Below, in pieces: positions 1 through 64,000 of a DNA stretch of 64,000 nucleotides (the stretch's first letter is position 1; every line of letters starts with the position of its first letter). The notes beneath the pieces were generated by a model. That model had not been told where the DNA came from. It made no database searches and saw nothing but the letters and a program-made list of their open reading frames with translations. The position numbers were made by a program, and so were the translations under genes. The DNA lies in NCBI RefSeq assembly GCF_900112045.1, contig NZ_FOJW01000005.1, forward strand, positions 1 through 64,000, in the 5' to 3' direction. The DNA comes from Lentibacillus halodurans. Its GTDB lineage: Bacteria; Bacillota; Bacilli; Bacillales; Amphibacillaceae.

Positions 1-1329
1 GCAATAGAAGAAGCACTAAAAGATGATCCGCAATATCAAGAAGGAGAAAGCGGTGACCATATCGTGGACTTAAAAGAAGACTTGACACGTTTAGGTTTTG
101 CGAATTGGTCATCCCCAACACCATATTATGGTTCTATAACGGCTGGAGTGGTGAAGGATTTCCAGGAATATTATGACCTGGAGGTCACAGGTATAGCCGA
201 TGAAATGACCCGGAGTAGAATTTCAGAAGTTCTGGCCCCGCCTTATCGAACAGGGGATAGAGGAGCCCCAGTAGTAGAACTTAAAGAAAAACTAACGGAA
301 TTAGGTTTTGCGAACTGGTCGAATCCAAGTCCATTTTATGGCAATGTGACCGCTGGTGTTGTAGAAGATTTTCAAGCAGCTCATGGTCTGATAGTAGATG
401 GGATAGCAGGTAAAAATACTTTAGCAGTACTGGATCAAGCAATACAGCAAATGAGTACAGAAAAATATGATCTGACATTATACGAAGCACTAGATATCCA
501 AATGAAAGCAAATCCGCAAACGGATCAAAATTATGCCTATGTCTCTAAGGATTATGTAGAAAATGGTAAGGTCACTGCTAATACTTTAAACGTGCGCACT
601 GGACCTGGTATAAATTATGATAAAATTGGAACTTTACCTAATGGTAGGAATGTGAACATACTTGACGAAGTAGATGAATGGTATGTTATCGCGCATAATA
701 ATGATAATCGGCAATGGGTTACTGCTATCCCGAATGATTTAACGCATTACTTAGACCCATCCAACTTCAAAGATGATTATAATCAAAGATTTCAATTTTT
801 AGATTTGAGGTACTTTACTGGAATCTCTTCTTCAGAGTTAAGCGTATTATTAGAAGGTAAAGGAAAGCTAGATGGTACCGAAATTATTTTTAGAGATGCA
901 GCAAAAAAAGCTCAAATAAATGAAATATACCTCATTTCTCATGCAATACTAGAAACAGGTCATGGAGGATCAGCTTTATCTAAAGGTGTTCAATACAATG
1001 ATAAAACTGTTTATAATTTCTTTGGAATAGGTGCAACAGATGATTGTCCTGTAGAATGTGGTGCTAAAAAAGCTTATGATGAAGGTTGGTTTTCTGTTAA
1101 AGATGCCATAATTGGCGGTGCTGAATATGCTAAAAACAAGTATATTTATGCAGGCCAAAATACCTTATATGCAATGCGTTGGAACCCATTATCAATGGAC
1201 GTGAATGGTTATGCTTCACACCAGTATGCCACTGATATAGGATGGGCAAGTAAACAAGTATCTAATTATACTCAATTTTATTCCAAAGGAAACTATGATT
1301 TGCGATTTTTAATTCCTGAATATAAATAG
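1..1329 (+). CDS. Secreted N-acetylglucosaminidase (GH73-like) with peptidoglycan-binding repeats; 5' end outside window
   Basis: The reading frame is open to the first base of the window, so the N-terminus (probably a signal peptide and a further repeat) is missing. A GTG at 64 is internal to a binding repeat and is not a credible start. Seen: two near-identical peptidoglycan-binding repeats, each with an LGFANWS motif followed by a helix ending in DG/TGIA; then a bacterial SH3 domain with the LNVRTGPG motif around base 590; then a C-terminal glucosaminidase domain with the H-A-ILETGHG motif (catalytic Glu region) and YNFFGIGA. Known: this architecture belongs to Firmicute autolysins that cut the GlcNAc-MurNAc bond in the wall. 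A prophage or spore-cortex role is less likely, as no phage genes are near. It is followed by a hairpin terminator and then insertion sequence debris. Confidence 0.88.
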   Translation, partial: AIEEALKDDPQYQEGESGDHIVDLKEDLTRLGFANWSSPTPYYGSITAGVVKDFQEYYDLEVTGIADEMTRSRISEVLAPPYRTGDRGAPVVELKEKLTELGFANWSNPSPFYGNVTAGVVEDFQAAHGLIVDGIAGKNTLAVLDQAIQQMSTEKYDLTLYEALDIQMKANPQTDQNYAYVSKDYVENGKVTANTLNVRTGPGINYDKIGTLPNGRNVNILDEVDEWYVIAHNNDNRQWVTAIPNDLTHYLDPSNFKDDYNQRFQFLDLRYFTGISSSELSVLLEGKGKLDGTEIIFRDAAKKAQINEIYLISHAILETGHGGSALSKGVQYNDKTVYNFFGIGATDDCPVECGAKKAYDEGWFSVKDAIIGGAEYAKNKYIYAGQNTLYAMRWNPLSMDVNGYASHQYATDIGWASKQVSNYTQFYSKGNYDLRFLIPEYK

Positions 1330-1342
1330 AAATGTATATTGC

Positions 1343-1383
1343 TGACTCATACGTCATTTTTGATGTATGGGTCAACTTTTATT
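1343..1383 (+). terminator. Terminator after the glucosaminidase gene
   Basis: A 10-bp stem with one G-U pair (arms 1343-1352 and 1365-1374) is followed by a T-rich run, starting 13 bases after the stop codon. Confidence 0.6.
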
Positions 1384-1432
1384 TGGCTCTATAATATTTG
1401 TTGGGGTTTCGCAAAAATTTGGCCATAAGAAA

Positions 1433-1573
1433 ACACGCAACCCCCTTTATCCTTGAGTTGACTAGAAACAAAACAAAGGGCGAGGGGGTTGCGTGTATAT
1501 GCATCATAACATGAATTTACCTGGTTTAGAAGGCTTAATTGTCACAAAAAAGAGATGGTGGGAGATCATTTGA
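1433..1573 (+). mobile_element. ISL3-like insertion sequence fragment
   Basis: A perfect 14-bp inverted repeat (1433-1446 and 1483-1496, core ACACGCAACCCCCT) sits just before an ATG at 1499. The 24-codon frame reads MNLPGLEGLIVTK near its start, which resembles the N-terminus of ISL3-family transposases, and then ends at a TGA at 1571. No further transposase is recognisable, so this is a scrap. The family call is from memory of the N-terminal motif. Confidence 0.4.
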
Positions 1574-1815
1574 AAGAGAACCTTTTATTTATCCAAGCTG
1601 AGTTTAAATATCCAGCTCTATTTCAACAGATGTTTGTTTAATTTCCCATGTATATATACATATCCTGAATAAAGCGGGTGTGTAATGCAAAAAAGTTCAG
1701 AGTTATGAAATAAAAAAAACATAACCTTTCACTTTATTAAAAACGGCTTTGCCAGCCTTCCAAATTTTCTCTACTGTTATTAGGTGTCCAATCCAAATAG
1801 TGGAGGTTGAAAGGG

Positions 1816-2026
1816 ATGCTAGCAATGCCTGAAATTAATTGTATCAAAGTTTTACGCAATCAGAATCACTTTCTATCAATGAAATTCTACTACATTAGGG
1901 AATTGGCGAATTGCTAAGAAGTATGCGGATCATGATCAAATCCCGCATCAAATTAATTATCAAAAGGTAAGCATTCCTATGATGAAAAAATTTGAAGGGA
2001 AATCAGAGAAAACGACAAGTGCATAA
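1816..2026 (+). pseudogene. IS21-family transposase IstA, N-terminal remnant
   Basis: A good ribosome binding site precedes the ATG at 1816 (MLAMPEINCIKVLRNQ). After one frameshift, the helix-turn-helix region continues as GNWRIAKKYADHDQIP, typical of the IstA N-terminus. The frame closes at about 2026, where IS110-like sequence follows. Roughly the first 70 residues of a protein of about 400-500 survive. Confidence 0.55.
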
Positions 2027-2097
2027 AAAAATCCCCTTGGTACCATTGAGAGTGTCATGCATGACTTCGAATTTATTACCGAAGGAGGACTTCTACC

Positions 2098-3336
2098 ATG
2101 GATTTTACACAAAAATAATCGCTTAGCGCAAATTACCGAACAAACACTATTATCGGGGTTGATATAGCGAAAAGCCAACACGCGGCTTGAGCGATAGATG
2201 ATCGAGGGCGGGACCTTGTCAAACGGATGGTGTTCACCAATTCACTGCAGTGGTTTTCAGATCTTATCGAATGGGGCTGGGAATCTATCTGAAGCTTATA
2301 ATCGTTCCAACTTCATGATTGGGATGAAACGACTGGTCATTACTGGCTCAATTTAGCTTATCACTTGAAAGCTCAAGGCATTCAAGTGGTTGTCGTTAAT
2401 CCGATGAAGGTAAAACGATCCAAAAAACTGGATGACGATTCACCAATGAAAAACGATACGAATAATGCCAAAGTCATCGCCGAGGTCATACGTGACGGTC
2501 GTTATCATGAGCCTACATTACCTGTGGATGTGTATGATTCAGGAGAATATATATCGATCAAAGCCCAAATACATAATGCGCTTGATCGATACTTCCCGGA
2601 GTTTCTCAATCTCTTTAAAGATTGGACCGGAAAGGCTGCCCTCCATCTATTGGAAAGTGGCTATTTGCCGAAAGATATTCGTAAAACGTCGGAAGACGAT
2701 TTACTTTCAGACGTCAAACAGGTGGCCAAACGTGGTGTGGGAATCAAGCGCATTCAGGCATTGAAACAGGCGCTGAAGACAGTGTCGGCCTTACAGTGGG
2801 ATTACGTATGGCACGTCAGGAAATTCGTTATTTGATTGATCAGTATAAGGCTCTTGAAGAACGTCTTATCGCTCTTGAAACACAATAGGAAGAACTTGTC
2901 CTTCATATCCCCGGAGCTGATCAGATGATAGCGTTTAAAGGCGTCAGTACCATAACAGTGGCCGGCTTCTTCGCCGAATTTGGTGTTTATCGAATTACCG
3001 GGATCCACGCTAAATCATTAAATTAGCGGGACTCAATCTTAAGATGAATCAGTCAGGCCTGTTCAAAGGCCAAACAACCATCACTAAACGAGGACGAAGG
3101 CGATTGCGAAGCATACTGTATCAAGTCGAGCGCCCATTACCCCTGCACAATGAAGGTTTTAAGCAGCTGGATCATTATTATCGTCATCGATCCGATAATC
3201 CGCTGACAGGAAAACAGTCGTTTATCGCATTAAGCATCAAGATCTTTTATGTATTAGGTACAAGGAAGTGTACGTCAGTGAAGAGCGCATGATTCGTGAC
3301 ATCCCAATGATTTCGACATTACAGAAAGTCGTTTAG
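2098..3336 (+). pseudogene. IS110-family transposase, degenerate
   Basis: Broken pieces of one IS110-type DEDD transposase can be read across frames: an N-terminal IIGVDIAKSQHA segment near 2150; a stretch from 2365 with VVNPMKVKRSKKLDDDSPMKNDTNNAKVIA; a middle helical section to about 2830; then, in another frame, the Transposase_20-like part with LHIPGADQMIAFKGVSTITV (about 2905-2960) and TKRGRRRLRSILY (about 3085). It contains several frameshifts and in-frame stops and one apparent internal deletion near 2550. It lies within the IS21 remnant and is certainly not functional as one protein. Confidence 0.8.
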
Positions 3337-3769
3337 GCAAGACTTACAGTTATCGTTTTGAATCATCTTTTGACAATTGAAGCATGGATTAGCCGGTCGA
3401 TATTATCTCCATTAGGGCATTGAGGCTCACTAAGAAAGCAGTTCCGGCATCCACCATGGTCAGGTCGAAAGAAGGAATTTGCGCAGATAGACGCCGAGAG
3501 ACATGGGAGGGTCCACCGCCATGTTAAAGTGGATATCCAAGGTGCGATCATAAGTTTAATCATCCATTTAATGGAAATTATCCGTTAAAGCGTATACTGT
3601 TTAATCCGCTAATTTCATATATATCCTTTATTGTCATTAAATGGATTAAAAACAGATACTATGGGCTTCAATAAATTAAAAGAAATTGGGAGAAAAACGA
3701 AGTAATTCTAAGAAAACCTTAATTTATTGAGGGAGGATATGGAGAGAGGGAAAGTTCCAACAGTTCCGC

Positions 3770-4039
3770 AACAGGTTTAAAAAAGTTGATCTGATCATTT
3801 TAGATGAAATGGGTTATATACCATTTAGTAAAGAAAGAGCTGAGTATTATTTCAATTGATATTTGACTGGTAGGAATAGAAGAGTATCATATCACTTAAA
3901 ACCTGGGTTTAGCCAGTGGAACCGTATTTTTGTTGATTCCAGATTAACAGCAGCATTAGTAGACCGAGTAATTCATCACGCACATATAATTAGTTTTACA
4001 GGTGACAGTTACCGAGTAACTCATGCGCTTTCACGCTAA
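3770..4039 (+). pseudogene. IS21-family helper ATPase IstB, C-terminal remnant
   Basis: The frame reads KVDLIILDEMGYIPFSKERAEYYF (Walker B region of IstB), meets one in-frame TGA near 3868, and continues through the conserved DSRLTAALVDRVIHHAH and GDSYRVTHAL motifs to a TAA at 4039. The ATP-binding N-terminal half is missing. It is the partner of the IstA fragment at 1816. Confidence 0.7.
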
Positions 4040-4068
4040 AACTTTTAATTCTAAGAGAAGGCTGGCAA

Positions 4069-4470
4069 GATTCTGCAGTTTTTATTGCATTCTTTTATAT
4101 TTTTTACTTGCAAAATAAAACGGGTAAAGTAAAGAATAATTATTTGACAATTTAAATGCCATGTAATATAGAAACTCGGAACAATAAATGAGGTAAATAA
4201 TAACTATTAGATTCTATTAGAATTTCCAAATAAAATAGTAAATTAGCTTATTAAACTGTCATGTTGTGTAAGTGCCATGGTTTGAACTTATCTATATTTA
4301 GCCCTCAAATGTATTACCTTCTTGCTCTTGCTCTAAGAAAGATAAAAGTAATTCCTGGAAAATAAATAAATACTTATTCACTGGTACGAACATTCCTACC
4401 TCATTGAATCCATATTTCTCTACTACTTATACTGTGGAGAGGATTCATTTCTGCAGAGGAGGAATTTTTT
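4069..4470. other. Gene-free AT-rich interval upstream of panD
   Basis: No coding frame is supportable. It holds a strong sigma-A-like promoter (separate entry) and otherwise AT-rich sequence without a clear hairpin. If that promoter drives panD, the transcript would have a leader of about 290 nt. Confidence 0.5.
4144..4172 (+). promoter_or_regulatory. Sigma-A-like promoter upstream of the panD-transporter cassette
   Basis: TTGACA (4144-4149), a 17-bp spacer and TATAGA (4167-4172). It could also be a relic promoter of the neighbouring insertion sequence. Confidence 0.5.
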
Positions 4471-4863
4471 ATGCAACAATTAATGTGCAAAGGAAAACTG
4501 CACAGAGTAAGAGTCACAGAAGCAGAGCTTGATTATGTGGGCAGTGTGACAATAGATTCAAAATTTATGAAAGAAGCGGATATTAAACCATATGAAATGG
4601 TACAAATAACAAGTCTGAAAAATGCAACAAGGTGGAAAACATATGCTATACCCGCGCCGGAGGGTTCGAAACGCATTTGCTTGAATGGTCCGCCTGCTCA
4701 TTTATTTTCACCGGGGGACATTGTCATTATTTTAAGCATGGCACAAATGACAGAAGAAGAAATAGAAAATTTAAAGCCAAAAGTTGTGTTTTTTGATGAA
4801 AATAATGAAATAACAAGTATAGAGGAACACGATCTGCATTGGCCTGAAGGTGTTAATGTTTAA
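4471..4863 (+). CDS. panD: Aspartate 1-decarboxylase (PanD)
   Basis: 130 residues, the usual PanD length. The enzyme converts L-aspartate to beta-alanine for pantothenate synthesis and uses a pyruvoyl group made by self-cleavage. The self-processing site is clear: Tyr22-Val-Gly24-Ser25-Val-Thr-Ile-Asp, with Lys9 and an NGPPAH segment downstream that match the family's active-site residues. The ATG at 4471 follows GGAGG. It is odd that panB and panC are absent: the gene heads a transporter and dehydrogenase cassette 88 bases upstream of the substrate-binding protein. It may be the cell's ordinary PanD left in an unusual place, or a paralogue acting on a related beta-acidic amino acid brought in by that system; the sequence alone cannot decide. 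Confidence 0.92.
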   Translation: MQQLMCKGKLHRVRVTEAELDYVGSVTIDSKFMKEADIKPYEMVQITSLKNATRWKTYAIPAPEGSKRICLNGPPAHLFSPGDIVIILSMAQMTEEEIENLKPKVVFFDENNEITSIEEHDLHWPEGVNV

Positions 4864-4950
4864 AAAAAGAGCTAAACCCAACAGTTTCGAATGGTTTTTA
4901 AAGTCATTTAAATGATCAGGTTCTATGAATCTAAATTGTGGAGGTAAAGC

Positions 4951-5928
4951 ATGAAAAGAAAGTTTCTCATATTGTTTAGTACGGCTTGTGTATTATTTAT
5001 ATTGCCCGCATGCGGAGCGAATGCTGATGGGTCGGAGAGTACAGAAAATTATCCATCAGAGTCTATTACATATAGCATACCATTTGATCCGGGTGGCCAA
5101 TCGGATGTAGAAGCCAGAAGACAGCAACCTTATTTGGAAGAGTCCTTGGATCAAGATGTTGTCATGCAGTACAAACCTGGGGGAGGCGGCTCGGTGGGAT
5201 GGAGTGAGCTGATTAATAAAGATCCGGATGGGCATTTCATCTCAGGTATCAATATTCCACATATCATCCTTCAGCCACTTGCGAATGATGATACAGGCTA
5301 TCAGACGGAGGACATCGTGCCTGTAGCTATTTTTCAGGCTACTCCAATTGGTATAGCGGTTTCAAAAGATAGTGATATTGAATCACTTGAAGATCTTGTG
5401 AAGAAAGCAAAAGAATCGCCGGGATCCATAACTGCAGCTGGTTCCGGTACGTATTCCGGCCATCACATTGCATTGCTGCAGCTTCAGGATTTGGCTGGTA
5501 TCGAAATGCAATACGTTCCATTTGATGGGGCTGCGCCTTCTATTCAGGCATTTCTTGGTGGAAACGCAGAAGTTATTTTTGGAAACTCCAGTGACCTGAT
5601 TAAATATCAGGATGATATGAAAATACTGGCTATTGGTTCAGAGGAGACATTTAAACCATTACCGGATGTTCCAACATTCAAGGAATTAGGATACGATATG
5701 ACAGCAGGTATTGACCGTGGTGTAGCGGTGCCTCCCGAAACAAGCCAGGAAATAATTGAAACGCTGGAAAAGGCATTTTTGGATATCCTGGATGAAGATG
5801 GAGTCGAGGATGACATGTATGATGAAGGATTCGAACCTAAACGAATGGGGCATGAGGAGTCGCTGGAATATATTGAACAAAAACAATCGGAATATAGCAA
5901 AATTCTCGAAAATGTAGAGGAGAATTGA
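4951..5928 (+). CDS. Tripartite tricarboxylate transporter substrate-binding lipoprotein (TctC family)
   Basis: 325 residues. The N-terminus has a lipoprotein signal with lipobox LPAC (Cys21), so it is tethered outside the membrane and captures an organic acid for the adjacent membrane subunits. Family features seen: an IPFDPGGQSD motif near residue 46, a KPGGGGSVGW loop near 79, a TYSGHH segment and the LPDVPTFKELGYD signature near 235. GGAGGT precedes the ATG. A 140-base gap containing a small hairpin (6024-6043) separates it from the large membrane subunit; such hairpins can raise binding-protein mRNA relative to the membrane genes. The substrate is not readable from sequence; the two neighbouring 2-hydroxyacid dehydrogenases suggest a hydroxy-carboxylate. 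Confidence 0.88.
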   Translation: MKRKFLILFSTACVLFILPACGANADGSESTENYPSESITYSIPFDPGGQSDVEARRQQPYLEESLDQDVVMQYKPGGGGSVGWSELINKDPDGHFISGINIPHIILQPLANDDTGYQTEDIVPVAIFQATPIGIAVSKDSDIESLEDLVKKAKESPGSITAAGSGTYSGHHIALLQLQDLAGIEMQYVPFDGAAPSIQAFLGGNAEVIFGNSSDLIKYQDDMKILAIGSEETFKPLPDVPTFKELGYDMTAGIDRGVAVPPETSQEIIETLEKAFLDILDEDGVEDDMYDEGFEPKRMGHEESLEYIEQKQSEYSKILENVEEN

Positions 5929-6068
5929 TGCAAATGTTCTTGCTCTATGACAGAGTCTATTGGCTTAGGTTTATAGCACGAAAGTACTGCAGAATAGAAA
6001 CACCAAAAGACAAAGGATGACTTCTTTTTGGGATTTCAAAAAGGGCTTCTTACCTGGAGGGTAGGGGA

Positions 6069-7586
6069 ATGCTTGAGTTTTTACCGGACGTCCTGAGTTC
6101 ATTAACACAACCATTGAACATGTTGCTGCTGTGCGTCGGTGTGTTAATTGGAATCGTTGTGGGTGCCCTGCCTGGGTTAACGGCGACAATGGCGCTTGCT
6201 TTATTGCTGCCATTTACATTCACAATGGATTCGGATACATCACTAATTACGATGGGTGGATTATATATCGGTGGTATTTACGGTGGATGTATATCAGCCA
6301 TTCTTATCAATACGCCCGGTACACCATCAGCCATCGCGACAACGTTTGACGGCTATCCCATGACTAAAAAAGGAAAAGCTTCACAGGCACTGGCTGCGGC
6401 AGCCATCAGTTCTGGAATTGGCGGAATAATTGGCGGCCTCGCGCTTTTGTTTCTTACACCAGTTCTGGCGGATTGGGCGTTGAATTTCGGGCCGCCGGAA
6501 TATTTCTGGGTTGCCATATTGGGATTGACGATGATTGCAACGTTATCATCCGGTTCTATGTTGAAGGGATTGATTGGCGGATGTATCGGTTTGCTGCTGG
6601 GGACTGTTGGCATATCACCGGTCGGTGGCGAATCGCGGTATACATTCGGTTTTTCCCAGTTGCAATCTGGGCTGGAATTAATTGTTATTTTAATTGCCTT
6701 CTTTTGTATTCCGGAAGTAATTTCTATGATTGAGAACAATGTTAAGTCACAAGAAGGTGTGAAAAGAGAGAAGGGGATCGTGAAAACGCTCTTTTTCTAT
6801 ATCATTAAAAAACCATTTTTCATCATTCGTTCATCTGTGATTGGTATTATAACGGGCATTATTCCCGGAGCAGGGGGGAATGTCGCGTCACTATTGTCAT
6901 ATGATGCTGCTGTCCGTTTTTCAAACGATAAAAAGTCATTTGGACAAGGAAAAGTTGATGGTGTCGTAGCTTCGGAAACATCAAATAATGCAGAAGTTGG
7001 TGGTTCTCTCGTTCCCCTTTTGTCTCTCGGGATCCCTGGGGCACCGCCAGCCGCCATTATTCTTGGGGCATTAATGATGCAGGGGATCACACCTGGGCCA
7101 GATCTCATGAGTCAGCAGCCTGGGCTGGTCTACACGTTTTTAATTGCATTTGTTATTGCGAATGTCGTTATGATTATGTTTGGGCTCATGGGCTCCAAAT
7201 ATATCGGAAAGGTTCTTTCCATACCGGTATCCTATCTGGCACCTTCGATTGTCTTTTTAACGATTATCGGGTCTTATGCGATTCGGAATAATTTCTTGGA
7301 TGTAGCACTGCTGATTGGTTTTGGCCTGCTGGCATATGTGATGAAAAATGCCGGGTTCAATCCTGCGCCGATCGTGCTGGGGCTCATTCTCGGACCAATT
7401 GCAGAAAGGGGGCTTGCTCAATCCATGCTTTTGGGGGAAGCATCTGGAAACGTATTAGCCTTATTCTTTTCTCGTCCGATTTCGATCGTATTAATGCTGC
7501 TGTGTGTCCTGTCGATATTTTTGCCGCTTTTAAGTAAACTTTTAGGATCTAAATATGATGACAGTCAAGAGAAGTTGGGGGCATAA
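6069..7586 (+). CDS. Tripartite tricarboxylate transporter large membrane subunit (TctA family)
   Basis: 505 residues and strongly hydrophobic with about a dozen membrane segments, the normal TctA size. It carries the family signature GGIYGGCISAILINTPGTPSA near residue 65 and a second glycine-rich GIPGAPPAAIILGALMMQGI stretch near 325. These repeats form the core of the secondary transporter, which couples acid uptake to an ion gradient. The ATG at 6069 follows GGAGGG with 7-base spacing. The small subunit begins 3 bases after its stop, so the two are translated together. Confidence 0.93.
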   Translation: MLEFLPDVLSSLTQPLNMLLLCVGVLIGIVVGALPGLTATMALALLLPFTFTMDSDTSLITMGGLYIGGIYGGCISAILINTPGTPSAIATTFDGYPMTKKGKASQALAAAAISSGIGGIIGGLALLFLTPVLADWALNFGPPEYFWVAILGLTMIATLSSGSMLKGLIGGCIGLLLGTVGISPVGGESRYTFGFSQLQSGLELIVILIAFFCIPEVISMIENNVKSQEGVKREKGIVKTLFFYIIKKPFFIIRSSVIGIITGIIPGAGGNVASLLSYDAAVRFSNDKKSFGQGKVDGVVASETSNNAEVGGSLVPLLSLGIPGAPPAAIILGALMMQGITPGPDLMSQQPGLVYTFLIAFVIANVVMIMFGLMGSKYIGKVLSIPVSYLAPSIVFLTIIGSYAIRNNFLDVALLIGFGLLAYVMKNAGFNPAPIVLGLILGPIAERGLAQSMLLGEASGNVLALFFSRPISIVLMLLCVLSIFLPLLSKLLGSKYDDSQEKLGA

Positions 7587-7588
7587 TC

Positions 7589-8047
7589 ATGCAGAAAGTC
7601 AACTATAATACAATATCTTCGGTTATATTAATCATTGTTGCATGCTTGGCGATATGGGAAACGAAGGGGTTATCAGAAATGAGTTATGTTTTTCCCCGTA
7701 CAATCGGTTTAATCCTTTTGATCCTGAGCATAGCATATTATATTAAAAGTATGATTAAATCTTCATCCAGCAAATTATTTGAAGGTATCAATAAGCGAAA
7801 AGTCGTTATCATGAGCCTGTCGATGATAGGCTATGTCATCCTGATTAGTCTGTTTGGATTTTTAATGGCGAGTATGCTGTTTATCGGTTGGATGACGTGG
7901 TATTTACAGCAGCATAATACAGATAAAAGCAACAAAGCGAAAATAGTACATGCTAGTATAAGTTCCATCAGTATCAGTATCTTTTTCTTCGTGTTATTCC
8001 GATATGTCTTTGTTGTTCCTCTTCCGTCAGGTCTCTTGTTTGGCTGA
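7589..8047 (+). CDS. Tripartite tricarboxylate transporter small membrane subunit (TctB family)
   Basis: 152 residues with four predicted membrane helices (about 10-28, 32-50, 71-95, 118-145), the size and topology of TctB. The segment ETKGLSEMSYVFPRTIGLIL near residue 25 matches the family pattern. It starts 3 bases downstream of the tctA-like stop and completes the three-part transporter. Confidence 0.85.
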   Translation: MQKVNYNTISSVILIIVACLAIWETKGLSEMSYVFPRTIGLILLILSIAYYIKSMIKSSSSKLFEGINKRKVVIMSLSMIGYVILISLFGFLMASMLFIGWMTWYLQQHNTDKSNKAKIVHASISSISISIFFFVLFRYVFVVPLPSGLLFG

Positions 8048-8164
8048 TTTCATTGAAGACTTCAGGGTTTGCGCGTAATAGTAATGAAGTGATTATGCAC
8101 GTCGTGGAAAATCAGGATTCATGTATATTAGCAATTTAACCACTGGTATAGGGAGGGAAAGCTT

Positions 8165-9118
8165 ATGAAGGTGCTCGTGACTGAATTAATGTGGGAAGAC
8201 GGGATTGAAGAACTCAAGCAGACAGGACATACGGTTGATTATGATATGGAATTGTGTCGAAAAAGAGATGATCTGCTTAAATTGGCTCCTAAGTATGATG
8301 CACTTATTGTCCGGAATGAAACACGGGTTGATCCTGAGTTGCTTGATGTTGCTAAAAATGTCAAAGTTATCGGCCGACTCGGCGTTGGGCTGGATAATAT
8401 CGATCTGGAAGCGACAAAAGCACGGAATATACCAGTCATTGCTGCTAAACATGCCAATGCCACATCTGTTGTAGAATATGTAATGGCGGCGATGCTGGAT
8501 GCCTATCGTCCACTGGCTGATGCTGATGCCGATGTTCGCTTGGGAAATTGGGATCGCAAATTTTTTACAGGATATGAGTTGAATCAGAAAACACTAGGAC
8601 TTGTCGGGCTAGGTGAAATTGCTCATCGTGTTGCCAGAAGAGCAAGTGCTTTTGGTATACGAGTCATCGGCTATGATCCCTTTGTCACATCGTATGATCA
8701 TGTATTGGCAGAAACAGGGGTTTATCCGGTGACAACCCTTGATGAACTTTTTCCTGAGTCGGATTTTATATCTGTACACGTTCCGTTGACGAAAGCAACG
8801 AAACACATGATCAATAAAGAGAGTTTTTCACGAATGAAGTCACATGCTTATGTCATTAATACGGCCCGGGGTGGTATCGTACATGAACTGGATCTGGTTG
8901 AAGCAGTTCAATCAGAAAAAATTGCAGGTGCATACCTTGATGTACTTGAAAACGAGCCTGTTCAACAAGGTTCACCACTTTTACAAGTTGAATCCATTCG
9001 TCTTTCCCCGCATATTGCTGGATTGACTGATGAATCGCAATCTCGGACGGCCATGTTAATTGCCCGTGAGGTGACCAAGGTTCTCAATGGCGGGGAGTCA
9101 CTTTGTGCGGTCCTATGA
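8165..9118 (+). CDS. D-isomer-specific 2-hydroxyacid dehydrogenase (SlcC/SerA-like)
   Basis: 317 residues. NAD-dependent oxidoreductase interconverting a 2-hydroxyacid and a 2-oxoacid. Seen: the GRLGVGLDNIDL motif near residue 75, the Rossmann fingerprint GLVGLGEIA near 142, the NTARGGIVHE segment with the catalytic Arg near 233, and the SPHIAGLT motif with the catalytic His near 285. It lies between the transporter and a dehydrogenase of the opposite fold family. From memory, sulfolactate degraders such as Chromohalobacter salexigens place a tripartite transporter (slcHFG) beside an (S)-sulfolactate dehydrogenase of this family (slcC) and a ComC-type enzyme. The same substrate here is a hypothesis; no sulfolyase (suyAB) is visible. 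Confidence 0.9.
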   Translation: MKVLVTELMWEDGIEELKQTGHTVDYDMELCRKRDDLLKLAPKYDALIVRNETRVDPELLDVAKNVKVIGRLGVGLDNIDLEATKARNIPVIAAKHANATSVVEYVMAAMLDAYRPLADADADVRLGNWDRKFFTGYELNQKTLGLVGLGEIAHRVARRASAFGIRVIGYDPFVTSYDHVLAETGVYPVTTLDELFPESDFISVHVPLTKATKHMINKESFSRMKSHAYVINTARGGIVHELDLVEAVQSEKIAGAYLDVLENEPVQQGSPLLQVESIRLSPHIAGLTDESQSRTAMLIAREVTKVLNGGESLCAVL

Positions 9119-9186
9119 GAAGATAATCTTCTTTAAACAGTATTAATAAAGGTTTTTAAAGTAACTATGCAGGAAAGGAGAGAAAA

Positions 9187-10248
9187 ATGACAACTTATAT
9201 AAATAGAACAAATCTCGAAAACTATGTTACAGCCATTTTTCAAAAGGCAGGAATACGGGATGATCACAGTGCAACAATCGCAAGACATCTTGTTCTGGCC
9301 AATTTAAGAGGCGTGGACTCACATGGTGTAACCCGTGTAAAAAGCTATATCGATCGATTGGAAAGAGGGGTCGTTAATCGTGAACATAATATGAAGATCA
9401 CGAAAGAAACGCCTGCATCCATTTTGATCGATGGCGCGAATGAATTGGGTATTATACCTGCTACAGAAGGGATAAGGCTGGCTGTTGAGAAGGCAAAAGA
9501 TATGGGGGTCGCTATCGCGGGTATCAATCATTCCAATCATTGCGGTATGCTGGCCGATTACACAGGATATGCAGCCGAACATGATTGTGTTTGTTTAGCC
9601 ACAACGAATGCACCATCCTATATGGCTCCCTGGGGAGGAAAAGAAAGATACTTTGGAACAAATCCCATCTCCTATGGCATACCCGGCGGAGAAGAAGGCA
9701 ACATCGTGTTTGATATGGCAACGAGTATTGTTGCAAGAGGAAAAATAAAATTAGCCATTCAAAATCATGAGGATATTCCTGTAGGCTGGGCAATTACGAA
9801 GGAGGGGGAACCAACAACAGATGCTCAGGAAGCGATGGATGGACTGGTTTTGCCGGTTGGCGGACCAAAAGGTTACGGGCTTGCATTATTGGCGGATGTT
9901 TTATCAGGACTGCTTACAGGTGCAGCATTCGGGCCTGGTATTGGCAGGCCGGAGGATTTAAACGAAGTTCAGGAAGTTGGACAATTTTTCTTTGTGATCC
10001 GTGCCGACATATTTGAGGAGTTGAATACTTTTAAAAATCGGATGGACAGCATGGCAAGTGAAATTAAACAAATACCTGCAGCCAAAGGATACGATAAAAT
10101 TTACCTCCCGGGTGAAATCGAGAATGAAACGGCCAACGAACGAAACAGGAGTGGAATTCCCCTAACAGAACAAGTAATTGATGAACTGCATGCTATCGGT
10201 CGGTCATATGGTATTTCGATTCACTTGAAGGAAGCAGTGTTTCAATAA
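9187..10248 (+). CDS. Malate/L-lactate/sulfolactate dehydrogenase family (Ldh2/ComC-type)
   Basis: 353 residues. NAD(P)-dependent dehydrogenase with the fold of malate, ureidoglycolate and (R)-sulfolactate dehydrogenases, unrelated to the Rossmann enzyme just upstream. Seen: GVDSHGVTRV with the catalytic His near residue 47, an NHSNHCGML segment near 118, the ATSIVARGKI nucleotide-binding motif near 180, and GGPKGYGLALLADVLSGLLTGAAFG near 215-240. The start follows GGAAAGGAG. Two adjacent dehydrogenases of different families, usually of opposite stereospecificity, can together racemise a hydroxyacid through the oxoacid. The actual substrate is not readable from sequence. Confidence 0.9.
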   Translation: MTTYINRTNLENYVTAIFQKAGIRDDHSATIARHLVLANLRGVDSHGVTRVKSYIDRLERGVVNREHNMKITKETPASILIDGANELGIIPATEGIRLAVEKAKDMGVAIAGINHSNHCGMLADYTGYAAEHDCVCLATTNAPSYMAPWGGKERYFGTNPISYGIPGGEEGNIVFDMATSIVARGKIKLAIQNHEDIPVGWAITKEGEPTTDAQEAMDGLVLPVGGPKGYGLALLADVLSGLLTGAAFGPGIGRPEDLNEVQEVGQFFFVIRADIFEELNTFKNRMDSMASEIKQIPAAKGYDKIYLPGEIENETANERNRSGIPLTEQVIDELHAIGRSYGISIHLKEAVFQ

Positions 10249-10262
10249 AAACGTGTTGACCC

Positions 10263-10288
10263 ATCAGGTTATTGCTAAATAACCTGAT
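10263..10288. terminator. Hairpin between convergent dehydrogenase and GntR genes
   Basis: A perfect 11-bp stem with a 4-base loop lies 15 bases after the dehydrogenase stop and 42 bases from the end of the convergent regulator gene. There is no T-run directly adjacent, so it is a likely but not classic bidirectional terminator. Confidence 0.55.
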
Positions 10289-10329
10289 CCAACAACAATT
10301 TTGTCATACCTCAAACGGTACAGGAATAC

Positions 10330-11049
10330 TTATTTTTTCCGGGAAAGTTTAATCTTAAATGAATACATATCTGATCGGTATGATGCAAGTTCATATTCTA
10401 CAAAGTCGTTATTTACATCCACTAGCTTTCTTTCAGCTATGAGCATACTTGTGACAGTTGGAACGTTCAATAGTCTGGCATCTTCCCTGGTAATGCGTTC
10501 TGACTTGATAACCTGATCTGCCTCTATTGAGCGTACTCCTAATTCCTTCTCAAGCAAGTCATATAATGAAACTTCATCCAGGTCATATGCTTTAATCTTT
10601 TTTCCCAGTTCAGTGGGATAAAAGTTATTTTCCACTCCCATTGGTATGTTGTCTGCGAATCGGATCCGTTTAATATGAACAGCTTCTGTCAAGCCGGTTA
10701 ATTTTTTCATGTGATCGGACAATTGAATAAGTTCTGCTTTGATTAGTTTTGCTCCGGGCTGCATTCCCATTCGCTGGATACTTTCTGAGGTGCTGCTTAA
10801 GCTGCCAAGCCAATCATTAATAGGCTTCAGCGTAACAAATGTTCCTTTTCCAGGTTTTTTCTCAAGTGTTCCTTCTCTTGTCAGTGCATCGATCGCTTGT
10901 CTGACAGTACTGCGACTGACATAATATTCATCGATAAGCTCACGTTCGCTCGGGATTTTACCGGTATAATCTCCTTCCAATATTTTCTGTTCAATTTTTG
11001 TTTTTAACTGAATGTACAGCGGGATGGAATTTGTGTAGTCCAATGCCAT
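10330..11049 (-). CDS. GntR-family regulator with UTRA ligand domain (HutC subfamily)
   Basis: About 239 residues. N-terminal winged helix (residues about 5-70) with IPSERELIDEYYVSRSTVRQAIDAL and the wing KKPGKGTFV; C-terminal UTRA effector domain (about 90-235) with IKRIRFADNIPMGVENNFYP. An AGGTG at 11060-11056 is six bases from the ATG at 11049, which is chosen over GTG 11058 and ATG 11055. It faces the hydroxyacid cassette tail-to-tail and is the obvious candidate to control it, with the transported acid or a metabolite as inducer. The upstream region holds two direct CGTATGT heptamers that could be operator half-sites. Confidence 0.88.
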   Translation of the reverse strand: MALDYTNSIPLYIQLKTKIEQKILEGDYTGKIPSERELIDEYYVSRSTVRQAIDALTREGTLEKKPGKGTFVTLKPINDWLGSLSSTSESIQRMGMQPGAKLIKAELIQLSDHMKKLTGLTEAVHIKRIRFADNIPMGVENNFYPTELGKKIKAYDLDEVSLYDLLEKELGVRSIEADQVIKSERITREDARLLNVPTVTSMLIAERKLVDVNNDFVEYELASYRSDMYSFKIKLSRKK

Positions 11050-11216
11050 TATCATCACCTAGTATTCTTGGATTAACGTATGTCACGATTCGTATGTTCA
11101 TAGTTTAACATAAAAAAAGTCGGACGTTACAAAATTAACAGTGCCTAAATGCTTGAAATATGATAGAATCAATAAAGAAAGAAGTCTAACCAATTAGAAA
11201 TGAAGCAGGTGTTTCC

Positions 11217-12293
11217 ATGTTTGATACAGCCGATTTAGTCATCGCATTTGTTATTTCAGCTTTGACGGCATTCTTCGTAACACCATTGATTAAAAGACTT
11301 GCTTTAAAACTGAATGTGGCTGATAAACCGGATAACAACCGAAAAAATCATAATGGCATCAAGGCGAGTTTGGGCGGACTAGCTATCTTTAGCGGTACAG
11401 TTGCTGGTTTTCTCTATTTACAGCCGGTACACCCGCAAATGACAGCTATAATCATTGGTGCCTGTATCATGATACTGACGGGCGTTTTGGATGATGTTTT
11501 TGATCTGAAACCATACTATAAACTGACTGGACAGCTGGCGACGGCTCTGGCAGTCGTTTCTTCCGGTTTGGTCATTGAAAAGCTTACTATCCCGTTTTTG
11601 GGTACTGTCTATTTGGATGGTTTAGCATACATTATTACAATTATTTGGATCCTTGCAGCTTCTAACGCTATCAATTTGATAGATGGATTGGACGGACTTG
11701 CGGCAGGTGTTTCAGCGATTGGGTTATCCAGCATTCTCGTGATGGCAATGATGGACTATCGAATCGTTGTGGCTTATTTGTGTGTGATATTGATAGGAGG
11801 CTGTATCGGGTTTCTTTATCATAATTTTCACCCGGCAAAAATATTTATGGGGGATACCGGAGCTTTATTTCTTGGGTATTCCATTGCAGTTGTATCAATG
11901 CTCGGGCTCTTTAAAAATGTTGCCTTGTTCAGTTTTATCATTCCGATCATTGTCATTGCCATCCCTGTATTTGACACGATTCTGGCGATTATACGACGAA
12001 CAATTAATAAGCAGGGAATTGCTACTGCGGATAAAAAGCATATTCATTATCAATTAATGAAAATGGGCTATAGCCATCGTACTGCGGTATTAATCATTTA
12101 TGGATTCAGTGCTTTTTTCGGCGGAATGGCGATCGTGTTTAACAGTGGAACGATGCTGACGTCCTTCATCATATTTGGAATAATTATTGTTGGCATGCAG
12201 GTGATTGCTGAATTGGCAGGTATTGTCATGCATGGTCAGCAGCCTTTATTAAATCGGATCAAAAGAATTTTTGGGACAGAGAGAGTGAAATAG
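11217..12293 (+). CDS. tagO: Undecaprenyl-phosphate N-acetylglucosaminyl-1-phosphate transferase
   Basis: 358 residues. Membrane enzyme that begins wall teichoic acid synthesis by moving GlcNAc-1-phosphate from UDP-GlcNAc to undecaprenyl phosphate on the inner membrane face. About ten or eleven hydrophobic segments are visible. The family's Asp-rich motifs are intact: GVLDDVFDL near residue 88, NAINLIDGLDGLAAG near 150, KIFMGDTGALFLG near 205 and the His-rich loop KKHIHYQLMKMG near 285. It stands as a single gene ending in a strong bidirectional terminator, next to tagD and two LCP ligase genes. Confidence 0.94.
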   Translation: MFDTADLVIAFVISALTAFFVTPLIKRLALKLNVADKPDNNRKNHNGIKASLGGLAIFSGTVAGFLYLQPVHPQMTAIIIGACIMILTGVLDDVFDLKPYYKLTGQLATALAVVSSGLVIEKLTIPFLGTVYLDGLAYIITIIWILAASNAINLIDGLDGLAAGVSAIGLSSILVMAMMDYRIVVAYLCVILIGGCIGFLYHNFHPAKIFMGDTGALFLGYSIAVVSMLGLFKNVALFSFIIPIIVIAIPVFDTILAIIRRTINKQGIATADKKHIHYQLMKMGYSHRTAVLIIYGFSAFFGGMAIVFNSGTMLTSFIIFGIIIVGMQVIAELAGIVMHGQQPLLNRIKRIFGTERVK

Positions 12294-12306
12294 CATACGA
12301 TGTAAA

Positions 12307-12350
12307 AAAAACCACTTTTAGGCCATTTAAATAGCCTAAAAGTGGTTTTT
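12307..12350. terminator. Bidirectional terminator between tagO and the convergent LCP gene
   Basis: A perfect 17-bp stem (12307-12323 with 12334-12350) has runs of A on the left and T on the right, giving a U-tract in both directions. Confidence 0.92.
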
Positions 12351-13362
12351 ATGGTTGATCGGTTGTATTATACGTTTCGGCTTGGCTATCCGAAGTTTCC
12401 AGTTCGAGATGCTGTTTTAATGTTGCTTTTACCTCAGCAAGCGATTGTTCATCCGGGATTTCATAATCTATTCTGTCAATTGTTTGCGTATATGTTTCAT
12501 ATGCAAGTTTGTCAATGTTACTGGTGCTAAAATCGGAATATTCACGGTAAAATCCGAGGCCTTCACTAATTTTCATATTGGTTTTGACGTTGGCACCTAC
12601 CTCGTTAGCTAAGTCATCAACTTTTGTAACAGTACTGAGTGAAGTTGCTTTGTCAATAATCGCCTCTATAACCTGCTGTTGCCGTTCATTTCTGCCAATG
12701 TCCCCACGTGGATCCTGTTTCCGCATTCTGGCAAATGCCAAGGCTTTTTCACCATCGAGTTCCATCGGTCCTTCTTTGAATTGCAGATCTTCATTGCCAG
12801 ATTCCCTGATCGTTCTTTGTTCAAAATCAAATGGTACATCAACTTGGACACCGTTAAGGATATCAACTATGTTTATGAACGCATCAAAGTTTACAGCGGC
12901 AAAGTAATCGATCGGTATATCCAGGAATTGTTCAACTGTTTTAATAGCCATTTCCTTACCACCATATGCATGAGCATGCGCTATTTTTTCCTTTGTACCG
13001 CGACCAGCTATATCAACCAGCGTATCACGTGGTAAACTTAATAATTTTAACTTTTCATCTTCCGGATTGAATGTTGCAACTATCATTGTGTCCGTTCTGC
13101 CGTTATCACCATTTGTTGAGTAATCCTCAACTCCTAGCAGCAGAATGGATATCGGGTCATCACTTATCGATACCTCTTCTTCACGTAATTCAGATTTTTC
13201 ACGGTCCAGATCATCATATGATTCACTTGCTGCTGTGTAAGTCTGGACGAGCATATATCCAACACCACACGCCAGCAATAAAAAGAAGGCTAATATGGGA
13301 TAAAGAATCCGGCGTCGGCGTTTTTTCTTTTTTTGCTTTCGCATATCTATACGTTGCTGCAT
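12349..13362 (-). CDS. LytR-CpsA-Psr family glycopolymer ligase (TagU-like)
   Basis: 337 residues. A very basic N-terminal tail (KKKKRRRR) is followed by one membrane helix (about 19-41) and an extracellular LCP domain (about 70-260). Known role: transfer of teichoic acid or another lipid-linked polymer to peptidoglycan. Family residues seen: ILLLGVE, GRTDTMIVATFN, LLSLPRDTLVDI with the catalytic Arg, a conserved HAHAYGG segment, and ALAFARMRKQDPRGDIGRNERQQQVI. A Glu/Thr-rich tail ends the protein. RBS AAGGAG precedes the ATG. One of two paralogues flanking tagD; which polymer each handles is unknown. Confidence 0.9.
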   Translation of the reverse strand: MQQRIDMRKQKKKKRRRRILYPILAFFLLLACGVGYMLVQTYTAASESYDDLDREKSELREEEVSISDDPISILLLGVEDYSTNGDNGRTDTMIVATFNPEDEKLKLLSLPRDTLVDIAGRGTKEKIAHAHAYGGKEMAIKTVEQFLDIPIDYFAAVNFDAFINIVDILNGVQVDVPFDFEQRTIRESGNEDLQFKEGPMELDGEKALAFARMRKQDPRGDIGRNERQQQVIEAIIDKATSLSTVTKVDDLANEVGANVKTNMKISEGLGFYREYSDFSTSNIDKLAYETYTQTIDRIDYEIPDEQSLAEVKATLKQHLELETSDSQAETYNTTDQP

Positions 13363-13513
13363 AATTTTAATTCTCCTTCAAATCTTCAATTCTATAAATC
13401 TATGATATCAACCTGTTAATTATAATCGGCATTGTCGAAAAATGCAATGCGATTTTCAGAATACCACATATTATAGACGATTCCGATTAAGAAAATGTTA
13501 CATTTTAATGATG

Positions 13514-13903
13514 TTAATCTAATAATCTGTCTTTTTTGATTTTCGATGAAGAGATACCTTTTGTCCGGGGGAGGTAAATAACGTCACAATAACGTTTTAA
13601 AAAATCAAATTCACCATCCCAATCATTACCCATTACAAATAAATCAATGTCATATTGTATAATGTCATCGATTTTTTGATCCCAATTTGTTTCCGGGATG
13701 ACTTTGTCCACATACCGAATCGCTTCCACAATTACTTTACGATTATCAAAATGGTGATATGCTTCCTTGTTTTTTTTGCGGTTAAATTCATCGGTTGATA
13801 CACCGACAATTAAATAGTCACCCATTTCTTTTGCACGGCGTAAAAGAGTGATATGGCCGGGGTGCAGCAAATCAAAAGTCCCGTACGTAATGATTTTTTT
13901 CAT
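13514..13903 (-). CDS. tagD: Glycerol-3-phosphate cytidylyltransferase
   Basis: 129 residues, the exact size of TagD. It makes CDP-glycerol, the donor for poly(glycerol phosphate) teichoic acid, in the cytoplasm. The nucleotidyltransferase signature HPGH lies in YGTFDLLHPGHITLLRRA (residues 6-23), and the C-terminal RTKGISSSKIK motif is present. It sits between two LCP genes on the same strand, with its own intergenic space on both sides. Confidence 0.95.
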   Translation of the reverse strand: MKKIITYGTFDLLHPGHITLLRRAKEMGDYLIVGVSTDEFNRKKNKEAYHHFDNRKVIVEAIRYVDKVIPETNWDQKIDDIIQYDIDLFVMGNDWDGEFDFLKRYCDVIYLPRTKGISSSKIKKDRLLD

Positions 13904-14001
13904 AATATCTCCCTATATCGCGAACTCTTTTTTATTGTACTATTAATGTTGCCTATCGTAAATAAAATATCAGGGATTGATCGGATATATGAAAAAATTA
14001 A

Positions 14002-14022
14002 GAGACTGTTCGTGACAGTCTC
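14002..14022 (-). terminator. Terminator of the second LCP gene
   Basis: An 8-bp perfect stem (14002-14009 with 14015-14022), followed on the minus strand by a T-rich run, lies four bases beyond the stop. Confidence 0.75.
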
Positions 14023-14026
14023 GGGA

Positions 14027-15025
14027 TCAATACGTGTTATTGTTTTCTTCATCGTTGGCGAAGTCACTTGTTTCAACATTTTCCTCTAAATCCAAATGAT
14101 TGCGCAATTCAGCACGAATATCATGTTTGCTTTCTTCATTAACATGAAAGTACCAAAGACCGTCTTCCATGTAGCCGCCGTCTCCACTGAGATTCATGGT
14201 TTCAATGGTAATGTTTTCGTCAAGCCCATAAGATAAGAAGTTCTTCATATTCTCAAATGACAGGTTGGTCGTCATATTATTACCAATGGCGTCTATTGTT
14301 TCCCCCACCTTAAAGACAGAAGAAGCAGATATAGCTTTATTGGCAATCGTCTTAAGAATTTCCTGCTGCCGTTTTCCACGTTCTACGTCATTGTCATATT
14401 TTCGAGTTCTGGCCAGTGCCAGGGCTTCTTCGCCATTTAATTGCTGTTCACCGGGCGTTAAATGGATGCTATTTTTGTCATCGTTCGAGTCGGATTCCCA
14501 TATTTCGTAAGGGACATCATAGGTGATGCCGCCAAGCGAATCAACAACTTCAATAAAACCCTCGAAATTCATTTTGGCGTAATAATCCACGGGGACATGG
14601 AGAAAGTTCTCAACTGTTTCAATCGTTGCTCTGGGTCCACCGAAAAAGTGTGCATGATTAATTTTTGTATACCGGTCCACTTCTGGAACGTAAACATACG
14701 AGTCTCTTGGAATACTTAAAAGCTTGACAGAACTGTCTTGTTTGTTGAATGATGCCAATATGAGCGCATCGGAACGGCTTTCTTCCTCGTCACGGAACTC
14801 GCTGTTATCAACACCTATGAACAGAACAGAGACATTATCTTCAACAGGATCTACGGATTTACTCCTGAGTTCAGATGTTTCATTTTCGCGACCGACTTTT
14901 TCCTGCGAATCAGTTACCATGTTTTCTGTTTTGTTATATAAGTAGTTAACGTAAATTGCGCCAATAATGATCATTAACAATAACGGTATGGCAATAATTA
15001 GTGTCCATTTTTTCCTTTTCGACAT
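14027..15025 (-). CDS. LytR-CpsA-Psr family glycopolymer ligase, second copy
   Basis: 332 residues with a short basic N-terminus, one membrane helix (about 8-30) and an extracellular LCP domain. Seen: VLFIGVDNSEFRDEEESRSDALILASFN, LLSIPRDSYVYVP with the catalytic Arg, INHAHFFGGP, and ALALARTRKYDNDVERGKRQQEIL. The acidic C-terminus is short. AGGAG precedes the ATG. It is clearly paralogous to the gene ending at 12349 and is read towards tagD. It is divergent from the nucleotide-sugar dehydrogenase gene, which may supply a uronic-acid sugar for a second polymer. Confidence 0.9.
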   Translation of the reverse strand: MSKRKKWTLIIAIPLLLMIIIGAIYVNYLYNKTENMVTDSQEKVGRENETSELRSKSVDPVEDNVSVLFIGVDNSEFRDEEESRSDALILASFNKQDSSVKLLSIPRDSYVYVPEVDRYTKINHAHFFGGPRATIETVENFLHVPVDYYAKMNFEGFIEVVDSLGGITYDVPYEIWESDSNDDKNSIHLTPGEQQLNGEEALALARTRKYDNDVERGKRQQEILKTIANKAISASSVFKVGETIDAIGNNMTTNLSFENMKNFLSYGLDENITIETMNLSGDGGYMEDGLWYFHVNEESKHDIRAELRNHLDLEENVETSDFANDEENNNTY

Positions 15026-15125
15026 GGGATTTTCTCCTTAGTAGTTTCGTAGCATCTATTTTACAGAATTCTGCATAAAATAACAATGAAGCGATGGAAG
15101 AAAATTGTGGACATCGGATTAAAAT

Positions 15126-15190
15126 ACTATACAAATACAAGATATAGCTGTATAGTTTGGTTATATGGTAAAGTATAAATAAGTATAAAT
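15126..15190. promoter_or_regulatory. Inverted and direct repeats in the LCP/dehydrogenase divergent region
   Basis: A perfect 8-bp inverted repeat, ACTATACA and TGTATAGT (15126-15133, 15149-15156), is followed by two tandem AAGTATAAAT units (15171-15190). The position suits a shared regulator of both divergent genes; no specific regulator is implied. Confidence 0.35.
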
Positions 15191-15217
15191 TTGATTTTAT
15201 AAAGGAAGGCATCAATC

Positions 15218-16531
15218 ATGAATCTGTTCGAACAATTGAAATCCAAAGAAGAGAAAATTGCTGTTATTGGTTTAGGGTATGTCGGGCTTCCATTGGCGAT
15301 TGAGCTTGCCAAAAAGTATGATGTAGTCGGTTTTGATGTAAATAAAAATAAATTGGACAAATACTTAACCGGCGTGGATGTGACACAAGAAGTCGGTGAT
15401 GAAGCAGTCCAAAATACCACTATGACATTTACGAATGATGAGGAAGATTTAAAGACATGTAAATTTCATATCGTTGCCGTTCCAACTCCAATTAATACGG
15501 ACAAGACCCCGAATCTGAACCCGGTTATCGATGCAAGTGAAACAGTCGGACGTAATTTAACAAAAGGTTCGATTGTTGTATACGAATCAACTGTATATCC
15601 GGGTACAACTGAAGAAGTCTGCATCCCAATTCTGGAAGAGAAATCTGGCCTGGTAATTGGTACTGAATTTAAGGTTGGCTATTCCCCTGAACGGATTAAC
15701 CCGGGTGACAATGTGAACCGGCTGACGAGCATCATTAAAATTGTATCAGGTTCAGATAATGAAGCGCTGAGCGAAATTTCAGACGTATACGATTCCATTA
15801 TTGAAGCCGGTGTCCATGAAGCAGAGTCCATTAAAGTAGCTGAAGCTGCCAAAGTAATCGAGAATTCCCAGCGGGATATCAATATTGCATTTATGAACGA
15901 GCTTTCTATGGTTTTCAATAAAATGGACATCAATACAAATGCTGTATTGGAAGCGGCCGGTACGAAATGGAACTTCCTGAATTTCACCCCCGGTTTGGTT
16001 GGCGGGCACTGTATTGGTGTCGATCCTTATTATTTTACCTATAAAGCAGAACAACTTGGACACCATTCGCAAATTATCTTGTCCGGACGCAAAATTAATG
16101 ATGATATGGGTAAATATATAGGCTCTAATATTATTAAAAAGATGATCCATGCCAGACAGGAAATGAGTGGTGCCAGAGTTGGTATTCTGGGCATTACGTT
16201 CAAAGAAGATTGTCCAGACGTACGTAATACAAAAGTCATCGATATCATTCATGAATTAAAAGACTATGGCGTTGAAGTTGTTGTCCATGACCCAATTGCT
16301 GATCAAGCTGCCGTTTATGATGAGTTTGGGATAGATTTAGTCGGAAAAGGTCAATTGAATGATTTGGATTGTGTTGTGCTTGCTGTAGGTCACCATGAAT
16401 TTAAAGAGCAATATGACCTGGATATGCTTGATCGTCTGTATAAAAACGATCATAAGGTATTAATTGATGTGAAAAGTATTTTAGACCGAAAAGAATGTGA
16501 AGCTCAAGGTTATCATTACTGGAGTTTGTAA
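15218..16531 (+). CDS. UDP-sugar 6-dehydrogenase (UDP-HexNAc dehydrogenase, TviB/WbpO-like)
   Basis: 437 residues. NAD-dependent four-electron oxidation of a UDP-hexose or UDP-N-acetylhexosamine to the uronic acid, for a surface polymer. Seen: Rossmann motif AVIGLGYVGLPLA near residue 14, VAVPTPINTDKTPNL near 88, the substrate-binding GYSPERINPGD near 150, the catalytic cysteine in GGHCIGVDPYYF near 266, and the third-domain motif GITFKEDCPDVRNTK near 330. The PERINPGD and PYYF forms point to the HexNAc (Vi-antigen/WbpA) branch rather than the glucose branch. It is a single gene ending in a terminator, next to teichoic acid ligases. Confidence 0.9.
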   Translation: MNLFEQLKSKEEKIAVIGLGYVGLPLAIELAKKYDVVGFDVNKNKLDKYLTGVDVTQEVGDEAVQNTTMTFTNDEEDLKTCKFHIVAVPTPINTDKTPNLNPVIDASETVGRNLTKGSIVVYESTVYPGTTEEVCIPILEEKSGLVIGTEFKVGYSPERINPGDNVNRLTSIIKIVSGSDNEALSEISDVYDSIIEAGVHEAESIKVAEAAKVIENSQRDINIAFMNELSMVFNKMDINTNAVLEAAGTKWNFLNFTPGLVGGHCIGVDPYYFTYKAEQLGHHSQIILSGRKINDDMGKYIGSNIIKKMIHARQEMSGARVGILGITFKEDCPDVRNTKVIDIIHELKDYGVEVVVHDPIADQAAVYDEFGIDLVGKGQLNDLDCVVLAVGHHEFKEQYDLDMLDRLYKNDHKVLIDVKSILDRKECEAQGYHYWSL

Positions 16532-16552
16532 TGGAATAATGCTATTCGTTGA

Positions 16553-16606
16553 CCCCCTGTAATAAGAAGGAGTACAGAGTGCTTCCTTCTGTTATGGGGG
16601 CTTTTT
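16553..16606 (+). terminator. Terminator after the UDP-sugar dehydrogenase
   Basis: An imperfect stem of about 16 bp (arms 16553-16571 and 16584-16600) is followed by CTTTTTTG, 22 bases past the stop. Confidence 0.75.
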
Positions 16607-16978
16607 TGTTTGTTGGACTGTGCTTTACAGGATCTGTTCGATTGGCATATCCAGCGGTTCCCGTCCTACCAAACCTGAATACCTCCCATTTCCTGGCCCT
16701 ATTTTACCTTTTTGGTATGAATGCCTGTTTTATTTAACTTTTCATGATTTCTTGTCATTCTTTATCAAATAAATCCTGACTTTTGTTGATATTTGTATCC
16801 ACCTTGTATGTTTTAACTCGATTTTACTATTTTAGCCTAAATTAAAAAAATCCACCTCTTTCCCCTACAATCGTATCCAACGCAGAAAAAGTGGCATGTA
16901 AAATCCAAAAAAATTTAGTTTTTCATGCCCCTTTTGTGTCTCTTGTTTCGATTGTAGGGGTGAAAGGAGGTGAGCGGA
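16607..16978 (+). promoter_or_regulatory. Gene-free leader with a 12-bp inverted repeat before the DUF1659 gene
   Basis: No coding frame is supportable. A perfect 12-bp inverted repeat, CCCCTACAATCG (16862-16873) with its complement at 16949-16960, encloses 75 bases containing a GGCATG/CATGCC pair. The right arm ends 6 bases before the AAAGGAGGTG ribosome binding site, so folding in RNA could affect translation of the next gene. As DNA it could be a looped operator. Confidence 0.4.
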
Positions 16979-17209
16979 ATGGCAGAACAACAAATGGTTG
17001 ATTCACGGCTGCGCCTTATCCTGGATGATGGCGTTAATGAGGAGACTGGGGAGCAGCTTTATAGAACGAAAGGCTTCAACAATGTGAAGACGACAGCGAC
17101 AGCCGATCAGCTATATTCGATTGCGACAGCTGTAACAGCATTGCAGGAGCGCCCGCTGGTGAACGTCGAACGAAATGATAGTTCCGAAATCAGCGAGGAG
17201 GAAGCATAA
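16979..17209 (+). CDS. DUF1659-family small protein
   Basis: 76 residues, cytoplasmic and without membrane segments. Sequence such as LRLILDDGVNEETGEQLYRTKGFNNVK, and the TADQLYSIATAVTALQE stretch, matches the small DUF1659 proteins that Bacillaceae encode beside DUF2922 proteins. The ATG at 16979 is chosen because AAAGGAGGTG lies just upstream and overlaps the earlier GTG at 16970. Function is not known. It is paired with the DUF2922 gene 111 bases downstream. Confidence 0.75.
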   Translation: MAEQQMVDSRLRLILDDGVNEETGEQLYRTKGFNNVKTTATADQLYSIATAVTALQERPLVNVERNDSSEISEEEA

Positions 17210-17223
17210 GCTTTCATTTCAAC

Positions 17224-17294
17224 GGGCAACGGCTAGCTAATCCGGTGATCTGCATCTGTTTAAGACGTTCCAATTACCAAGGCAGCCGTTGTCC
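17224..17294 (+). repeat. Inverted repeat between the DUF1659 and DUF2922 genes
   Basis: An 11-bp stem with one G-U pair (17224-17234 with 17284-17294) encloses 49 bases. It occupies most of the 111-base gap and ends 26 bases before the next ATG. Confidence 0.4.
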
Positions 17295-17320
17295 GCATTA
17301 AAAAGGGAGGAGGTGATAAA

Positions 17321-17536
17321 ATGAAAAAGCTTGAATTAAAATTTTTAAATGAAGAGGGGAAGACGGTCACTTACTCATTGGAAAAACCGGTTGAGCCAGC
17401 AGATCCGGCAGCCATTAAAGCTGCGATGGATGAAATTATCTCCCAAAATGCATTCACATCATCAGGCGGTGATGTCGTATCCATTAAAGAAGCACGGATC
17501 GTCGAGCGAACTGTTGAGGAAATTGAATTGGATTAA
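17321..17536 (+). CDS. DUF2922-family small protein
   Basis: 71 residues. It starts MKKLELKFLNEEGKTVTYSL and contains the PVEPADPAAIKAAMDEII segment and C-terminal IKEARIVERTVEEIEL that typify DUF2922. No membrane segment or signal is present. A strong AAGGGAGGAGGTG ribosome binding site precedes the ATG. The pair with DUF1659 is recurrent in Bacillaceae; I know of no established function. Confidence 0.78.
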   Translation: MKKLELKFLNEEGKTVTYSLEKPVEPADPAAIKAAMDEIISQNAFTSSGGDVVSIKEARIVERTVEEIELD

Positions 17537-17544
17537 TGAGGTAA

Positions 17545-17578
17545 CAGGCCAGCGTGGGGGGCGCTGGTCTGTCTGTTT
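17545..17578 (+). terminator. Terminator after the DUF2922 gene
   Basis: A 10-bp GC-rich stem with one G-U pair (17545-17554 with 17562-17571) is followed by a T-rich tail, 9 bases after the stop. The convergent LysR gene ends at 17586, so it may serve both. Confidence 0.7.
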
Positions 17579-17585
17579 ATCCCGC

Positions 17586-18470
17586 TCAAATACTGAATGC
17601 CCCTGACATCGCAATAAATTCACGCACCGCATATGGCAAGTATTTATCCTTGTTCCAGATCATGCCGAGTTCCAGATTGACCACAGGCTTTGTGAACGGG
17701 ATGGCTTTCAGCTGTTCATTGTCAATTTGACTGCAGATCCGGCCTGGCAATAACGCAACACCCAGTTTGGCTTCCACCATTTCAATCATGAAATCTTTTT
17801 GTGAGCTTTCACAGACGACTTTCGGTTCAAAACCGTAATGTGTGCATGCTTCCATAATCTTGTCGTGAAGCGAAAAGTCATGCCGGTATAAAATAAGTGG
17901 TTCGTATTCAATCTGGGAAAAGTCAATGGCTGTTTTGCCGGCTAATGGGTTATTTTTGTTCACCATAAGCTTTAAGGGGTCTTTTAATAGTTGAATGGTT
18001 TCAAGGTTTTCCTTTTGTGCCGGGAGATTGCAGATCAATCCAATATCAAGCTCGCCCTCACTGACGCCTTGACTGATTTTGTTGCTGCCGACTTCATTTA
18101 ACAAAAGATCGATCGATGGATAGGTTTCTTTGTAGCGACTGATTAAGGTTGAAAAAAACGCGGCACCAATTATGGGGGGGATGCCGATTTTGATTTCTCC
18201 TTTTTTTAAATCAATGACATCATTGAGTTCGGACGTCAGATTGTCAAATGCATCAAGGACTTTTTTGGCATTGACCAGAAATGCCTGCCCTGCATCGGTC
18301 AGTTCCAGCTGATGTGCTCCCCGGTAAAAAAGCGGTGCATCAAGCTCATGTTCAAGGTTTTTGATCGTTTTGCTCAATGACGGCTGGGATATATGAAGCG
18401 TTTCAGCTGCCCTTGTAACATTCAGCTGCCGTGCTACTTCTGCAAAACATGTGATTTGCCTAATGTCCAT
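17586..18470 (-). CDS. LysR-family transcriptional regulator
   Basis: 294 residues, the standard LysR size. N-terminal winged helix with FAEVARQLNVTRAAETLHISQPSLSKTIKNLE (residues 9-41) and a C-terminal periplasmic-binding-like effector domain (about 90-294). It is divergent from malate synthase G, separated by 343 bases that contain a LysR-type box, so it probably controls glcB and itself. The inducer is unknown; glycolate or glyoxylate would fit the neighbourhood. Confidence 0.9.
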   Translation of the reverse strand: MDIRQITCFAEVARQLNVTRAAETLHISQPSLSKTIKNLEHELDAPLFYRGAHQLELTDAGQAFLVNAKKVLDAFDNLTSELNDVIDLKKGEIKIGIPPIIGAAFFSTLISRYKETYPSIDLLLNEVGSNKISQGVSEGELDIGLICNLPAQKENLETIQLLKDPLKLMVNKNNPLAGKTAIDFSQIEYEPLILYRHDFSLHDKIMEACTHYGFEPKVVCESSQKDFMIEMVEAKLGVALLPGRICSQIDNEQLKAIPFTKPVVNLELGMIWNKDKYLPYAVREFIAMSGAFSI

Positions 18471-18516
18471 TAAATAGGCACCCCTTCAATATCATAATAT
18501 GTATGGTTATGCTTAT

Positions 18517-18532
18517 TATACGTCAAGGTATA
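18517..18532. promoter_or_regulatory. Candidate LysR-type operator upstream of glcB
   Basis: The dyad TATAC-N6-GTATA satisfies the T-N11-A pattern of LysR regulators and lies 47 bases upstream of the lysR-type start codon. The rest of the 18471-18813 interval has no other clear element; the few upstream codons in frame with glcB lack a ribosome binding site. Confidence 0.45.
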
Positions 18533-18813
18533 GCCAAAAGGAATAGTGTTTATGCAAAACATGTATTTTAGTTTTTGATGCGCTTACATTAGAATGATAG
18601 ATGAATAATACAAAAGCGTAAGGGAACTTGCGTGATGACCTCGAAAAAAAGACAGTACTTTTTCTTCGTCAGCTGCATCGTTTTCGTAATTTTCTTGGTT
18701 CTGCTGCAGCATTTGCAGTAGTGCGTCCTGTAAGCGAAACTGGGCGTGGCTGTGATATTATAGGATACTTATTTTTATGTTTACCCAAAGAAGATCAAAG
18801 GGGAGGAATACGA

Positions 18814-21009
18814 ATGAGAGAATATATCAAAACGGGCAATCTTCAAGTGGCCAAAGAACTTTATGATTTTGTCAATTCGGAGGCGCTTCCGGGGGCAGGG
18901 TTAGACCGAAAAATGTTTTGGAAGGATTTAGGAGAACTAGTGGCTGAATTGACGCCGAAAAATAAAGCATTGCTGGCTGAACGTGGTACGATGCAAAAGC
19001 AGATAGATCAATGGTACAAGGAAAACGATGTGATAGACTTTAATACGTACAAAGCTTTTCTGGAAGACATTGGTTATTTGGAGCCTGAGGTGGATGATTT
19101 TCAAATAACGACCGAAGATGTTGATGAGGTCATTACAAAACAAGCGGGGCCACAGCTTGTTGTACCGATTGATAACGCACGCTATGCCCTCAATGCCGCC
19201 AACGCACGCTGGGGATCCCTTTATGATGCGCTATACGGAACAGATGTGATCAGTGAGGATGGTGGTGCTGAGAAGACTGGTTCTTATAATCCTGTCCGCG
19301 GAGAAAAGGTCATCACATTCGCCAAACAGTTCCTTGATGAACATATACCACTTCATACAGCCTCTCATAAAGATGCCATCAGCTACACGATCAATGACGG
19401 AAAACTCGATGTTACACTTCAAAATGGCCAGACAACCAGACTTAAAGATGAAGACCAATTTACCGGATATCAAGGTCCTGCCAATAATCCCGAGACAATT
19501 TTGCTCAGGAATAATGGACTGCACGTCGAGATTCAAATCGATCCTGATCATCCGATTGGCAAAACGGACCAGGCAGGAGTTAAAGACATTTGTCTGGAGT
19601 CAGCAACAACAAGCATTATGGACTGCGAAGATTCGGTGACAGCAGTCGATGCCGAGGATAAAACGCTTGTGTACCGTAATTGGCTCGGTTTGAACAAAGG
19701 AGATTTGTCGGCCACGTTCATGAAAAATGGAAAGGAAGTGACCCGCGAATTAAATCCTGACCGTATTTATACAGGTCCGGACGGTGAGGAGGTAAAGCTG
19801 AGCGGCCGCGTGCTCATGTTTGTCCGCAATGTCGGTCATTTGATGACGAACAATGCAATTCTCGATGAAAATGGGAAAGAAATTTATGAGGGGATTATGG
19901 ACGGTGTGTTCACGAGCTTAATGGCAAAGCACAGTCTATTGGGCAATGGCTCTCATCAGAATTCGCGGGCAGGCTCCGTTTATATTGTCAAACCGAAAAT
20001 GCACGGCTCAAAAGAAGCGGCTTTTGCCAATGAATTATTTGATCGGATTGAAGATATGCTTGATATGCAGCGCAACACGCTGAAAATCGGCTTGATGGAT
20101 GAAGAACGCCGCACAAGTCTGAACCTGAAAAATTGCATTCATGAAGTGCGCGAGCGTGTTGTTTTCATTAACACCGGTTTTCTGGATCGGACCGGTGATG
20201 AAATCCATACATCCATGGAAGCTGGTCCCATGATCCGGAAAGGTGAGATGAAAGCATCCATCTGGCTGAATGGTTATGAAAAGAATAATGTCAGCGTCGG
20301 CCTTGATGCCGGATTGAAAGGGAGAGCACAAATCGGCAAGGGCATGTGGGCGATGCCGGATTTAATGGCCGACATGCTCGAGCAAAAGAGCGGTCACCTG
20401 AAAGCAGGCGGCAATACTGCCTGGGTTCCGTCACCAACGGCCGCGACATTACATGCCCTTCATTATCATCAAATTGATGTGCGGAAGGTTCAGGGTGGGA
20501 TTGAACAGCAAAGTGAAACATACCGGGATAATATTTTGCAGATTCCGGTTGCATGTGATGGGGACTGGTCTGATGATGAGGTTCAGGAGGAGCTTGATAA
20601 CAGTGCTCAGACGTTGCTGGGCTATGTTGTGCGCTGGGTTGAGCAAGGAATCGGCTGTTCGAAAGTCCCTGATATTAACGATATTGCGCTTATGGAGGAT
20701 CGTGCAACATTGCGCATTTCCAGTCAAATGCTCGCAAACTGGGTTTACCATGGTGTTTGTACCGAAGAACAGATGATGAACACGTTGAAGCGGATGGCAA
20801 AAGTTGTTGACAGACAAAATGCTGGTGATTCGGCATACCGACCAATGGCGCCCGATTATGATGACTCGGTCGCGTTCCAGGCAGCATGTGACCTTGTATT
20901 TAAGGGAAAAGAGCAGCCAAGCGGCTATACCGAACCGATTTTGCATCAGCGCCGTCTTGAGGCAAAAGAAAAGGATACACTCAACACGGTTAAACAAGGT
21001 GGCAGCTGA
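18814..21009 (+). CDS. glcB: Malate synthase G
   Basis: 731 residues, close to the usual 723-730. It condenses glyoxylate with acetyl-CoA to malate, letting cells grow on glycolate. The start at 18814 ([19 protein letters not shown]) follows GGGGAGG; upstream in-frame codons lack a binding site. Seen: the [16 protein letters not shown] segment near 270, [12 protein letters not shown] near 290, the catalytic-region [12 protein letters not shown] near 390, [15 protein letters not shown]-like sequence near 425, [13 protein letters not shown] near 470 and the C-terminal [17 protein letters not shown] near 540. It lies between the LysR regulator and glycolate oxidase genes, giving a complete glycolate-to-malate route. 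Confidence 0.95.
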
Positions 21010-21020
21010 CAATTTATGTG

Positions 21021-21062
21021 AGAGGGAGTTCCGCTGTAAGAAGCGGATTTCCCTCTTTTTCC
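21021..21062 (+). terminator. Terminator after glcB
   Basis: A 14-bp imperfect stem (about 21022-21035 with 21041-21054) is followed directly by TTTTT. Confidence 0.85.
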
Positions 21063-21089
21063 TGTTGCTTCTATTTATTCAGCGAGGAT

Positions 21090-21239
21090 CGATCGAATCG
21101 TGCCCAATCGATCGGGACCACCTTAGGTCGATCGAGCTGACCTTAAAAACGATCAAAAGGCACACGAATTCGATCGAATAATACCTAAGCTGATCGAGCA
21201 TGGATTAAAGTCGATTGAGAATCTTCATAAGCCGATCAA
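21090..21239. repeat. Array of eight CGATCGA-type motifs spaced 19-21 bp
   Basis: Cores begin at 21090, 21109, 21129, 21150, 21171, 21191, 21212 and 21233 (CGATCGA or one-base variants). A possible ninth, CGATTGG, is at 21265. Between several cores lies a second conserved patch of the CCTTAA/CCTAAG/GGATTAAAG type. The mean spacing is close to two helical turns. No coding frame is present. The array lies between the glcB terminator and the glycolate oxidase promoter; its role is unknown. Confidence 0.75.
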
Positions 21240-21367
21240 ACAATGGATTTAAGTGCATGTCATACGATTGGCAAATTCCAGACAGGAACAACAGTAGCGA
21301 TTATTGTCGAACGTTATAGATGATCATCAAATCACAAAAATTTTTGGATTATTTAAAAAAATAACAT

Positions 21368-21490
21368 TGACTTTGTTATATGACACTGGTTTACTAGAGA
21401 CAAACCTGGTGGATGTGATATGTAAGTGGTCACATCTCACATAAGACGATAGCAGGGGAGAAAATGCATTACAGTTTTGTTATATAACAA
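21368..21490 (+). promoter_or_regulatory. Promoter and candidate operators for the glycolate oxidase operon
   Basis: TTGACT (21368-21373), a 17-bp spacer and TTTACT (21391-21396) form a plausible promoter. A TTGTTATATGACA site lies between the two hexamers, and a near-identical but perfect palindrome TTGTTATATAACAA lies at 21477-21490. A GATGTGA/TCACATC inverted repeat (21412-21436) lies between them. Two matching sites flanking the start region suggest repression with looping; a FadR-type GntR repressor would be the usual kind, but none is in the window. Confidence 0.45.
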
Positions 21491-21526
21491 GTCTTCAGTC
21501 GTACTTAAGGGAAAGGGGGATTCCCA

Positions 21527-22978
21527 ATGATCACGCCGGCTATTGAATCGGTTGTGCCCAGAGAGCAAATTAAACAAAATAATGAAACGCATCATCCTTT
21601 GGGTAATAGCGGAATGCATATCATAGAAGCTTGTTCCGAGGAAGATATTTCAAATGTGCTTGCTTATGCGAACGACCATGATAAAACTGTCAATGTTATA
21701 TCGGGCGGAACGAAGCAGGGTTATGGCGGCACAATGAAGCAAGCAGATATTTTGCTGTCGCTTGCCGGTTATAAAGGCATTGTGGAGCATTCGGTCGGTG
21801 ATTTGACATTAACCGTAAGACCTGGAACGACATTAAAGGAAATTTCAGATCAACTGGCGGAAAAAGGTCAGTGTATCGCCCTTGATCCATCCTGGCCGGA
21901 ACTCGCAACGATTGGCGGGATTGTCGCTGCAAATGACAGTGGTGCCAAACGGCTGCTTTACGGATCTGCCAGAGATCTGGTCATCGGAACAAGGATTGTC
22001 TACCCGGATGGACGTGTGATTCGTATGGGTGGCAAAGTCGTTAAAAACGTAGCTGGTTATGACATGAATAAACTGTTCATCGGGGCAATGGGTACACTTG
22101 GAGTCATGAGTGAAATTACGCTGAAGCTGCGACCGTTGCCGAAATATGAGGCGCTGTCACTGCTGCATTTTCCTGAAGGCGATGAAAAGAAGATTCATGA
22201 TGTTGCAAAACGTATGCTGGACTCGATGATGGAGCCCGTATCACTTGAAGTATTGACGCCATCAACGGCTGAGAAATTAACCGGAAAAAAACTTCATACA
22301 TTGGCGATCGCATTTGAAGACCAGGAAAATGCCGTCCGTGTACAGGAAAAATGGGTGACGGAACATTTGCCAGCAGGTGCCCGACAGACCGTGCTGTTTG
22401 AGGACGAAGCAAGAAAGTGGTGGGGTCAATTTCGCCAATTAGGTCCGAATGGTTACAACGATAGCGTACACAGCTTGGGTTTAAATGGCTATAAGGGAGG
22501 CATGTACGACACGGACCCCAACGCCAGCACGGAAAACTTGAGCCTCAACGATTCCAACAATACTACGGACGATTTGTACCCGGACGGCTACAACAATGAA
22601 TCCACTGCAGCCAGCATACAAGCTACTGTGAAAATTGGCAGCCAGCCTTCCGATGTGCTCGGCATTCTGCAAAAAGCCGAACAACTTGCTGTCGTCCATC
22701 ATATTTCAATTGATGCACATGGCGGCGCCGGACATGGGATTTCGCGTGTTTATGTTTATGGTCGGGCCGATGACGTCATCGCTTATATGAAAGCGCTTCG
22801 TTCAGAGGCAGAAAATAGACACGGGTATGCTGTTGGCACCCATTTGCCTTTCAACCTGAGAAAGATATTTGATGTATGGGGTGATAAGCCTGCTTACTTC
22901 GCATTATTGGAAGGGATTAAACAAACGAACGATCCGAAGAAAATATTGAACCGTCATCGGTTTGTAGGAGGTATTTAA
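21527..22978 (+). CDS. glcE: Glycolate oxidase FAD-binding subunit (GlcE-like)
   Basis: 483 residues, longer than the roughly 350 usual for GlcE. PCMH-type FAD-binding domain: VISGGTKQGYGG near residue 57, TVRPGTTLKEISDQL near 96, TIGGIVAANDSGAKRLLYGSARDLVIG near 128 and GGKVVKNVAGYDMNKLFIGAMGTLGV near 168. About residues 303-362 form an Asn/Gly/Tyr/Asp-rich low-complexity insertion with repeated NGY or DGYN units, absent from typical homologues. The last domain resumes with ATVKIGSQPSDVLGIL and ends LNRHRFVGG. The gene for the iron-sulfur subunit starts one base after its stop, with the ribosome binding site inside glcE. The subunit joins GlcD and GlcF to oxidise glycolate (or lactate) to the 2-oxoacid. 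Confidence 0.85.
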   Translation: MITPAIESVVPREQIKQNNETHHPLGNSGMHIIEACSEEDISNVLAYANDHDKTVNVISGGTKQGYGGTMKQADILLSLAGYKGIVEHSVGDLTLTVRPGTTLKEISDQLAEKGQCIALDPSWPELATIGGIVAANDSGAKRLLYGSARDLVIGTRIVYPDGRVIRMGGKVVKNVAGYDMNKLFIGAMGTLGVMSEITLKLRPLPKYEALSLLHFPEGDEKKIHDVAKRMLDSMMEPVSLEVLTPSTAEKLTGKKLHTLAIAFEDQENAVRVQEKWVTEHLPAGARQTVLFEDEARKWWGQFRQLGPNGYNDSVHSLGLNGYKGGMYDTDPNASTENLSLNDSNNTTDDLYPDGYNNESTAASIQATVKIGSQPSDVLGILQKAEQLAVVHHISIDAHGGAGHGISRVYVYGRADDVIAYMKALRSEAENRHGYAVGTHLPFNLRKIFDVWGDKPAYFALLEGIKQTNDPKKILNRHRFVGGI

Positions 22979-22979
22979 T

Positions 22980-24350
22980 ATGGGTATAGGTCTAGCGGAT
23001 ATGCTGAACAAAGAAAAGACCGACCCGCCTTGCCAGACGAACACGTTGGGAAACTATCTTTGGGATGATGTTCCTGATGCAACGAAATGGGCTGATTGCG
23101 TTCACTGCGGCTTGTGCCTGGAAGCCTGTCCGACCTATCAGGAAACCGGTGAAGAACAGAACTCGCCACGGGGCCGTGTTTACTTAATTAAGTCTGTGGC
23201 AGAAGGCAAAATCAGTGTTGATGAAGCGTTTGCCGATCCGATTTTTAGCTGCCTTGACTGTCGAGCTTGTGAAACAGCTTGTCCGGCAAACGTTCAGGTC
23301 GGCGGGCTGATTGAAGAAGCACGCGGGCAAATCAATCAGGCGATGCCGGCATCAGGTGTTACCGGTACGTTTAAAAAGACGGTTCTGAACAAGTTTTTCC
23401 CACATCAGAAGCGGATGAATAAGCTCGGCGGCTTGATGCGATTTTACCAGAAAAGCGGTCTGCAGAAAGTGGCCCGAAAAACAGGAGTTCTCAACGTAAT
23501 GCCGGATCATGTAAAGGACATGGAAGCCATTCTGCCGGAAACTGGAAAACCGGTCCTGGGCAGGTACCCGGATATCGTTCCGGCAGAAGGGGAGACAAAA
23601 GGACGTGTTGCTATCCTGACGGGCTGTATCATGGATGAAATGTTTAATGACGTCAACGAAGCAACCATCCGCGTTCTTACCCATAATAGCTATGAAGTCG
23701 CGCTTCCGCCGGATCAGGGCTGCTGCGGCGCACTTCACGTTCACGCCGGTGAGCGGAATACCGGAAAACAATTAGCTAAGCAGAACATTGAAGCGTTCAA
23801 AGACTACGATAAAATTCTGGTGAATGCGGCGGGATGCGGATGTGCGCTCCGGGAGTATGATGAGCTGTTCAGGAATGATCCGGAGATGATGCCGCTGGCG
23901 AAGGAATTTTCCGGGAAGGTTGAAGATATTACCAAATTTCTGTATGACATCGATTTCAAGCGTCCCCAATCTGAAGTCAACACAACCGTTACCTATCATG
24001 ATGCCTGTCATTTGGCGCATGGGCAGGGCGTGCTCTCGGAACCAAGACAGATTTTGAATGACATCCCGGGTGTGGAGATGGTGGATCTGCCTGATGCGGA
24101 CAGATGCTGCGGCAGTGCGGGTATTTATAACCTGACACACCCTGAAATGGCCGGCAAATTGCTTGACCGCAAAATTGAGGACGTGCCGGACAATATCGAC
24201 ATGATTTCCATGGGTAACCCCGGCTGTATGCTACAGATTGCGATGGGTGTGCAAAAATATGGGCGAAGTGCGCAAGTCGTCCATACCGTCCAGCTTCTTG
24301 ACTGGGCGTATGAAAAAGATAAACAGAAAGCACATGAATACGAGTTGTAA
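22980..24350 (+). CDS. glcF: Glycolate oxidase iron-sulfur subunit
   Basis: 456 residues. Two 4Fe-4S ferredoxin motifs (CVHCGLCLEACPTY near residue 40, CLDCRACETACPAN near 91) are followed by two CCG cysteine-rich domains, with CCGALHVHAG near 250 and CCGSAGIYNLTHPEM near 378. It passes electrons from the flavin subunits towards the quinone pool at the membrane. The start overlaps glcE's ribosome-binding end (GGAGG at 22965). Length and motif order match GlcF. Confidence 0.94.
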   Translation: MGIGLADMLNKEKTDPPCQTNTLGNYLWDDVPDATKWADCVHCGLCLEACPTYQETGEEQNSPRGRVYLIKSVAEGKISVDEAFADPIFSCLDCRACETACPANVQVGGLIEEARGQINQAMPASGVTGTFKKTVLNKFFPHQKRMNKLGGLMRFYQKSGLQKVARKTGVLNVMPDHVKDMEAILPETGKPVLGRYPDIVPAEGETKGRVAILTGCIMDEMFNDVNEATIRVLTHNSYEVALPPDQGCCGALHVHAGERNTGKQLAKQNIEAFKDYDKILVNAAGCGCALREYDELFRNDPEMMPLAKEFSGKVEDITKFLYDIDFKRPQSEVNTTVTYHDACHLAHGQGVLSEPRQILNDIPGVEMVDLPDADRCCGSAGIYNLTHPEMAGKLLDRKIEDVPDNIDMISMGNPGCMLQIAMGVQKYGRSAQVVHTVQLLDWAYEKDKQKAHEYEL

Positions 24351-24377
24351 TCATCAAATGGAAAGCGGGTGAACAGG

Positions 24378-25835
24378 ATGTTTCGAAAAAAACAAACCAA
24401 GCAAAGGCCGGATGCCGCTGCACAGCTGTTAATGGACATTGTCGGGGAAGAAAACGTCCTTTATTTGAAGGAGGATCTCATTTCCTACGAGTGTGATGGC
24501 TATACAATGGAGAGAGGTATGCCGCGGGCGGTTGTGTTTGTGCGGAATACACAGCACGTGTCAGATGTTGTGAAGCGATTAAATGAACTCGGAGTCCCTT
24601 ACATTGCACGTGGAGCGGGAACGGGTTTAAGTGGCGGTGCGACACCATTGGGCGGTGAGGTGATCATCAGTCTTGTCCGCATGAAACGGCTGCTCCACCT
24701 AGATCTGGAAAATCGCAAGGCCGTTGTCGAACCGGGCTATATTAACCTGAAACTGACCCAGTCGATTTCCGATAAAGGCTACTATTACGCACCCGATCCG
24801 TCAAGTCAGAATGCGTGCACGATTGGCGGCAATGTCGCCGAAAACTCCGGCGGCGCCCATTGTCTGAAATATGGTGTTACGACCAATCATATTTTGGGGC
24901 TTGAAGTCGTACTGCCGAATGGGGAGATAATTGAAATCGGAAAAGAAGGTATTCCGGATCAGCCCGGGTACGATTTGCTTGGCCTCCTCACCGGATCTGA
25001 AGGGACACTTGGCATTGTGACCCAAATTACCGTGAACATATTGAAAAATCCTGAAGGAAAGAAAACGGTCCTTGCTTATTTTGACGACATTGATGATGCG
25101 AGTCAGGCAGTGTCGGATATTATTGCGGGAGGTATCATCCCGGCAGCACTGGAAATGATGGATGAGATCGCGATTGAAGGAGTCGAATCAGCCGCCTATC
25201 CGGTCGGGCATCCACGCGATATTGCGGCATTTTTACTGATTGAAGTCGATGGGATCGCAGCCGGGATTGATGCCCAGATTGACGATATTTTGACCGTGTG
25301 CAAAAGCAATCATGTCCGTAAAGTGAAAGTGGCCAAAGATGAGGCAGAGCGGAGCCTCTGGTGGGCGAACCGCAAAATGGGTTTTGGGGCGATGGGGGCG
25401 ATTTCACCCGACTACCTTGTTCAGGATGGGGTTATTCCAAGAACACGCCTGCCAGAAGTGCTTGCACGAATTAATGCCATCAGCCGGAAGTACGAACTGC
25501 GGATTGCGAATATTTTTCATGCGGGCGATGGCAATCTACATCCGCTTATATTGTTTGATGCCAATATTCCCGGCGAAAGTGAGCGAGCTGCAAAAGCGGG
25601 ATCGGAGTGTTTGCAGGTATGTGCAGATGTTGGCGGCTCGATTACCGGTGAACATGGTGTTGGCATTGAAAAATCAGCTGAAATGCATTTTATTTTCAGT
25701 GACGAGGAAATGGCAGCACAAACGGCCATCCGGCATGTTTTCAATCCACATGACATGCTGAATCCCGGGAAACTGTTCCCTGAGCCCGGCCGTTGCGCTG
25801 AAGTAAAACAGGATATGAAAACAGCGAGTGTTTAA
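24378..25835 (+). CDS. glcD: Glycolate oxidase catalytic FAD subunit (GlcD)
   Basis: 485 residues from ATG 24378; GTG 24369 in the same frame is an alternative. The FAD-binding PCMH domain has RGAGTGLSGGATPLGG near residue 78 and PDPSSQNACTIGGNVAENSGGAHCLKYGVT near 140. The FAD-oxidase C-terminal domain has FHAGDGNLHPLILFD near 378 and GGSITGEHGVGIEK near 420, the motifs of glycolate/D-lactate dehydrogenases. Third gene of the oxidase operon (order E-F-D), 27 bases after glcF. A D-lactate substrate cannot be excluded, but glcB next door favours glycolate. Confidence 0.93.
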   Translation: MFRKKQTKQRPDAAAQLLMDIVGEENVLYLKEDLISYECDGYTMERGMPRAVVFVRNTQHVSDVVKRLNELGVPYIARGAGTGLSGGATPLGGEVIISLVRMKRLLHLDLENRKAVVEPGYINLKLTQSISDKGYYYAPDPSSQNACTIGGNVAENSGGAHCLKYGVTTNHILGLEVVLPNGEIIEIGKEGIPDQPGYDLLGLLTGSEGTLGIVTQITVNILKNPEGKKTVLAYFDDIDDASQAVSDIIAGGIIPAALEMMDEIAIEGVESAAYPVGHPRDIAAFLLIEVDGIAAGIDAQIDDILTVCKSNHVRKVKVAKDEAERSLWWANRKMGFGAMGAISPDYLVQDGVIPRTRLPEVLARINAISRKYELRIANIFHAGDGNLHPLILFDANIPGESERAAKAGSECLQVCADVGGSITGEHGVGIEKSAEMHFIFSDEEMAAQTAIRHVFNPHDMLNPGKLFPEPGRCAEVKQDMKTASV

Positions 25836-25843
25836 TGACTGAC

Positions 25844-25867
25844 TGAGATGGGGCTTTACCCATCTCA
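25844..25867 (+). other. Intercistronic hairpin between glcD and the FAH-family gene
   Basis: A perfect 9-bp stem with a 6-base loop (25844-25852 with 25859-25867) lies 9 bases after the glcD stop. No T-run follows, so it more likely protects the upstream mRNA or weakens read-through than terminates. Confidence 0.5.
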
Positions 25868-25893
25868 ATATTTCGAAACAGGGAGTGAATGCA

Positions 25894-26676
25894 TTGAAGT
25901 TTATCAGATTCAAACATAAGAATGAACCAACCATTATACAGGGGATTATAACAGATATCGGCATTAAGCCAATTGAAGGTGATATGTATGCTGATTGGAA
26001 AATAGCAGGTGAGCTCTATAATCCGGAAGAGATTGAAATTTTGGAACCGCTTACGCCGAGACATGTGATTGGCATCGGGGCAAACTATGTCGGTAAATGG
26101 GAGGATTTACCCACTGATGTGCCTGAACTGCCGGTGTTTTTCTATAAACCGGTTTCGTCTGTTATTGGAAGTGGAACGTCAATTGTCATACCACAAGGAA
26201 TAGACGAGGTGAAATTCGAATCGGAACTGGCAGCTGTTATTGGGAAAACGGCTAGTCAAATTACAGAGATAGAAGCAGCTGATTATATTTTTGGCTATAC
26301 GGTGGCCAATGATGTGACGGCGCCGCAATTTTTCCATGAAGATGGGCACTGGATGATCGGCAAGTCATTTGATACGTTCACCCCACTTGGTCCCTGTATC
26401 GAAACAGAAATTGACCCGGATAGTATCAGGGTTGAAGCGTATTTGAATGGTGATAAAAAGCAGGAAAGTCCAACAACGCATATGATTGTTCCGATGCGAA
26501 AAATGATCGCTTACTTATCTAGTGTGATGACACTGGAACCTGGTGATGTTATCTTGACTGGAAGTCCGCTTGGTGCAGAAATGATGCGGGCCGGGGATGA
26601 AATCGTCTGTCAAATTGACGGCATCGGAGAACTTCCTAACCCTGTCGAACAAAAAGCGAATGTGCGTTTACGGTAG
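25894..26676 (+). CDS. Fumarylacetoacetate hydrolase family protein
   Basis: 260 residues from TTG 25894, chosen because GGGAGTG lies six bases upstream and MKFIRF is the usual family start. The FAH C-terminal domain (about 60-258) has IGIGANYVGK, FYKPVSSVIGSG, the metal-binding EVKFESELAAVIGK segment near 105, FGYTVANDVTAPQF, KSFDTFTPLGPCI, and the TGSPLGAEMMRAGDEI loop near 225. Known members hydrolyse or isomerise beta-keto acids, or act as oxaloacetate tautomerases/decarboxylases. The last would fit the malate-producing neighbours, but this is inference from context. Confidence 0.88.
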   Translation: MKFIRFKHKNEPTIIQGIITDIGIKPIEGDMYADWKIAGELYNPEEIEILEPLTPRHVIGIGANYVGKWEDLPTDVPELPVFFYKPVSSVIGSGTSIVIPQGIDEVKFESELAAVIGKTASQITEIEAADYIFGYTVANDVTAPQFFHEDGHWMIGKSFDTFTPLGPCIETEIDPDSIRVEAYLNGDKKQESPTTHMIVPMRKMIAYLSSVMTLEPGDVILTGSPLGAEMMRAGDEIVCQIDGIGELPNPVEQKANVRLR

Positions 26677-26761
26677 GCTGACTGTCTGTCCACGATGATC
26701 TCGTACAGACGTTATCTTGCCGTTAGCGATAGATTCAATATGAAAAAGGGAGGAATTTACA

Positions 26762-28525
26762 TTGGGGAATGGAATCTTAGCTTTTCTCGCTTTGCTTCCG
26801 ATTATCGTTGTTGCTGTGTTTCTTGTCGGTTTAAAATGGCCGGCAAGTAAAGCTATGCCGATTTCCTTCATTGTGGCAGTTCTGTTGGCTCTCTTTGTCT
26901 GGGACGTCGCATTTCCGCAGGTCGCCGCTGCTTCTGTCAACGGTCTGATCGTTGCTGTCACGCTTTTATTTATTATTTTTGGTGCGATACTGCTATTGAA
27001 TACCCTGCAGGAAAGCGGCGGACTCCATACCATTCGGCGCGGCTTTACAGATATTACACCGGATCGCCGCATTCAAGTCATTATTATTGCATGGCTGTTC
27101 GGTTCTTTTATTGAAGGATCAGCAGGATTTGGAACACCGGCCGCTGTTGCTGTGCCATTAATGGTAGGGCTCGGTTTTCCGGCTATGGCGGCCGTTGTCT
27201 CCGGTATGGTGATTCAGAGCACGCCCGTATCATTCGGGGCAGTTGGAACGCCAATCATCGTAGGGGTAGGTTCAGGTGTTGAGCCGCTGACCCAGATCTC
27301 GGATGTTTCAGGTTTTGTCTTTGGGGTTGCCGGAAAGATTGCGTTGGTTCATGCCATTGCGGGTATCTTAATTCCGCTATTTTTAGTAGGAATCCTGACA
27401 CGGTTTTTCGGGAAAAATAAATCGTTCAGTGAAGGGCTGCAGGTGTGGAAGTTCGCCATTTTTGCATCATTGGCCATGACGTTACCGTATGTTTTGGTGG
27501 CTTATTTGCTGGGTCCTGAATTTCCGGCATTGATCGGCGGCTTAATCGGGTTACTCATTGTCGTTCCGGCTGCGAAAAAAGGTTTCCTGATGCCAAAAAA
27601 GGATCAGTATTGGGATTTCGAGCCTAAAGACCGCTGGGACCCGCTTTGGAATGGCAAGGTGGAATTGAAACAAAGTGATATTAATGCAGGAAAAATCAGC
27701 ATGTGGCGGGCATGGACACCATATGTGCTGATTGCCGTCCTTTTGCTTGTTTCAAGGTTGACAGTCGTGGGGGACTGGCTCCAGTCTGTTAATCTGACAC
27801 TGCCGCATATTTTTGGAACGGATATCACAGCTGAATGGGAAATCCTGTTTTCGCCGGGCTTTATTTTCATCGTTGTTGCCGTATTGACATACTTCATGCA
27901 TGGCATGAAAGGTTATGAATTTGCCAGCGCCTGGAAAGACTCCGGGAAAACAATGATTTCGGCCAGTACAGCACTTGTCTTTACGGTTCCAATGGTGCAA
28001 GTCTTTTTGAACACTGACGGCGGTGCAGCTGGATTTCAGGAAATGCCGCTTGTACTCGCCGAAGCTGTTGCTGATTTGGCAGGCTCCGTATATCCAATCT
28101 TTGCAACCTTTATTGGAGGACTCGGAGCATTTGTGGCCGGCAGCAACACGATTAGCAATATGATGTTTTCCCTCTTTCAATTCGGTGTCGGTGAACGGAT
28201 TGGCGGTGACCCGACGTGGATGGTTGCCCTGCAGGCGGTTGGCGGTGCAGCCGGGAATATGATTTGCGTGCACAATGTGGTTGCCGCATCAGCTGTTGTC
28301 GGCCTTGTCGGAAAAGAAGGACACGTCATACGCAAAACGTTGATTCCGTTTGTTTATTATGCACTGCTGGCAGGCTCAATCGGCTATTCGATTATGTGGA
28401 CGGCGGATAAAGGTATTTTCAACATCGGATCGATTTTGGCAATCATTATTTGGGGAATTGCGATTTACTTCATTGCAACGAATAATAAGCGTTTGGCAGC
28501 GCTTGATAAGAAGAATATTGCTTAG
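26762..28525 (+). CDS. LctP-family permease (glycolate/lactate uptake)
   Basis: 587 residues with about 13-14 membrane segments. Family motifs seen: [34 protein letters not shown] near residue 115, [12 protein letters not shown] near 155, [28 protein letters not shown] near 450 and [21 protein letters not shown] near 495. It starts with TTG at 26762 after AAAGGGAGG. It brings in lactate or glycolate with protons. Being last in the glycolate block makes glycolate the favoured substrate; E. coli GlcA belongs to this family. Confidence 0.92.
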
Positions 28526-28599
28526 GGAAGGTAAACAATCATTGTCAGCTGCGAGCATTTCTCGCGGGTAAACGATACCGTATGACTTAATTAGCATGG

Positions 28600-28632
28600 A
28601 CACGTGGATCAACCGGATTCACGTGTTTTTTT
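28600..28632 (+). terminator. Terminator after the glycolate block
   Basis: An 11-bp stem with one G-U pair (28600-28610 with 28616-28626) is followed by seven T. Confidence 0.92.
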
Positions 28633-29048
28633 GGTCAAGGATAACCTGATGTTATTTTATGTTCAAAAACATCACCGAATTGACGGAAAAACTTTTAATT
28701 ATCATAACGTCATCGACATGTAACCTAGTCTTGTATCGACAAGATCGGGTATTTTTTAGATAAAAAAATCGTTATTTCGATAAAAAACGAAAAAAGTACT
28801 AGTACAAAGGTTAGGTAAAATATAGAAAATTAAGAATAATGAAACCAAAGTTGTATAGACGACTATATTTTAAATTGGTAGTCTTAGTTTAACAATATTA
28901 TTAGTTTAATCCCTCTCTTTTATCCAAGCTGTTTTTGATGCCGTTTCTATCATCCAATCATCCATTTTAATCTATTAACGCGTCTATGAATCTGGTTAAT
29001 GACGGTCCATTTATCGTATCACATTACTTGTGGGAAGGTGTTAATAGC
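28633..29048 (+). other. Gene-free region upstream of the tapA-sipW-tasA operon
   Basis: AT-rich; no coding frame is supportable. It contains the palindrome GTACTAGTAC (28796-28805) and must hold the operon promoter. I could not find an obvious SinR-type GTTCTYT site by eye, so regulation may differ from Bacillus subtilis. Confidence 0.4.
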
Positions 29049-29582
29049 ATGAAAATCCACCGTTCAGCAAAACAGAACCAAAGCATGAAAAAAAGCTATT
29101 CCAACATAATCTTTAAAATGTTCGCCCTGATATACTTATTATTTTGCATCGCTTTGCTGCTTACTTCACCAACTACTGCCTATTTTAATAGTTTTGAAAA
29201 CGCTTCCTATACCATTTCGGCTGCTGATAACTTTCGTGAAAGCACGAAAGAAACTGAATCCTCTGATGGCGATTCAGACAGTATTCAAACATCTGTACAA
29301 CAGGAAGAACAGCCAAAAGATATAAGCGCCGAGCAAAAAAAGAAGGAAGATCATCATAACGATGCCAAATCCGCTGAACAATCTGAGCAGGACACAACAA
29401 AAGAAACTGAGGAGACAGAAGAGTCAGATCCTTCTTCAAAAGCTGACCGTGAGGAATCAGAGGAAATGGCAAATAGCGAGGAACAATCGAAAACTTCCGA
29501 AACCAATGTCGAAAAAACGTCGGCATCAAAACAGGATCGGAGTGATGTCAATGAGCAGGCAGAAAATCCTGAAAGTAATTAG
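29049..29582 (+). CDS. tapA: TapA-like amyloid fibre assembly protein, short form
   Basis: 177 residues from ATG 29049 (GGGAAGGTG upstream), against about 253 in Bacillus subtilis. A basic N-terminus and one hydrophobic segment end in a TTAYFNSFENASY motif, like the signal and mature start of SipW substrates. The rest is a highly acidic, Glu/Ser/Lys-rich tail (residues about 65-177). The folded middle domain of B. subtilis TapA is missing. First gene of the tapA-sipW-tasA order, overlapping sipW by 32 bases. The assignment rests on position, signal region and acidic tail. Confidence 0.65.
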   Translation: MKIHRSAKQNQSMKKSYSNIIFKMFALIYLLFCIALLLTSPTTAYFNSFENASYTISAADNFRESTKETESSDGDSDSIQTSVQQEEQPKDISAEQKKKEDHHNDAKSAEQSEQDTTKETEETEESDPSSKADREESEEMANSEEQSKTSETNVEKTSASKQDRSDVNEQAENPESN

Positions 29583-30117
29583 CCGCATCACCACGTATCT
29601 ATTATTTGTTTTGTTCATAGTAACCGTGTTTATGGTGATTTCGTTCAGAGCGTCGGGAGGAGAAGCAGACCTTTTTGGTTATCAGTTCAAATCGGTCTTG
29701 TCAGGCTCGATGGAACCTGAGATACAAACAGGTTCCATTATATCCATCGAATTGGGCGGTGATATGACACGTTTTGAAGAAGGGGATGTGATTACTTATA
29801 GAACCCAGGATCATATGCTCATTACGCATAGAGTCGTTCAAGAGATGGAAGACGGTCAGCAATATATGACCAAAGGGGACAATAACGAAGAAGCTGATTC
29901 AGAGCCGGTGCTTGCTCAAAATGTTGTCGGAAAATATACAGGATTCACTGTACCGTATGTCGGTTATGTGATGAATTTTGCAAATACACCACAAGGTGCA
30001 GCACTGCTACTCATCTTACCCGGCCTTTTTCTGGTAGGTTATTCGGTCGTTACCATCTGGCGCGTGTTGGGGCAAGTCGAAGGTTCAAAAAACAAAGGAG
30101 CAGCGGAAAAGCACTAA
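29551..30117 (+). CDS. sipW: SipW-type (ER-type) signal peptidase I
   Basis: 188 residues from ATG 29551 (GGAGTG six bases upstream, inside tapA). Membrane protease that removes the signal peptides of TapA and TasA. An N-terminal membrane helix is followed by the catalytic serine motif VLSGSMEPEIQTGS near residue 50 and the ER-type histidine in MLITHRVVQ near 88, where ordinary bacterial enzymes have lysine. KGDNNEEADSEPV follows, and a second membrane helix lies near the C-terminus (about 145-170). Confidence 0.93.
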   Translation: MSRQKILKVISRITTYLLFVLFIVTVFMVISFRASGGEADLFGYQFKSVLSGSMEPEIQTGSIISIELGGDMTRFEEGDVITYRTQDHMLITHRVVQEMEDGQQYMTKGDNNEEADSEPVLAQNVVGKYTGFTVPYVGYVMNFANTPQGAALLLILPGLFLVGYSVVTIWRVLGQVEGSKNKGAAEKH

Positions 30118-30209
30118 AAACAGGTTGCAATGCCCATAGATACCCATTCTATGAGGCGTTCAAATAAACATCCCTGTATCATGGGGAAAAATATGAAGGA
30201 GGTATACAA

Positions 30210-30797
30210 ATGGGTATTAAAAAACAATTAGGCATGGGCGTGATGTCAGCAGCGCTCGGATTATCATTAATCGGGGGAGGGACATATGCGTATTTCAGCG
30301 ACAGTGAGACAACAAACAACACATTTGCAGCCGGAACCCTTGATCTGGCTGTAGAACCGACGCAAGTGATTGACGTCGACAATATACAACCTGGTGAGTC
30401 CATGACCCGCGATTTTGAACTGCAAAATAACGGTTCACTGGCGATCGACAAGGTATTGTTGGAAACGGATTATTCGGTAATAGATGCGGAAGGTGACAAC
30501 ACAGATGACTTTGGAAATCATATTGAGGTCGAGTTTTTATACAACGCTGATAAACTGGATGAAGTGATTTATCAAACAACGTTAGCTGAGCTGAAAGACT
30601 TGACACCCGAAGCAGTCAATGAGCATGTTTTCGATCCATTGCTTGGCGAGGATGGACTTGAGCCTGATACGCTCGATGACCTCGTCGTCAAGTTTAATTT
30701 TATCGATAACGGAGAAGATCAAAACCAATTCCAGGGCGATTCTCTAAATCTGGAGTGGACATTTAATGCACAACAAGCAGCAGAAGATGAAAGCTGA
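30210..30797 (+). CDS. tasA: TasA/camelysin-family matrix protein
   Basis: 195 residues. Major biofilm amyloid fibre protein family. The signal region MGIKKQLGMGVMSAALGLSLIGGGTYAYFSDSE has the SipW-type cleavage context (TYAYFSDSETTNNTFAAGTLDL). The mature part resembles the TasA jelly roll with LQNNGSLAIDKVLLETDY and LNLEWTFNAQQ at the end. It is shorter than B. subtilis TasA (261) and close to camelysin (CalY) length, so matrix or protease-like roles are both on record for the family. It follows sipW by 92 bases and has its own ribosome binding site and terminator. Confidence 0.9.
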   Translation: MGIKKQLGMGVMSAALGLSLIGGGTYAYFSDSETTNNTFAAGTLDLAVEPTQVIDVDNIQPGESMTRDFELQNNGSLAIDKVLLETDYSVIDAEGDNTDDFGNHIEVEFLYNADKLDEVIYQTTLAELKDLTPEAVNEHVFDPLLGEDGLEPDTLDDLVVKFNFIDNGEDQNQFQGDSLNLEWTFNAQQAAEDES

Positions 30798-30815
30798 CAT
30801 CTGACTTGGACAAGA

Positions 30816-30842
30816 GGAGACAGGACAAACCTGTCTCTTTCT
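30816..30842 (+). terminator. Terminator of the tapA-sipW-tasA operon
   Basis: An 8-bp perfect GC-containing stem (30817-30824 with 30830-30837) with a 5-base loop is followed by TTTCTT. Confidence 0.85.
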
Positions 30843-31184
30843 TGTAAAGGATAAAAATACGGACGGTTATCCAGTGGAAACGATATCGTAATCCTGACAA
30901 ATGCCGTCTCCTTTTCGTATTCATTTGTAGGGATGAGCACTTGTTTGCGGACGATTATTTTTTGCCACTTATGCTCATTATTTGATTGAAAAATGGCCGT
31001 TAGATTGATAGACCTTGACCTTGTAGTGAAGCGTGTTACAGGGATACTGCTCATTTCACATGATCGTCAAAAATCTTTTCGTCCTTACGTTCAATTGATC
31101 ATAAACGATCGTTAGTATTTTGCAGAAATTTACATTTTAAGACGCGTGGCATAAAAAAATCATAATGAGAGGAGAGCGTAAAAA
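30843..31184. other. Gene-free region before the hydrolase cluster
   Basis: It holds the 10-bp palindrome AACGATCGTT (31104-31113) and should contain the promoter of the first hydrolase gene. A minus-strand open frame crosses it (see rejected items). Confidence 0.4.
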
Positions 31185-34085
31185 ATGAAGAGATTGGTTC
31201 CGATTCTAAGTTGCTTGCTGATGCTTGTTCTGCTTCTTACAGCACCGGTCTCGGCCTTTGGACAGTCATCATTGGCCCAACAAGGTATGAAACCTTCTGA
31301 TGATCAGGATGGCAATGTTGATCAGGAGATGGTTCAGCAAATGGTTACCCAAATGGATCCTGAAGAAAAAATTGGACAGCTCGTGATGCCATCCACTCAC
31401 GATAACGACCAGAACATGCCGAATGAAGACACAAGAGAGCTGATTCAAGAATATAAAGCAGGATCTGTGATTATTTACGGAAACCGCGACGCCAGTACTA
31501 CGGCTCAATATAATAACCAACTCCAGGAATGGGCGTCGGAAACACGTATGAATATCCCGTTATTTTCAACGGCTGATCTTGAATACGGTGTCAATCAGCA
31601 TGTCACAGATGCTACCGCATTTCCACGCCAAATGGGGATCGCTGCGACAAGAGATTTAGAAGCGGCCGAGGAGATGGCAAGCGTCACGGCGCAGGAAATG
31701 AAAGCGACAGGATTTAACTGGAATTACTCCCCGCTTGCTGATGTGAATACCAATCCTAACAATCCGGTTATAGGCGTAAGATCATTTGGAGAAAACACAG
31801 AACTTGTTTCGAACATGACCGTTGCGCAAGTGGAAGGGTATCAGGAAAACGGTGTACTTTCCACACCAAAGCATTTTCCGGGACATGGCGATACGAGTGA
31901 AGACTCGCATCATGATCTTCCTGCCGTTACGTATGACCGGCAAACATTGGAAGAAGTCCATCTTCCGCCCTTTCAAGCTGCTATCGATGCTGGCGCTGAC
32001 TCGATTATGACCTCTCATGTCATCATTGAAGCCATTGATCCAGAGCTTCCGGCAACATTGTCAGAAGATGTTTTGACCGGCTTGCTTCGAAATGAGATGG
32101 GTTTTGACGGGATCATCGTAACGGATGCTATGTCCATGGATGCCATTGATGAGCAGTGGGGCGCAGGAGAAGCTGCTGTAATGGCTGTTCAGGCAGGAGC
32201 CGATATCATCATGGCGACAGGGTCGATTAATGATCAAAAAGAAACGTTTGAAGCCCTGTTAGCAGCCTATGAATCCGGCGAACTTTCACAGGAGCGCGTT
32301 GACGAATCCATTGAGCGGATTTTAGCCAAAAAAGTCATGTATGGGCTATTTAATCATCGCTATGTTGATCCTCAGGAAGCAACAGATGTCGTGAATACGG
32401 AATCCCACAAAGAACTGGCAGAAAGCATGGCGCAGGACTCGATGACACTTGTGAAAAATGACAATACGCTGCCTTTTGATGCTGAATCCAATGAATCGAC
32501 TTTTGTCGTTGGTCCTGAAATATACAACCAAAGTTATTACATTGAAGATATAGCTGATGCCGTTCAGGAGAAAACAAACGGGGCAGTCGAACGTTTCGTC
32601 ACGTCTGAAAATCCATCCGACAGTGAAATTGATGAAGCTGTCCAGCAAGCCGAACAGGCAGATCGCGTCATCGTACCAACATTTTCTGCCAGCGAACTCG
32701 CTGAAGGTCAAAGCCAATTGGTTAATGCCCTTGAGGGAATAGATACTCCAATTGCATCCATATCTTTAGGCCTTCCATATGACATTAAAGAATACCCTGA
32801 TGTGGATGCCCACATCGCGACTTATGCGATTGAAAGATGGGGCTCGGCAGTTCCGGTTTCCTGGAAAGCCGCGGTTGATGTCATCTACGGCGCAAACCCG
32901 GGCGGCAAACTTCCGGTAACCATTGAAGGCCACTATGAATTTGGCCACGGGGAACATTACGAGCCTGCGTCGCCTGAAAGTGCAGAAGATATCAAATCGG
33001 TTGTTGAACAGTTGGAGGATGAAGGTGCATTTGCAAGCGATACGGCTCCGCGTGCGTTAAAGCGTCATTTGACAGCTGTAAGCCATTATGAAGATCAAGA
33101 AGCAGCTGAAAAAGTAATCAAACACATGCAAGGTTTTAAAGAATTGCTGGACCATCAGCAAAACAATGATCTGATTTCAGATGAAGCTTTCAATCTTCTT
33201 CAGTCTCAAACTGATGCATTAATTGAAAAATGGGAAACAGCTAACTTTGATTCAGAAAGGGCAATGGCCCATCTCCAGCATTTAAGTGAAGACATTGGAG
33301 CACGGGTTGCCGGCACCGAGGAAGAAAAGGCAGCTTCTGAGTATATAAAAGAGGAATTTGAAAAGCTTGGATACAATGTTTCCACCCAAACGTTTGATAT
33401 TCGCGACAATGAGCAATCTCAGAACGTCATGGCAGTTAAAGAAGCTCAGGACATTGAGAATCCTGAAATTGTGTATGTCACCGCCCACTATGACAGTTTG
33501 TCAGGTTCTCCAGGAGCAAACGATAATGGATCGGGAACGGCGGCCCTCCTTGAATTAGCCAGCGTGATGAAGGACAAGCCGGCAGATAAAGAGATTCGTT
33601 TTGTTGCCTTTGGTGCAGAAGAAGCCGGTTTGGTAGGTTCTCAACACTATGTCAATCAGTTGTCCGAGGAAGAGATTAATAGAAGTGCTGCCAACTTTAA
33701 CTTGGATATGGTTGGAACGAATTGGGAACAGGCATCCCAGCTTCATGTCAGTACCGTTGACGGCGAATCAAACATGGTATGGGAATCTGCAGATTTAGCC
33801 GCCGAAAGATTGGAATTGGATGATGATAGATTGACGCTTCATCAATTAGGCAGATCTGATCATGTTTGGTTCCATCAGGCGGGTATTGATTCAGCCCTCT
33901 TCATCTGGATGGAACCGGGAACAGAACCGGGTCAAGCAGGTGTTGAACCTTGGTACCATTCTCCTGAAGATACTATTGATCGCGTCAGTCCTGAAAAAAT
34001 TCAAATGGTTGGCGATTTAATAGATTCCGCCATTTCTGATTTGAATGTTAATCATGAGCAGGAGACAGAGGCTTTAGCCAGCTGA
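31185..34085 (+). CDS. Secreted beta-N-acetylhexosaminidase (GH3) - helical module - M28 aminopeptidase fusion
   Basis: 966 residues. Signal peptide to about VSA-25. The GH3 domain (about 45-590) carries the NagZ-type KHFPGHGDTSEDSHHDLP motif near 227, with the His-Asp pair that acts as acid/base, and the nucleophile Asp in GFDGIIVTDAMSMDAI near 313. A ~85-residue helical module (about 597-684) contains HLTAVSHYEDQ and KVIKHMQGFKELLDHQQ. An M28 zinc peptidase domain (about 690-950) keeps its ligands: AHYDS near 766, the ANDNGSG Asp, the EE pair in FGAEEAGLVGS near 811, NLDMVG, and the final His in YHSPEDT. It should cut GlcNAc-MurNAc-type bonds and release N-terminal amino acids outside the cell. 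Combining both activities in one chain is unusual. It is the first gene of the cluster and ends in a terminator. Confidence 0.9.
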   Translation: MKRLVPILSCLLMLVLLLTAPVSAFGQSSLAQQGMKPSDDQDGNVDQEMVQQMVTQMDPEEKIGQLVMPSTHDNDQNMPNEDTRELIQEYKAGSVIIYGNRDASTTAQYNNQLQEWASETRMNIPLFSTADLEYGVNQHVTDATAFPRQMGIAATRDLEAAEEMASVTAQEMKATGFNWNYSPLADVNTNPNNPVIGVRSFGENTELVSNMTVAQVEGYQENGVLSTPKHFPGHGDTSEDSHHDLPAVTYDRQTLEEVHLPPFQAAIDAGADSIMTSHVIIEAIDPELPATLSEDVLTGLLRNEMGFDGIIVTDAMSMDAIDEQWGAGEAAVMAVQAGADIIMATGSINDQKETFEALLAAYESGELSQERVDESIERILAKKVMYGLFNHRYVDPQEATDVVNTESHKELAESMAQDSMTLVKNDNTLPFDAESNESTFVVGPEIYNQSYYIEDIADAVQEKTNGAVERFVTSENPSDSEIDEAVQQAEQADRVIVPTFSASELAEGQSQLVNALEGIDTPIASISLGLPYDIKEYPDVDAHIATYAIERWGSAVPVSWKAAVDVIYGANPGGKLPVTIEGHYEFGHGEHYEPASPESAEDIKSVVEQLEDEGAFASDTAPRALKRHLTAVSHYEDQEAAEKVIKHMQGFKELLDHQQNNDLISDEAFNLLQSQTDALIEKWETANFDSERAMAHLQHLSEDIGARVAGTEEEKAASEYIKEEFEKLGYNVSTQTFDIRDNEQSQNVMAVKEAQDIENPEIVYVTAHYDSLSGSPGANDNGSGTAALLELASVMKDKPADKEIRFVAFGAEEAGLVGSQHYVNQLSEEEINRSAANFNLDMVGTNWEQASQLHVSTVDGESNMVWESADLAAERLELDDDRLTLHQLGRSDHVWFHQAGIDSALFIWMEPGTEPGQAGVEPWYHSPEDTIDRVSPEKIQMVGDLIDSAISDLNVNHEQETEALAS

Positions 34086-34086
34086 T

Positions 34087-34108
34087 AAAAAACGGCAGCC
34101 GTTTTTTT
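34087..34108 (+). terminator. Terminator after the GH3-M28 gene
   Basis: A 9-bp stem (34087-34095 with 34099-34107) with a 3-base loop ends in a T-run, directly after the stop. Confidence 0.7.
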
Positions 34109-34280
34109 CATCTCCCTAGAGCGGCTGCTTTTTAACCATCATGATGGGAAGCTGAGAGCTATTTTTCATCAAACTCGCAGATTAAGATTCTATCAAGCTA
34201 TAATGCTCTTTCCCCGGTTATGGCAATCGATCTTACCGGGCGTCCGATTGCTTCATTTTTAAAGAGAAAGGAGAAAGAAA

Positions 34281-36812
34281 ATGTATCCAATGAAAAAGCC
34301 ATTTTTATATACGCTGTTCTTTGTACTCATGATGGCTATAATTGCTTTTATGCCTTTGTCCGGAACGGTTCAGGCGGATGAAACACCATACAATCCGGTT
34401 CCGTATGATGAAATCTATCCTATTCTTGAACAGCATGAAGCGGAGAGTGACCGTGTGTCGATTGAAGTAATCGGCCAGTCCTCGATGGGTCATGATCTGT
34501 ACAGTGTGGTTATTTCTGAGCCTGATGACGATCTGGAGCAAATTAAAGCGATGCGGCAAGAAATGATTGATAACCCTGAGGAGGCTGCAGATTTTATCGA
34601 AGACAATCCTGATTTTAAAGTCCCGTTTATGATTAACGGATCAATACATGGTAATGAATATCCCGGTACTGATGCTGTGCTGCAGCTCATTGACCGGTTT
34701 GCCCACGAACATGACGATACGACAGAGCACATTCTTGACCATAACATTCTTGTTTTCAATGTCGTTGTCAATCCGGATGGCCGTATTTTAGGGACAAGGC
34801 AAAATGGGGAAGGATTTGATCTAAACCGTGACCACGTGACGCTATCACAACCGGAAGCGGCGGCAAATATCGAGCTAATTACAGAATGGAATCCGATGGT
34901 TCAGCTTGATTTGCACGGTTTCGTGAATCGATCAGATGACTATCCAGGCCTTATCGAACCGACGACTGGACCACACAATCCCAACTATGAACACGACTTA
35001 TATCTGGAATACGCTTTGGATCAGGCTAAAGCGATGGAAGCAGAACTCGTCGAAAATAAACAAGATTATGAAACCGACCTGTATCAAAATATGAAAGGCA
35101 CCCATATTCCATATCGGGATGCCGAGGACGGATGGGATGATTACCCGCCGATTTTCACACCTATGTATGCAATGCTTCACGGTGTATATGGTCATACGCT
35201 CGAAACACCGACGAACAGTGTGGATGGTGCCAAGTGGCATTATGATGCGGTGATGGGTGCGCTGGAATTTGCATCTGACAACAAAATCGACATGACTAAA
35301 AATCAGCTGGAAATTTTTAGACGAGGGATCCAATTTGACCATCCTGAGCATGAGGATGGATTTTTCCCGAAAGCATATGTGCTGCCTGTTGACGAAACAG
35401 ATCCTACCACAACAGAAAAGGCTGTAAACAACCTTCTCATGCACGATGTTGAGGTTATGAAAGCCGACGAGACATTTATGGCTGACGGCGAACAATATGA
35501 TGAAGGGACGTATATTGTTCCATTGGACCAGGCAAAGGCAAGCCTAGCCAATACACTTCTTTGGGACGGTGAAGATATTAGTGATCAGGCAAGTGCCATG
35601 TACGATATTTCAGCTTGGAATTTACCGGAATTGTGGGGATTTGATGCGATCCCGACAGATTCATCTATTGATGTGCCGGCTGAAGGCGCAGAGGAGCTTG
35701 ATATAGAAGGTGAATTAATTGGCGAAGGACCATATGAGGTGACAAACAGTTCAGTTGCAGCTATGGCACTGGTCAATGAGCTGATCCAGGACAATTTTTC
35801 GGTTTATAAAGGGAAAAATGGACATTTTTATATAGATAGCGGTCATGAGAACACACTGCATCAGGTTGTAGAAGAATCCGGCATCACTGTGAAAACAGCA
35901 TCAATACCTGAAGATGCAAAAGAGCTGGATAATGTTAATGTTGCCGTGTTAAAAGATGGCGGTCAGCATGGCATCAGGACGGCACTTGAACAACTCGGAT
36001 TTGAAGTGGAGGAGATGGAGCCTCCACAGATCTCAGAAAACGGGTTAGGTGGTTACGACGTGCTGGTGGTGAACGGATCCGGTGTGGGTGACAGCGAAGC
36101 GTATAAGCAAAACATCCAGGCGTTTTTAGCTGACGGCGGAAAATATATTGCTATTGGTGCGAGTGCTTCCAGCAGGGCCGCTGAACTCGGATTAACAGAT
36201 GCTGGTATTCATACCGGCCAGTGGAATAGTAACGGCGTTGTCAACGTGGATTACAAGGATACATCGTTAACCGCTGGATACAATGAACAGGATATCGGTT
36301 TTGTTTACAATCCCGTCTGGTATAGGAATGTAGCAGATGATCGCGTGATAGCATCTTTTGCAGATCAAGACTTTTTTAAAGCCGGATTTTGGAAGAATTC
36401 AGAAGCTGCACAAGGCCAGTCTGTCATGATAAAAGGGAATCATCAAGGCGTCACGTTGCTGGGACTGGAGATTGGATTCAGAGCTCATCCGGAATATTTG
36501 TACAGAATGCTTTCCAATGCGATTTATCCGGGAGAAGAGACGATTCTGACAACTGCATCAGGCATGAAGGAACGGGTTGAACGGTATGAAAATGACGGAG
36601 AGTTTGAGAATAGTGGCGCTGCTCGCGCATTAAATGCTCATTTGACTGCTGTCAGCCATTTTGAAGAACAGGAAGCAGCGGAAAAGGTCATCAAACATGT
36701 CGAAGGGTTCCAAGATTTACTCGATCATCAGCAGACGAACAATTTGATTTCTGAAAAGGCTTATAATGTCCTCAAACATGATGCTGATGCGCTAATTGAG
36801 AAGTGGCAATAG
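34281..36812 (+). CDS. Secreted M14 zinc carboxypeptidase with GATase-like and helical modules
   Basis: 843 residues. Signal peptide to about VQA-33 (AAAGGAG upstream). M14 domain about 40-340: zinc ligands in GSIHGNEYPGTDA (His/Glu near 121-124), substrate Arg in VVNPDGRI and LNRDH, QLDLHGF near 210 and the catalytic Glu in HTLETPTN near 307. A linker follows, then a class I glutamine-amidotransferase-like fold (about 545-755, with DVLVVNGSGVGD and KYIAIGASASSRA). The C-terminal helical module (about 761-843) has HLTAVSHFEEQEAAEKVIKH. It removes C-terminal residues from extracellular peptides; the family includes gamma-D-glutamyl-diaminopimelate peptidases, but specificity cannot be read. 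The 16-bp palindrome at 36814-36829 follows the stop. Confidence 0.88.
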   Translation: MYPMKKPFLYTLFFVLMMAIIAFMPLSGTVQADETPYNPVPYDEIYPILEQHEAESDRVSIEVIGQSSMGHDLYSVVISEPDDDLEQIKAMRQEMIDNPEEAADFIEDNPDFKVPFMINGSIHGNEYPGTDAVLQLIDRFAHEHDDTTEHILDHNILVFNVVVNPDGRILGTRQNGEGFDLNRDHVTLSQPEAAANIELITEWNPMVQLDLHGFVNRSDDYPGLIEPTTGPHNPNYEHDLYLEYALDQAKAMEAELVENKQDYETDLYQNMKGTHIPYRDAEDGWDDYPPIFTPMYAMLHGVYGHTLETPTNSVDGAKWHYDAVMGALEFASDNKIDMTKNQLEIFRRGIQFDHPEHEDGFFPKAYVLPVDETDPTTTEKAVNNLLMHDVEVMKADETFMADGEQYDEGTYIVPLDQAKASLANTLLWDGEDISDQASAMYDISAWNLPELWGFDAIPTDSSIDVPAEGAEELDIEGELIGEGPYEVTNSSVAAMALVNELIQDNFSVYKGKNGHFYIDSGHENTLHQVVEESGITVKTASIPEDAKELDNVNVAVLKDGGQHGIRTALEQLGFEVEEMEPPQISENGLGGYDVLVVNGSGVGDSEAYKQNIQAFLADGGKYIAIGASASSRAAELGLTDAGIHTGQWNSNGVVNVDYKDTSLTAGYNEQDIGFVYNPVWYRNVADDRVIASFADQDFFKAGFWKNSEAAQGQSVMIKGNHQGVTLLGLEIGFRAHPEYLYRMLSNAIYPGEETILTTASGMKERVERYENDGEFENSGAARALNAHLTAVSHFEEQEAAEKVIKHVEGFQDLLDHQQTNNLISEKAYNVLKHDADALIEKWQ

Positions 36813-36951
36813 CTTCAAAGCTTTGAAGGATCAAAAGTTCTCCCTTTGATAGGACAACAGCCTGTCACAGGGGACCTTATACACAGATTTGATAAATTGT
36901 GCAGGGTAGACAAAATTTTCACAGTTCTATGATTGTGAAAGGAGGATTATT

Positions 36952-38979
36952 GTGAAGCATAAAACATTCACAAGGTTATCGATCTTCATGTCGCTGTTAC
37001 TTTTACTCCATATCTTTATGCCAACTGGATTCGTTGCCAATGCACAGGGGATACAAGATGACCAAACGGCAGAGGGCGATTACGGTATGGTTGTGACCGC
37101 ACACCCATTAGCCTCTGAGGTTGGAGCGGATGTGTTAAAAAAGGGCGGCAATGCGATTGATGCCGCTGTAGCGATTCAATTTGCTCTGAATGTTAATGAA
37201 CCCATGATGTCTGGTATCGGCGGCGGTGGTTTTTTAATGTACTATGATGCCGAGACAGAAGAAGTTTCAGTCATTAACAGCAGGGAGCGGGCACCGGCAG
37301 GCGCAACACCTGACATGTTTCTTGACGAAGACGGTAATGTTATACCTTTTCAGGAAAGGGTCCGCAGCGGTAAGTCAGTAGGCGTGCCCGGAACCTTGAA
37401 AGGCCTCGAAACTGCCCTTGACCAATGGGGCACCCGTTCAATGGAAGAACTGCTTGAATCTTCGATCGAAATGGCTGAAGAGGGGGTGGAAGTAAATTGG
37501 GTGCTTGCCAACGCCATTGCCAGCAATGAGGAAAAACTGTCAAATACAGCAGCAAAAGAGGTTTTCCTTCCTGATGGTGAACCGCTGGAAGAAGGCGATT
37601 TGCTCGTACAGGAAGACTTGGCTGAAACGTTCAGATTAATCGCCGAGCAGGGCACAGATGTGTTCTATGGTGGTGAAATTGGCGAAGCACTTGCTGAGGA
37701 AGTCCAAAAGCGTGACAGCAGTATGACATCGGAAGATCTCAGCCGCTATGATGTGACCCATGAGGAACCGGTATGGGGCGATTATAGGGGATATGATATT
37801 GCATCAATGGCACCACCAAGTTCAGGTGGGCTGACGATGCTGCAAATGCTGGAAATGTTTGAAGAGATGGATCTGACACAATATGGTATCAGATCAGCTG
37901 AAAAGTATCACCATATGGCCGAAGTGATGCACCTTGCCTATGCAGACAGGGGCGCTTATATGGGTGATCCGGAATTTGTGGATGTACCTGCTGAAGGATT
38001 GCTCCACCCGGACTATATTGATGAAAGGGTTGGATTAATCGATCCGGACCAGGCAAATGATAACGTTCAGCCAGGGAACCCATGGGATTATCAGGAAGGT
38101 GAGCCTTCTGAATTAAGTGAAAAGGCCGGTGACAAAACAAATGGTGAAACGACACACTTTACCGTTGCCGATCGTGAAGGCAACCTTGTCTCATATACGA
38201 CAACGATTGAGCAAGTATTCGGATCGGGGATCATGGTGCCGGGTTACGGCATTATGCTGAACAATGAACTGACGGACTTTGATGCTGTACCAGGCGGGGC
38301 GAATGAAGTTGAGCCAAATAAGCGGCCGTTAAGCAGCATGACACCAACGATTGTATTACAGGACGGAGAACCGTTCATGACAGTCGGTTCACCGGGCGGT
38401 ACAACCATTATTACGTCAGTCATGCAGACAATTGTCAATGTGATCGGGTATGATATGGCACTGAAGGATGCCATTGAAGAGCCGAGAATCTTTAGCAGTT
38501 CCTATCCAAGTATTCGCTGGGAGTCCGGCATCCCGTCAGATGTACGGGAGCAGCTGGCATTAATGGGGCATGAATGGCGGTCGTCGCCAGGTGAAATTGG
38601 TAATGTCAACAGTTTATTGATCGACTCTGAAACTGGTCTGTACTTTGGTGCTGCAGATTCAACACGGGAAGGCAAAGCAATCGGCATTTCGGCTGATGAA
38701 TTACCGCCGGATGAGTCAACGGTTGCATATTTGCAATATCTTTCTGATGAATTGGCAGATGAAGGTGAGTTCAATGATGGAAATGCCATTCGTCAAGTTA
38801 ACACCCATTTATCAGCTGTTGCTCACTATGAAAACAGCGAAGATATGGAAAAAGCGATTAAACATCTGAATGGATTTAAGACACTGCTTGCGTATCAGTT
38901 GAATAATGATTTGATTTCGGAGGCGGCTTATGAGGAATTGATGTCAGCATCCGATAATCTGCTGGATGAATGGGAGTAG
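36952..38979 (+). CDS. Secreted gamma-glutamyltransferase with C-terminal helical module
   Basis: 675 residues from GTG 36952 (AAAGGAGG upstream). Signal peptide to about VANA-29. The N-terminal nucleophile hydrolase precursor has GGNAIDAAVAIQFALNV near 64 and GIGGGGFLMYYD near 87. The autoprocessing nucleophile is Thr400 in GETTHFTVADREGN, and SGIMVPGYGIMLNNELTDF and KRPLSSMTPTIVLQDG follow. It cleaves or transfers gamma-glutamyl groups of peptides such as glutathione or poly-gamma-glutamate. Residues about 595-675 are the shared helical module (HLSAVAHYENS, KAIKHLNGFKTLL). Unlike the second copy at 42095, there is no inserted beta-sandwich, so it gives the reference architecture. The gap downstream holds a GC-rich hairpin (39026-39050). 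Confidence 0.93.
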   Translation: MKHKTFTRLSIFMSLLLLLHIFMPTGFVANAQGIQDDQTAEGDYGMVVTAHPLASEVGADVLKKGGNAIDAAVAIQFALNVNEPMMSGIGGGGFLMYYDAETEEVSVINSRERAPAGATPDMFLDEDGNVIPFQERVRSGKSVGVPGTLKGLETALDQWGTRSMEELLESSIEMAEEGVEVNWVLANAIASNEEKLSNTAAKEVFLPDGEPLEEGDLLVQEDLAETFRLIAEQGTDVFYGGEIGEALAEEVQKRDSSMTSEDLSRYDVTHEEPVWGDYRGYDIASMAPPSSGGLTMLQMLEMFEEMDLTQYGIRSAEKYHHMAEVMHLAYADRGAYMGDPEFVDVPAEGLLHPDYIDERVGLIDPDQANDNVQPGNPWDYQEGEPSELSEKAGDKTNGETTHFTVADREGNLVSYTTTIEQVFGSGIMVPGYGIMLNNELTDFDAVPGGANEVEPNKRPLSSMTPTIVLQDGEPFMTVGSPGGTTIITSVMQTIVNVIGYDMALKDAIEEPRIFSSSYPSIRWESGIPSDVREQLALMGHEWRSSPGEIGNVNSLLIDSETGLYFGAADSTREGKAIGISADELPPDESTVAYLQYLSDELADEGEFNDGNAIRQVNTHLSAVAHYENSEDMEKAIKHLNGFKTLLAYQLNNDLISEAAYEELMSASDNLLDEWE

Positions 38980-39104
38980 ATTTTAAGATTGATAGAAATC
39001 AATTGAAAGGGCTTTTTTCAAGGCGGGGCAGGTGAATCACCGCCCTGCCCTGCTCGTTAAAAAACAAAACACTGATTCAGACTCATTAACAAGGAGGGAT
39101 GAAC

Positions 39105-41975
39105 ATGTTTAAGTTGCGTCGAATATCGATGATGGCAGTGATTTTCGTGCTGCTGATCGGAACATTTTTACAAACGTCAGTTGGAAATGCTGCACAAACA
39201 CAGGATGAACCGGCTTATGACACCATCATCAGGAATGGAACAATCATCGACGGATCCGGTCTGCCGCAATATGATGCAGATATTGGAATACGAGATGGAG
39301 TTATCGCCCGTATCGGCAATTTGGAAAATGATACGGCAGAAAAGGAAGTGGATGCGAGGGGACAGTTTGTAACACCAGGGTTTATTGAAATTCACAGCCA
39401 CGCATCAACGTCAGCACTTCAGGAAGCAAGAAGTTCCCTTACACAAGGTGTTACGACAGAAATTTTAAATGTTGATGGCGGCGGCCCAACAGACCTTCAG
39501 GAGCGTTTTGCCCTTGAAGAAGAAGGTTTAGGCATAAACATCGGTGCCCATATTGGATTCAATTCCGTCTGGGAAGAAGTTGTCGGTGAAGAAGACCGGC
39601 AGGCAACAGCGGAAGAAATCAATGAGATGCAAGAACTGATAACAAAAGGTATGGAAGATGGTGCTTTTGGTGTTTCCGCCGGATTGTTCTATCGACCGGC
39701 TTATTATGCAACGACAGAGGAAGTTATTGACGTTGTCAGTGCAGCAGATGAATGGCGGACATATTTTCAGCATCATATCCGCAATGAGAACAATAACGTG
39801 ATAGATGCAACCGCTGAAACAATTGAAATCGGTGAAGAAGCAGGTCTTGTACCTCATATCACGCATATGAAGGTGATGGGGCCGGATAACTGGGGTAAAT
39901 CTGAAGATACGGTTGGTCTGATCGAAGAAGCAAATGCCCGTGGGACCTATGCTACAGCGGACGTTTATCCATATCTCCGCAGTCAGACAGGTCTGACAGC
40001 AATTGTGCCGCCATGGGTAGAGGACGGCGGATGGGATGAGATGCTCGAACGTTTCGCTGACCCAGAGCTTCGTCCACAAATAGCCGAAGAAATTGAAGAC
40101 ATTATGCATAGCCGGGTGGAAGGACCGGGAGATGTCTATTTTCCTACAAAACGAATGACCCTTGCCGATTATATGGAACAGGGTTTCAACTATACCAGAG
40201 ATGGACAGGCACTTTTAGGGTTTCTCAATTTTGACTATGACAGTGACATTACCTTTGATATTGATGAAATAAATGTCCGGGATTTGGATGGAAACACTGC
40301 GTTTGAATATGATTTCACTGAGAGTGATGAATGGGAATCTGAATCATTCCAGCAGTTATTTTCCTATCCATCTGACGCGGTAAACTACCTTGTAGAAGAC
40401 AATATCGGGAAGGTTGAAATCGATGAACGCATGCAAGGAAACGCCAGTGCTTATGGCAAAACAACGCCTGTCATGGATGAGCTGGAGAGCAATAGTGAAG
40501 CGTACATGCGTTTTAAAGTCAGTGACGTCGGAAACAACCAGCGAATTCGATTCTGGCTGCAGGCTGATGACTTTAGCTCCGGAAGTTCATTTCCTGTAAA
40601 TGGTTATGGCATTGAGTTACATCTTGGAAATGACGAACTCGTCTTATATGGCAGAGAAGACGGAAGCTCAACGAATTACGGCAGTGTGGATGCTGATATG
40701 ACAACCGAGTGGCATTCATTGAGAGTACGTGTCGAAGACGATCAGCTCATGGTCCGTCTCTGGAACGACGTAAACGAAGAGCCGGAAGAGTGGAGTATGA
40801 CAGCGGAAATCCCAGCACCACAAGATAATGAGGAGGAAGAACTGACACCGGGTGAAACAACCATGCGAATTTTGGAAACAGAAGGCAGCTTAAGATCCAT
40901 TTATAACTTTGGCCATGAAGATGATTTCGAACGGATACTTGACAACCCGACGACGGCCATTGCATCTGATGGCGGTGCGACGACATCAAACAGTACGCAT
41001 CCAAGGAGATACGGAACACAGCCCCGAGCACTTGGCATGTATATAAGAGAAGAAGGGCTTGCGGATTGGGAAACAATGGTTCAAAAAATGACAGGATTGC
41101 CGGCAACCATTATTGGCATGACAGATCGCGGGTTTATTGCTGAAGGCATGACCGCGGATATCACGATTTTTGACCCGAATACCGTCATTGATAATGCGAC
41201 ATTTGACCAGCCGAAACAGTATGCAGATGGCATCGAGCATGTTTTGGTCAATGGCGAATTTGCGCTTGAAAATGGCGAATTAACCGGTATCCAAGCCGGT
41301 AAGGCACTGCAGCGTGATGCCAACATGCCAACCCGTCCGATGACAACGGAAGCTGTTGACTTAGAGAATGAAGGAGAATTATATGACATTGATGAACCGA
41401 ATGCAGTATCAGGAGCAGGAATAGACTTTTCTCTTCAACAGGGTGAAACGGATGTACAGGCCGATGGGTCATTCGTTGTTCAGGATGATCGTTCAGGAAT
41501 AGACTTTGAAGCAACCGGATTTGGAAAAATTCAAGTGACAGATGGCTGGACGAGCTTTACCGGCCGCGGTCTTCTGAATGGCGATATTGAACGCACTTTC
41601 TCGGTCATCATCGACAAAAACGAGACTGGGATAACAGATGATCGTCCAACCGTTACGATTCAGATTGAGGGAGAAGATGAAATTAGAGGATTTCTGGGTG
41701 ATGCAGAACCTTCCAGTATTGAAGCGATGAAAGAATTGGTTGATCGTTTCACAGATGAAGGTGAAGTAGAAAATGAGGATACGGCACGATTGCTGCACAC
41801 CCATTTGACTACTGTGGGACATTACGAGGAATCAGGAAATATGGACAAGGCTGTGAAGCACATGAACAGCTTTAAACAATTGCTTGATTATCAGGAAGCT
41901 GAAGGCGGGATTTCTGAGGAAGCGTCCAATGCGCTTATAACACACGCAGATAACCTGCTGGAAGCGTGGGAGTAG
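39105..41975 (+). CDS. Secreted N-acyl-D-amino-acid deacylase interrupted by a beta-sandwich module, plus helical module
   Basis: 956 residues from ATG 39105, six bases after AAGGAGGG; ATG 39099 abuts the binding site. Signal peptide to about VGNA-29. Amidohydrolase: DTIIRNGTIIDGSG, metal site FIEIHSHAS near 97, PHITHMK near 251, and ASDGGATTSNSTHPRRYGTQPRALG near 622, then IVNGE-like LVNGEFALENGE. About residues 359-580 do not belong to the barrel: they are the cluster's beta-sandwich module, with its last strands placed first. The catalytic domain resumes at ETTMRILETEG. A small beta domain and the helical module (about 875-956, HLTTVGHYEESG) end the protein. It should release free D-amino acids from N-acyl forms. 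Confidence 0.85.
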   Translation: MFKLRRISMMAVIFVLLIGTFLQTSVGNAAQTQDEPAYDTIIRNGTIIDGSGLPQYDADIGIRDGVIARIGNLENDTAEKEVDARGQFVTPGFIEIHSHASTSALQEARSSLTQGVTTEILNVDGGGPTDLQERFALEEEGLGINIGAHIGFNSVWEEVVGEEDRQATAEEINEMQELITKGMEDGAFGVSAGLFYRPAYYATTEEVIDVVSAADEWRTYFQHHIRNENNNVIDATAETIEIGEEAGLVPHITHMKVMGPDNWGKSEDTVGLIEEANARGTYATADVYPYLRSQTGLTAIVPPWVEDGGWDEMLERFADPELRPQIAEEIEDIMHSRVEGPGDVYFPTKRMTLADYMEQGFNYTRDGQALLGFLNFDYDSDITFDIDEINVRDLDGNTAFEYDFTESDEWESESFQQLFSYPSDAVNYLVEDNIGKVEIDERMQGNASAYGKTTPVMDELESNSEAYMRFKVSDVGNNQRIRFWLQADDFSSGSSFPVNGYGIELHLGNDELVLYGREDGSSTNYGSVDADMTTEWHSLRVRVEDDQLMVRLWNDVNEEPEEWSMTAEIPAPQDNEEEELTPGETTMRILETEGSLRSIYNFGHEDDFERILDNPTTAIASDGGATTSNSTHPRRYGTQPRALGMYIREEGLADWETMVQKMTGLPATIIGMTDRGFIAEGMTADITIFDPNTVIDNATFDQPKQYADGIEHVLVNGEFALENGELTGIQAGKALQRDANMPTRPMTTEAVDLENEGELYDIDEPNAVSGAGIDFSLQQGETDVQADGSFVVQDDRSGIDFEATGFGKIQVTDGWTSFTGRGLLNGDIERTFSVIIDKNETGITDDRPTVTIQIEGEDEIRGFLGDAEPSSIEAMKELVDRFTDEGEVENEDTARLLHTHLTTVGHYEESGNMDKAVKHMNSFKQLLDYQEAEGGISEEASNALITHADNLLEAWE
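40180..40845 (+). other. Inserted, circularly permuted beta-sandwich module inside the deacylase
   Basis: About 222 residues. The order is ALLGFLNFDYDSDITFDIDEI first, then FEYDFTESDEW, VEIDERMQGNASAYGK, NNQRIRFWLQADDFSSGSSF, NGYGIELHLGNDELVLYGRE and WHSLRVRVEDDQLMVRLWND. In the three other copies in this window the ALLS.INFDY segment comes last. The flanks are ordinary deacylase sequence. Confidence 0.75.
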
Positions 41976-42035
41976 ATAGGTAAAGGTTATCACTTACCAA
42001 GTTAATAGCAGAATACAACTCAGATGCAAGGGTAA

Positions 42036-42076
42036 CTCCCTGTGACAGAAACGATTTGTCACAGGGAGATTTTTTT
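42036..42076 (+). terminator. Strong hairpin between deacylase and second GGT gene
   Basis: A perfect 12-bp stem (42036-42047 with 42057-42068), 9-base loop and seven T. It ends only 19 bases before the next start codon, leaving no room for a promoter after it. Confidence 0.92.
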
Positions 42077-42094
42077 AAAAAAAGGGGGTATTTC

Positions 42095-44902
42095 ATGTCA
42101 AACAAATGGTTGAGACAATTAACGTCTGTGTTTCTAATCATGCTTCTGGTCATAACCGCTCCCGTAACCGTGTCTGCAGGAGATCCAGGAGATCCCAGAC
42201 AAAACCCGACCGCTGTTGGTGACGGCGGAGCAGTTGCAACTGAGCATGTAGAAGCCTCAAAGGCAGCGATAGAAATTTTGAAAAAAGGCGGTAATGCGAT
42301 TGATGCAGCTGTGGCAGCGGCGGCAGCACAAGGCGTAACACGTCCCTTTTCAGGCGGTATTGGCGGCGGGGGTTTTATGAATATTTACCTGGCTGAAGAA
42401 GACCGTTCCCTGGTTCTGGACCATGTAACCGAAACGAGCGAGAATTTTGGGCCTGACGCTTTTATTGATCCGGAGACAGGAGAGCTCTATCCTGCTGCTG
42501 TCCGCAGTTCAAGCGGAATGGCAACAGGTATCCCCGGCATGGTAAAAGCTTGGGAGCAGGCATTGGAAGAACATGGGTCAATGTCTTTAAGTGAAGTGCT
42601 GGAGCCAGCAATAGAAGTTGCCGAAGAGGGATTCGCTGCTGACCCTAACTTCATTCGGGAAACAAGGGAAAACGCTGATAAATTCAGGCTTTTCGAAAGC
42701 ACTTCAGAGCTTTACCTTGAGGAAAATGGAGAGGTCCCGGAGCCAGGTACAATTATGAAAAATCCGGATCTTGCTGACACATATCGTCTAATTGCTGAAC
42801 ATGGGAGTGAAATTTTTTATGAAGGTGAAATCGCGGAGGCCATTATAGATACGATCCATAACCCCCCAGTAGTCGATAATCCGCACAGGGAAGTTTTGGA
42901 AGGAAATATGTCGATGGATGATCTCAGAAACTATGAAGTGATTCATAAGGATCCGACCCTTACGAACTATCGCGATTACAATATTTACAGTGTCCCGCCT
43001 TCATCCAGCGGTGTAACGATCAGTGAAATAATGAATATTTTAGAGGGTTATGGCCTTGAAAATATGTCCAAAACACAGGCATATCATTACTTTCTTGAAG
43101 CTTCCAGGTATGCATTTGCTGACCGCAGCATGTATATGGGCGATCCGGCACATACAATGGTTCCGGTAAAAGGTTTAATGTCAAAAGGCTATGCAGCTGA
43201 GCGCAGGCAAAGAATATCGGATGACTTCGCTACGATTGGACAGGTTGCTCCAGGGAATCCATGGCCATATGAAGAAGATCCGGATAAAGAACCTGAGCCA
43301 CCGGAAGATGATGGGGTTGCTTTCCATCATAATTTTGAAGGAAATGACGGGGAACAATGGGACCCGCTCATCTTTGCGGATCTCCACTCATGGCCTGGCA
43401 CACCAGCTGGCGCTACTTTCACCATACAGGAAAATACCGGGCATGTTGATATTGATGAACGGCTCCAAGGCAACGGAAGTGCTTATGGACTGATTACGCC
43501 GGACATGGGTTCCTTGAATGAGAGTGAATTGTTAGTGAAGTTCAGATTTAATGAGCTGGGGAATAACCAGCGTTTACGATTGTGGATTCAGGCGGACCGA
43601 TTCAGCTCCGGAAGTTCCATGGCGGAAAATGGTTATGGGATTGAATTGAGAGCTGATGATCAAAGGTTAATTTTACGAGGAAGAGAAGATGGCAGTTCAA
43701 CAACTTATGGCAGTATGGATACGGATTTATCCACCGAGTGGCATTCGTTGCGGCTGAGAACTGAAGGCAACCAGCTTAGCGTCCGTCTTTGGAATGACGA
43801 GATGGATGAACCTGATGACTGGGATCTCGTTCATGAACTGTCAAAAGAAGAAAAAGCAAATAATGCTTTAGGCAGAGCACTTCTGAGCATTATCAATTTT
43901 GATTACAATAGCGGAAATACGGTTGAATTTGATGAGATAACAGTAAATGATCTGTCTGATGACACCCAAATGACGACACTGGAACAAAATGCAGCAAATT
44001 CACAGGAAGCCGAAGAAGAAATACCTACAGAGACCATTCATTTATCCGTAAGTGACAGTGAAGGCAATATTGTCAGCTATACGAAGACAATCAACAGTAT
44101 TGCAGGAAATGGGATGGTCGTTCCGGGATATGGGTTTATCCTAAACAACGGATTTTCAGGCCGGACACCAATGCAGGACCCGGATCACCCAAATGCACCG
44201 CGTCCCGGACTCCGGATGCTGAGCGCGATGTCTCCTGCCATTGTGACAAAAGATGGGGAGCCTGTGATGACAGTCGGGGCACCATCGAGTAACCGGATTA
44301 TAACAACCATTGTGCAAATCATCATTGGCCAGCTTGATTTTAGCATGACATTGCCGGAAGCCATAAATGAACCACGTTTATCTCAGCGAAATCTAAGCCA
44401 TGCAAGCACGCAATACGAAGAAATTTATCTTGATGAATATGGGTCACTTTTAGATGAACTGAAAGAAATGGGTCATACATTCACCGCGGATACAGCTATA
44501 CAGGGAATAAGCGCTGCAACTGGTTTGGAATTTTTGGATGATGGGAATGTCCGGGCCGCTGCTGAACCAGAGAGAAGAGGCGGCGGAAGTGCGATGGCAA
44601 TAGATAGGGATGAAATAGAAGATCCGCCTCCTGAAGAATCCAGTGTGGAATTCATGATAGAACTGGTTGAAGATTATGAAAGAAGCGGAGAGATTGAAAA
44701 TCATAAAGTAGCCCGATTTCTCAGTACCCACTTGATTTCTATTGAGCATTATGAACAAGAGGAAAAAATAGGTAAGGCTATCAAGCATATGGAGGGTTTT
44801 CAATCGATGCTGAATCATCAGGAAGAAAATAACCTCATTTCCGAACGGGCTGGTGATGAATTGAAAGGACATGCCGATAATTTGCTTGAGCAGTGGCAAT
44901 AG
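42095..44902 (+). CDS. Secreted gamma-glutamyltransferase with inserted beta-sandwich and C-terminal helical module
   Basis: 935 residues from ATG 42095 (AAAGGGGG upstream). Signal peptide to about TVSA-28. GGT features: KKGGNAIDAAVAAAAAQGV near 68, SGGIGGGGFMNIYLAE near 88, SVPPSSSGVTISEIMNIL near 305. The nucleophile is predicted to be Thr647 in TETIHLSVSDSEGN; the second Thr of the usual TTH is Ile here. GNGMVVPGYGFILNN and LRMLSAMSPAIV follow. About residues 404-622, just before the nucleophile, are the cluster's beta-sandwich module, which would become the C-terminal part of the large subunit after self-cleavage. The final 85 residues are the helical module (THLISIEHYEQEE). Paralogue of the gene at 36952. 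Confidence 0.9.
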   Translation: MSNKWLRQLTSVFLIMLLVITAPVTVSAGDPGDPRQNPTAVGDGGAVATEHVEASKAAIEILKKGGNAIDAAVAAAAAQGVTRPFSGGIGGGGFMNIYLAEEDRSLVLDHVTETSENFGPDAFIDPETGELYPAAVRSSSGMATGIPGMVKAWEQALEEHGSMSLSEVLEPAIEVAEEGFAADPNFIRETRENADKFRLFESTSELYLEENGEVPEPGTIMKNPDLADTYRLIAEHGSEIFYEGEIAEAIIDTIHNPPVVDNPHREVLEGNMSMDDLRNYEVIHKDPTLTNYRDYNIYSVPPSSSGVTISEIMNILEGYGLENMSKTQAYHYFLEASRYAFADRSMYMGDPAHTMVPVKGLMSKGYAAERRQRISDDFATIGQVAPGNPWPYEEDPDKEPEPPEDDGVAFHHNFEGNDGEQWDPLIFADLHSWPGTPAGATFTIQENTGHVDIDERLQGNGSAYGLITPDMGSLNESELLVKFRFNELGNNQRLRLWIQADRFSSGSSMAENGYGIELRADDQRLILRGREDGSSTTYGSMDTDLSTEWHSLRLRTEGNQLSVRLWNDEMDEPDDWDLVHELSKEEKANNALGRALLSIINFDYNSGNTVEFDEITVNDLSDDTQMTTLEQNAANSQEAEEEIPTETIHLSVSDSEGNIVSYTKTINSIAGNGMVVPGYGFILNNGFSGRTPMQDPDHPNAPRPGLRMLSAMSPAIVTKDGEPVMTVGAPSSNRIITTIVQIIIGQLDFSMTLPEAINEPRLSQRNLSHASTQYEEIYLDEYGSLLDELKEMGHTFTADTAIQGISAATGLEFLDDGNVRAAAEPERRGGGSAMAIDRDEIEDPPPEESSVEFMIELVEDYERSGEIENHKVARFLSTHLISIEHYEQEEKIGKAIKHMEGFQSMLNHQEENNLISERAGDELKGHADNLLEQWQ
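43306..43965 (+). other. Inserted beta-sandwich module inside the second GGT
   Basis: About 220 residues after a Pro/Glu/Asp linker: FHHNFEGNDGEQWDP, VDIDERLQGNGSAYG, NNQRLRLWIQADRFSSGSSM, ENGYGIELRADDQRLILRGRE, WHSLRLRTEGNQLSVRLWND and finally ALLSIINFDYNSGNTVEFDEI. Concanavalin/LamG-like by strand pattern; ligand unknown. Confidence 0.75.
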
Positions 44903-44917
44903 ATGGTTAGATTTGCA

Positions 44918-44949
44918 CCGTAGTGGCAAGCAATAGTTTGCCACCACGG
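44918..44949 (+). terminator. Hairpin between second GGT and PA-M14 gene
   Basis: A 12-bp stem with one mismatch (44918-44929 with 44938-44949), followed by a short GATTTTA run. Weak terminator or processing site. Confidence 0.5.
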
Positions 44950-44974
44950 GGATTTTATACAAGGAGGAATGCTA

Positions 44975-47656
44975 ATGCAAAAGCACAATTGGAAAAGGAT
45001 TATTCCTTTCCTGTTGATTTTATCACTGTTTGCGCCTATGAATCTGTTAACCGGAATGGCCGCATCGAATGATGAAAGGGAGGGATATGTATCTGAAATT
45101 GCAAGCGGTCCATTAGCTGGTAAATCTTTTGACTATTTTTGGTCAGAACACTCAACACGCATCACTGATGCCGGTCCAATTGACGGTGAAGTTATTTACG
45201 TCGGTAAAGCGTGTGATGACAGCGATCAGGTACCTGAAGCGATGGATGAGGACGATGTAGCTTTAGTAGAACGTGGTGACTGCCTTTTTGTTGAGAAAAT
45301 AGACAATATAGAAGGAAACGGTTACTCAGCGGTACTGCTATTTAATGATCAGCGTACGGATGACGATGGTTGTGATGCTTTTCCGTCATCCATGTCCACC
45401 TCTGCATCAATTCCGATGTTAGCGATTTCTCGTACAGTCGGGTTGCAGTTGCTGGGTGAAACCGGATCAGAACCAGTGCCATGCCCGGATGGCCCCGAGA
45501 CGGAATCAGCGGTTGGAACTGTTGGTGAGAAAGTATTCATCCTAAACGAGTTTGACCCAAATTCAACTGAAACAGGTTTTGAACAACGTAATGGAAATGG
45601 CTGGACAGTACCTTCCGAGGAAGCGGCATTTCTGGAGACAGTTGCGGAAGAATCGGAAAGGGTCACTTACACTGAAGCTGGGACTTCGGTGGAGGGGCGT
45701 CCCATACACTTAGTACGTGTAGGATACCCTGTGCCGCCATCGGATGAAGAAATTGCAAATGGACGAAATATATTGATACAAGGCACACCACACGGTAATG
45801 AACCTGCAGGGCAGGAAATGGCATTGCAATTACTGCGGGATTTGGCTTTTACTGATGATTCGGAGTTGCTGGAACAGTTGAGCGAAACAACAATCCTGTT
45901 TATGCCAACACCAAATCCAGATGGAAGGGAAGCCAATCAAAGAGGAAACAGCTGGGGTGTCGATAACAATCGTGACCATCTTAACCTGGATACACCTGAA
46001 ATACAGACATTAGCTAAAGTCATGAATAAATTTAGTCCAGAGATTACGATTGATGCGCATGAGCGGCCAAGTGGTGCCAGTCCGGAAATGGAGATGGTAT
46101 GGCCGCGCAACCTTAATATTGATGGACCATTACGGGAACTTAGTAAAGAAATGGTGCAGGATTACTTGATGCCTGATGTTGAGGAAGCAGGTTTTACGAC
46201 AGGTATATATGGATCCCCAAATTCGAGCACGAACGGCAACGAGCGCGTACTGTCAAATATGCTCGGTTTACGGCACGGGATAGGCTTGATTACGGAATCA
46301 GCAGGCAGAGCAAAACCTGAAGACCGAGTAGAGATGCAGATGGAAACAGCATTATCAGTCATGCGGTTTTATCGCGAGCGTTTCGATGATGTAGTACAAG
46401 CTGTGACGGAAGCTCCAGAGCGGAAGGCAGCTGATGGCGCAAATCGGGAACCATTCTATCTCGATGGGGCAGATAACCGGGAGCCACCAGAGTGGGCAGT
46501 ATTAGACCCTGCTTCATGCGGCTACCTCATAAACAGTTCGCAGGAGGAGGAGATAAGCCGGCATATTGACTTATTCTCTTTACGGACGGAAGAGGTAAGT
46601 GGGAATGGGGTATTCGTTACGATGAACCAGTCTATGATGACGGTCATTCCATTATTGCTTGATGAACAGGCAAGATATAACGAGCTCAGCGGCCTGGCAC
46701 TGGAAGACTGTTCAAACCCAGGAGAACTGGAACCGCCGCTAGGAGCGCCAAGTTTAGCGAATTTGAGGATACTGGCTGACCGTTTTGCATCAGATGGGGA
46801 ATTTGCCAATGATGAAGCCGCTCGAGCTGTGACCCTTCATTTGACTGCAGTGAGCCAATTTGAGGAACAGGGCGAGACAGAAAAGGTCGTCAAACACCTG
46901 GATGGCTTATTGGAATTGCTTCAGCACCAAAGAGAAAATGAATTGATTACTGAGGAGGCTTATCACCTGATTGAACCACAGGCAGATAGTTATATGAAAG
47001 AGCTGCAATATGCTTTTTATCAAGGGTTCGTTGGCGACGACGGCAACAGCTGGGATTCATCAGATTTTGTGAATCTTGATTCCTGGCCGACAAATCCGGA
47101 CGGTGCAGTATATACGATCCAGGACAACACCGGTCAGATTGATCTTGATAACCGTCAGCAGGGCAATGGCAGTGCTTATGGACGTGTAACGCCGTACATG
47201 GAAGATACGGAAAACAGCGAGCTGCTGGTACGTTTCAAGGCTAATGAGATAGGTAATAATCAGCGGATGAGATTGTGGCTGCAATCGGATGCCTTTTCAC
47301 CGGGTAGTTCAATGCCTGTTAACGGCTATGGTGTTGAGCTGAATCTCAACACAAATGAACTGATTCTTCGGGGCAGATATGACAGCAGTTCCACTAATTT
47401 TGACCGGATTGATGCGAATATGTCAGATGAATGGCATTGGGTACGTTTGCGTAAACAGGATGACGAGCTGATGGTGCGCCTCTGGCATGATGATAGTGAT
47501 GAGCCCGCAGAATGGGATATGGTTCATACACTCTCTGCAGATGAACAATTGCCAAATCAATCTGGCAAAACGCTTTTAAGCGTCATTAACTTTGATTACG
47601 ACAGCAGCAATAGATTCAACTTCGACGAGATTATTGTGAGCGATTTGGATCAGTAA
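44975..47656 (+). CDS. Secreted PA domain - M14 carboxypeptidase - helical module - beta-sandwich protein
   Basis: 893 residues from ATG 44975, seven bases after AAGGAGG (ATG 44969 is too close). Signal peptide to about GMAA-30. A protease-associated domain (about 35-165) has VALVERGDCLFVEKI. M14 domain about 190-500: zinc site QGTPHGNEPAGQEM near 269, PTPNPDGREANQRGN, NNRDHLNLDTPE, TIDAHERPSG near 359, catalytic Glu in GLITESAGR near 438. Helical module about 595-675 (HLTAVSQFEEQGETEKVVKH). C-terminal beta-sandwich about 678-893, ending LLSVINFDYDSSNRFNFDEI. Here the helical module precedes the sandwich. Very close paralogue of the gene at 51686, which lacks the PA domain. Confidence 0.9.
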   Translation: MQKHNWKRIIPFLLILSLFAPMNLLTGMAASNDEREGYVSEIASGPLAGKSFDYFWSEHSTRITDAGPIDGEVIYVGKACDDSDQVPEAMDEDDVALVERGDCLFVEKIDNIEGNGYSAVLLFNDQRTDDDGCDAFPSSMSTSASIPMLAISRTVGLQLLGETGSEPVPCPDGPETESAVGTVGEKVFILNEFDPNSTETGFEQRNGNGWTVPSEEAAFLETVAEESERVTYTEAGTSVEGRPIHLVRVGYPVPPSDEEIANGRNILIQGTPHGNEPAGQEMALQLLRDLAFTDDSELLEQLSETTILFMPTPNPDGREANQRGNSWGVDNNRDHLNLDTPEIQTLAKVMNKFSPEITIDAHERPSGASPEMEMVWPRNLNIDGPLRELSKEMVQDYLMPDVEEAGFTTGIYGSPNSSTNGNERVLSNMLGLRHGIGLITESAGRAKPEDRVEMQMETALSVMRFYRERFDDVVQAVTEAPERKAADGANREPFYLDGADNREPPEWAVLDPASCGYLINSSQEEEISRHIDLFSLRTEEVSGNGVFVTMNQSMMTVIPLLLDEQARYNELSGLALEDCSNPGELEPPLGAPSLANLRILADRFASDGEFANDEAARAVTLHLTAVSQFEEQGETEKVVKHLDGLLELLQHQRENELITEEAYHLIEPQADSYMKELQYAFYQGFVGDDGNSWDSSDFVNLDSWPTNPDGAVYTIQDNTGQIDLDNRQQGNGSAYGRVTPYMEDTENSELLVRFKANEIGNNQRMRLWLQSDAFSPGSSMPVNGYGVELNLNTNELILRGRYDSSSTNFDRIDANMSDEWHWVRLRKQDDELMVRLWHDDSDEPAEWDMVHTLSADEQLPNQSGKTLLSVINFDYDSSNRFNFDEIIVSDLDQ

Positions 47657-47758
47657 CTAGGGTAGGGAGCAAGTTCCTGGTAATGCCTCTTTTTGATAGA
47701 GGGGCTCTCCCAATCTATCATGTCATCAATATAATCTTATTTGAGCAAAGGAGGGCAT

Positions 47759-49798
47759 ATGGTGGCAAAGTTGATGAAGCAAATGGCAATGGCAGGGGCA
47801 GTTATTGCGTGTGTAATGCTGTTGGGTTTTTCGGGGCAATGGTTAAATGGTCAAACGGAAGGTTCACGATTTGAAACGTTAGAAGAAGAAGTTCTAAGCA
47901 TAGTAGAAGAGGTCTCTGAAGAAGGCGATGTTTCCATCTTTATTGATACAAGTGAGGGTGAAATTGGAGTTAATGAAACGGAAGTTTATTCTGCTGCAAG
48001 CACGATAAAGGTGCCTATTCTTGTTGAAGCGATCAGACAAGCAGAACAAGGTAACCTGAATTTGGATGAAAAAATTGAGATTGATTCATCAGATATTGTT
48101 GGCGGCGGAGGGATTTTAAATGACCTATCGGAAAATCAGTCTATGACCCTGAGAGATCTATTGACGTTAATGATTATTGTTTCTGATAACTCAGCAACAA
48201 ACATGGTGATAGACAGGATAGGGATGGACTCAGTAAATGAGACTTGTATGGAAATGGGCTGCGAGCAAACAAAACTGCAAAGATATATGATGGATTTCAG
48301 TTCACCAGTTGACAATTTAACAAATGCAAAGGATATGGCGAGGATATTAAAAGCAATAGACGAAGCAAATATCGTTTCTCAGGAAGGGCGGAACGAAATT
48401 TTAAGAATAATGAGGGAGCAAAAATTGACGGCGGGACTGCCTGGTCATGCAACTGAAGTAACTTTCGCCAGTAAAGGCGGATCATTGTCAGGACCACCTC
48501 AGATAAGGCATGATGTGGCACACGTTACAGATGGGAATGAAACAGCATATGTAGCTGTATTGACTAGCGGGTTATCTAAACCGACTGCCAGAAAAGCTAT
48601 GAACAAGATTGGTGAAAAAATGGCAGATTATTTAGTCGCACCGCCACCGCCGTCGGAATCGGCACAATATGCGACTGATTTTACTGAATATGAAGCTGGT
48701 GAGCAGCCGGACGATTGGTCAATTCTATGGAGGGACAGCAGCTGGACAGTTTTGGATGATCCGCGTCGGCTGGAGCATTTGCCTGATGGCGGGCGCCGGG
48801 CATTGACGTGGGATAAGGTTGGCGAAGTTCGTGGCGATGTTGAAGTGGCCAGTGTAGCTCGTGCAAGTGGTGTCAATAACACGATGTTCCAACTCGGGTT
48901 CCACATGGGAGGTACAGCGGGCAATGAGGTTGGCTACTATCTTGATGTGCGAAGTCCAGATGCGAGTTCGTCTGCAAACCATGTACGAATCAATAGCTGG
49001 GATTCCGGCAAATTTGAACTGCTAGACAGTGCGAATTTGCCATTCACGGTAACCGAGAACACCTGGTACCAGATTGTGATGCAGCGTGAGGATGACACGA
49101 TACGAGCTAAAGTGTGGCCTTATGGTGAGTACGAGCCCAGTGATTGGCAGGTGGAAGTTACTGACGAGTCCTTCTATTGGGGTCGTGTTGGAGTTGGTCA
49201 TTTCAACTCAGGTACAATTAATGACTGGGCGTATGTCAGTGTAGGTACCGGTGGTGAGTCCGCACCGCGCGCACCAGAGGATCTGTTAGACCCGGAAGAT
49301 CCAGAAGTTGACAAAACAGCACTGCAGAACCGAGTGGATGAGATCATTGATGAGAATTTGAATGAAGCAAACTATACAGAAGCTAGCTGGCAAACCCTGC
49401 AAGATGCGTTGGAAGCGGCTGAAAATGTACTGAACGATTCTGATGTAACACAATCAGATGTCGATGAGGCATTGGCAGTATTGAATGAAGTGCGTGATGC
49501 GCTGGAAGAAGCAGAGCCGTCCAACACGAGCAGTATGATTACTAGTGTTGAGAGCTTCGCAGAGGAGGGTTCATTTGAGGATAACAGTACTGCGAGGTCA
49601 TTAATAACGCATTTGACAACAGTGAGTCGCTACGAAGAAAACGAGCAAGTAGAAAAAGTTATTAAACACATGGAAGGATTTAAGCAGCTGCTAAACTATC
49701 AAAAAGAAAATGAAATAGTTTCTGAGGAAGCATATAATACGCTTTATTCAGATGCGGAATCGTTAATTGAGAACTGGCAAAAAAATCTGGACCAGTAA
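47759..49798 (+). CDS. Secreted serine hydrolase (class A beta-lactamase fold) with LamG-like, FIVAR-like and helical modules
   Basis: 679 residues from ATG 47759 (AAAGGAGGG upstream; GTG 47762 also possible). An N-terminal hydrophobic signal or anchor (about 10-30). Catalytic motifs of penicillin-recognising serine enzymes: Ser81-Thr-Ile-Lys84, Ser142-Asp-Asn144, and Lys239-Gly-Gly. Then a beta-rich module (about 300-500) unlike the sandwich of its neighbours (ATDFTEYEAGEQPDDW, INDWAYVSVG); a three-helix FIVAR-type repeat (about 520-585, NEANYTEASWQTLQDALEAA); and the helical module (about 595-679, HLTTVSRYEENEQVEKVIKH). Possible roles are beta-lactamase, D,D-peptidase or D-amino acid amidase/esterase. 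The KGG and SDN boxes are closest to class A lactamases. Confidence 0.85.
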   Translation: MVAKLMKQMAMAGAVIACVMLLGFSGQWLNGQTEGSRFETLEEEVLSIVEEVSEEGDVSIFIDTSEGEIGVNETEVYSAASTIKVPILVEAIRQAEQGNLNLDEKIEIDSSDIVGGGGILNDLSENQSMTLRDLLTLMIIVSDNSATNMVIDRIGMDSVNETCMEMGCEQTKLQRYMMDFSSPVDNLTNAKDMARILKAIDEANIVSQEGRNEILRIMREQKLTAGLPGHATEVTFASKGGSLSGPPQIRHDVAHVTDGNETAYVAVLTSGLSKPTARKAMNKIGEKMADYLVAPPPPSESAQYATDFTEYEAGEQPDDWSILWRDSSWTVLDDPRRLEHLPDGGRRALTWDKVGEVRGDVEVASVARASGVNNTMFQLGFHMGGTAGNEVGYYLDVRSPDASSSANHVRINSWDSGKFELLDSANLPFTVTENTWYQIVMQREDDTIRAKVWPYGEYEPSDWQVEVTDESFYWGRVGVGHFNSGTINDWAYVSVGTGGESAPRAPEDLLDPEDPEVDKTALQNRVDEIIDENLNEANYTEASWQTLQDALEAAENVLNDSDVTQSDVDEALAVLNEVRDALEEAEPSNTSSMITSVESFAEEGSFEDNSTARSLITHLTTVSRYEENEQVEKVIKHMEGFKQLLNYQKENEIVSEEAYNTLYSDAESLIENWQKNLDQ

Positions 49799-49910
49799 CT
49801 AGAAATGCTACTAAGCCATTAAGGGATGTCCCCTTTATAGGAGATATTCCTAAAGATTCGTTATTTAAGCGCATACAATTGAAGAAATTTCATTTTCATA
49901 AAACTTGAAA

Positions 49911-49931
49911 GGGGGGCTTTTTATGAATTGA
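49911..49931 (+). other. Ribosome binding site followed by a two-codon reading frame
   Basis: AAAGGGGGG, a six-base spacer, then ATG AAT TGA (49923-49931), 83 bases before the next gene. Either the relic of a lost start or a minimal upstream frame. Confidence 0.4.
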
Positions 49932-50013
49932 ATACTTTCATGATGAATCTATCATTATATGAATGGAAGTATGTATCAGTAGAATTCCAAGTAATAAGGA
50001 GGAGGACGAGGTT

Positions 50014-51420
50014 ATGATGGAAAAAAATTTATTGAGAAAAGTTCTGCCTTTTCTGGCGACGTTATTAATGTTGTTGATCATAAGTCCGCATACTGTCCTG
50101 GCAGGTCAAGATGGAGCTGCCACGGATGATCGTTTTATGACCTATGAGGAACTGGTTGAAAACCTAAACCAAATTGAGGCTGAAAGTTCAGGTGAAGTTG
50201 AAGTTGACGTCATAGGACAATCACGCCAGGACCGTGAAGTCTATTCTGCCCGTGTAGGCTCGGGAGATGAAGTGTTGTTGATTAATGGAAATATACACGG
50301 TAACGAGAAGAGCGGTCCCGAGGCATTGCTGCAGATGCTCAATACGCTAGGAACTAGCGATAGCACTTTAGCTCAACAAGTTCGAGAAGGAGTTACAATA
50401 GTTGCGATCCCGCGACTTAACGTTGACGGTGCAGAGATAACACAACGGCAAAATATCTTCCCGTGGGACGACGTTATTTCAACTTACCCAAATCTCGAAG
50501 GTTCTGATTCGGCTTGGTACTATAGTGAGCGAAACGATGGCTTTGACATCAACCGAGACTTTAATCCCGATTTAAGCTACGAACCAGTACTGGAAGATCT
50601 GCCTGGAACAGGGGCTGACCCAGGATTTTTCTTGACAAACGAGTCACGCATGCTCAGGGACTTGTACCTGGATTTGAAGAACGAGTTTGGTAACGTGGAA
50701 GCCTTTGTGGATCTTCACCACATGGGCACCCCTAATCTCAATGAAACTGGTGAAGATGTTACGATAGCGATTGACTACCCTCCGTTAGGACCTGAAGACA
50801 GCACGAAGTATGATGAATGGCCAAATCTGGACCAAGAAGAGTCCCGGCGTTATGCATTGGCTGCTGCCCTTGGTGTGAAAGAATTCTCGGATAATGAAGA
50901 ACCTGGTGTAGCTCGCTATTTACACCCAGAGGAGCGTGATTTACCTGGCCAGGCTAGGTCTTCATTTGCTTTAAATGGAACCGCGACAGTCCTGTTTGAA
51001 ATGCCTGGGCAACAACCTGAATATGGTTATGATCAAGAATTGATAGATCGTGTAGAGAATGGCCTCTGGGGTATTGCTTCCCGTATGGCGGATAATTCTA
51101 TTGATAACCTTAACGGCGATGATTTCTTAAAATTGCCTAAATATTGGACTTCAAACATATCTGATGTGGAAACACTTGTTGAACGTTTTGCAAATGAGGG
51201 TGAGTTTGAGAGTGATGATGCCGTTCAGTCCTTAACAATGCAATTGACCGCTATAAGTCATTACGCAGAAAAAGAAGAAGCTAACAAAGTAGTTAAACAC
51301 ACGAAGAGTCTTAAATCTCTGCTTGATCATCAGAAAGAAGAAGAATTGATTTCTGAAAAGGCGTATGACAGACTCGCGGATGATGCTGACTATCTAATTG
51401 GTAAATGGCAGGAATCCTAA
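50014..51420 (+). CDS. Secreted M14 zinc carboxypeptidase with C-terminal helical module
   Basis: 468 residues from ATG 50014 (AAGGAGGAGG upstream; ATG 50017 also possible). Signal peptide to about TVLA-29. A compact M14 domain: zinc ligands in NGNIHGNEKSGPEA near 94, PRLNVDGAEITQRQN, GFDINRDFNPDLSY, FVDLHHMGTPN, and the catalytic-region Glu in VLFEMPGQQPEYGY near 330. The helical module (about 385-465) has QLTAISHYAEKEEANKVVKH. This is the smallest member of the cluster, with only a catalytic domain plus the module, and a different M14 subtype from the pair at 44975 and 51686. Confidence 0.88.
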   Translation: MMEKNLLRKVLPFLATLLMLLIISPHTVLAGQDGAATDDRFMTYEELVENLNQIEAESSGEVEVDVIGQSRQDREVYSARVGSGDEVLLINGNIHGNEKSGPEALLQMLNTLGTSDSTLAQQVREGVTIVAIPRLNVDGAEITQRQNIFPWDDVISTYPNLEGSDSAWYYSERNDGFDINRDFNPDLSYEPVLEDLPGTGADPGFFLTNESRMLRDLYLDLKNEFGNVEAFVDLHHMGTPNLNETGEDVTIAIDYPPLGPEDSTKYDEWPNLDQEESRRYALAAALGVKEFSDNEEPGVARYLHPEERDLPGQARSSFALNGTATVLFEMPGQQPEYGYDQELIDRVENGLWGIASRMADNSIDNLNGDDFLKLPKYWTSNISDVETLVERFANEGEFESDDAVQSLTMQLTAISHYAEKEEANKVVKHTKSLKSLLDHQKEEELISEKAYDRLADDADYLIGKWQES

Positions 51421-51473
51421 ATAGTATAAGCTCCTCTGATGCGGGCTGATAACCTATCCCAGGAGCTTAGAAT

Positions 51474-51590
51474 ATGAAACTATCAAGATGGTACCTAACC
51501 ATTATTAAAGAAGCGGTTACTGTGCTTACGACACATACTGATGACCTGCTGAAATGGCGGGACGCTAATAAATTTGTCCTCCCCTTTTAG
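51474..51590 (+). pseudogene. Remnant of a helical-module C-terminus (lost hydrolase gene)
   Basis: A 38-codon frame reads TIIKEAVTVLTTHTDDLLKW near its middle, matching the last helix of the shared module (for example ISEEAYNxLxxHADNLLExW) with a one-residue gap, then runs into unrelated codons and a stop. No catalytic part is left. The rest of the 51421-51685 gap shows nothing else except the next gene's ribosome binding site. Confidence 0.6.
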
Positions 51591-51685
51591 TAGAATCATG
51601 CACTTACTAGAAGGGGAGTGAATCTTATCCTTAAGAAAGTTTATAACTTCTATCGCCTAAAAATTAATAGGAGGGACGATTACTC

Positions 51686-53911
51686 ATGACCATTATAAAA
51701 AAGGGTTTGATACCTTTTATTATGGTAATGTCATTTCTCTTAGCTTTAAGTCCATTAAGTGTGTCTGCTGAGATCGGCAGTAAAACCTTAGATATGCCTG
51801 AAGAAACATTGACGACAGGGTTTGAGGACCGGGATGGTGACGGATGGACGACGCTTGAGGAGGAAGCAGCATTTTTGGAAGAACTGGCAGAGATGTCCGA
51901 TCGGGTTTCTTACACCCAAGTCGGAACATCGGTCGAGGGACGCCCAATCCGCTTAGTGCGGGTAGGATTCCCGGAACCGCCCTCTGATGAAGACATTGCG
52001 GCAGGAAACAACATTTTGATTATGGGAACGCCGCATGGAAATGAGCCTGCAGGACGTGAGATGACACTGGAGCTGATGAGGGATTTGGCATTCACAGAAA
52101 ATGATGAACTGATAGGGCAGCTGCGTGAGGCGACCATATTGTTTGTTCCAACACCAAACCCGGACGGCAGAGGTGCGAACACACGCGGAAATGCTTGGGG
52201 TGTTGACAATAACCGTGACCACCTCAATTTGGATACGCCGGAAATGGAGACGGTTGCAGATATTTTGAATGAATTTCAGCCGGATATTACGGTAGATGCC
52301 CATGAGCGGCCCAGTGCAACAGGAAATCCGGATATTGAAATGCTCTGGCCGCGCAATCTGAATGTGGATGAGGAATTGCGCGAGCTGAATAAAGAGCTGG
52401 TTCAGGACTATATGCGTCCGGATGTTGAGGAAGCTGGATTCTCAACGGGGTTGTATGGTTCCCCTGGAGGAGCTGGCGGCGGCGATGAACGGATTTTGCG
52501 GAACATGCTGGGCCTTCGGAATGGCCTTGGAATTTTAACGGAAAGCGCCGGCAGTCAAGAACCACTGGACAGGGTGGATATGCAAAGGGAAGCCGCTGAT
52601 TCGATACTACGATTCTACCGTGAGCGGTTTGATGATGTAACCGAACTCGTCGACGAAGCACCAGAGCGTCAGGCAGAAGTAGGATCAGATCCATCAGAGC
52701 CATTCTATCTCGATGGTGCAGATAACTGGGATCCGACAATTGTACTCGATCCAAAAGCTTGCGGCTACCTCATCAACAGTTCCCAAGCTAAGGAGATAAA
52801 CCGTCATATCGACTTGTTCTCACTGCAGACGGAACAGGTCAGTGAAAACGGCGTATTTGTTGCGATGAATCAGCCAATGATGACGGTGGTGCCGTTCTTG
52901 CTTGATGAACAGGCGAACTATAACGAAGTGAATGGTTTGCCGCTGGGTAATTGCTTGAATCCGGGTGAAGTGGAGCCGCCGCTTGGAGTACCAAGTTTGG
53001 CGAATTTGAAGATTCTCGCCGATCGTTTTGAAGCAGATGGGGAATTTGCGAATGATGAAGCTGCTCGTGCCGTAAACCTTCATTTGACGGCAGTAAGCCA
53101 ATTTGAAGAACAGGGTGAGACAGAAAAGGTCGTCAAACACCTGGATGGCTTATTGGATTTGCTGGAGCATCAAAGGGAAAATGAACTGCTTTCTGAGGAG
53201 GCTTATAACCTAATTGAGCCACAGGCCGACAGTTACATGAAAGATCTGCAGTATGCGTTTTATCAGGGTTTCGTTGAAGAAGATGGCAATAGCTGGGATT
53301 CATCAGATTTTGTGAATCTTCATTCCTGGCCGACAAACCCGGATGGTGCGACATACACGATCCAGGACAACACAGGGCAGGTTGACCTTGATAATCGTCA
53401 ACAGGGCAACGGCAGTGCTTTTGGTCGTATAACACCTGATATGGAAGAAACGGAAAACAGTGAGTTGCTGGTCCGTTTCAAGGCAGATGAAACAGGTAAT
53501 AATCAACGTTTGCGGTTGTGGCTTCAGTCTGATGCGTTTTCGTCCGGCAGTTCAATGCCAGTGAATGGCTATGGTATTGAAATGAATCTCAACACGGATG
53601 AGCTGATTCTCAGAGGTAGATATGACAGCAGCTCCACTAATTTTGATCGAATTGATGCAAATATGTCGGACGAATGGCATTGGGTACGGTTGCGTAAACA
53701 GGATGATGAGCTGAAGGTTCGCCTATGGAAAGACGATATGGAAGAACCTGATGATTGGGATATGGTTCACACGCTTTCGCCTGATGAATACTTGCCAAAT
53801 CATTCTGGCAGAGCGCTTTTAAGTGTCATTAACTTTGATTACGATAGCAGCAATATTTTCAACTTCGACGAGATTATTGTTGATGATCTGGATCAATCGA
53901 TTAATAATTAG
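51686..53911 (+). CDS. Secreted M14 carboxypeptidase - helical module - beta-sandwich protein
   Basis: 741 residues. Signal peptide to about SVSA-28; GGAGGG precedes the ATG. M14 domain about 45-345: MGTPHGNEPAGREM, PTPNPDGRGANTRGN, NNRDHLNLDTPEME, TVDAHERPSATG and catalytic Glu in GILTESAGSQE. Helical module about 440-520 (HLTAVSQFEEQGETEKVVKHLDGLLDLLEHQ), then beta-sandwich about 525-738 ending LLSVINFDYDSSNIFNFDEI. Nearly collinear with the protein at 44975 from its residue 190 onward, often identical over 15-20 residues, but without the PA domain: a recent duplication with domain gain or loss. Last member of the cluster; a terminator follows. Confidence 0.9.
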   Translation: MTIIKKGLIPFIMVMSFLLALSPLSVSAEIGSKTLDMPEETLTTGFEDRDGDGWTTLEEEAAFLEELAEMSDRVSYTQVGTSVEGRPIRLVRVGFPEPPSDEDIAAGNNILIMGTPHGNEPAGREMTLELMRDLAFTENDELIGQLREATILFVPTPNPDGRGANTRGNAWGVDNNRDHLNLDTPEMETVADILNEFQPDITVDAHERPSATGNPDIEMLWPRNLNVDEELRELNKELVQDYMRPDVEEAGFSTGLYGSPGGAGGGDERILRNMLGLRNGLGILTESAGSQEPLDRVDMQREAADSILRFYRERFDDVTELVDEAPERQAEVGSDPSEPFYLDGADNWDPTIVLDPKACGYLINSSQAKEINRHIDLFSLQTEQVSENGVFVAMNQPMMTVVPFLLDEQANYNEVNGLPLGNCLNPGEVEPPLGVPSLANLKILADRFEADGEFANDEAARAVNLHLTAVSQFEEQGETEKVVKHLDGLLDLLEHQRENELLSEEAYNLIEPQADSYMKDLQYAFYQGFVEEDGNSWDSSDFVNLHSWPTNPDGATYTIQDNTGQVDLDNRQQGNGSAFGRITPDMEETENSELLVRFKADETGNNQRLRLWLQSDAFSSGSSMPVNGYGIEMNLNTDELILRGRYDSSSTNFDRIDANMSDEWHWVRLRKQDDELKVRLWKDDMEEPDDWDMVHTLSPDEYLPNHSGRALLSVINFDYDSSNIFNFDEIIVDDLDQSINN

Positions 53912-53964
53912 GGATCTCTCAATCTATCATTGGTTTAATGTTTTGAAATCATGATAACGTAAGT

Positions 53965-54002
53965 AATCCCGTACCACTCTTTATGGTGATACGGGATTTT
54001 TT
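53965..54002 (+). terminator. Terminator at the end of the hydrolase cluster
   Basis: A stem of 9 plus 3 bp with a small bulge (AATCCCGTA with TACGGGATT), followed by six T, 54 bases after the last stop. Confidence 0.8.
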
Positions 54003-54053
54003 GGGCTCTATAATTGGAGACATCCAATGGGTTCAGGCCCTATAGCAACTGCT

Positions 54054-54878
54054 TTAAAAAGGCGAAAATCTAATCATGTCTTCAAGATTGCTCATCATAT
54101 CTGAGAGTATAATACCTGTTACAAAAAAAGTTAAAACTGACATGATCAGGGATGTGGCAAGGCTGACATAAACTTTATGGCCTGTTTCGCTGATCAGGTT
54201 TGCCTTTTCATATACGAATAACACAGGAATAAAATATAAAAACAATCCGTATGACGCAGCCAGTAACACCATCGTTAAAAATGGAGATCCGGCAAGTCCT
54301 GCTACGATAGCAACAACATTAATGGCTGCAAATGGAACCCCCAAGCTGCCGTATTGCGTGAGGAGTGTCTTGGCTGAATCCTGATTCTTTGCTGCTTTTG
54401 TCATCAGTAAAATACTGGAAAATGCTAATGCCAAAAAGACAATAGCAACAAACAAAAGCTGGAACGTCAATGAAAAGAATGGTAATGACACCCAGCTTAC
54501 GACCGTAGAATTAGCTAAAAAGTATAAACTGAGTGAAGATGCTAAGGCGAAAATCAGAAGCGTGATGACCGCGTTCAGCAGTTGCTTTCCAGTTGTATGG
54601 AATGCTGTCGTCGGATTTTTTAATAAGTTTAAGAAATAATTCCAATAATTTATTAATCCATTTTTGATATTTTCTACTGTTTGGTTTGCCTTTTGCTGTG
54701 ATTGTTCGGTTGTTTCAGCAGCTGCCGTTTGCTGATAGCCGTCAGTGTTGACCGGGTTTTCCTGGGCAGTGCTTGTGTCGGTATTGTTATCGCCGTCTAC
54801 GGATTCAAGTGCGGCTCCGCAGACACTGCAAAAATTTCCCGATTCCTGTTCATTGTTACATTCTGGACATACTAACAT
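54054..54878 (-). CDS. Zinc-ribbon membrane protein (Yip1-like membrane domain), function unknown
   Basis: 274 residues from ATG 54878, chosen because AAGGGGGAA lies upstream and the zinc ribbon starts at once: CPECNNEQESGNFCSVCGAAL (two Cys pairs, residues 4-24). A Gln/Thr-rich linker (30-75) and a C-terminal domain with about five or six membrane helices follow (LLKNPTTAFH, then hydrophobic blocks at about 105-270). Such proteins are common in Bacillaceae, often annotated zinc-ribbon or Yip1/DUF domain proteins. The start codon is one base past the stop of the upstream small frame (TGAGATG), so translation is coupled. Confidence 0.75.
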   Translation of the reverse strand: MLVCPECNNEQESGNFCSVCGAALESVDGDNNTDTSTAQENPVNTDGYQQTAAAETTEQSQQKANQTVENIKNGLINYWNYFLNLLKNPTTAFHTTGKQLLNAVITLLIFALASSLSLYFLANSTVVSWVSLPFFSLTFQLLFVAIVFLALAFSSILLMTKAAKNQDSAKTLLTQYGSLGVPFAAINVVAIVAGLAGSPFLTMVLLAASYGLFLYFIPVLFVYEKANLISETGHKVYVSLATSLIMSVLTFFVTGIILSDMMSNLEDMIRFSPF

Positions 54879-54879
54879 C

Positions 54880-55155
54880 TCAATATTCCCCCTTATGATT
54901 TGATGGCACATCCCGAGTGATTTCGTCATATTCGATTAAGCTGATTTTATAATTGCCATCTTCCAATGTCATGGTATAGATTTTTACCCTGTCATAGTCC
55001 GTTTGTTCATCACGGTGATTCATAAAAGGTAAACCGTTCATTGGTTATCTCTTAACCGTTTCTTCGTCAGCTTCCTCCACATTCAATACTCCATGTGATG
55101 TAAAATCATAATGATAATCCGTATCCGGATTTCCGCATTCTGTACAGTATCTCAT
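54880..55155 (-). pseudogene. Small zinc-ribbon gene with one in-frame stop codon
   Basis: One continuous frame starts at ATG 55155 with MRYCTECGNPDTDYHYDF, meets TAA at 55047-55045 after 36 codons, and continues in the same frame (CCA, then ATG at 55041) for 53 more residues, including LEDGNYKISLIEYDEITRD, to TGA at 54880. GGAG precedes the first ATG. Either the gene has been broken by a single nonsense change or these are two short coupled frames. Only the N-terminal CxxC knuckle is present. It is immediately upstream of, and coupled to, the larger zinc-ribbon gene. Confidence 0.55.
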
Positions 55156-55420
55156 TTTTCTCCTTTCTCCGTTTAAGTTAAAGAATAGGTCAACAGACTA
55201 ATGCCTTAATATTGTAGCAAATTTTACTAAAATTTGAAGGGATTTCAGGTGAACTGTTCTATTCTAGGAAATATACCTTGTAACAGAATGGTTTAGGACG
55301 GGATGTTTCGTACCATTCATTGGCTGGTTATTTATATCGGTAAGCCGTTTTAAATGTTAAACGGTTCTTCACAAAAACCTTTTGGTAAGAAAATGATGGG
55401 GATATGTATCGTGGAATACA
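55156..55420. other. Gene-free region between zinc-ribbon genes and S15 peptidase
   Basis: No coding frame is supportable on either strand; presumably the promoter of the leftward zinc-ribbon genes. Confidence 0.4.
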
Positions 55421-55457
55421 GATAAAAACCGGACAGCGAGACTGCCCGGTTTTTATC
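55421..55457 (-). terminator. Terminator of the S15 peptidase gene
   Basis: A 16-bp stem with one mismatch (55421-55436 with 55442-55457) starts one base beyond the stop and has an A/T-rich outer part that gives a U-tract on the minus strand. Confidence 0.88.
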
Positions 55458-55458
55458 C

Positions 55459-57366
55459 TTACCATCCCAATGCCTGTTCAAAGGCCTTTTTGCCTCCAAC
55501 AATCGGTAGTTTCACATTGCTTTGGCCCAGGGAGACATCAAAGGTTGCCTGATTATCATCCGGCATAAGCCATCTGTCGTCACTTCCCGCAAGCACGATG
55601 CCAATGCGATGACCTTTTTGGAAAACATAGTCTTCAGGCAGTGTATCCCATTGGAAACGATAGCTTTTGCCTGGTTTTAAAATGTCAGTGCGGTCCAATG
55701 CTTTCCAGTTTTGGGCATCGAGCCATCCGTGTGTAACGATTTCGTATGGTGCTGTATGCGTTGTCTTTTCCGTTTCTTTATAGCAGGCGTCGTCCACATC
55801 AGTGCTTTCGCCCCAGCAGGATTCAATATCCAACGTACGGACACCTTCACCTCTGTCACGATGGTTCACGCGCTCATCCGTGCCATAATCAACAATCATG
55901 GCTGTCAGATTTGTATTTTCCTGATCGACCGCTGCCCGAATATCAAACGCAGGGACACCGCTTAATGTAACATCCTCTTTTAATTCAGGAGACAAAAACA
56001 TTAATCTGTTCTCTTTTGCTGTCAATTCATCTTCAACCATTTCCTGTTCTGTCTGATCAGGATCGTCGGTGAACGTCTGGCTGAAGTTGCCCTTGATAGC
56101 TCGAGTTGTTAATGTTCCAGGCAATTCGTCCGTTGCGGGCCCAAGTTTTACTTTGATTGATTCAGATTCCTCAAGTGGCCATGAGGAATAGGTTTCCCAT
56201 TCATTTGCTGAGCGCTCGATATCAACCATTGGCTCGTCCATAATCCCGTTGTCGATATCAAGCAACCAATAGTCAAACCATTTATGAAGGGTGTTGACCC
56301 ATTCTGCCCGTCTAAAATCAAATGGGTCAACGTGTCCGGTCTGTGTCAGCCACAGTTTTCGCGGAACATCGTTTTTGTCCAGTTTCGTCCACCAATTAGA
56401 AAAGTGATTGGCCTTGACATTATAGTCGTTTAATCCATGAATAACGAATACACTGGCCTTGACATTATTGGCATCTTTCACAAAATTGCGCTCGTCCCAA
56501 AATTGGTTGTAATCACCAGTCTCATCATCAGCTTCTGCTTTGATTTCTTCTCTGACAAATGTACACGCATCAATGCTGTCACTGCTTGTTACAGTGCGGG
56601 ACAATCCACTCGGTCCATTTGGATAAAATGGTATGCCGCCATAACGATAATAGTCATACCAGCTGCTAATGGCGCCGATTGGGACGATTGTTTCCAGACC
56701 CTCTACCCCTGTGGCGGCAACACCATTGGCGATCGTGCCGTCATATGATTTTCCAATCATGCCTGTTTTACCTGTCGTCCAGTCAGCTTCAATCTCTTCA
56801 CCGTTTTCGTTCCAGGCTGTTCCTTTACCGTTCAGCCATTCGATAACAGTTTTGGCACTTTCCGTTTCTTCGTAGCCACCGGTTGTTGGGCATCCGTCGG
56901 AGTTGTTAGTACCAACCATCTCGACTAGTACAACGGCATAGCCCCTTGGTACAAAATAGTTATCGTAGAATAGCGGGAATTTTTCATTGATGCCATCACC
57001 ATCGGGGTCTTTTAACTCAGATTCGTTGCCCCGTCCAATACTTTCATAATAGGGGCTTGCATCCATGATGACAGGAACCTGGAGATCGCCTTCTGTTTCC
57101 TCGGGGCGAATGATGTCAGCTGCAATGCGATCAGGTTCACCATCATTATCGCTGTCCAGTGAAGATTCAACATAAATCGTTTCTTTAATCGCATCTTCAT
57201 AGGAATAGATTGGCTCTGTCACACCGCTGTCCAGCTGATAGCCAGTGTTCAATACAGAAGAGTCTGCTGCTGAATTGGCTTCGGCCAGCGACGGTCCGGC
57301 AAATATCATTGACAGCAAAAGCATCACCATAATCGGCAATATTCTGTATGTGCCTTTTTTAAACAA
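55459..57366 (-). CDS. Secreted S15-family X-Pro dipeptidyl peptidase / CocE-type hydrolase
   Basis: 635 residues from TTG 57366 (AGGAGGG upstream). Signal peptide to about SLAEA-30. Alpha/beta hydrolase with the catalytic Ser in TGKTGMIGKSYDGTIANG near 205, Asp in FVIHGLNDYNVK near 315 and His in TQTGHVDPF near 348, followed by the C-terminal jelly-roll (PepX_C) domain from about 440 (LMFLSPELKEDVTLSG to HRIGIVLAGSDDRW). An internal DSDNDGEPDRIAADI stretch (near 72) is calcium-loop-like. Members cleave X-Pro dipeptides or esters; which one is not readable. It lacks the helical module and points the other way, so it is a neighbour rather than a member of the cluster. Confidence 0.9.
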   Translation of the reverse strand: MFKKGTYRILPIMVMLLLSMIFAGPSLAEANSAADSSVLNTGYQLDSGVTEPIYSYEDAIKETIYVESSLDSDNDGEPDRIAADIIRPEETEGDLQVPVIMDASPYYESIGRGNESELKDPDGDGINEKFPLFYDNYFVPRGYAVVLVEMVGTNNSDGCPTTGGYEETESAKTVIEWLNGKGTAWNENGEEIEADWTTGKTGMIGKSYDGTIANGVAATGVEGLETIVPIGAISSWYDYYRYGGIPFYPNGPSGLSRTVTSSDSIDACTFVREEIKAEADDETGDYNQFWDERNFVKDANNVKASVFVIHGLNDYNVKANHFSNWWTKLDKNDVPRKLWLTQTGHVDPFDFRRAEWVNTLHKWFDYWLLDIDNGIMDEPMVDIERSANEWETYSSWPLEESESIKVKLGPATDELPGTLTTRAIKGNFSQTFTDDPDQTEQEMVEDELTAKENRLMFLSPELKEDVTLSGVPAFDIRAAVDQENTNLTAMIVDYGTDERVNHRDRGEGVRTLDIESCWGESTDVDDACYKETEKTTHTAPYEIVTHGWLDAQNWKALDRTDILKPGKSYRFQWDTLPEDYVFQKGHRIGIVLAGSDDRWLMPDDNQATFDVSLGQSNVKLPIVGGKKAFEQALGW

Positions 57367-57648
57367 ATAATCCCTCCTAATCTATCAATCTAGGTTTATC
57401 GTAACGTGTACTAGAGAAAATAGAAAGAGATTTTTGCACTAATTTTCTGAATAAAAAGAAGTTATATTAGTAAAAAAGTAATAAGTTTGAACTTTGAAAG
57501 GGATGATATGAGAAGTGTCCTTGGCGACGCTTTTTTGGATAGGTTGGATAGGTCTGGGGAATATAGTGTAAAAGCATATGTTTCTATATTTTCTATAAGG
57601 TCTGCCATCATATAAATACTTAACATTATAAGAATGGAGAAATTCCTC
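57367..57648. other. Gene-free divergent region between S15 peptidase and PTS genes
   Basis: AT-rich; no coding frame is supportable. It should contain the leftward promoter of the S15 gene. Confidence 0.4.
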
Positions 57649-57693
57649 TTGATAAAAACTGTTTACAATATTAATATATAATTGTAAACAGTT
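57649..57693 (+). promoter_or_regulatory. Promoter overlapped by a 13-bp inverted repeat before the PTS permease
   Basis: TTGATA (57649-57654), 17 bp, TAATAT (57672-57677). A perfect inverted repeat AACTGTTTACAAT (57657-57669) with its complement at 57681-57693, spacer 11, covers the spacer and -10 region. This is a good operator position, probably for the RpiR-family regulator at 60516, and alternatively a foldable leader just ahead of the ribosome binding site. Confidence 0.55.
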
Positions 57694-57720
57694 ATCAAAA
57701 AACAAGAGAGGTGAAATCAA

Positions 57721-59265
57721 ATGAAGAAAAAAGCTCTTTTTGAGCAGGCGCAAAGATTTGGTAAATCATTTATGTTACCGATTGCAGTTTTGCCTGCAGC
57801 AGGGTTATTGTTGGGTATTGGCGGCGCTTTCAGCAATCAGGCCACGATAGAAGCATACCCTATTCTTGATGTAGCCTGGCTTCAAGCTATTTTTACCATT
57901 ATGAGTTCGGCAGGGGATATTGTTTTTGCCAACTTGCCGGTCATTTTTGCCGTTGGGATAGCGATTGGTCTGGCCAGGTCGGATAAGGGTACTGCCGGCC
58001 TTGCAGCAGTATTGGGTTTTCTGGTGATGCATGCGACGATTAACGCCATGCTGACAATAACCGGAAAACTTGTGGATGAAAATATCGCTGAAGCCGGACA
58101 AGGTATGACATTAGGTATCCAATCACTGGAAACAGGTGTATTTGGCGGTGTCATTTTAGGGCTGGTAGCCTATTGGATGCATCAGCGCTATAACAAAATT
58201 GAACTGCCGAGATTTTTAGGATTTTTTGGCGGATCACGCTTTATACCCATTGTGACTTCTTTTGCAGCAATTATACTAGGTATCGTACTATTTTACGTGT
58301 GGCCAATCATTCAGGAAGGGATTTTTTCCTTAGGTGGCCTTGTCGAAGCAACCGGTTATGTTGGCACGTTAATTTATGGATTTATTTTGCGGTTGCTTGG
58401 ACCATTTGGATTGCACCACATTTTTTATTTGCCGTTTTGGACAACCAGTCTTGGCGGATCCATGATTATAGACGGATCACTGATAGAAGGTACACAGCGG
58501 ATTTTCTTTGCGCAATTGGCAAATGCGGGTTCCGTTGACCAATTTTTTATTGGGACAGCTCGTTTCATGTCCGGACGTCATATCACGATGATGTTTGGTC
58601 TGCTTGGTGCAGCCTTGGCCATTTATCATACAGCTAAACCTAAGAATAAGAAGAAAGTGTTCGGTCTGATGCTGTCGGCCGGTTTAACGTCATTTTTAAC
58701 AGGTATTACCGAACCGCTTGAATTCTCATTCTTGTTTATTGCACCCATACTGTATGTGATTCATGCGTTTTATGATGGTTTGGCGTTTATGCTGGCCCAT
58801 ATTTTTGAAATAACGATCGGTCAGACATTTTCCGGAGGTTTTATTGACTTTATGCTGTTCGGTGTCCTGCAGGGAGCCGATAAAACGAACTGGTTTATGG
58901 TGCCGATTATCGGTGTGCCATGGTTCTTCCTGTACTACTTCACATTCCGGTTTATGATTAAGAAATTCAATTATAATACACCCGGACGTGAAGATGATGA
59001 TATGGAAGAAGTTACGTTAACGAAAACAGAACGAGCCAATACGATTATAGCCGGTTTAGGCGGCGAAGAGAATATTAAAGATGTGGATGCGTGTGCAACG
59101 CGTTTGCGGGTTAGTGTTCATCAGTCAGATCTTGTCAACAAAGATGATTTAACAAAAACAGGCGCTAAAGGTGTCGTCGCAAGCGGAAATGGTGTACAAG
59201 TTATCTACGGACCGGAAGTTACCGGAATAAAAAATGAGGTTGAAGAAGCGTTAGGGGATAGTTAG
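57721..59265 (+). CDS. PTS sugar permease EIICB, glucose/N-acetylhexosamine type
   Basis: 514 residues. Membrane EIIC domain (about 1-400): FGKSFMLPIAVLPAAGLLLGIGGAF at the start, FANLPVIFAVGIAIGLARSDKG near 76 and the sugar-site region FLTGITEPLEFSFLF near 320. The C-terminal EIIB domain (about 430-514) has the phosphorylated cysteine in IKDVDACATRLRVSV. No EIIA is attached. It imports and phosphorylates a sugar. nanE starts 3 bases after its stop, which suggests N-acetylmannosamine, or an amino sugar entering that route. Confidence 0.9.
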   Translation: MKKKALFEQAQRFGKSFMLPIAVLPAAGLLLGIGGAFSNQATIEAYPILDVAWLQAIFTIMSSAGDIVFANLPVIFAVGIAIGLARSDKGTAGLAAVLGFLVMHATINAMLTITGKLVDENIAEAGQGMTLGIQSLETGVFGGVILGLVAYWMHQRYNKIELPRFLGFFGGSRFIPIVTSFAAIILGIVLFYVWPIIQEGIFSLGGLVEATGYVGTLIYGFILRLLGPFGLHHIFYLPFWTTSLGGSMIIDGSLIEGTQRIFFAQLANAGSVDQFFIGTARFMSGRHITMMFGLLGAALAIYHTAKPKNKKKVFGLMLSAGLTSFLTGITEPLEFSFLFIAPILYVIHAFYDGLAFMLAHIFEITIGQTFSGGFIDFMLFGVLQGADKTNWFMVPIIGVPWFFLYYFTFRFMIKKFNYNTPGREDDDMEEVTLTKTERANTIIAGLGGEENIKDVDACATRLRVSVHQSDLVNKDDLTKTGAKGVVASGNGVQVIYGPEVTGIKNEVEEALGDS

Positions 59266-59268
59266 ACT

Positions 59269-59961
59269 ATGAAGATATTCAAACAGCTAGAAAAACAGCT
59301 TGTCGTATCGTGTCAGGCTTTGGAAGATGAGCCATTGCATTCCCCGTTTATTATGGGGCGGATGGCGCTTGCCGCTTTTCAGGGAGGAGCGGCTGGCATT
59401 CGGGCCAACACGGGGACTGATATCAATGAAATTAAACAGCAGGTGGATTTGCCGGTTATCGGGATCATTAAACAGGATTATAACGATAGCAGCATCTATA
59501 TAACACCAACGCTGCAGGAAGTGAAGGAATTGCTGGATGCAAATATTGATATGCTGGCAATTGATGCGACGAATCGAAAGCGTCCGGACAATGAACAGTT
59601 GGATGAACTAGTCAACTATGTAAAAGCGCATTCACCGGATGTTGCTCTGATGGCCGATGTTTCAACGGTTGAAGAAGCGATCAGCGCGGAGCAATTAGGA
59701 TTTGACTGTGTGTCGACAACGCTGATAGGTTATACTGAAGAAACAGCAGGAACCAATCTGGCCGATCATGATTTTGCCATTTTGAAAAAGCTGGTGGAAG
59801 AAGTTTCTGTTCCGGTTGTGGCGGAAGGGAAATTGAACACACCAGCAAAAGCAGCCAGGGCGCTTGAGCTTGGAGCGCATTTTGTCGTTGTAGGCAGTGC
59901 CATCACGCGTCCGCAGATTATTACGGAAACATTTGCAGATGCAGTCAATACAGTTGATTGA
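59269..59961 (+). CDS. nanE: N-acetylmannosamine-6-phosphate 2-epimerase
   Basis: 230 residues, a normal NanE size. TIM-barrel enzyme turning ManNAc-6-phosphate into GlcNAc-6-phosphate. Seen: VSCQALEDEPLHSPFIMGRMALAAFQGGAAGIRANT at residues 12-47, LPVIGIIKQDY near 60, IDATNRKRP near 103, ADVSTVEEA and the phosphate-binding VVAEGKLNTPAKA and VVVGSAITRP motifs. Co-transcribed with the PTS permease. No nanA or N-acetylmannosamine kinase is adjacent, in keeping with uptake by a PTS that already phosphorylates. Confidence 0.95.
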   Translation: MKIFKQLEKQLVVSCQALEDEPLHSPFIMGRMALAAFQGGAAGIRANTGTDINEIKQQVDLPVIGIIKQDYNDSSIYITPTLQEVKELLDANIDMLAIDATNRKRPDNEQLDELVNYVKAHSPDVALMADVSTVEEAISAEQLGFDCVSTTLIGYTEETAGTNLADHDFAILKKLVEEVSVPVVAEGKLNTPAKAARALELGAHFVVVGSAITRPQIITETFADAVNTVD

Positions 59962-60004
59962 GTTCGTGTTATGAATAATGGAGGCAGGGACAATAGGATA
60001 TTAG

Positions 60005-60064
60005 CCAAAGATACATCCGAACGATGATTCCACTATGATGGGAACAGTTCGGATTTATCTTTGG
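60005..60064. repeat. Long hairpin after nanE
   Basis: An 18-base arm beginning CCAAAGATA (60005-60022) pairs with 60047-60064 with one mismatch, and an inner TTCC/GGAA pair extends it. There is no T-run. A transcript-end structure or a small palindromic element. Confidence 0.55.
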
Positions 60065-60515
60065 AGGGATGTTTGAAAATTTATTGCGAATGATCGATAA
60101 ACGGAGAAGTAACTTGGTCTTAGATTTGCTTTTTTCCATGCTTTTGTTGGTGAGTGCATGTGGGTCGCTGCGAAAAATACGCCCTTTCCGGGGCACAGGC
60201 TCAGCTAACTTTGGCAAGAAAACCACTTTGCAAAGTGGGTCTTCGGCTTGCGCTGTTCCCCCAGGCGTGTCGCATTTTTCTACAGCTTAGAATCGTGTTC
60301 TCATAAGGTGACAGAAAGCTCAATGAATATCGTTCTTTTCTTCCAACAATCAGCACCCCAACATGAGCGGAGGCTGCACCAAGACAAATTGTCACGCGTT
60401 CGCAATCGGTATCAACGATCAATAAGGATGTGACTGTTGAAAAAGTAAAATGCTGCAATTCCTGCCCTGTAATCGTTTGCCTTTATAGTGAAACGTTTTA
60501 ATGGTGTCCCTTCCT
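60065..60515. other. Gene-free region with a dispersed-repeat-like segment
   Basis: No convincing gene. About 60160-60292 is GC-richer and on the minus strand reads as a Bacillaceae-type intergenic repeat (next entry). The rest, to the end of the RpiR gene, shows nothing recognisable. Confidence 0.4.
60160..60292 (-). repeat. Probable Bacillaceae dispersed intergenic repeat
   Basis: The minus strand contains the sequence words GCGACACGCC, GGGGGAACAGCGCAAGC, CGAAGACCC, CAAAGTGGTTTTC, GCTGAGCC and CCCGGAAAG in this order. I recognise the order from intergenic elements repeated in Bacillus-related genomes that are often mis-called as short proteins. Recognition is from memory and only one copy is in the window. 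Confidence 0.45.
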
Positions 60516-61322
60516 CTAAATTTTTTTATATTCATTTAATGCACGAAGGGTTTGTGCGTGTTTATTCTTCAGGTTTCTATTGTGCAGCAGCAGCATACTG
60601 AGAACATCCACAGAATATAAAATTGATAGTTGACTATTCAAGAATCCTTTTACCTGGTGCGGTTTTATACTCGATGTGTATAACATGAGATCAGAATTCT
60701 GAGCCAGGGGCGTTTCTGAATAGCTCGTGATGGATATAATGCTTGCACTTTTTCGTTTGGCCATTTCAATGCCATCGATGATTTCTTTTGTTTGACCAGA
60801 ACTGGAAATCGCGATGACAATATCTTCCGATGAGAGAATGGAGGAAGCAATAATCATGGCATGTGAATCTGTGTGCGTATCGACCGGGAAGCCCATTCTC
60901 GATAATCGTGATTTCAACTCTTCAGCGGATAAACCTGAGCTGCCTATGCCGAAAATATGGACCCGATTGGCATTTAAAATCCAGTAACAGGCTGTTTCAT
61001 ATTGCTCGATATGGGTAAGTGAGTTGGTTGATTTAATGACGGACTCATAAATCTGATTGACGGTATTAATCGCATCATGTGTTTCATCATTTTGTTCGAC
61101 AGCATCACGCAAAAGAATTTTAAACTCAACAAAACTGGCCGCACCAATTTTTTTGCAGAAACGGGTAATGGCAGCTACCGAAACATCGATTTGATCCGCG
61201 AGTTCCTGAATATGGATATTTAATAAATCCTTACTATGTTTAACGATATAGTCAGCAACTTTTCTTTCCGTTTTGCTCAGTGTTTGGTATTTCAGTTGTA
61301 TTTGATCCAGGATTGAGTACAT
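60516..61322 (-). CDS. RpiR/MurR-family transcriptional regulator with SIS domain
   Basis: 268 residues from ATG 61322, seven bases after GGAGGG, which lies within the longer alternative start. N-terminal RpiR helix-turn-helix (about 1-75) with LSKTERKVADYIVKHSKDLLN and SVAAITRFCKKIGAASFVEFK; C-terminal sugar-phosphate-binding SIS domain (about 105-240) with VHIFGIGSSGLSAEELKSRLSRMG and VIAISSSGQTKEIID. Family members sense phosphorylated (amino) sugars. It is convergent with the PTS-nanE operon and is the natural candidate to bind the repeat at 57657-57693. Confidence 0.92.
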   Translation of the reverse strand: MYSILDQIQLKYQTLSKTERKVADYIVKHSKDLLNIHIQELADQIDVSVAAITRFCKKIGAASFVEFKILLRDAVEQNDETHDAINTVNQIYESVIKSTNSLTHIEQYETACYWILNANRVHIFGIGSSGLSAEELKSRLSRMGFPVDTHTDSHAMIIASSILSSEDIVIAISSSGQTKEIIDGIEMAKRKSASIISITSYSETPLAQNSDLMLYTSSIKPHQVKGFLNSQLSILYSVDVLSMLLLHNRNLKNKHAQTLRALNEYKKI

Positions 61323-61396
61323 TAGGGGACCCTCCATTGGTATCGTTATGGTTTATTATATAGGAGAACAACCTTCCTGACGAATGATAATGAAAC

Positions 61397-61493
61397 AGAT
61401 AAATCTTAAATGAATTTATCTTTAACTTTCGCAAAATTTGCATTTCATGTGTCGATTCTATCTGCAGTATTTGACTGTCAAGATAAGTATCTT
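61397..61493. promoter_or_regulatory. Inverted repeats in the RpiR/PRD-regulator divergent region
   Basis: AGATAAAT-N9-ATTTATCT (61397-61421) and AAGATA-N2-TATCTT (61480-61493) are two dyads with a shared AGATA core in the 376-base gap. No coding frame is supported in the gap. Confidence 0.35.
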
Positions 61494-61698
61494 TTCATGG
61501 GTGCTACGTTATTGTAAAGGACCTGACTGTTTAATGAAAGGTCCAAAGATGAATGTTCTCATTCGGTTGAGAGTCCAATTTTGCATTTTATTATGTGATC
61601 CATTTGGTCTTAATAAATGCTATTTTAATAGAGTATAGTAAAGATAGGGGAGACAGATAATAAACTTTTACTTGAAAGGACAACGGCGGTGAAATCTG

Positions 61699-63822
61699 AT
61701 GGATCAACGAAGTATGGCTGTACTAAACAAATTGACAAAAGCAGATTCATACATTTCTGTTGAAAAGCTAGCTGAGCTATTTAATGTGTCAAGGCGAACA
61801 ATTTACAATGACCTTGATAAAATCAATGATTGGTTGAAAGAACAGCACTTATCCCAGCCGAAACAGGTAAGGGGGAAGGGATTGTATCTTGAACCGTCTG
61901 TAAAGAGAGAGCTATTGCAAACAATGGATACTTCCGATCTGCCCTATTATGCGTTTTCAAAAACAGAGAGAAAAGCATGGATATATATTTATTTGGTTGG
62001 AACGCATCAGTTTTATTTTCTGGATAACTTTCAGGATCTTTTTGGGGTCAGCCGAAACACCGTCATTGAAGATATCAAAAAACTAAAGAAAGAGCTAGAG
62101 ACCAATCAGCTTCGCCTGGTGTCGGAAAGAAAGAAAGGCTATAACATCCACGGTACTGAAACCGTTATCAGAAGTCTGTTGATTCAGTATTTAACAGAGG
62201 TTGTTCCGAAAGATACCTGGTTCAGTTTCGTCAAGGATTTAGAAGAAAAGAACCACAAGAACGAAAATGAAGATTTTCGGAATGACATTATATTTAGTAC
62301 AGCGGACTTATACCAAGTCAAAGCATTTCTAAATGATTATGAGAGACAGGTTGAGATTGAAATTACGGATGATGTGCGAAATGACCTTATCTTATGGTTT
62401 TATCTTTTTATCCAGCGGGTTAAACAAGGAAAATATGTTGAAGTTGATCCTGCGGAAAAAGAAGTCATTCACACAACAGATGAATTTCAAGGTGCCAAGG
62501 AATTGTGTCGCCGTTTATCAAATTATTTTCATTCAACGATCTCACTCGATGAAATATATTACTTCACGAAATATTTACTGAGCGCAAAAGTGAACTATAG
62601 CCTGAATTTACAACTGGAAAATCAAGAGATGAAAAAACTCACATCGGTTGTGGAAAAGATGGTATATGATTTCCAGACGTATGCAGCTGTTGCCTTTCCA
62701 GATCAACAGCGGATGATCCATAATCTCCTATTGCACCTGAAGCCAACATATTACCGGATAAAGTATGGCCTCCATATTGAAAATGTTCTGAAAGATTCGG
62801 TGAAAAACAATTATCCGGAGATTTTTCATTTAACAAAAAAAGTGATTCACCATGTTGAAGATTTAATGGGGCAGAAGGTAGATGATAATGAAATCGCTTT
62901 TATTACGATGCATTTTGGCGGATGGTTAAGAAAAGAAGGCGTCGTTCTGGAGCAAAGGCATAAAAAACTATTAATCGTATGTACAAATGGTTTAGGAACA
63001 TCGCGTCTGCTGGAAAGCCAATTGGAAGGATTGTTTTCGGATGTAGATATTACCGGTGTTACCTCATTGCGAGAATATGAGGAAATAGAAGATTTAGCTG
63101 CATCCGCCGATTTTATCGTATCAACGATCGTTCTCCCTGACAGAGGTGTCCCCGTCTTTGTCGTAGATCCCGTACTGAATAATGAAGATAAAGAACAATT
63201 ACTGAAGAAGGTAAACAGCTTGTTTGATAATGGTTCATACCAAAATATGATATCGATTGATACGGTTATGGATATGATCAGGCGTTATGCAGCCATACAG
63301 GATGAAGCGACATTGCAGCATGAGTTAAAGACTTACTTCCAATCGCCAATTTCAATGGACAGCGAAAATCAAAAGCCAGATTTACCTGAACTTTTGCCGA
63401 AAAACAGAATGAAGGTGAAAAAGCGGGTGGAAACCTGGAAAGAAGCTATTTCCGAAGCGGCTTACCCACTATTAAATCAGGGACTTATTACAAGTGATTA
63501 TGTTAAAAAGATGATTCAAATGGTTGAAGCCACAGGGCCGTACATTGTTATTTCCGATCAAGTTGCACTGCCACATGCAAATCCCAAAGATGGGGTTATC
63601 AGAACTGGGATGAGTATGCTGCTTTTGGAAAATGACGTTAATTTGCGAGGAAAGTCTGTCCGATTGTTTATTGTTTTGGCGTCAATTGATAATGAACAGC
63701 ATTTAAAAGCATTGTCTCAACTGACACAGCTGTTTTCCAAAAAATCAGCAAAAGAGAAAATCATGCAATCAGGTGATCAAACTGAACTGATTGAATTGAT
63801 TCAAACACATTTCAAAGCGTAG
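61699..63822 (+). CDS. PRD-containing PTS transcriptional regulator (HTH-Mga-PRD-PRD-EIIB-EIIA)
   Basis: 707 residues. N-terminal HTH_11 (about 5-60, VEKLAELFNVSRRTIYNDLDKI), a second Mga-like helix-turn-helix (about 85-170, LFGVSRNTVIEDIKKLKKEL), two PRDs (about 195-300 and 305-412, with regulatory His residues such as in LLLHLKPTYYR and FITMHFGG), an EIIB-like domain with Cys in LLIVCTNGLGTSRLLESQL near 430, and a C-terminal EIIA domain with the phospho-His in QVALPHANPKDGV near 632. Activator of a PTS operon whose activity is set by phosphorylation. The EIIA gene 28 bases downstream is part of that operon; the EIIA type suggests an ascorbate/mannitol-fructose class PTS. Confidence 0.92.
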   Translation: MDQRSMAVLNKLTKADSYISVEKLAELFNVSRRTIYNDLDKINDWLKEQHLSQPKQVRGKGLYLEPSVKRELLQTMDTSDLPYYAFSKTERKAWIYIYLVGTHQFYFLDNFQDLFGVSRNTVIEDIKKLKKELETNQLRLVSERKKGYNIHGTETVIRSLLIQYLTEVVPKDTWFSFVKDLEEKNHKNENEDFRNDIIFSTADLYQVKAFLNDYERQVEIEITDDVRNDLILWFYLFIQRVKQGKYVEVDPAEKEVIHTTDEFQGAKELCRRLSNYFHSTISLDEIYYFTKYLLSAKVNYSLNLQLENQEMKKLTSVVEKMVYDFQTYAAVAFPDQQRMIHNLLLHLKPTYYRIKYGLHIENVLKDSVKNNYPEIFHLTKKVIHHVEDLMGQKVDDNEIAFITMHFGGWLRKEGVVLEQRHKKLLIVCTNGLGTSRLLESQLEGLFSDVDITGVTSLREYEEIEDLAASADFIVSTIVLPDRGVPVFVVDPVLNNEDKEQLLKKVNSLFDNGSYQNMISIDTVMDMIRRYAAIQDEATLQHELKTYFQSPISMDSENQKPDLPELLPKNRMKVKKRVETWKEAISEAAYPLLNQGLITSDYVKKMIQMVEATGPYIVISDQVALPHANPKDGVIRTGMSMLLLENDVNLRGKSVRLFIVLASIDNEQHLKALSQLTQLFSKKSAKEKIMQSGDQTELIELIQTHFKA

Positions 63823-63850
63823 GGTGAAAAGGCAGGTGTGTGAGGATTCT

Positions 63851-64000
63851 ATGAAGTTTTTGGATAGAAATATGATAAAAATCGGGGCTGAGGCACAAAC
63901 AGCCGAGGATGCTATCGAAGAAGCTGGCAAAGTTCTTTTTCAGGAAGGAGCTATTGAAGCAACATATGTTGACGCGATGATTGATGCTTATAAAGAGAAT
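63851..64000 (+). CDS. PTS EIIA component, fructose/mannitol/ascorbate type (partial, 3' end outside window)
   Basis: The first 50 residues are visible: MKFLDRNMIKIGAEAQTAED, followed by AIEEAGKVLFQEGAIEATYVDAMIDA, the N-terminal part of a PTS EIIA type-2 domain before its active His. Start at ATG 63851 after TGAGG. It follows the PRD regulator closely and should be followed outside the window by EIIB and EIIC genes. Confidence 0.85.
   Translation, partial: MKFLDRNMIKIGAEAQTAEDAIEEAGKVLFQEGAIEATYVDAMIDAYKEN

Follow-up and report, generated by a model that had tools for sequence, protein, structure and literature searches.

Arrays of genes for secreted hydrolases that carry the FIMAH module are tied to a gene of the TasA/camelysin family (PF12389), an association that is new here. 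The case at hand lies in a 64,000-nucleotide stretch of Lentibacillus halodurans (contig NZ_FOJW01000005.1, positions 1 to 64,000; hereafter the window), and we lean slightly towards the reading that FIMAH keeps these enzymes on or near the fibre of a dedicated TasA relative, the window holding one copy of a recurring operon type. Observed, and forming the basis of this reading, are the modules themselves, their genomic linkage, two sub-families that match each other and partner enzymes drawn from families with no relation to one another. The component families are known; a search of the open-access literature, which took in no preprints and few subscription papers, returned no description of their combination in such a tagged-enzyme/fibre system.

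A nine-gene array of hydrolases with one common module

Nine open reading frames follow one another at 31185-53911, all on the + strand and separated by gaps of 66 to 265 bp, as the first-pass annotation had described (nine consecutive hydrolase genes, head to tail). The catalytic folds that it had assigned were likewise confirmed:

31185..34085, + strand: gene 1, GH3 - FIMAH (32985-33227) - M28 peptidase (Pfam matches)
34281..36812, + strand: gene 2, M14 carboxypeptidase with C-terminal FIMAH (36558-36800) (Pfam matches)
36952..38979, + strand: gene 3, gamma-glutamyltranspeptidase (GGT) with C-terminal FIMAH (38725-38964) (Pfam matches)
39099..41975, + strand: gene 4, D-aminoacylase-type amidohydrolase with ConA-like insert (40197-40820) and C-terminal FIMAH (41718-41963)
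42056..44902, + strand: gene 5, gamma-glutamyltranspeptidase with ConA-like insert (43316-43972) and C-terminal FIMAH (44654-44890)
44969..47656, + strand: gene 6, PA-M14 carboxypeptidase - FIMAH (46757-46993) - C-terminal ConA-like module (47000-47653)
47741..49798, + strand: gene 7, class-A beta-lactamase-like serine hydrolase - FIVAR - FIMAH (49529-49771) (Pfam matches)
49963..51420, + strand: gene 8, M14 carboxypeptidase with C-terminal FIMAH (51157-51399) (Pfam matches)
51686..53911, + strand: gene 9, M14 carboxypeptidase - FIMAH (53000-53236) - ConA-like module (53243-53908)

All nine proteins match FIMAH (PF22888) at 68.4 to 92 bits (cut-off 24.8), the identity that the annotation had suggested for their common module, and a simple hydropathy rule finds a strongly hydrophobic stretch at the N-terminus of each, in keeping with the signal or anchor segment it had noted. 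Of the 14 FIMAH modules in the genome (3.67 Mb, 31 contigs), 9 fall in the array, so their clustering is not due to chance.

The FIMAH of gene 1 is sandwiched between its GH3 and M28 domains, and the GH3 domain carries what we take to be a NagZ-like motif (active-site motifs used for FIMAH proteins were background motifs or taken from the window sequence). A second, concanavalin-A-like module is common to genes 4, 5, 6 and 9; the insert is circularly permuted in gene 4 and unpermuted in gene 5, where it is placed N-terminal of the predicted nucleophile Thr. To judge from its signal peptide and from a hairpin at 42036-42068, gene 5 may really begin at an ATG that lies downstream of its TTG (42056). 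Gene 7 scores 19.9 bits against PF00144, below the cut-off of 27. Judging by its enzyme classes, the array may digest peptidoglycan peptides or poly-gamma-glutamate/gamma-glutamyl polymers. Promoter-like sites numbered 34 at 28400-48300 (shuffled mean 37.4) and 34 at 47600-57800 (shuffled 20.7), and terminator-like sites 17 (16.4) and, fewer than in shuffles, 3 (8.4), counts to which we give no weight.

FIMAH arrays adjoin one branch of the TasA family

Upstream of the array lie three further genes:

28986..29582, + strand: TapA-like open reading frame with SipW-type signal and acidic tail
29362..30117, + strand: SipW signal peptidase (NF046067, 251.9 bits, cut-off 190)
30210..30797, + strand: TasA/CalY-family protein of the FIMAH-linked clade (PF12389, TIGR04088, clade placement)

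TasA and CalY polymerise into surface fibres. The window's TasA relative matches PF12389 over its full length (294 bits, residues 3-191) and has a SipW-type signal (TIGR04088, 50.9 bits, cut-off 19); it is not TasA sensu stricto, as it reaches 112.9 bits against NF046066 (cut-off 450), over residues 1-98 only. Its solved relatives are 8aur and 5of1, with a match spanning residues 29-110, and by homology the protein is predicted to form a fibre. The TapA-like frame scores 20.3 bits against TIGR04088 (cut-off 19) and 36.2 against TIGR04087, under the cut-off of 80 for TapA itself. The true start of sipW is internal to its frame, with the NF046067 match running from residue 71 on.

Arrays of FIMAH genes recur in related Bacillaceae, the first check that the annotation had proposed. 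In 20 array regions, selected because they hold FIMAH clusters, the gene of widest occurrence is that of the TasA family, present in 13 of the 14 genomes, bearing out the relevance that had been given to the adjoining biofilm-matrix operon. Approaching from the TasA side, we selected TasA-family loci by their resemblance to 14 aligned array TasA proteins and took 74 named loci from the best 80 of 136 relatives. Every locus whose TasA scores at least 322 bits has FIMAH within 10 kb (53/53), versus none of those scoring 311 bits or less (0/21), with the dividing line set after the scores were seen. The first local FIMAH profile had been trained on array modules; the 53/53 versus 0/21 result held on a six-frame recheck with a mixed profile. 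Linked loci number several per genome in places (four, L043, L059, L060 and L064, in Virgibacillus sp. YIM 98842), some end at contig ends, and they overlap in part, by genome, with the array regions above. In all 53, TasA and its nearest FIMAH gene share a strand, and in 45 they are at most 300 bp apart. No TasA-FIMAH fusion was found when looked for in the 74 loci. The score split is not absolute, since in G275 a TasA of 299 bits lies 66 bp upstream of a FIMAH gene. In the TasA tree, 63 of 65 rows from FIMAH loci fall in one clade (SH-aLRT 95), the two others, from linked loci, lying outside it, and linkage labels change 3 times versus 22.6 in shuffles. In G364, which belongs to another family, two of three TasA genes lie inside FIMAH arrays.

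Distances in 60 genomes (the window's own and relatives) were counted among 150 of 177 FIMAH matches and 69 TasA rows, with weaker TasA rows (E 4.8e-26 down) left out. Among these matches, every one of the 14 FIMAH clusters of at least three genes is accompanied by a TasA-family gene at 10 kb or less. Of the 52 TasA matches in FIMAH genomes, 23 are no more than 5 kb from FIMAH, where about 0.85 would be expected. Two degenerate TasA fragments among the weaker rows sit inside the array of G007.

Proximity to TasA, in the same matches, is found for two of six FIMAH pairs and for 5 of 49 lone FIMAH genes in TasA-bearing genomes. The 44 lone genes far from TasA favour another account, which we judge rather unlikely overall, namely that FIMAH anchors enzymes to something else on the surface or in the matrix (wall polymer, teichoic acid or exopolysaccharide) and that the TasA relative is merely needed in the same biofilm state. 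A PF12389 match is also absent from 16 of 28 further FIMAH genomes searched, a result that rules out an obligate FIMAH-TasA tie. These 28 are part of a set of 36, 34 of them above the FIMAH cut-off; five of the other eight were covered by the TasA search of relatives and three are weak, and with at most 13 candidates scored per genome, arrays in this set may be undercounted. Retention of added and self-made cellulases by B. subtilis biofilm, as described in the accessible part of PMC9329931, likewise suits another anchor. Co-regulation alone, however, does not predict that FIMAH should sit on most secreted-looking proteins of the TasA gene runs, where 131 FIMAH proteins compare with 19 other secreted-looking proteins of at least 250 aa, versus 28 and 40 outside the runs. 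The secretion rule was applied to the 19 and not to the 131; 152 of 164 FIMAH proteins pass it. By eye, the 19 include five lipoprotein-like and two helicase-like proteins and two cut by the locus end.

A sipW gene is found no more than 3 kb from TasA in 29 of the 53 linked loci, compared with 17 of the 21 unlinked ones, a contrast that speaks against the fibre reading. The former count would suit a view of FIMAH as an export or maturation tag, acted on by some sipW-tasA operon factor, rather than as a docking module, which we regard as very improbable: sipW is absent at that distance in the other 24 linked loci, FIMAH is C-terminal in 146 of 165 proteins, 155 of 158 already have a hydrophobic N-terminal stretch, and the bundle is still present and folded in solved NnGH92. 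Sortase anchoring was ruled out, as 174 FIMAH proteins showed no LPxTG within their final 60 residues.

A FIMAH sub-family matching the TasA clade

Structure prediction of the module alone, another check named in the annotation, gave a four-helix bundle for gene 2 (AlphaFold, pLDDT 95.6) whose best structural match is 7nsn (TM 0.84 on the query, E 2.4e-3), an entry also found by FIMAH sequence (E 1.7e-6). In the FIMAH tree, all 79 TasA-linked rows (60 of 159 linked modules chosen for diversity, the window's nine, nine from G364 and one from G275) form one group with SH-aLRT 91, and 31 of 37 unlinked rows lie outside it; the tree covers modules of at least 40 bits and 68 residues, rests on few columns and leaves many forks without resolution. 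Correspondence of one TasA clade to one FIMAH sub-family is not expected from co-regulation alone, which again tells against a different anchor. Of the six unlinked modules that group with the linked ones, two (G081, G155) come from genomes without a PF12389 match and speak for such an anchor.

Linked modules carry their own signature: H28 in 97% versus 0% of unlinked modules, K43 in 97% versus 3%, L54 in 92% versus 0% and E36 in 91% versus 13%, the unlinked class being the 31 modules outside the linked group, with those six and five long-branched or divergent TasA rows set aside. E36 and K43 may form an internal salt bridge. Charge is -6.1 in the linked and +1.7 in the unlinked class, a difference that may reflect salt-loving hosts. 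The window's own genome also has an unlinked-type module, carried by its 5'-nucleotidase, and on the TasA side residues marking the clade fall between 108 and 161. The annotation would have been refuted by a generic, scattered domain that does not cluster; on TasA linkage and tree, that description is ruled out for the linked sub-family and kept for the other one.

Partner enzymes from families with unrelated substrates

Linked-type FIMAH occurs on peptidases, phosphatases, glycosidases and pectinase families, whose substrates, taken from family names, include peptidoglycan, mucin glycans, glycosaminoglycans, pectin, phosphate esters and proteins. Pfam representatives scanned were 18 of 165 FIMAH proteins of linked loci and 17 from other loci; the remaining linked-locus proteins were placed by BLAST grouping, in which the largest group merges several families. 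Since the partner enzymes belong to families with unrelated substrates, the partner of FIMAH is unlikely to be the substrate, and a self-made partner is likelier than a common substrate. The annotation's idea of one target for all the enzymes thus stands as a shared addressing tag and fails as a common wall or peptidoglycan target; as a general ligand, peptidoglycan is ruled out by the mucin-glycan, glycosaminoglycan, pectin, phosphate-ester and protease partners.

The same spread of one sub-family over so many enzyme types counts against FIMAH being a substrate-side carbohydrate-adhesion or stability domain, spread among neighbouring secreted enzymes by recombination, a reading we hold to be improbable and one that leaves the 53/53 versus 0/21 linkage to one TasA branch unexplained. 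According to the accessible part of PMC10167667, NnGH92 without its four-helix bundle melts about 10 C lower and binds yeast cell wall about half as well, which fits such a role and was counted against fibre docking; binding rose, though, when bundle and CBM32 were both removed. When FIMAH modules on non-homologous enzymes are compared, those of one locus also resemble each other slightly more (0.413) than those of different loci in the same genome (0.381; n=25 same-genome pairs, not independent). This small effect, which 1 of 301 shuffles equalled, counts for fibre docking as well as for the recombination reading. The correlation of TasA with FIMAH identity across the full set of 1325 locus pairs is weak (rho 0.12) and counts against fibre docking.

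Proposed model

We therefore return to FIMAH as a means of keeping enzymes at a TasA-type fibre. The recurring operon type would comprise a dedicated gene of the TasA/camelysin clade, often sipW, and secreted hydrolases with FIMAH of the matching sub-family. SipW would release the TasA relative, which would polymerise into surface fibres like its namesakes; the FIMAH enzymes, presumably exported by the Sec route, would be held on or beside this fibre, so that an enzyme set for one substrate class could act jointly close to the cell. On the genomic evidence FIMAH may dock directly on the fibre, and a protein fibre may thus serve these bacteria as the carrier of entire enzyme sets. It is conceivable, though we would not expect it, that this is a natural enzyme display system in which each operon has its own TasA-type fibre on which enzymes for one substrate class dock via matched FIMAH, with several sets per cell (as the four linked loci of Virgibacillus sp. 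YIM 98842 would allow) partly insulated by fibre-module matching.

The model proposes a role, open to testing, for a domain that has no assigned function and for one branch of the TasA/camelysin family. It also suggests that Gram-positive bacteria can use a biofilm fibre as a scaffold dedicated to digestion outside the cell. It would be a natural counterpart of cellulosomes, assembled from unrelated parts and, if true, would offer a ready tag-and-fibre pair for enzyme display.

Comparison with known systems

The 'FHB' four-helix bundle of NnGH92 (PDB 7nsn), to which the accessible part of PMC10167667 assigns no function, is a solved FIMAH, alike in family (PF22888) and fold to the window modules; the linked modules differ in making up a separate sub-family with a distinctive signature. 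The window's TasA relative resembles TasA and CalY (camelysin) in its full-length PF12389 match, SipW-type signal and upstream sipW and TapA-like frame, and differs in its distinct clade, its score under the TasA equivalog cut-off and its adjoining tagged-enzyme genes. Cellulosomes share the outline (unrelated enzymes with one small common module, in gene clusters by substrate), whereas the scaffold proposed here would be a polymer of small TasA-like subunits, tied to the enzymes by genomic linkage; no dockerin or cohesin Pfam match was found in the nine array proteins or ten neighbours scanned. Biofilm retention of cellulase in B. subtilis similarly keeps secreted enzymes close to the cell, but is described in the accessible part of PMC9329931 as sorption, with no tag or dedicated fibre gene.

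No open-access paper treating NamZ, NagZ and AmiE together was found, and this set is incomplete in the window array, where GH3 is present with no NamZ or PF00144 over cut-off. Extracellular muropeptide recovery by murQRP-amiE-nagZ-ybbC of B. subtilis (accessible part of PMC5061867) has GH3, NamZ and PF00144 types that recur in the 53 linked loci, with FIMAH GH3 in 16, NamZ (YbbC) in 15 and PF00144 serine hydrolase in 14; the difference is that in these loci they come with FIMAH and TasA.

A FIMAH hydrolase array beside a TasA-family gene

The nine consecutive genes that the first-pass annotation described as secreted hydrolases sharing one module proved to be real open reading frames, on the same strand with little space between them. 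The shared module is the Pfam FIMAH domain (PF22888), over the cut-off in 9/9 and joined to catalytic domains of unrelated folds. A hydrophobic N-terminal segment is present in all nine proteins, and the active-site motifs searched for, either general family motifs or ones taken from the window sequence itself, were found. The main features are as follows.

Before 30210: sipW (signal peptidase gene) and a TapA-like ORF
30210-30797: TasA/CalY-family protein (PF12389), directly upstream of the array
31185-53911, + strand: FIMAH genes 1-9 (GH3-M28, M14, GGT, D-aminoacylase, GGT, PA-M14, beta-lactamase-like, M14, M14)
42036-42068: 14-pair terminator-like hairpin followed by a run of T, between genes 4 and 5, overlapping the TTG start of the gene 5 ORF
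55459-57366, opposite strand: S15 Xaa-Pro dipeptidyl-peptidase that lacks FIMAH but has a signal-like N-terminus
57721-59961: PTS IIBC with NanE, amino-sugar genes flanking the array

Given the hairpin, the array may comprise two transcription units.

Recurrence and linkage to TasA-family genes

FIMAH is present in 30 of 60 genomes (L. halodurans and relatives), and such arrays were found again. Class-wide, 36 of 398 genomes gave matches, which pass the cut-off in 34 and mostly amount to one or two modules per genome, with up to 13 candidates scored in each. Within 20 array regions, chosen for their FIMAH clusters, the commonest gene family is not an enzyme but the TasA-family protein (13/14 genomes), followed by GH3 (11), PF00144 hydrolase (10), SipW, NamZ and exo/endo-phosphatase (8 each) and GGT (7).

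Based on 150 of the 177 FIMAH matches in the 60 genomes, a TasA-family gene lies within 10 kb of 12/12 clusters of at least four FIMAH genes, 2/2 clusters of three, 2/6 pairs and 5/49 single genes; for single genes in TasA-less genomes the count is 0/9. Conversely, 23 of the 52 TasA matches in FIMAH genomes are within 5 kb of FIMAH, versus about 0.85 expected from random placement.

With the array TasA as query, 136 relatives were found across 84,980 species genomes. Among the 74 named loci returned, the best of these relatives, FIMAH genes occur within 10 kb of all 53 TasA genes scoring at least 322 bits (hereafter, linked loci) and of none of the 21 scoring 311 bits or less. This line is not absolute, because a TasA gene in a genome of another bacterial family (G275), in the order sipW-tasA followed by an M14-FIMAH-M28 gene, scores 299. 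In 53/53 linked loci the TasA gene shares its strand with the closest FIMAH gene, and in 45 the gap is at most 300 bp. Genera with linked loci include Lentibacillus, Virgibacillus, Oceanobacillus, Ornithinibacillus, Cytobacillus, Siminovitchia and Gracilibacillus. In genome G364, from one more family, two of three TasA genes are inside FIMAH arrays, one of which (GGT-tasA-D-aminoacylase-GGT plus an M14 enzyme) is close to the window set.

Three more TasA-family copies are present in L. halodurans (contig C30, 9622-12884), two with in-frame stops.

Matching sub-families of module and TasA relative

A quick TasA tree of 91 rows, 65 of them from FIMAH loci, places 63 of these 65 in one clade (SH-aLRT 95), and the FIMAH-locus label changes 3 times versus 22.6 in shuffles; E108, Y111, E118, E134, G146, D157 and K161 are particular to this clade. 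The FIMAH tree, with few columns and many forks unresolved, places all 79 linked rows in one group (SH-aLRT 91); of the 37 unlinked rows, 31 fall outside this group and six within it. H28, E36, K43, L54 and others are nearly fixed in linked modules and replaced by different residues in the rest. Of the 14 modules in L. halodurans, five are outside the array: those on M64, S15 and GH10 proteins are of the linked type, and those on 5'-nucleotidase and GH92 proteins of the other.

Modules on non-homologous enzymes of the same genome resemble each other slightly more when they share a locus than when they come from different loci (0.413 versus 0.381; a value this high in 1 of 301 shuffles). TasA and FIMAH identities correlate across 25 same-genome locus pairs, which are not independent (rho 0.51, p 0.009), and only weakly across all 1325 locus pairs (rho 0.12).

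Candidate partners of the module

Judged by family, the FIMAH enzymes of linked loci look grouped by substrate.

FIMAH enzyme families of linked loci (representatives scanned)
Muropeptide: GH3, NamZ, PF00144, S13, amidase, GGT, M14
O-glycan: GH101, GH84, GH20, sialidase, GH31, GH2, M60
Glycosaminoglycan: PL8 (closest NCBIfam model hyaluronate lyase, matched below its cut-off)
Pectin: RGL11, GH78
Phosphate ester: alkaline phosphatase with GDPD
Protein: S8, M6, S15, M64

The window set (gamma-glutamyl, D-aminoacyl, carboxy- and aminopeptidase, GH3) would fit peptidoglycan peptides or poly-gamma-glutamate. Since the families span unrelated substrate groups, FIMAH is unlikely to have one shared substrate as its partner, and a self-made partner is the simpler reading. 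The modules, their genomic linkage and the matched sub-families are directly observed. The best reading, in which we place moderate confidence, is that each enzyme set is retained, through FIMAH, on or next to a fibre of the TasA relative encoded with it. The relative would form the fibre, FIMAH would bind it directly, and the enzymes would thereby be retained on or near it. No LPxTG anchor was found in the FIMAH proteins examined.

Several observations run against fibre retention. There is no PF12389 match in 16 of 28 FIMAH genomes, two genomes without such a match carry linked-type modules, most lone FIMAH genes are far from TasA, and sipW is within 3 kb in only 29/53 linked loci versus 17/21 unlinked. 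A further one comes from NnGH92. AlphaFold predicts the isolated module, helical as first proposed, to be a four-helix bundle (pLDDT 95.6), whose closest structural relative is the NnGH92 four-helix bundle (FHB; PDB 7nsn; E 2.4e-3, TM 0.84; next E 0.25 or worse), also matched by FIMAH at the sequence level. In PMC10167667, the FHB points outward with no function assigned; its deletion left about 80% of activity, the Tm of the variants was lower by about 10 C, and about half of the binding to yeast wall was lost, whereas removal of both FHB and CBM32 raised binding. These data, the sole experimental hint that we found on a FIMAH-type bundle, can be read as a substrate-side role.

Searches of the open-access literature (preprints and most subscription papers being outside this scope) yielded no FIMAH paper, the matches concerning E. 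coli fimbriae, and no description of TasA-linked enzyme arrays. Among the nearest known work are cellulases retained by B. subtilis biofilm (PMC9329931), B. cereus filaments of CapP, TasA and CalY (PMC13082335) and extracellular muropeptide recovery (PMC5061867).

A second module and other observations

Genes 4, 5, 6 and 9 also share a concanavalin-A-like module (predicted structure pLDDT 77.6), best matched by the ERGIC-53 and calreticulin lectin domains (E ~1e-8, TM ~0.6). It is inserted into the catalytic domains of the D-aminoacylase (40197-40820, gene 4) and GGT (43316-43972, gene 5). A circularly permuted form occurs in gene 4 and in the D-aminoacylases of loci L007 and L060, with the last strands (profile 183-220) placed before the rest; this short piece scores 10 to 23 bits. 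Weak evidence (6 bits) of this order comes from GGTs of L020 and L037. The gene 5 copy is unpermuted and precedes the threonine at which the GGT mechanism predicts self-cleavage.

Loci L035, L055 and L058 have alkaline phosphatase and glycerophosphodiesterase with FIMAH beside a linked TasA gene (by Pfam in L058), putatively a phosphate-scavenging version of the linked operon. Relatives of the S15 protein at 55459-57366 carry FIMAH in genomes G008 and G006, and an S15-FIMAH protein of L. halodurans seems to be broken into two ORFs, of 137 and 409 aa (L002, 3930-5767). Amino-sugar genes flank an array in genome G011 too, here NanE and N-acetylneuraminate lyase together with a sodium symporter (L019, 12691-15971). 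Loci L100 and L101, of another family (f67) and from genomes with no PF12389 match, each have two FIMAH modules about 6.7 kb apart; in L100 both are in proteins of about 1000 aa, flanking a third of 1180 aa.
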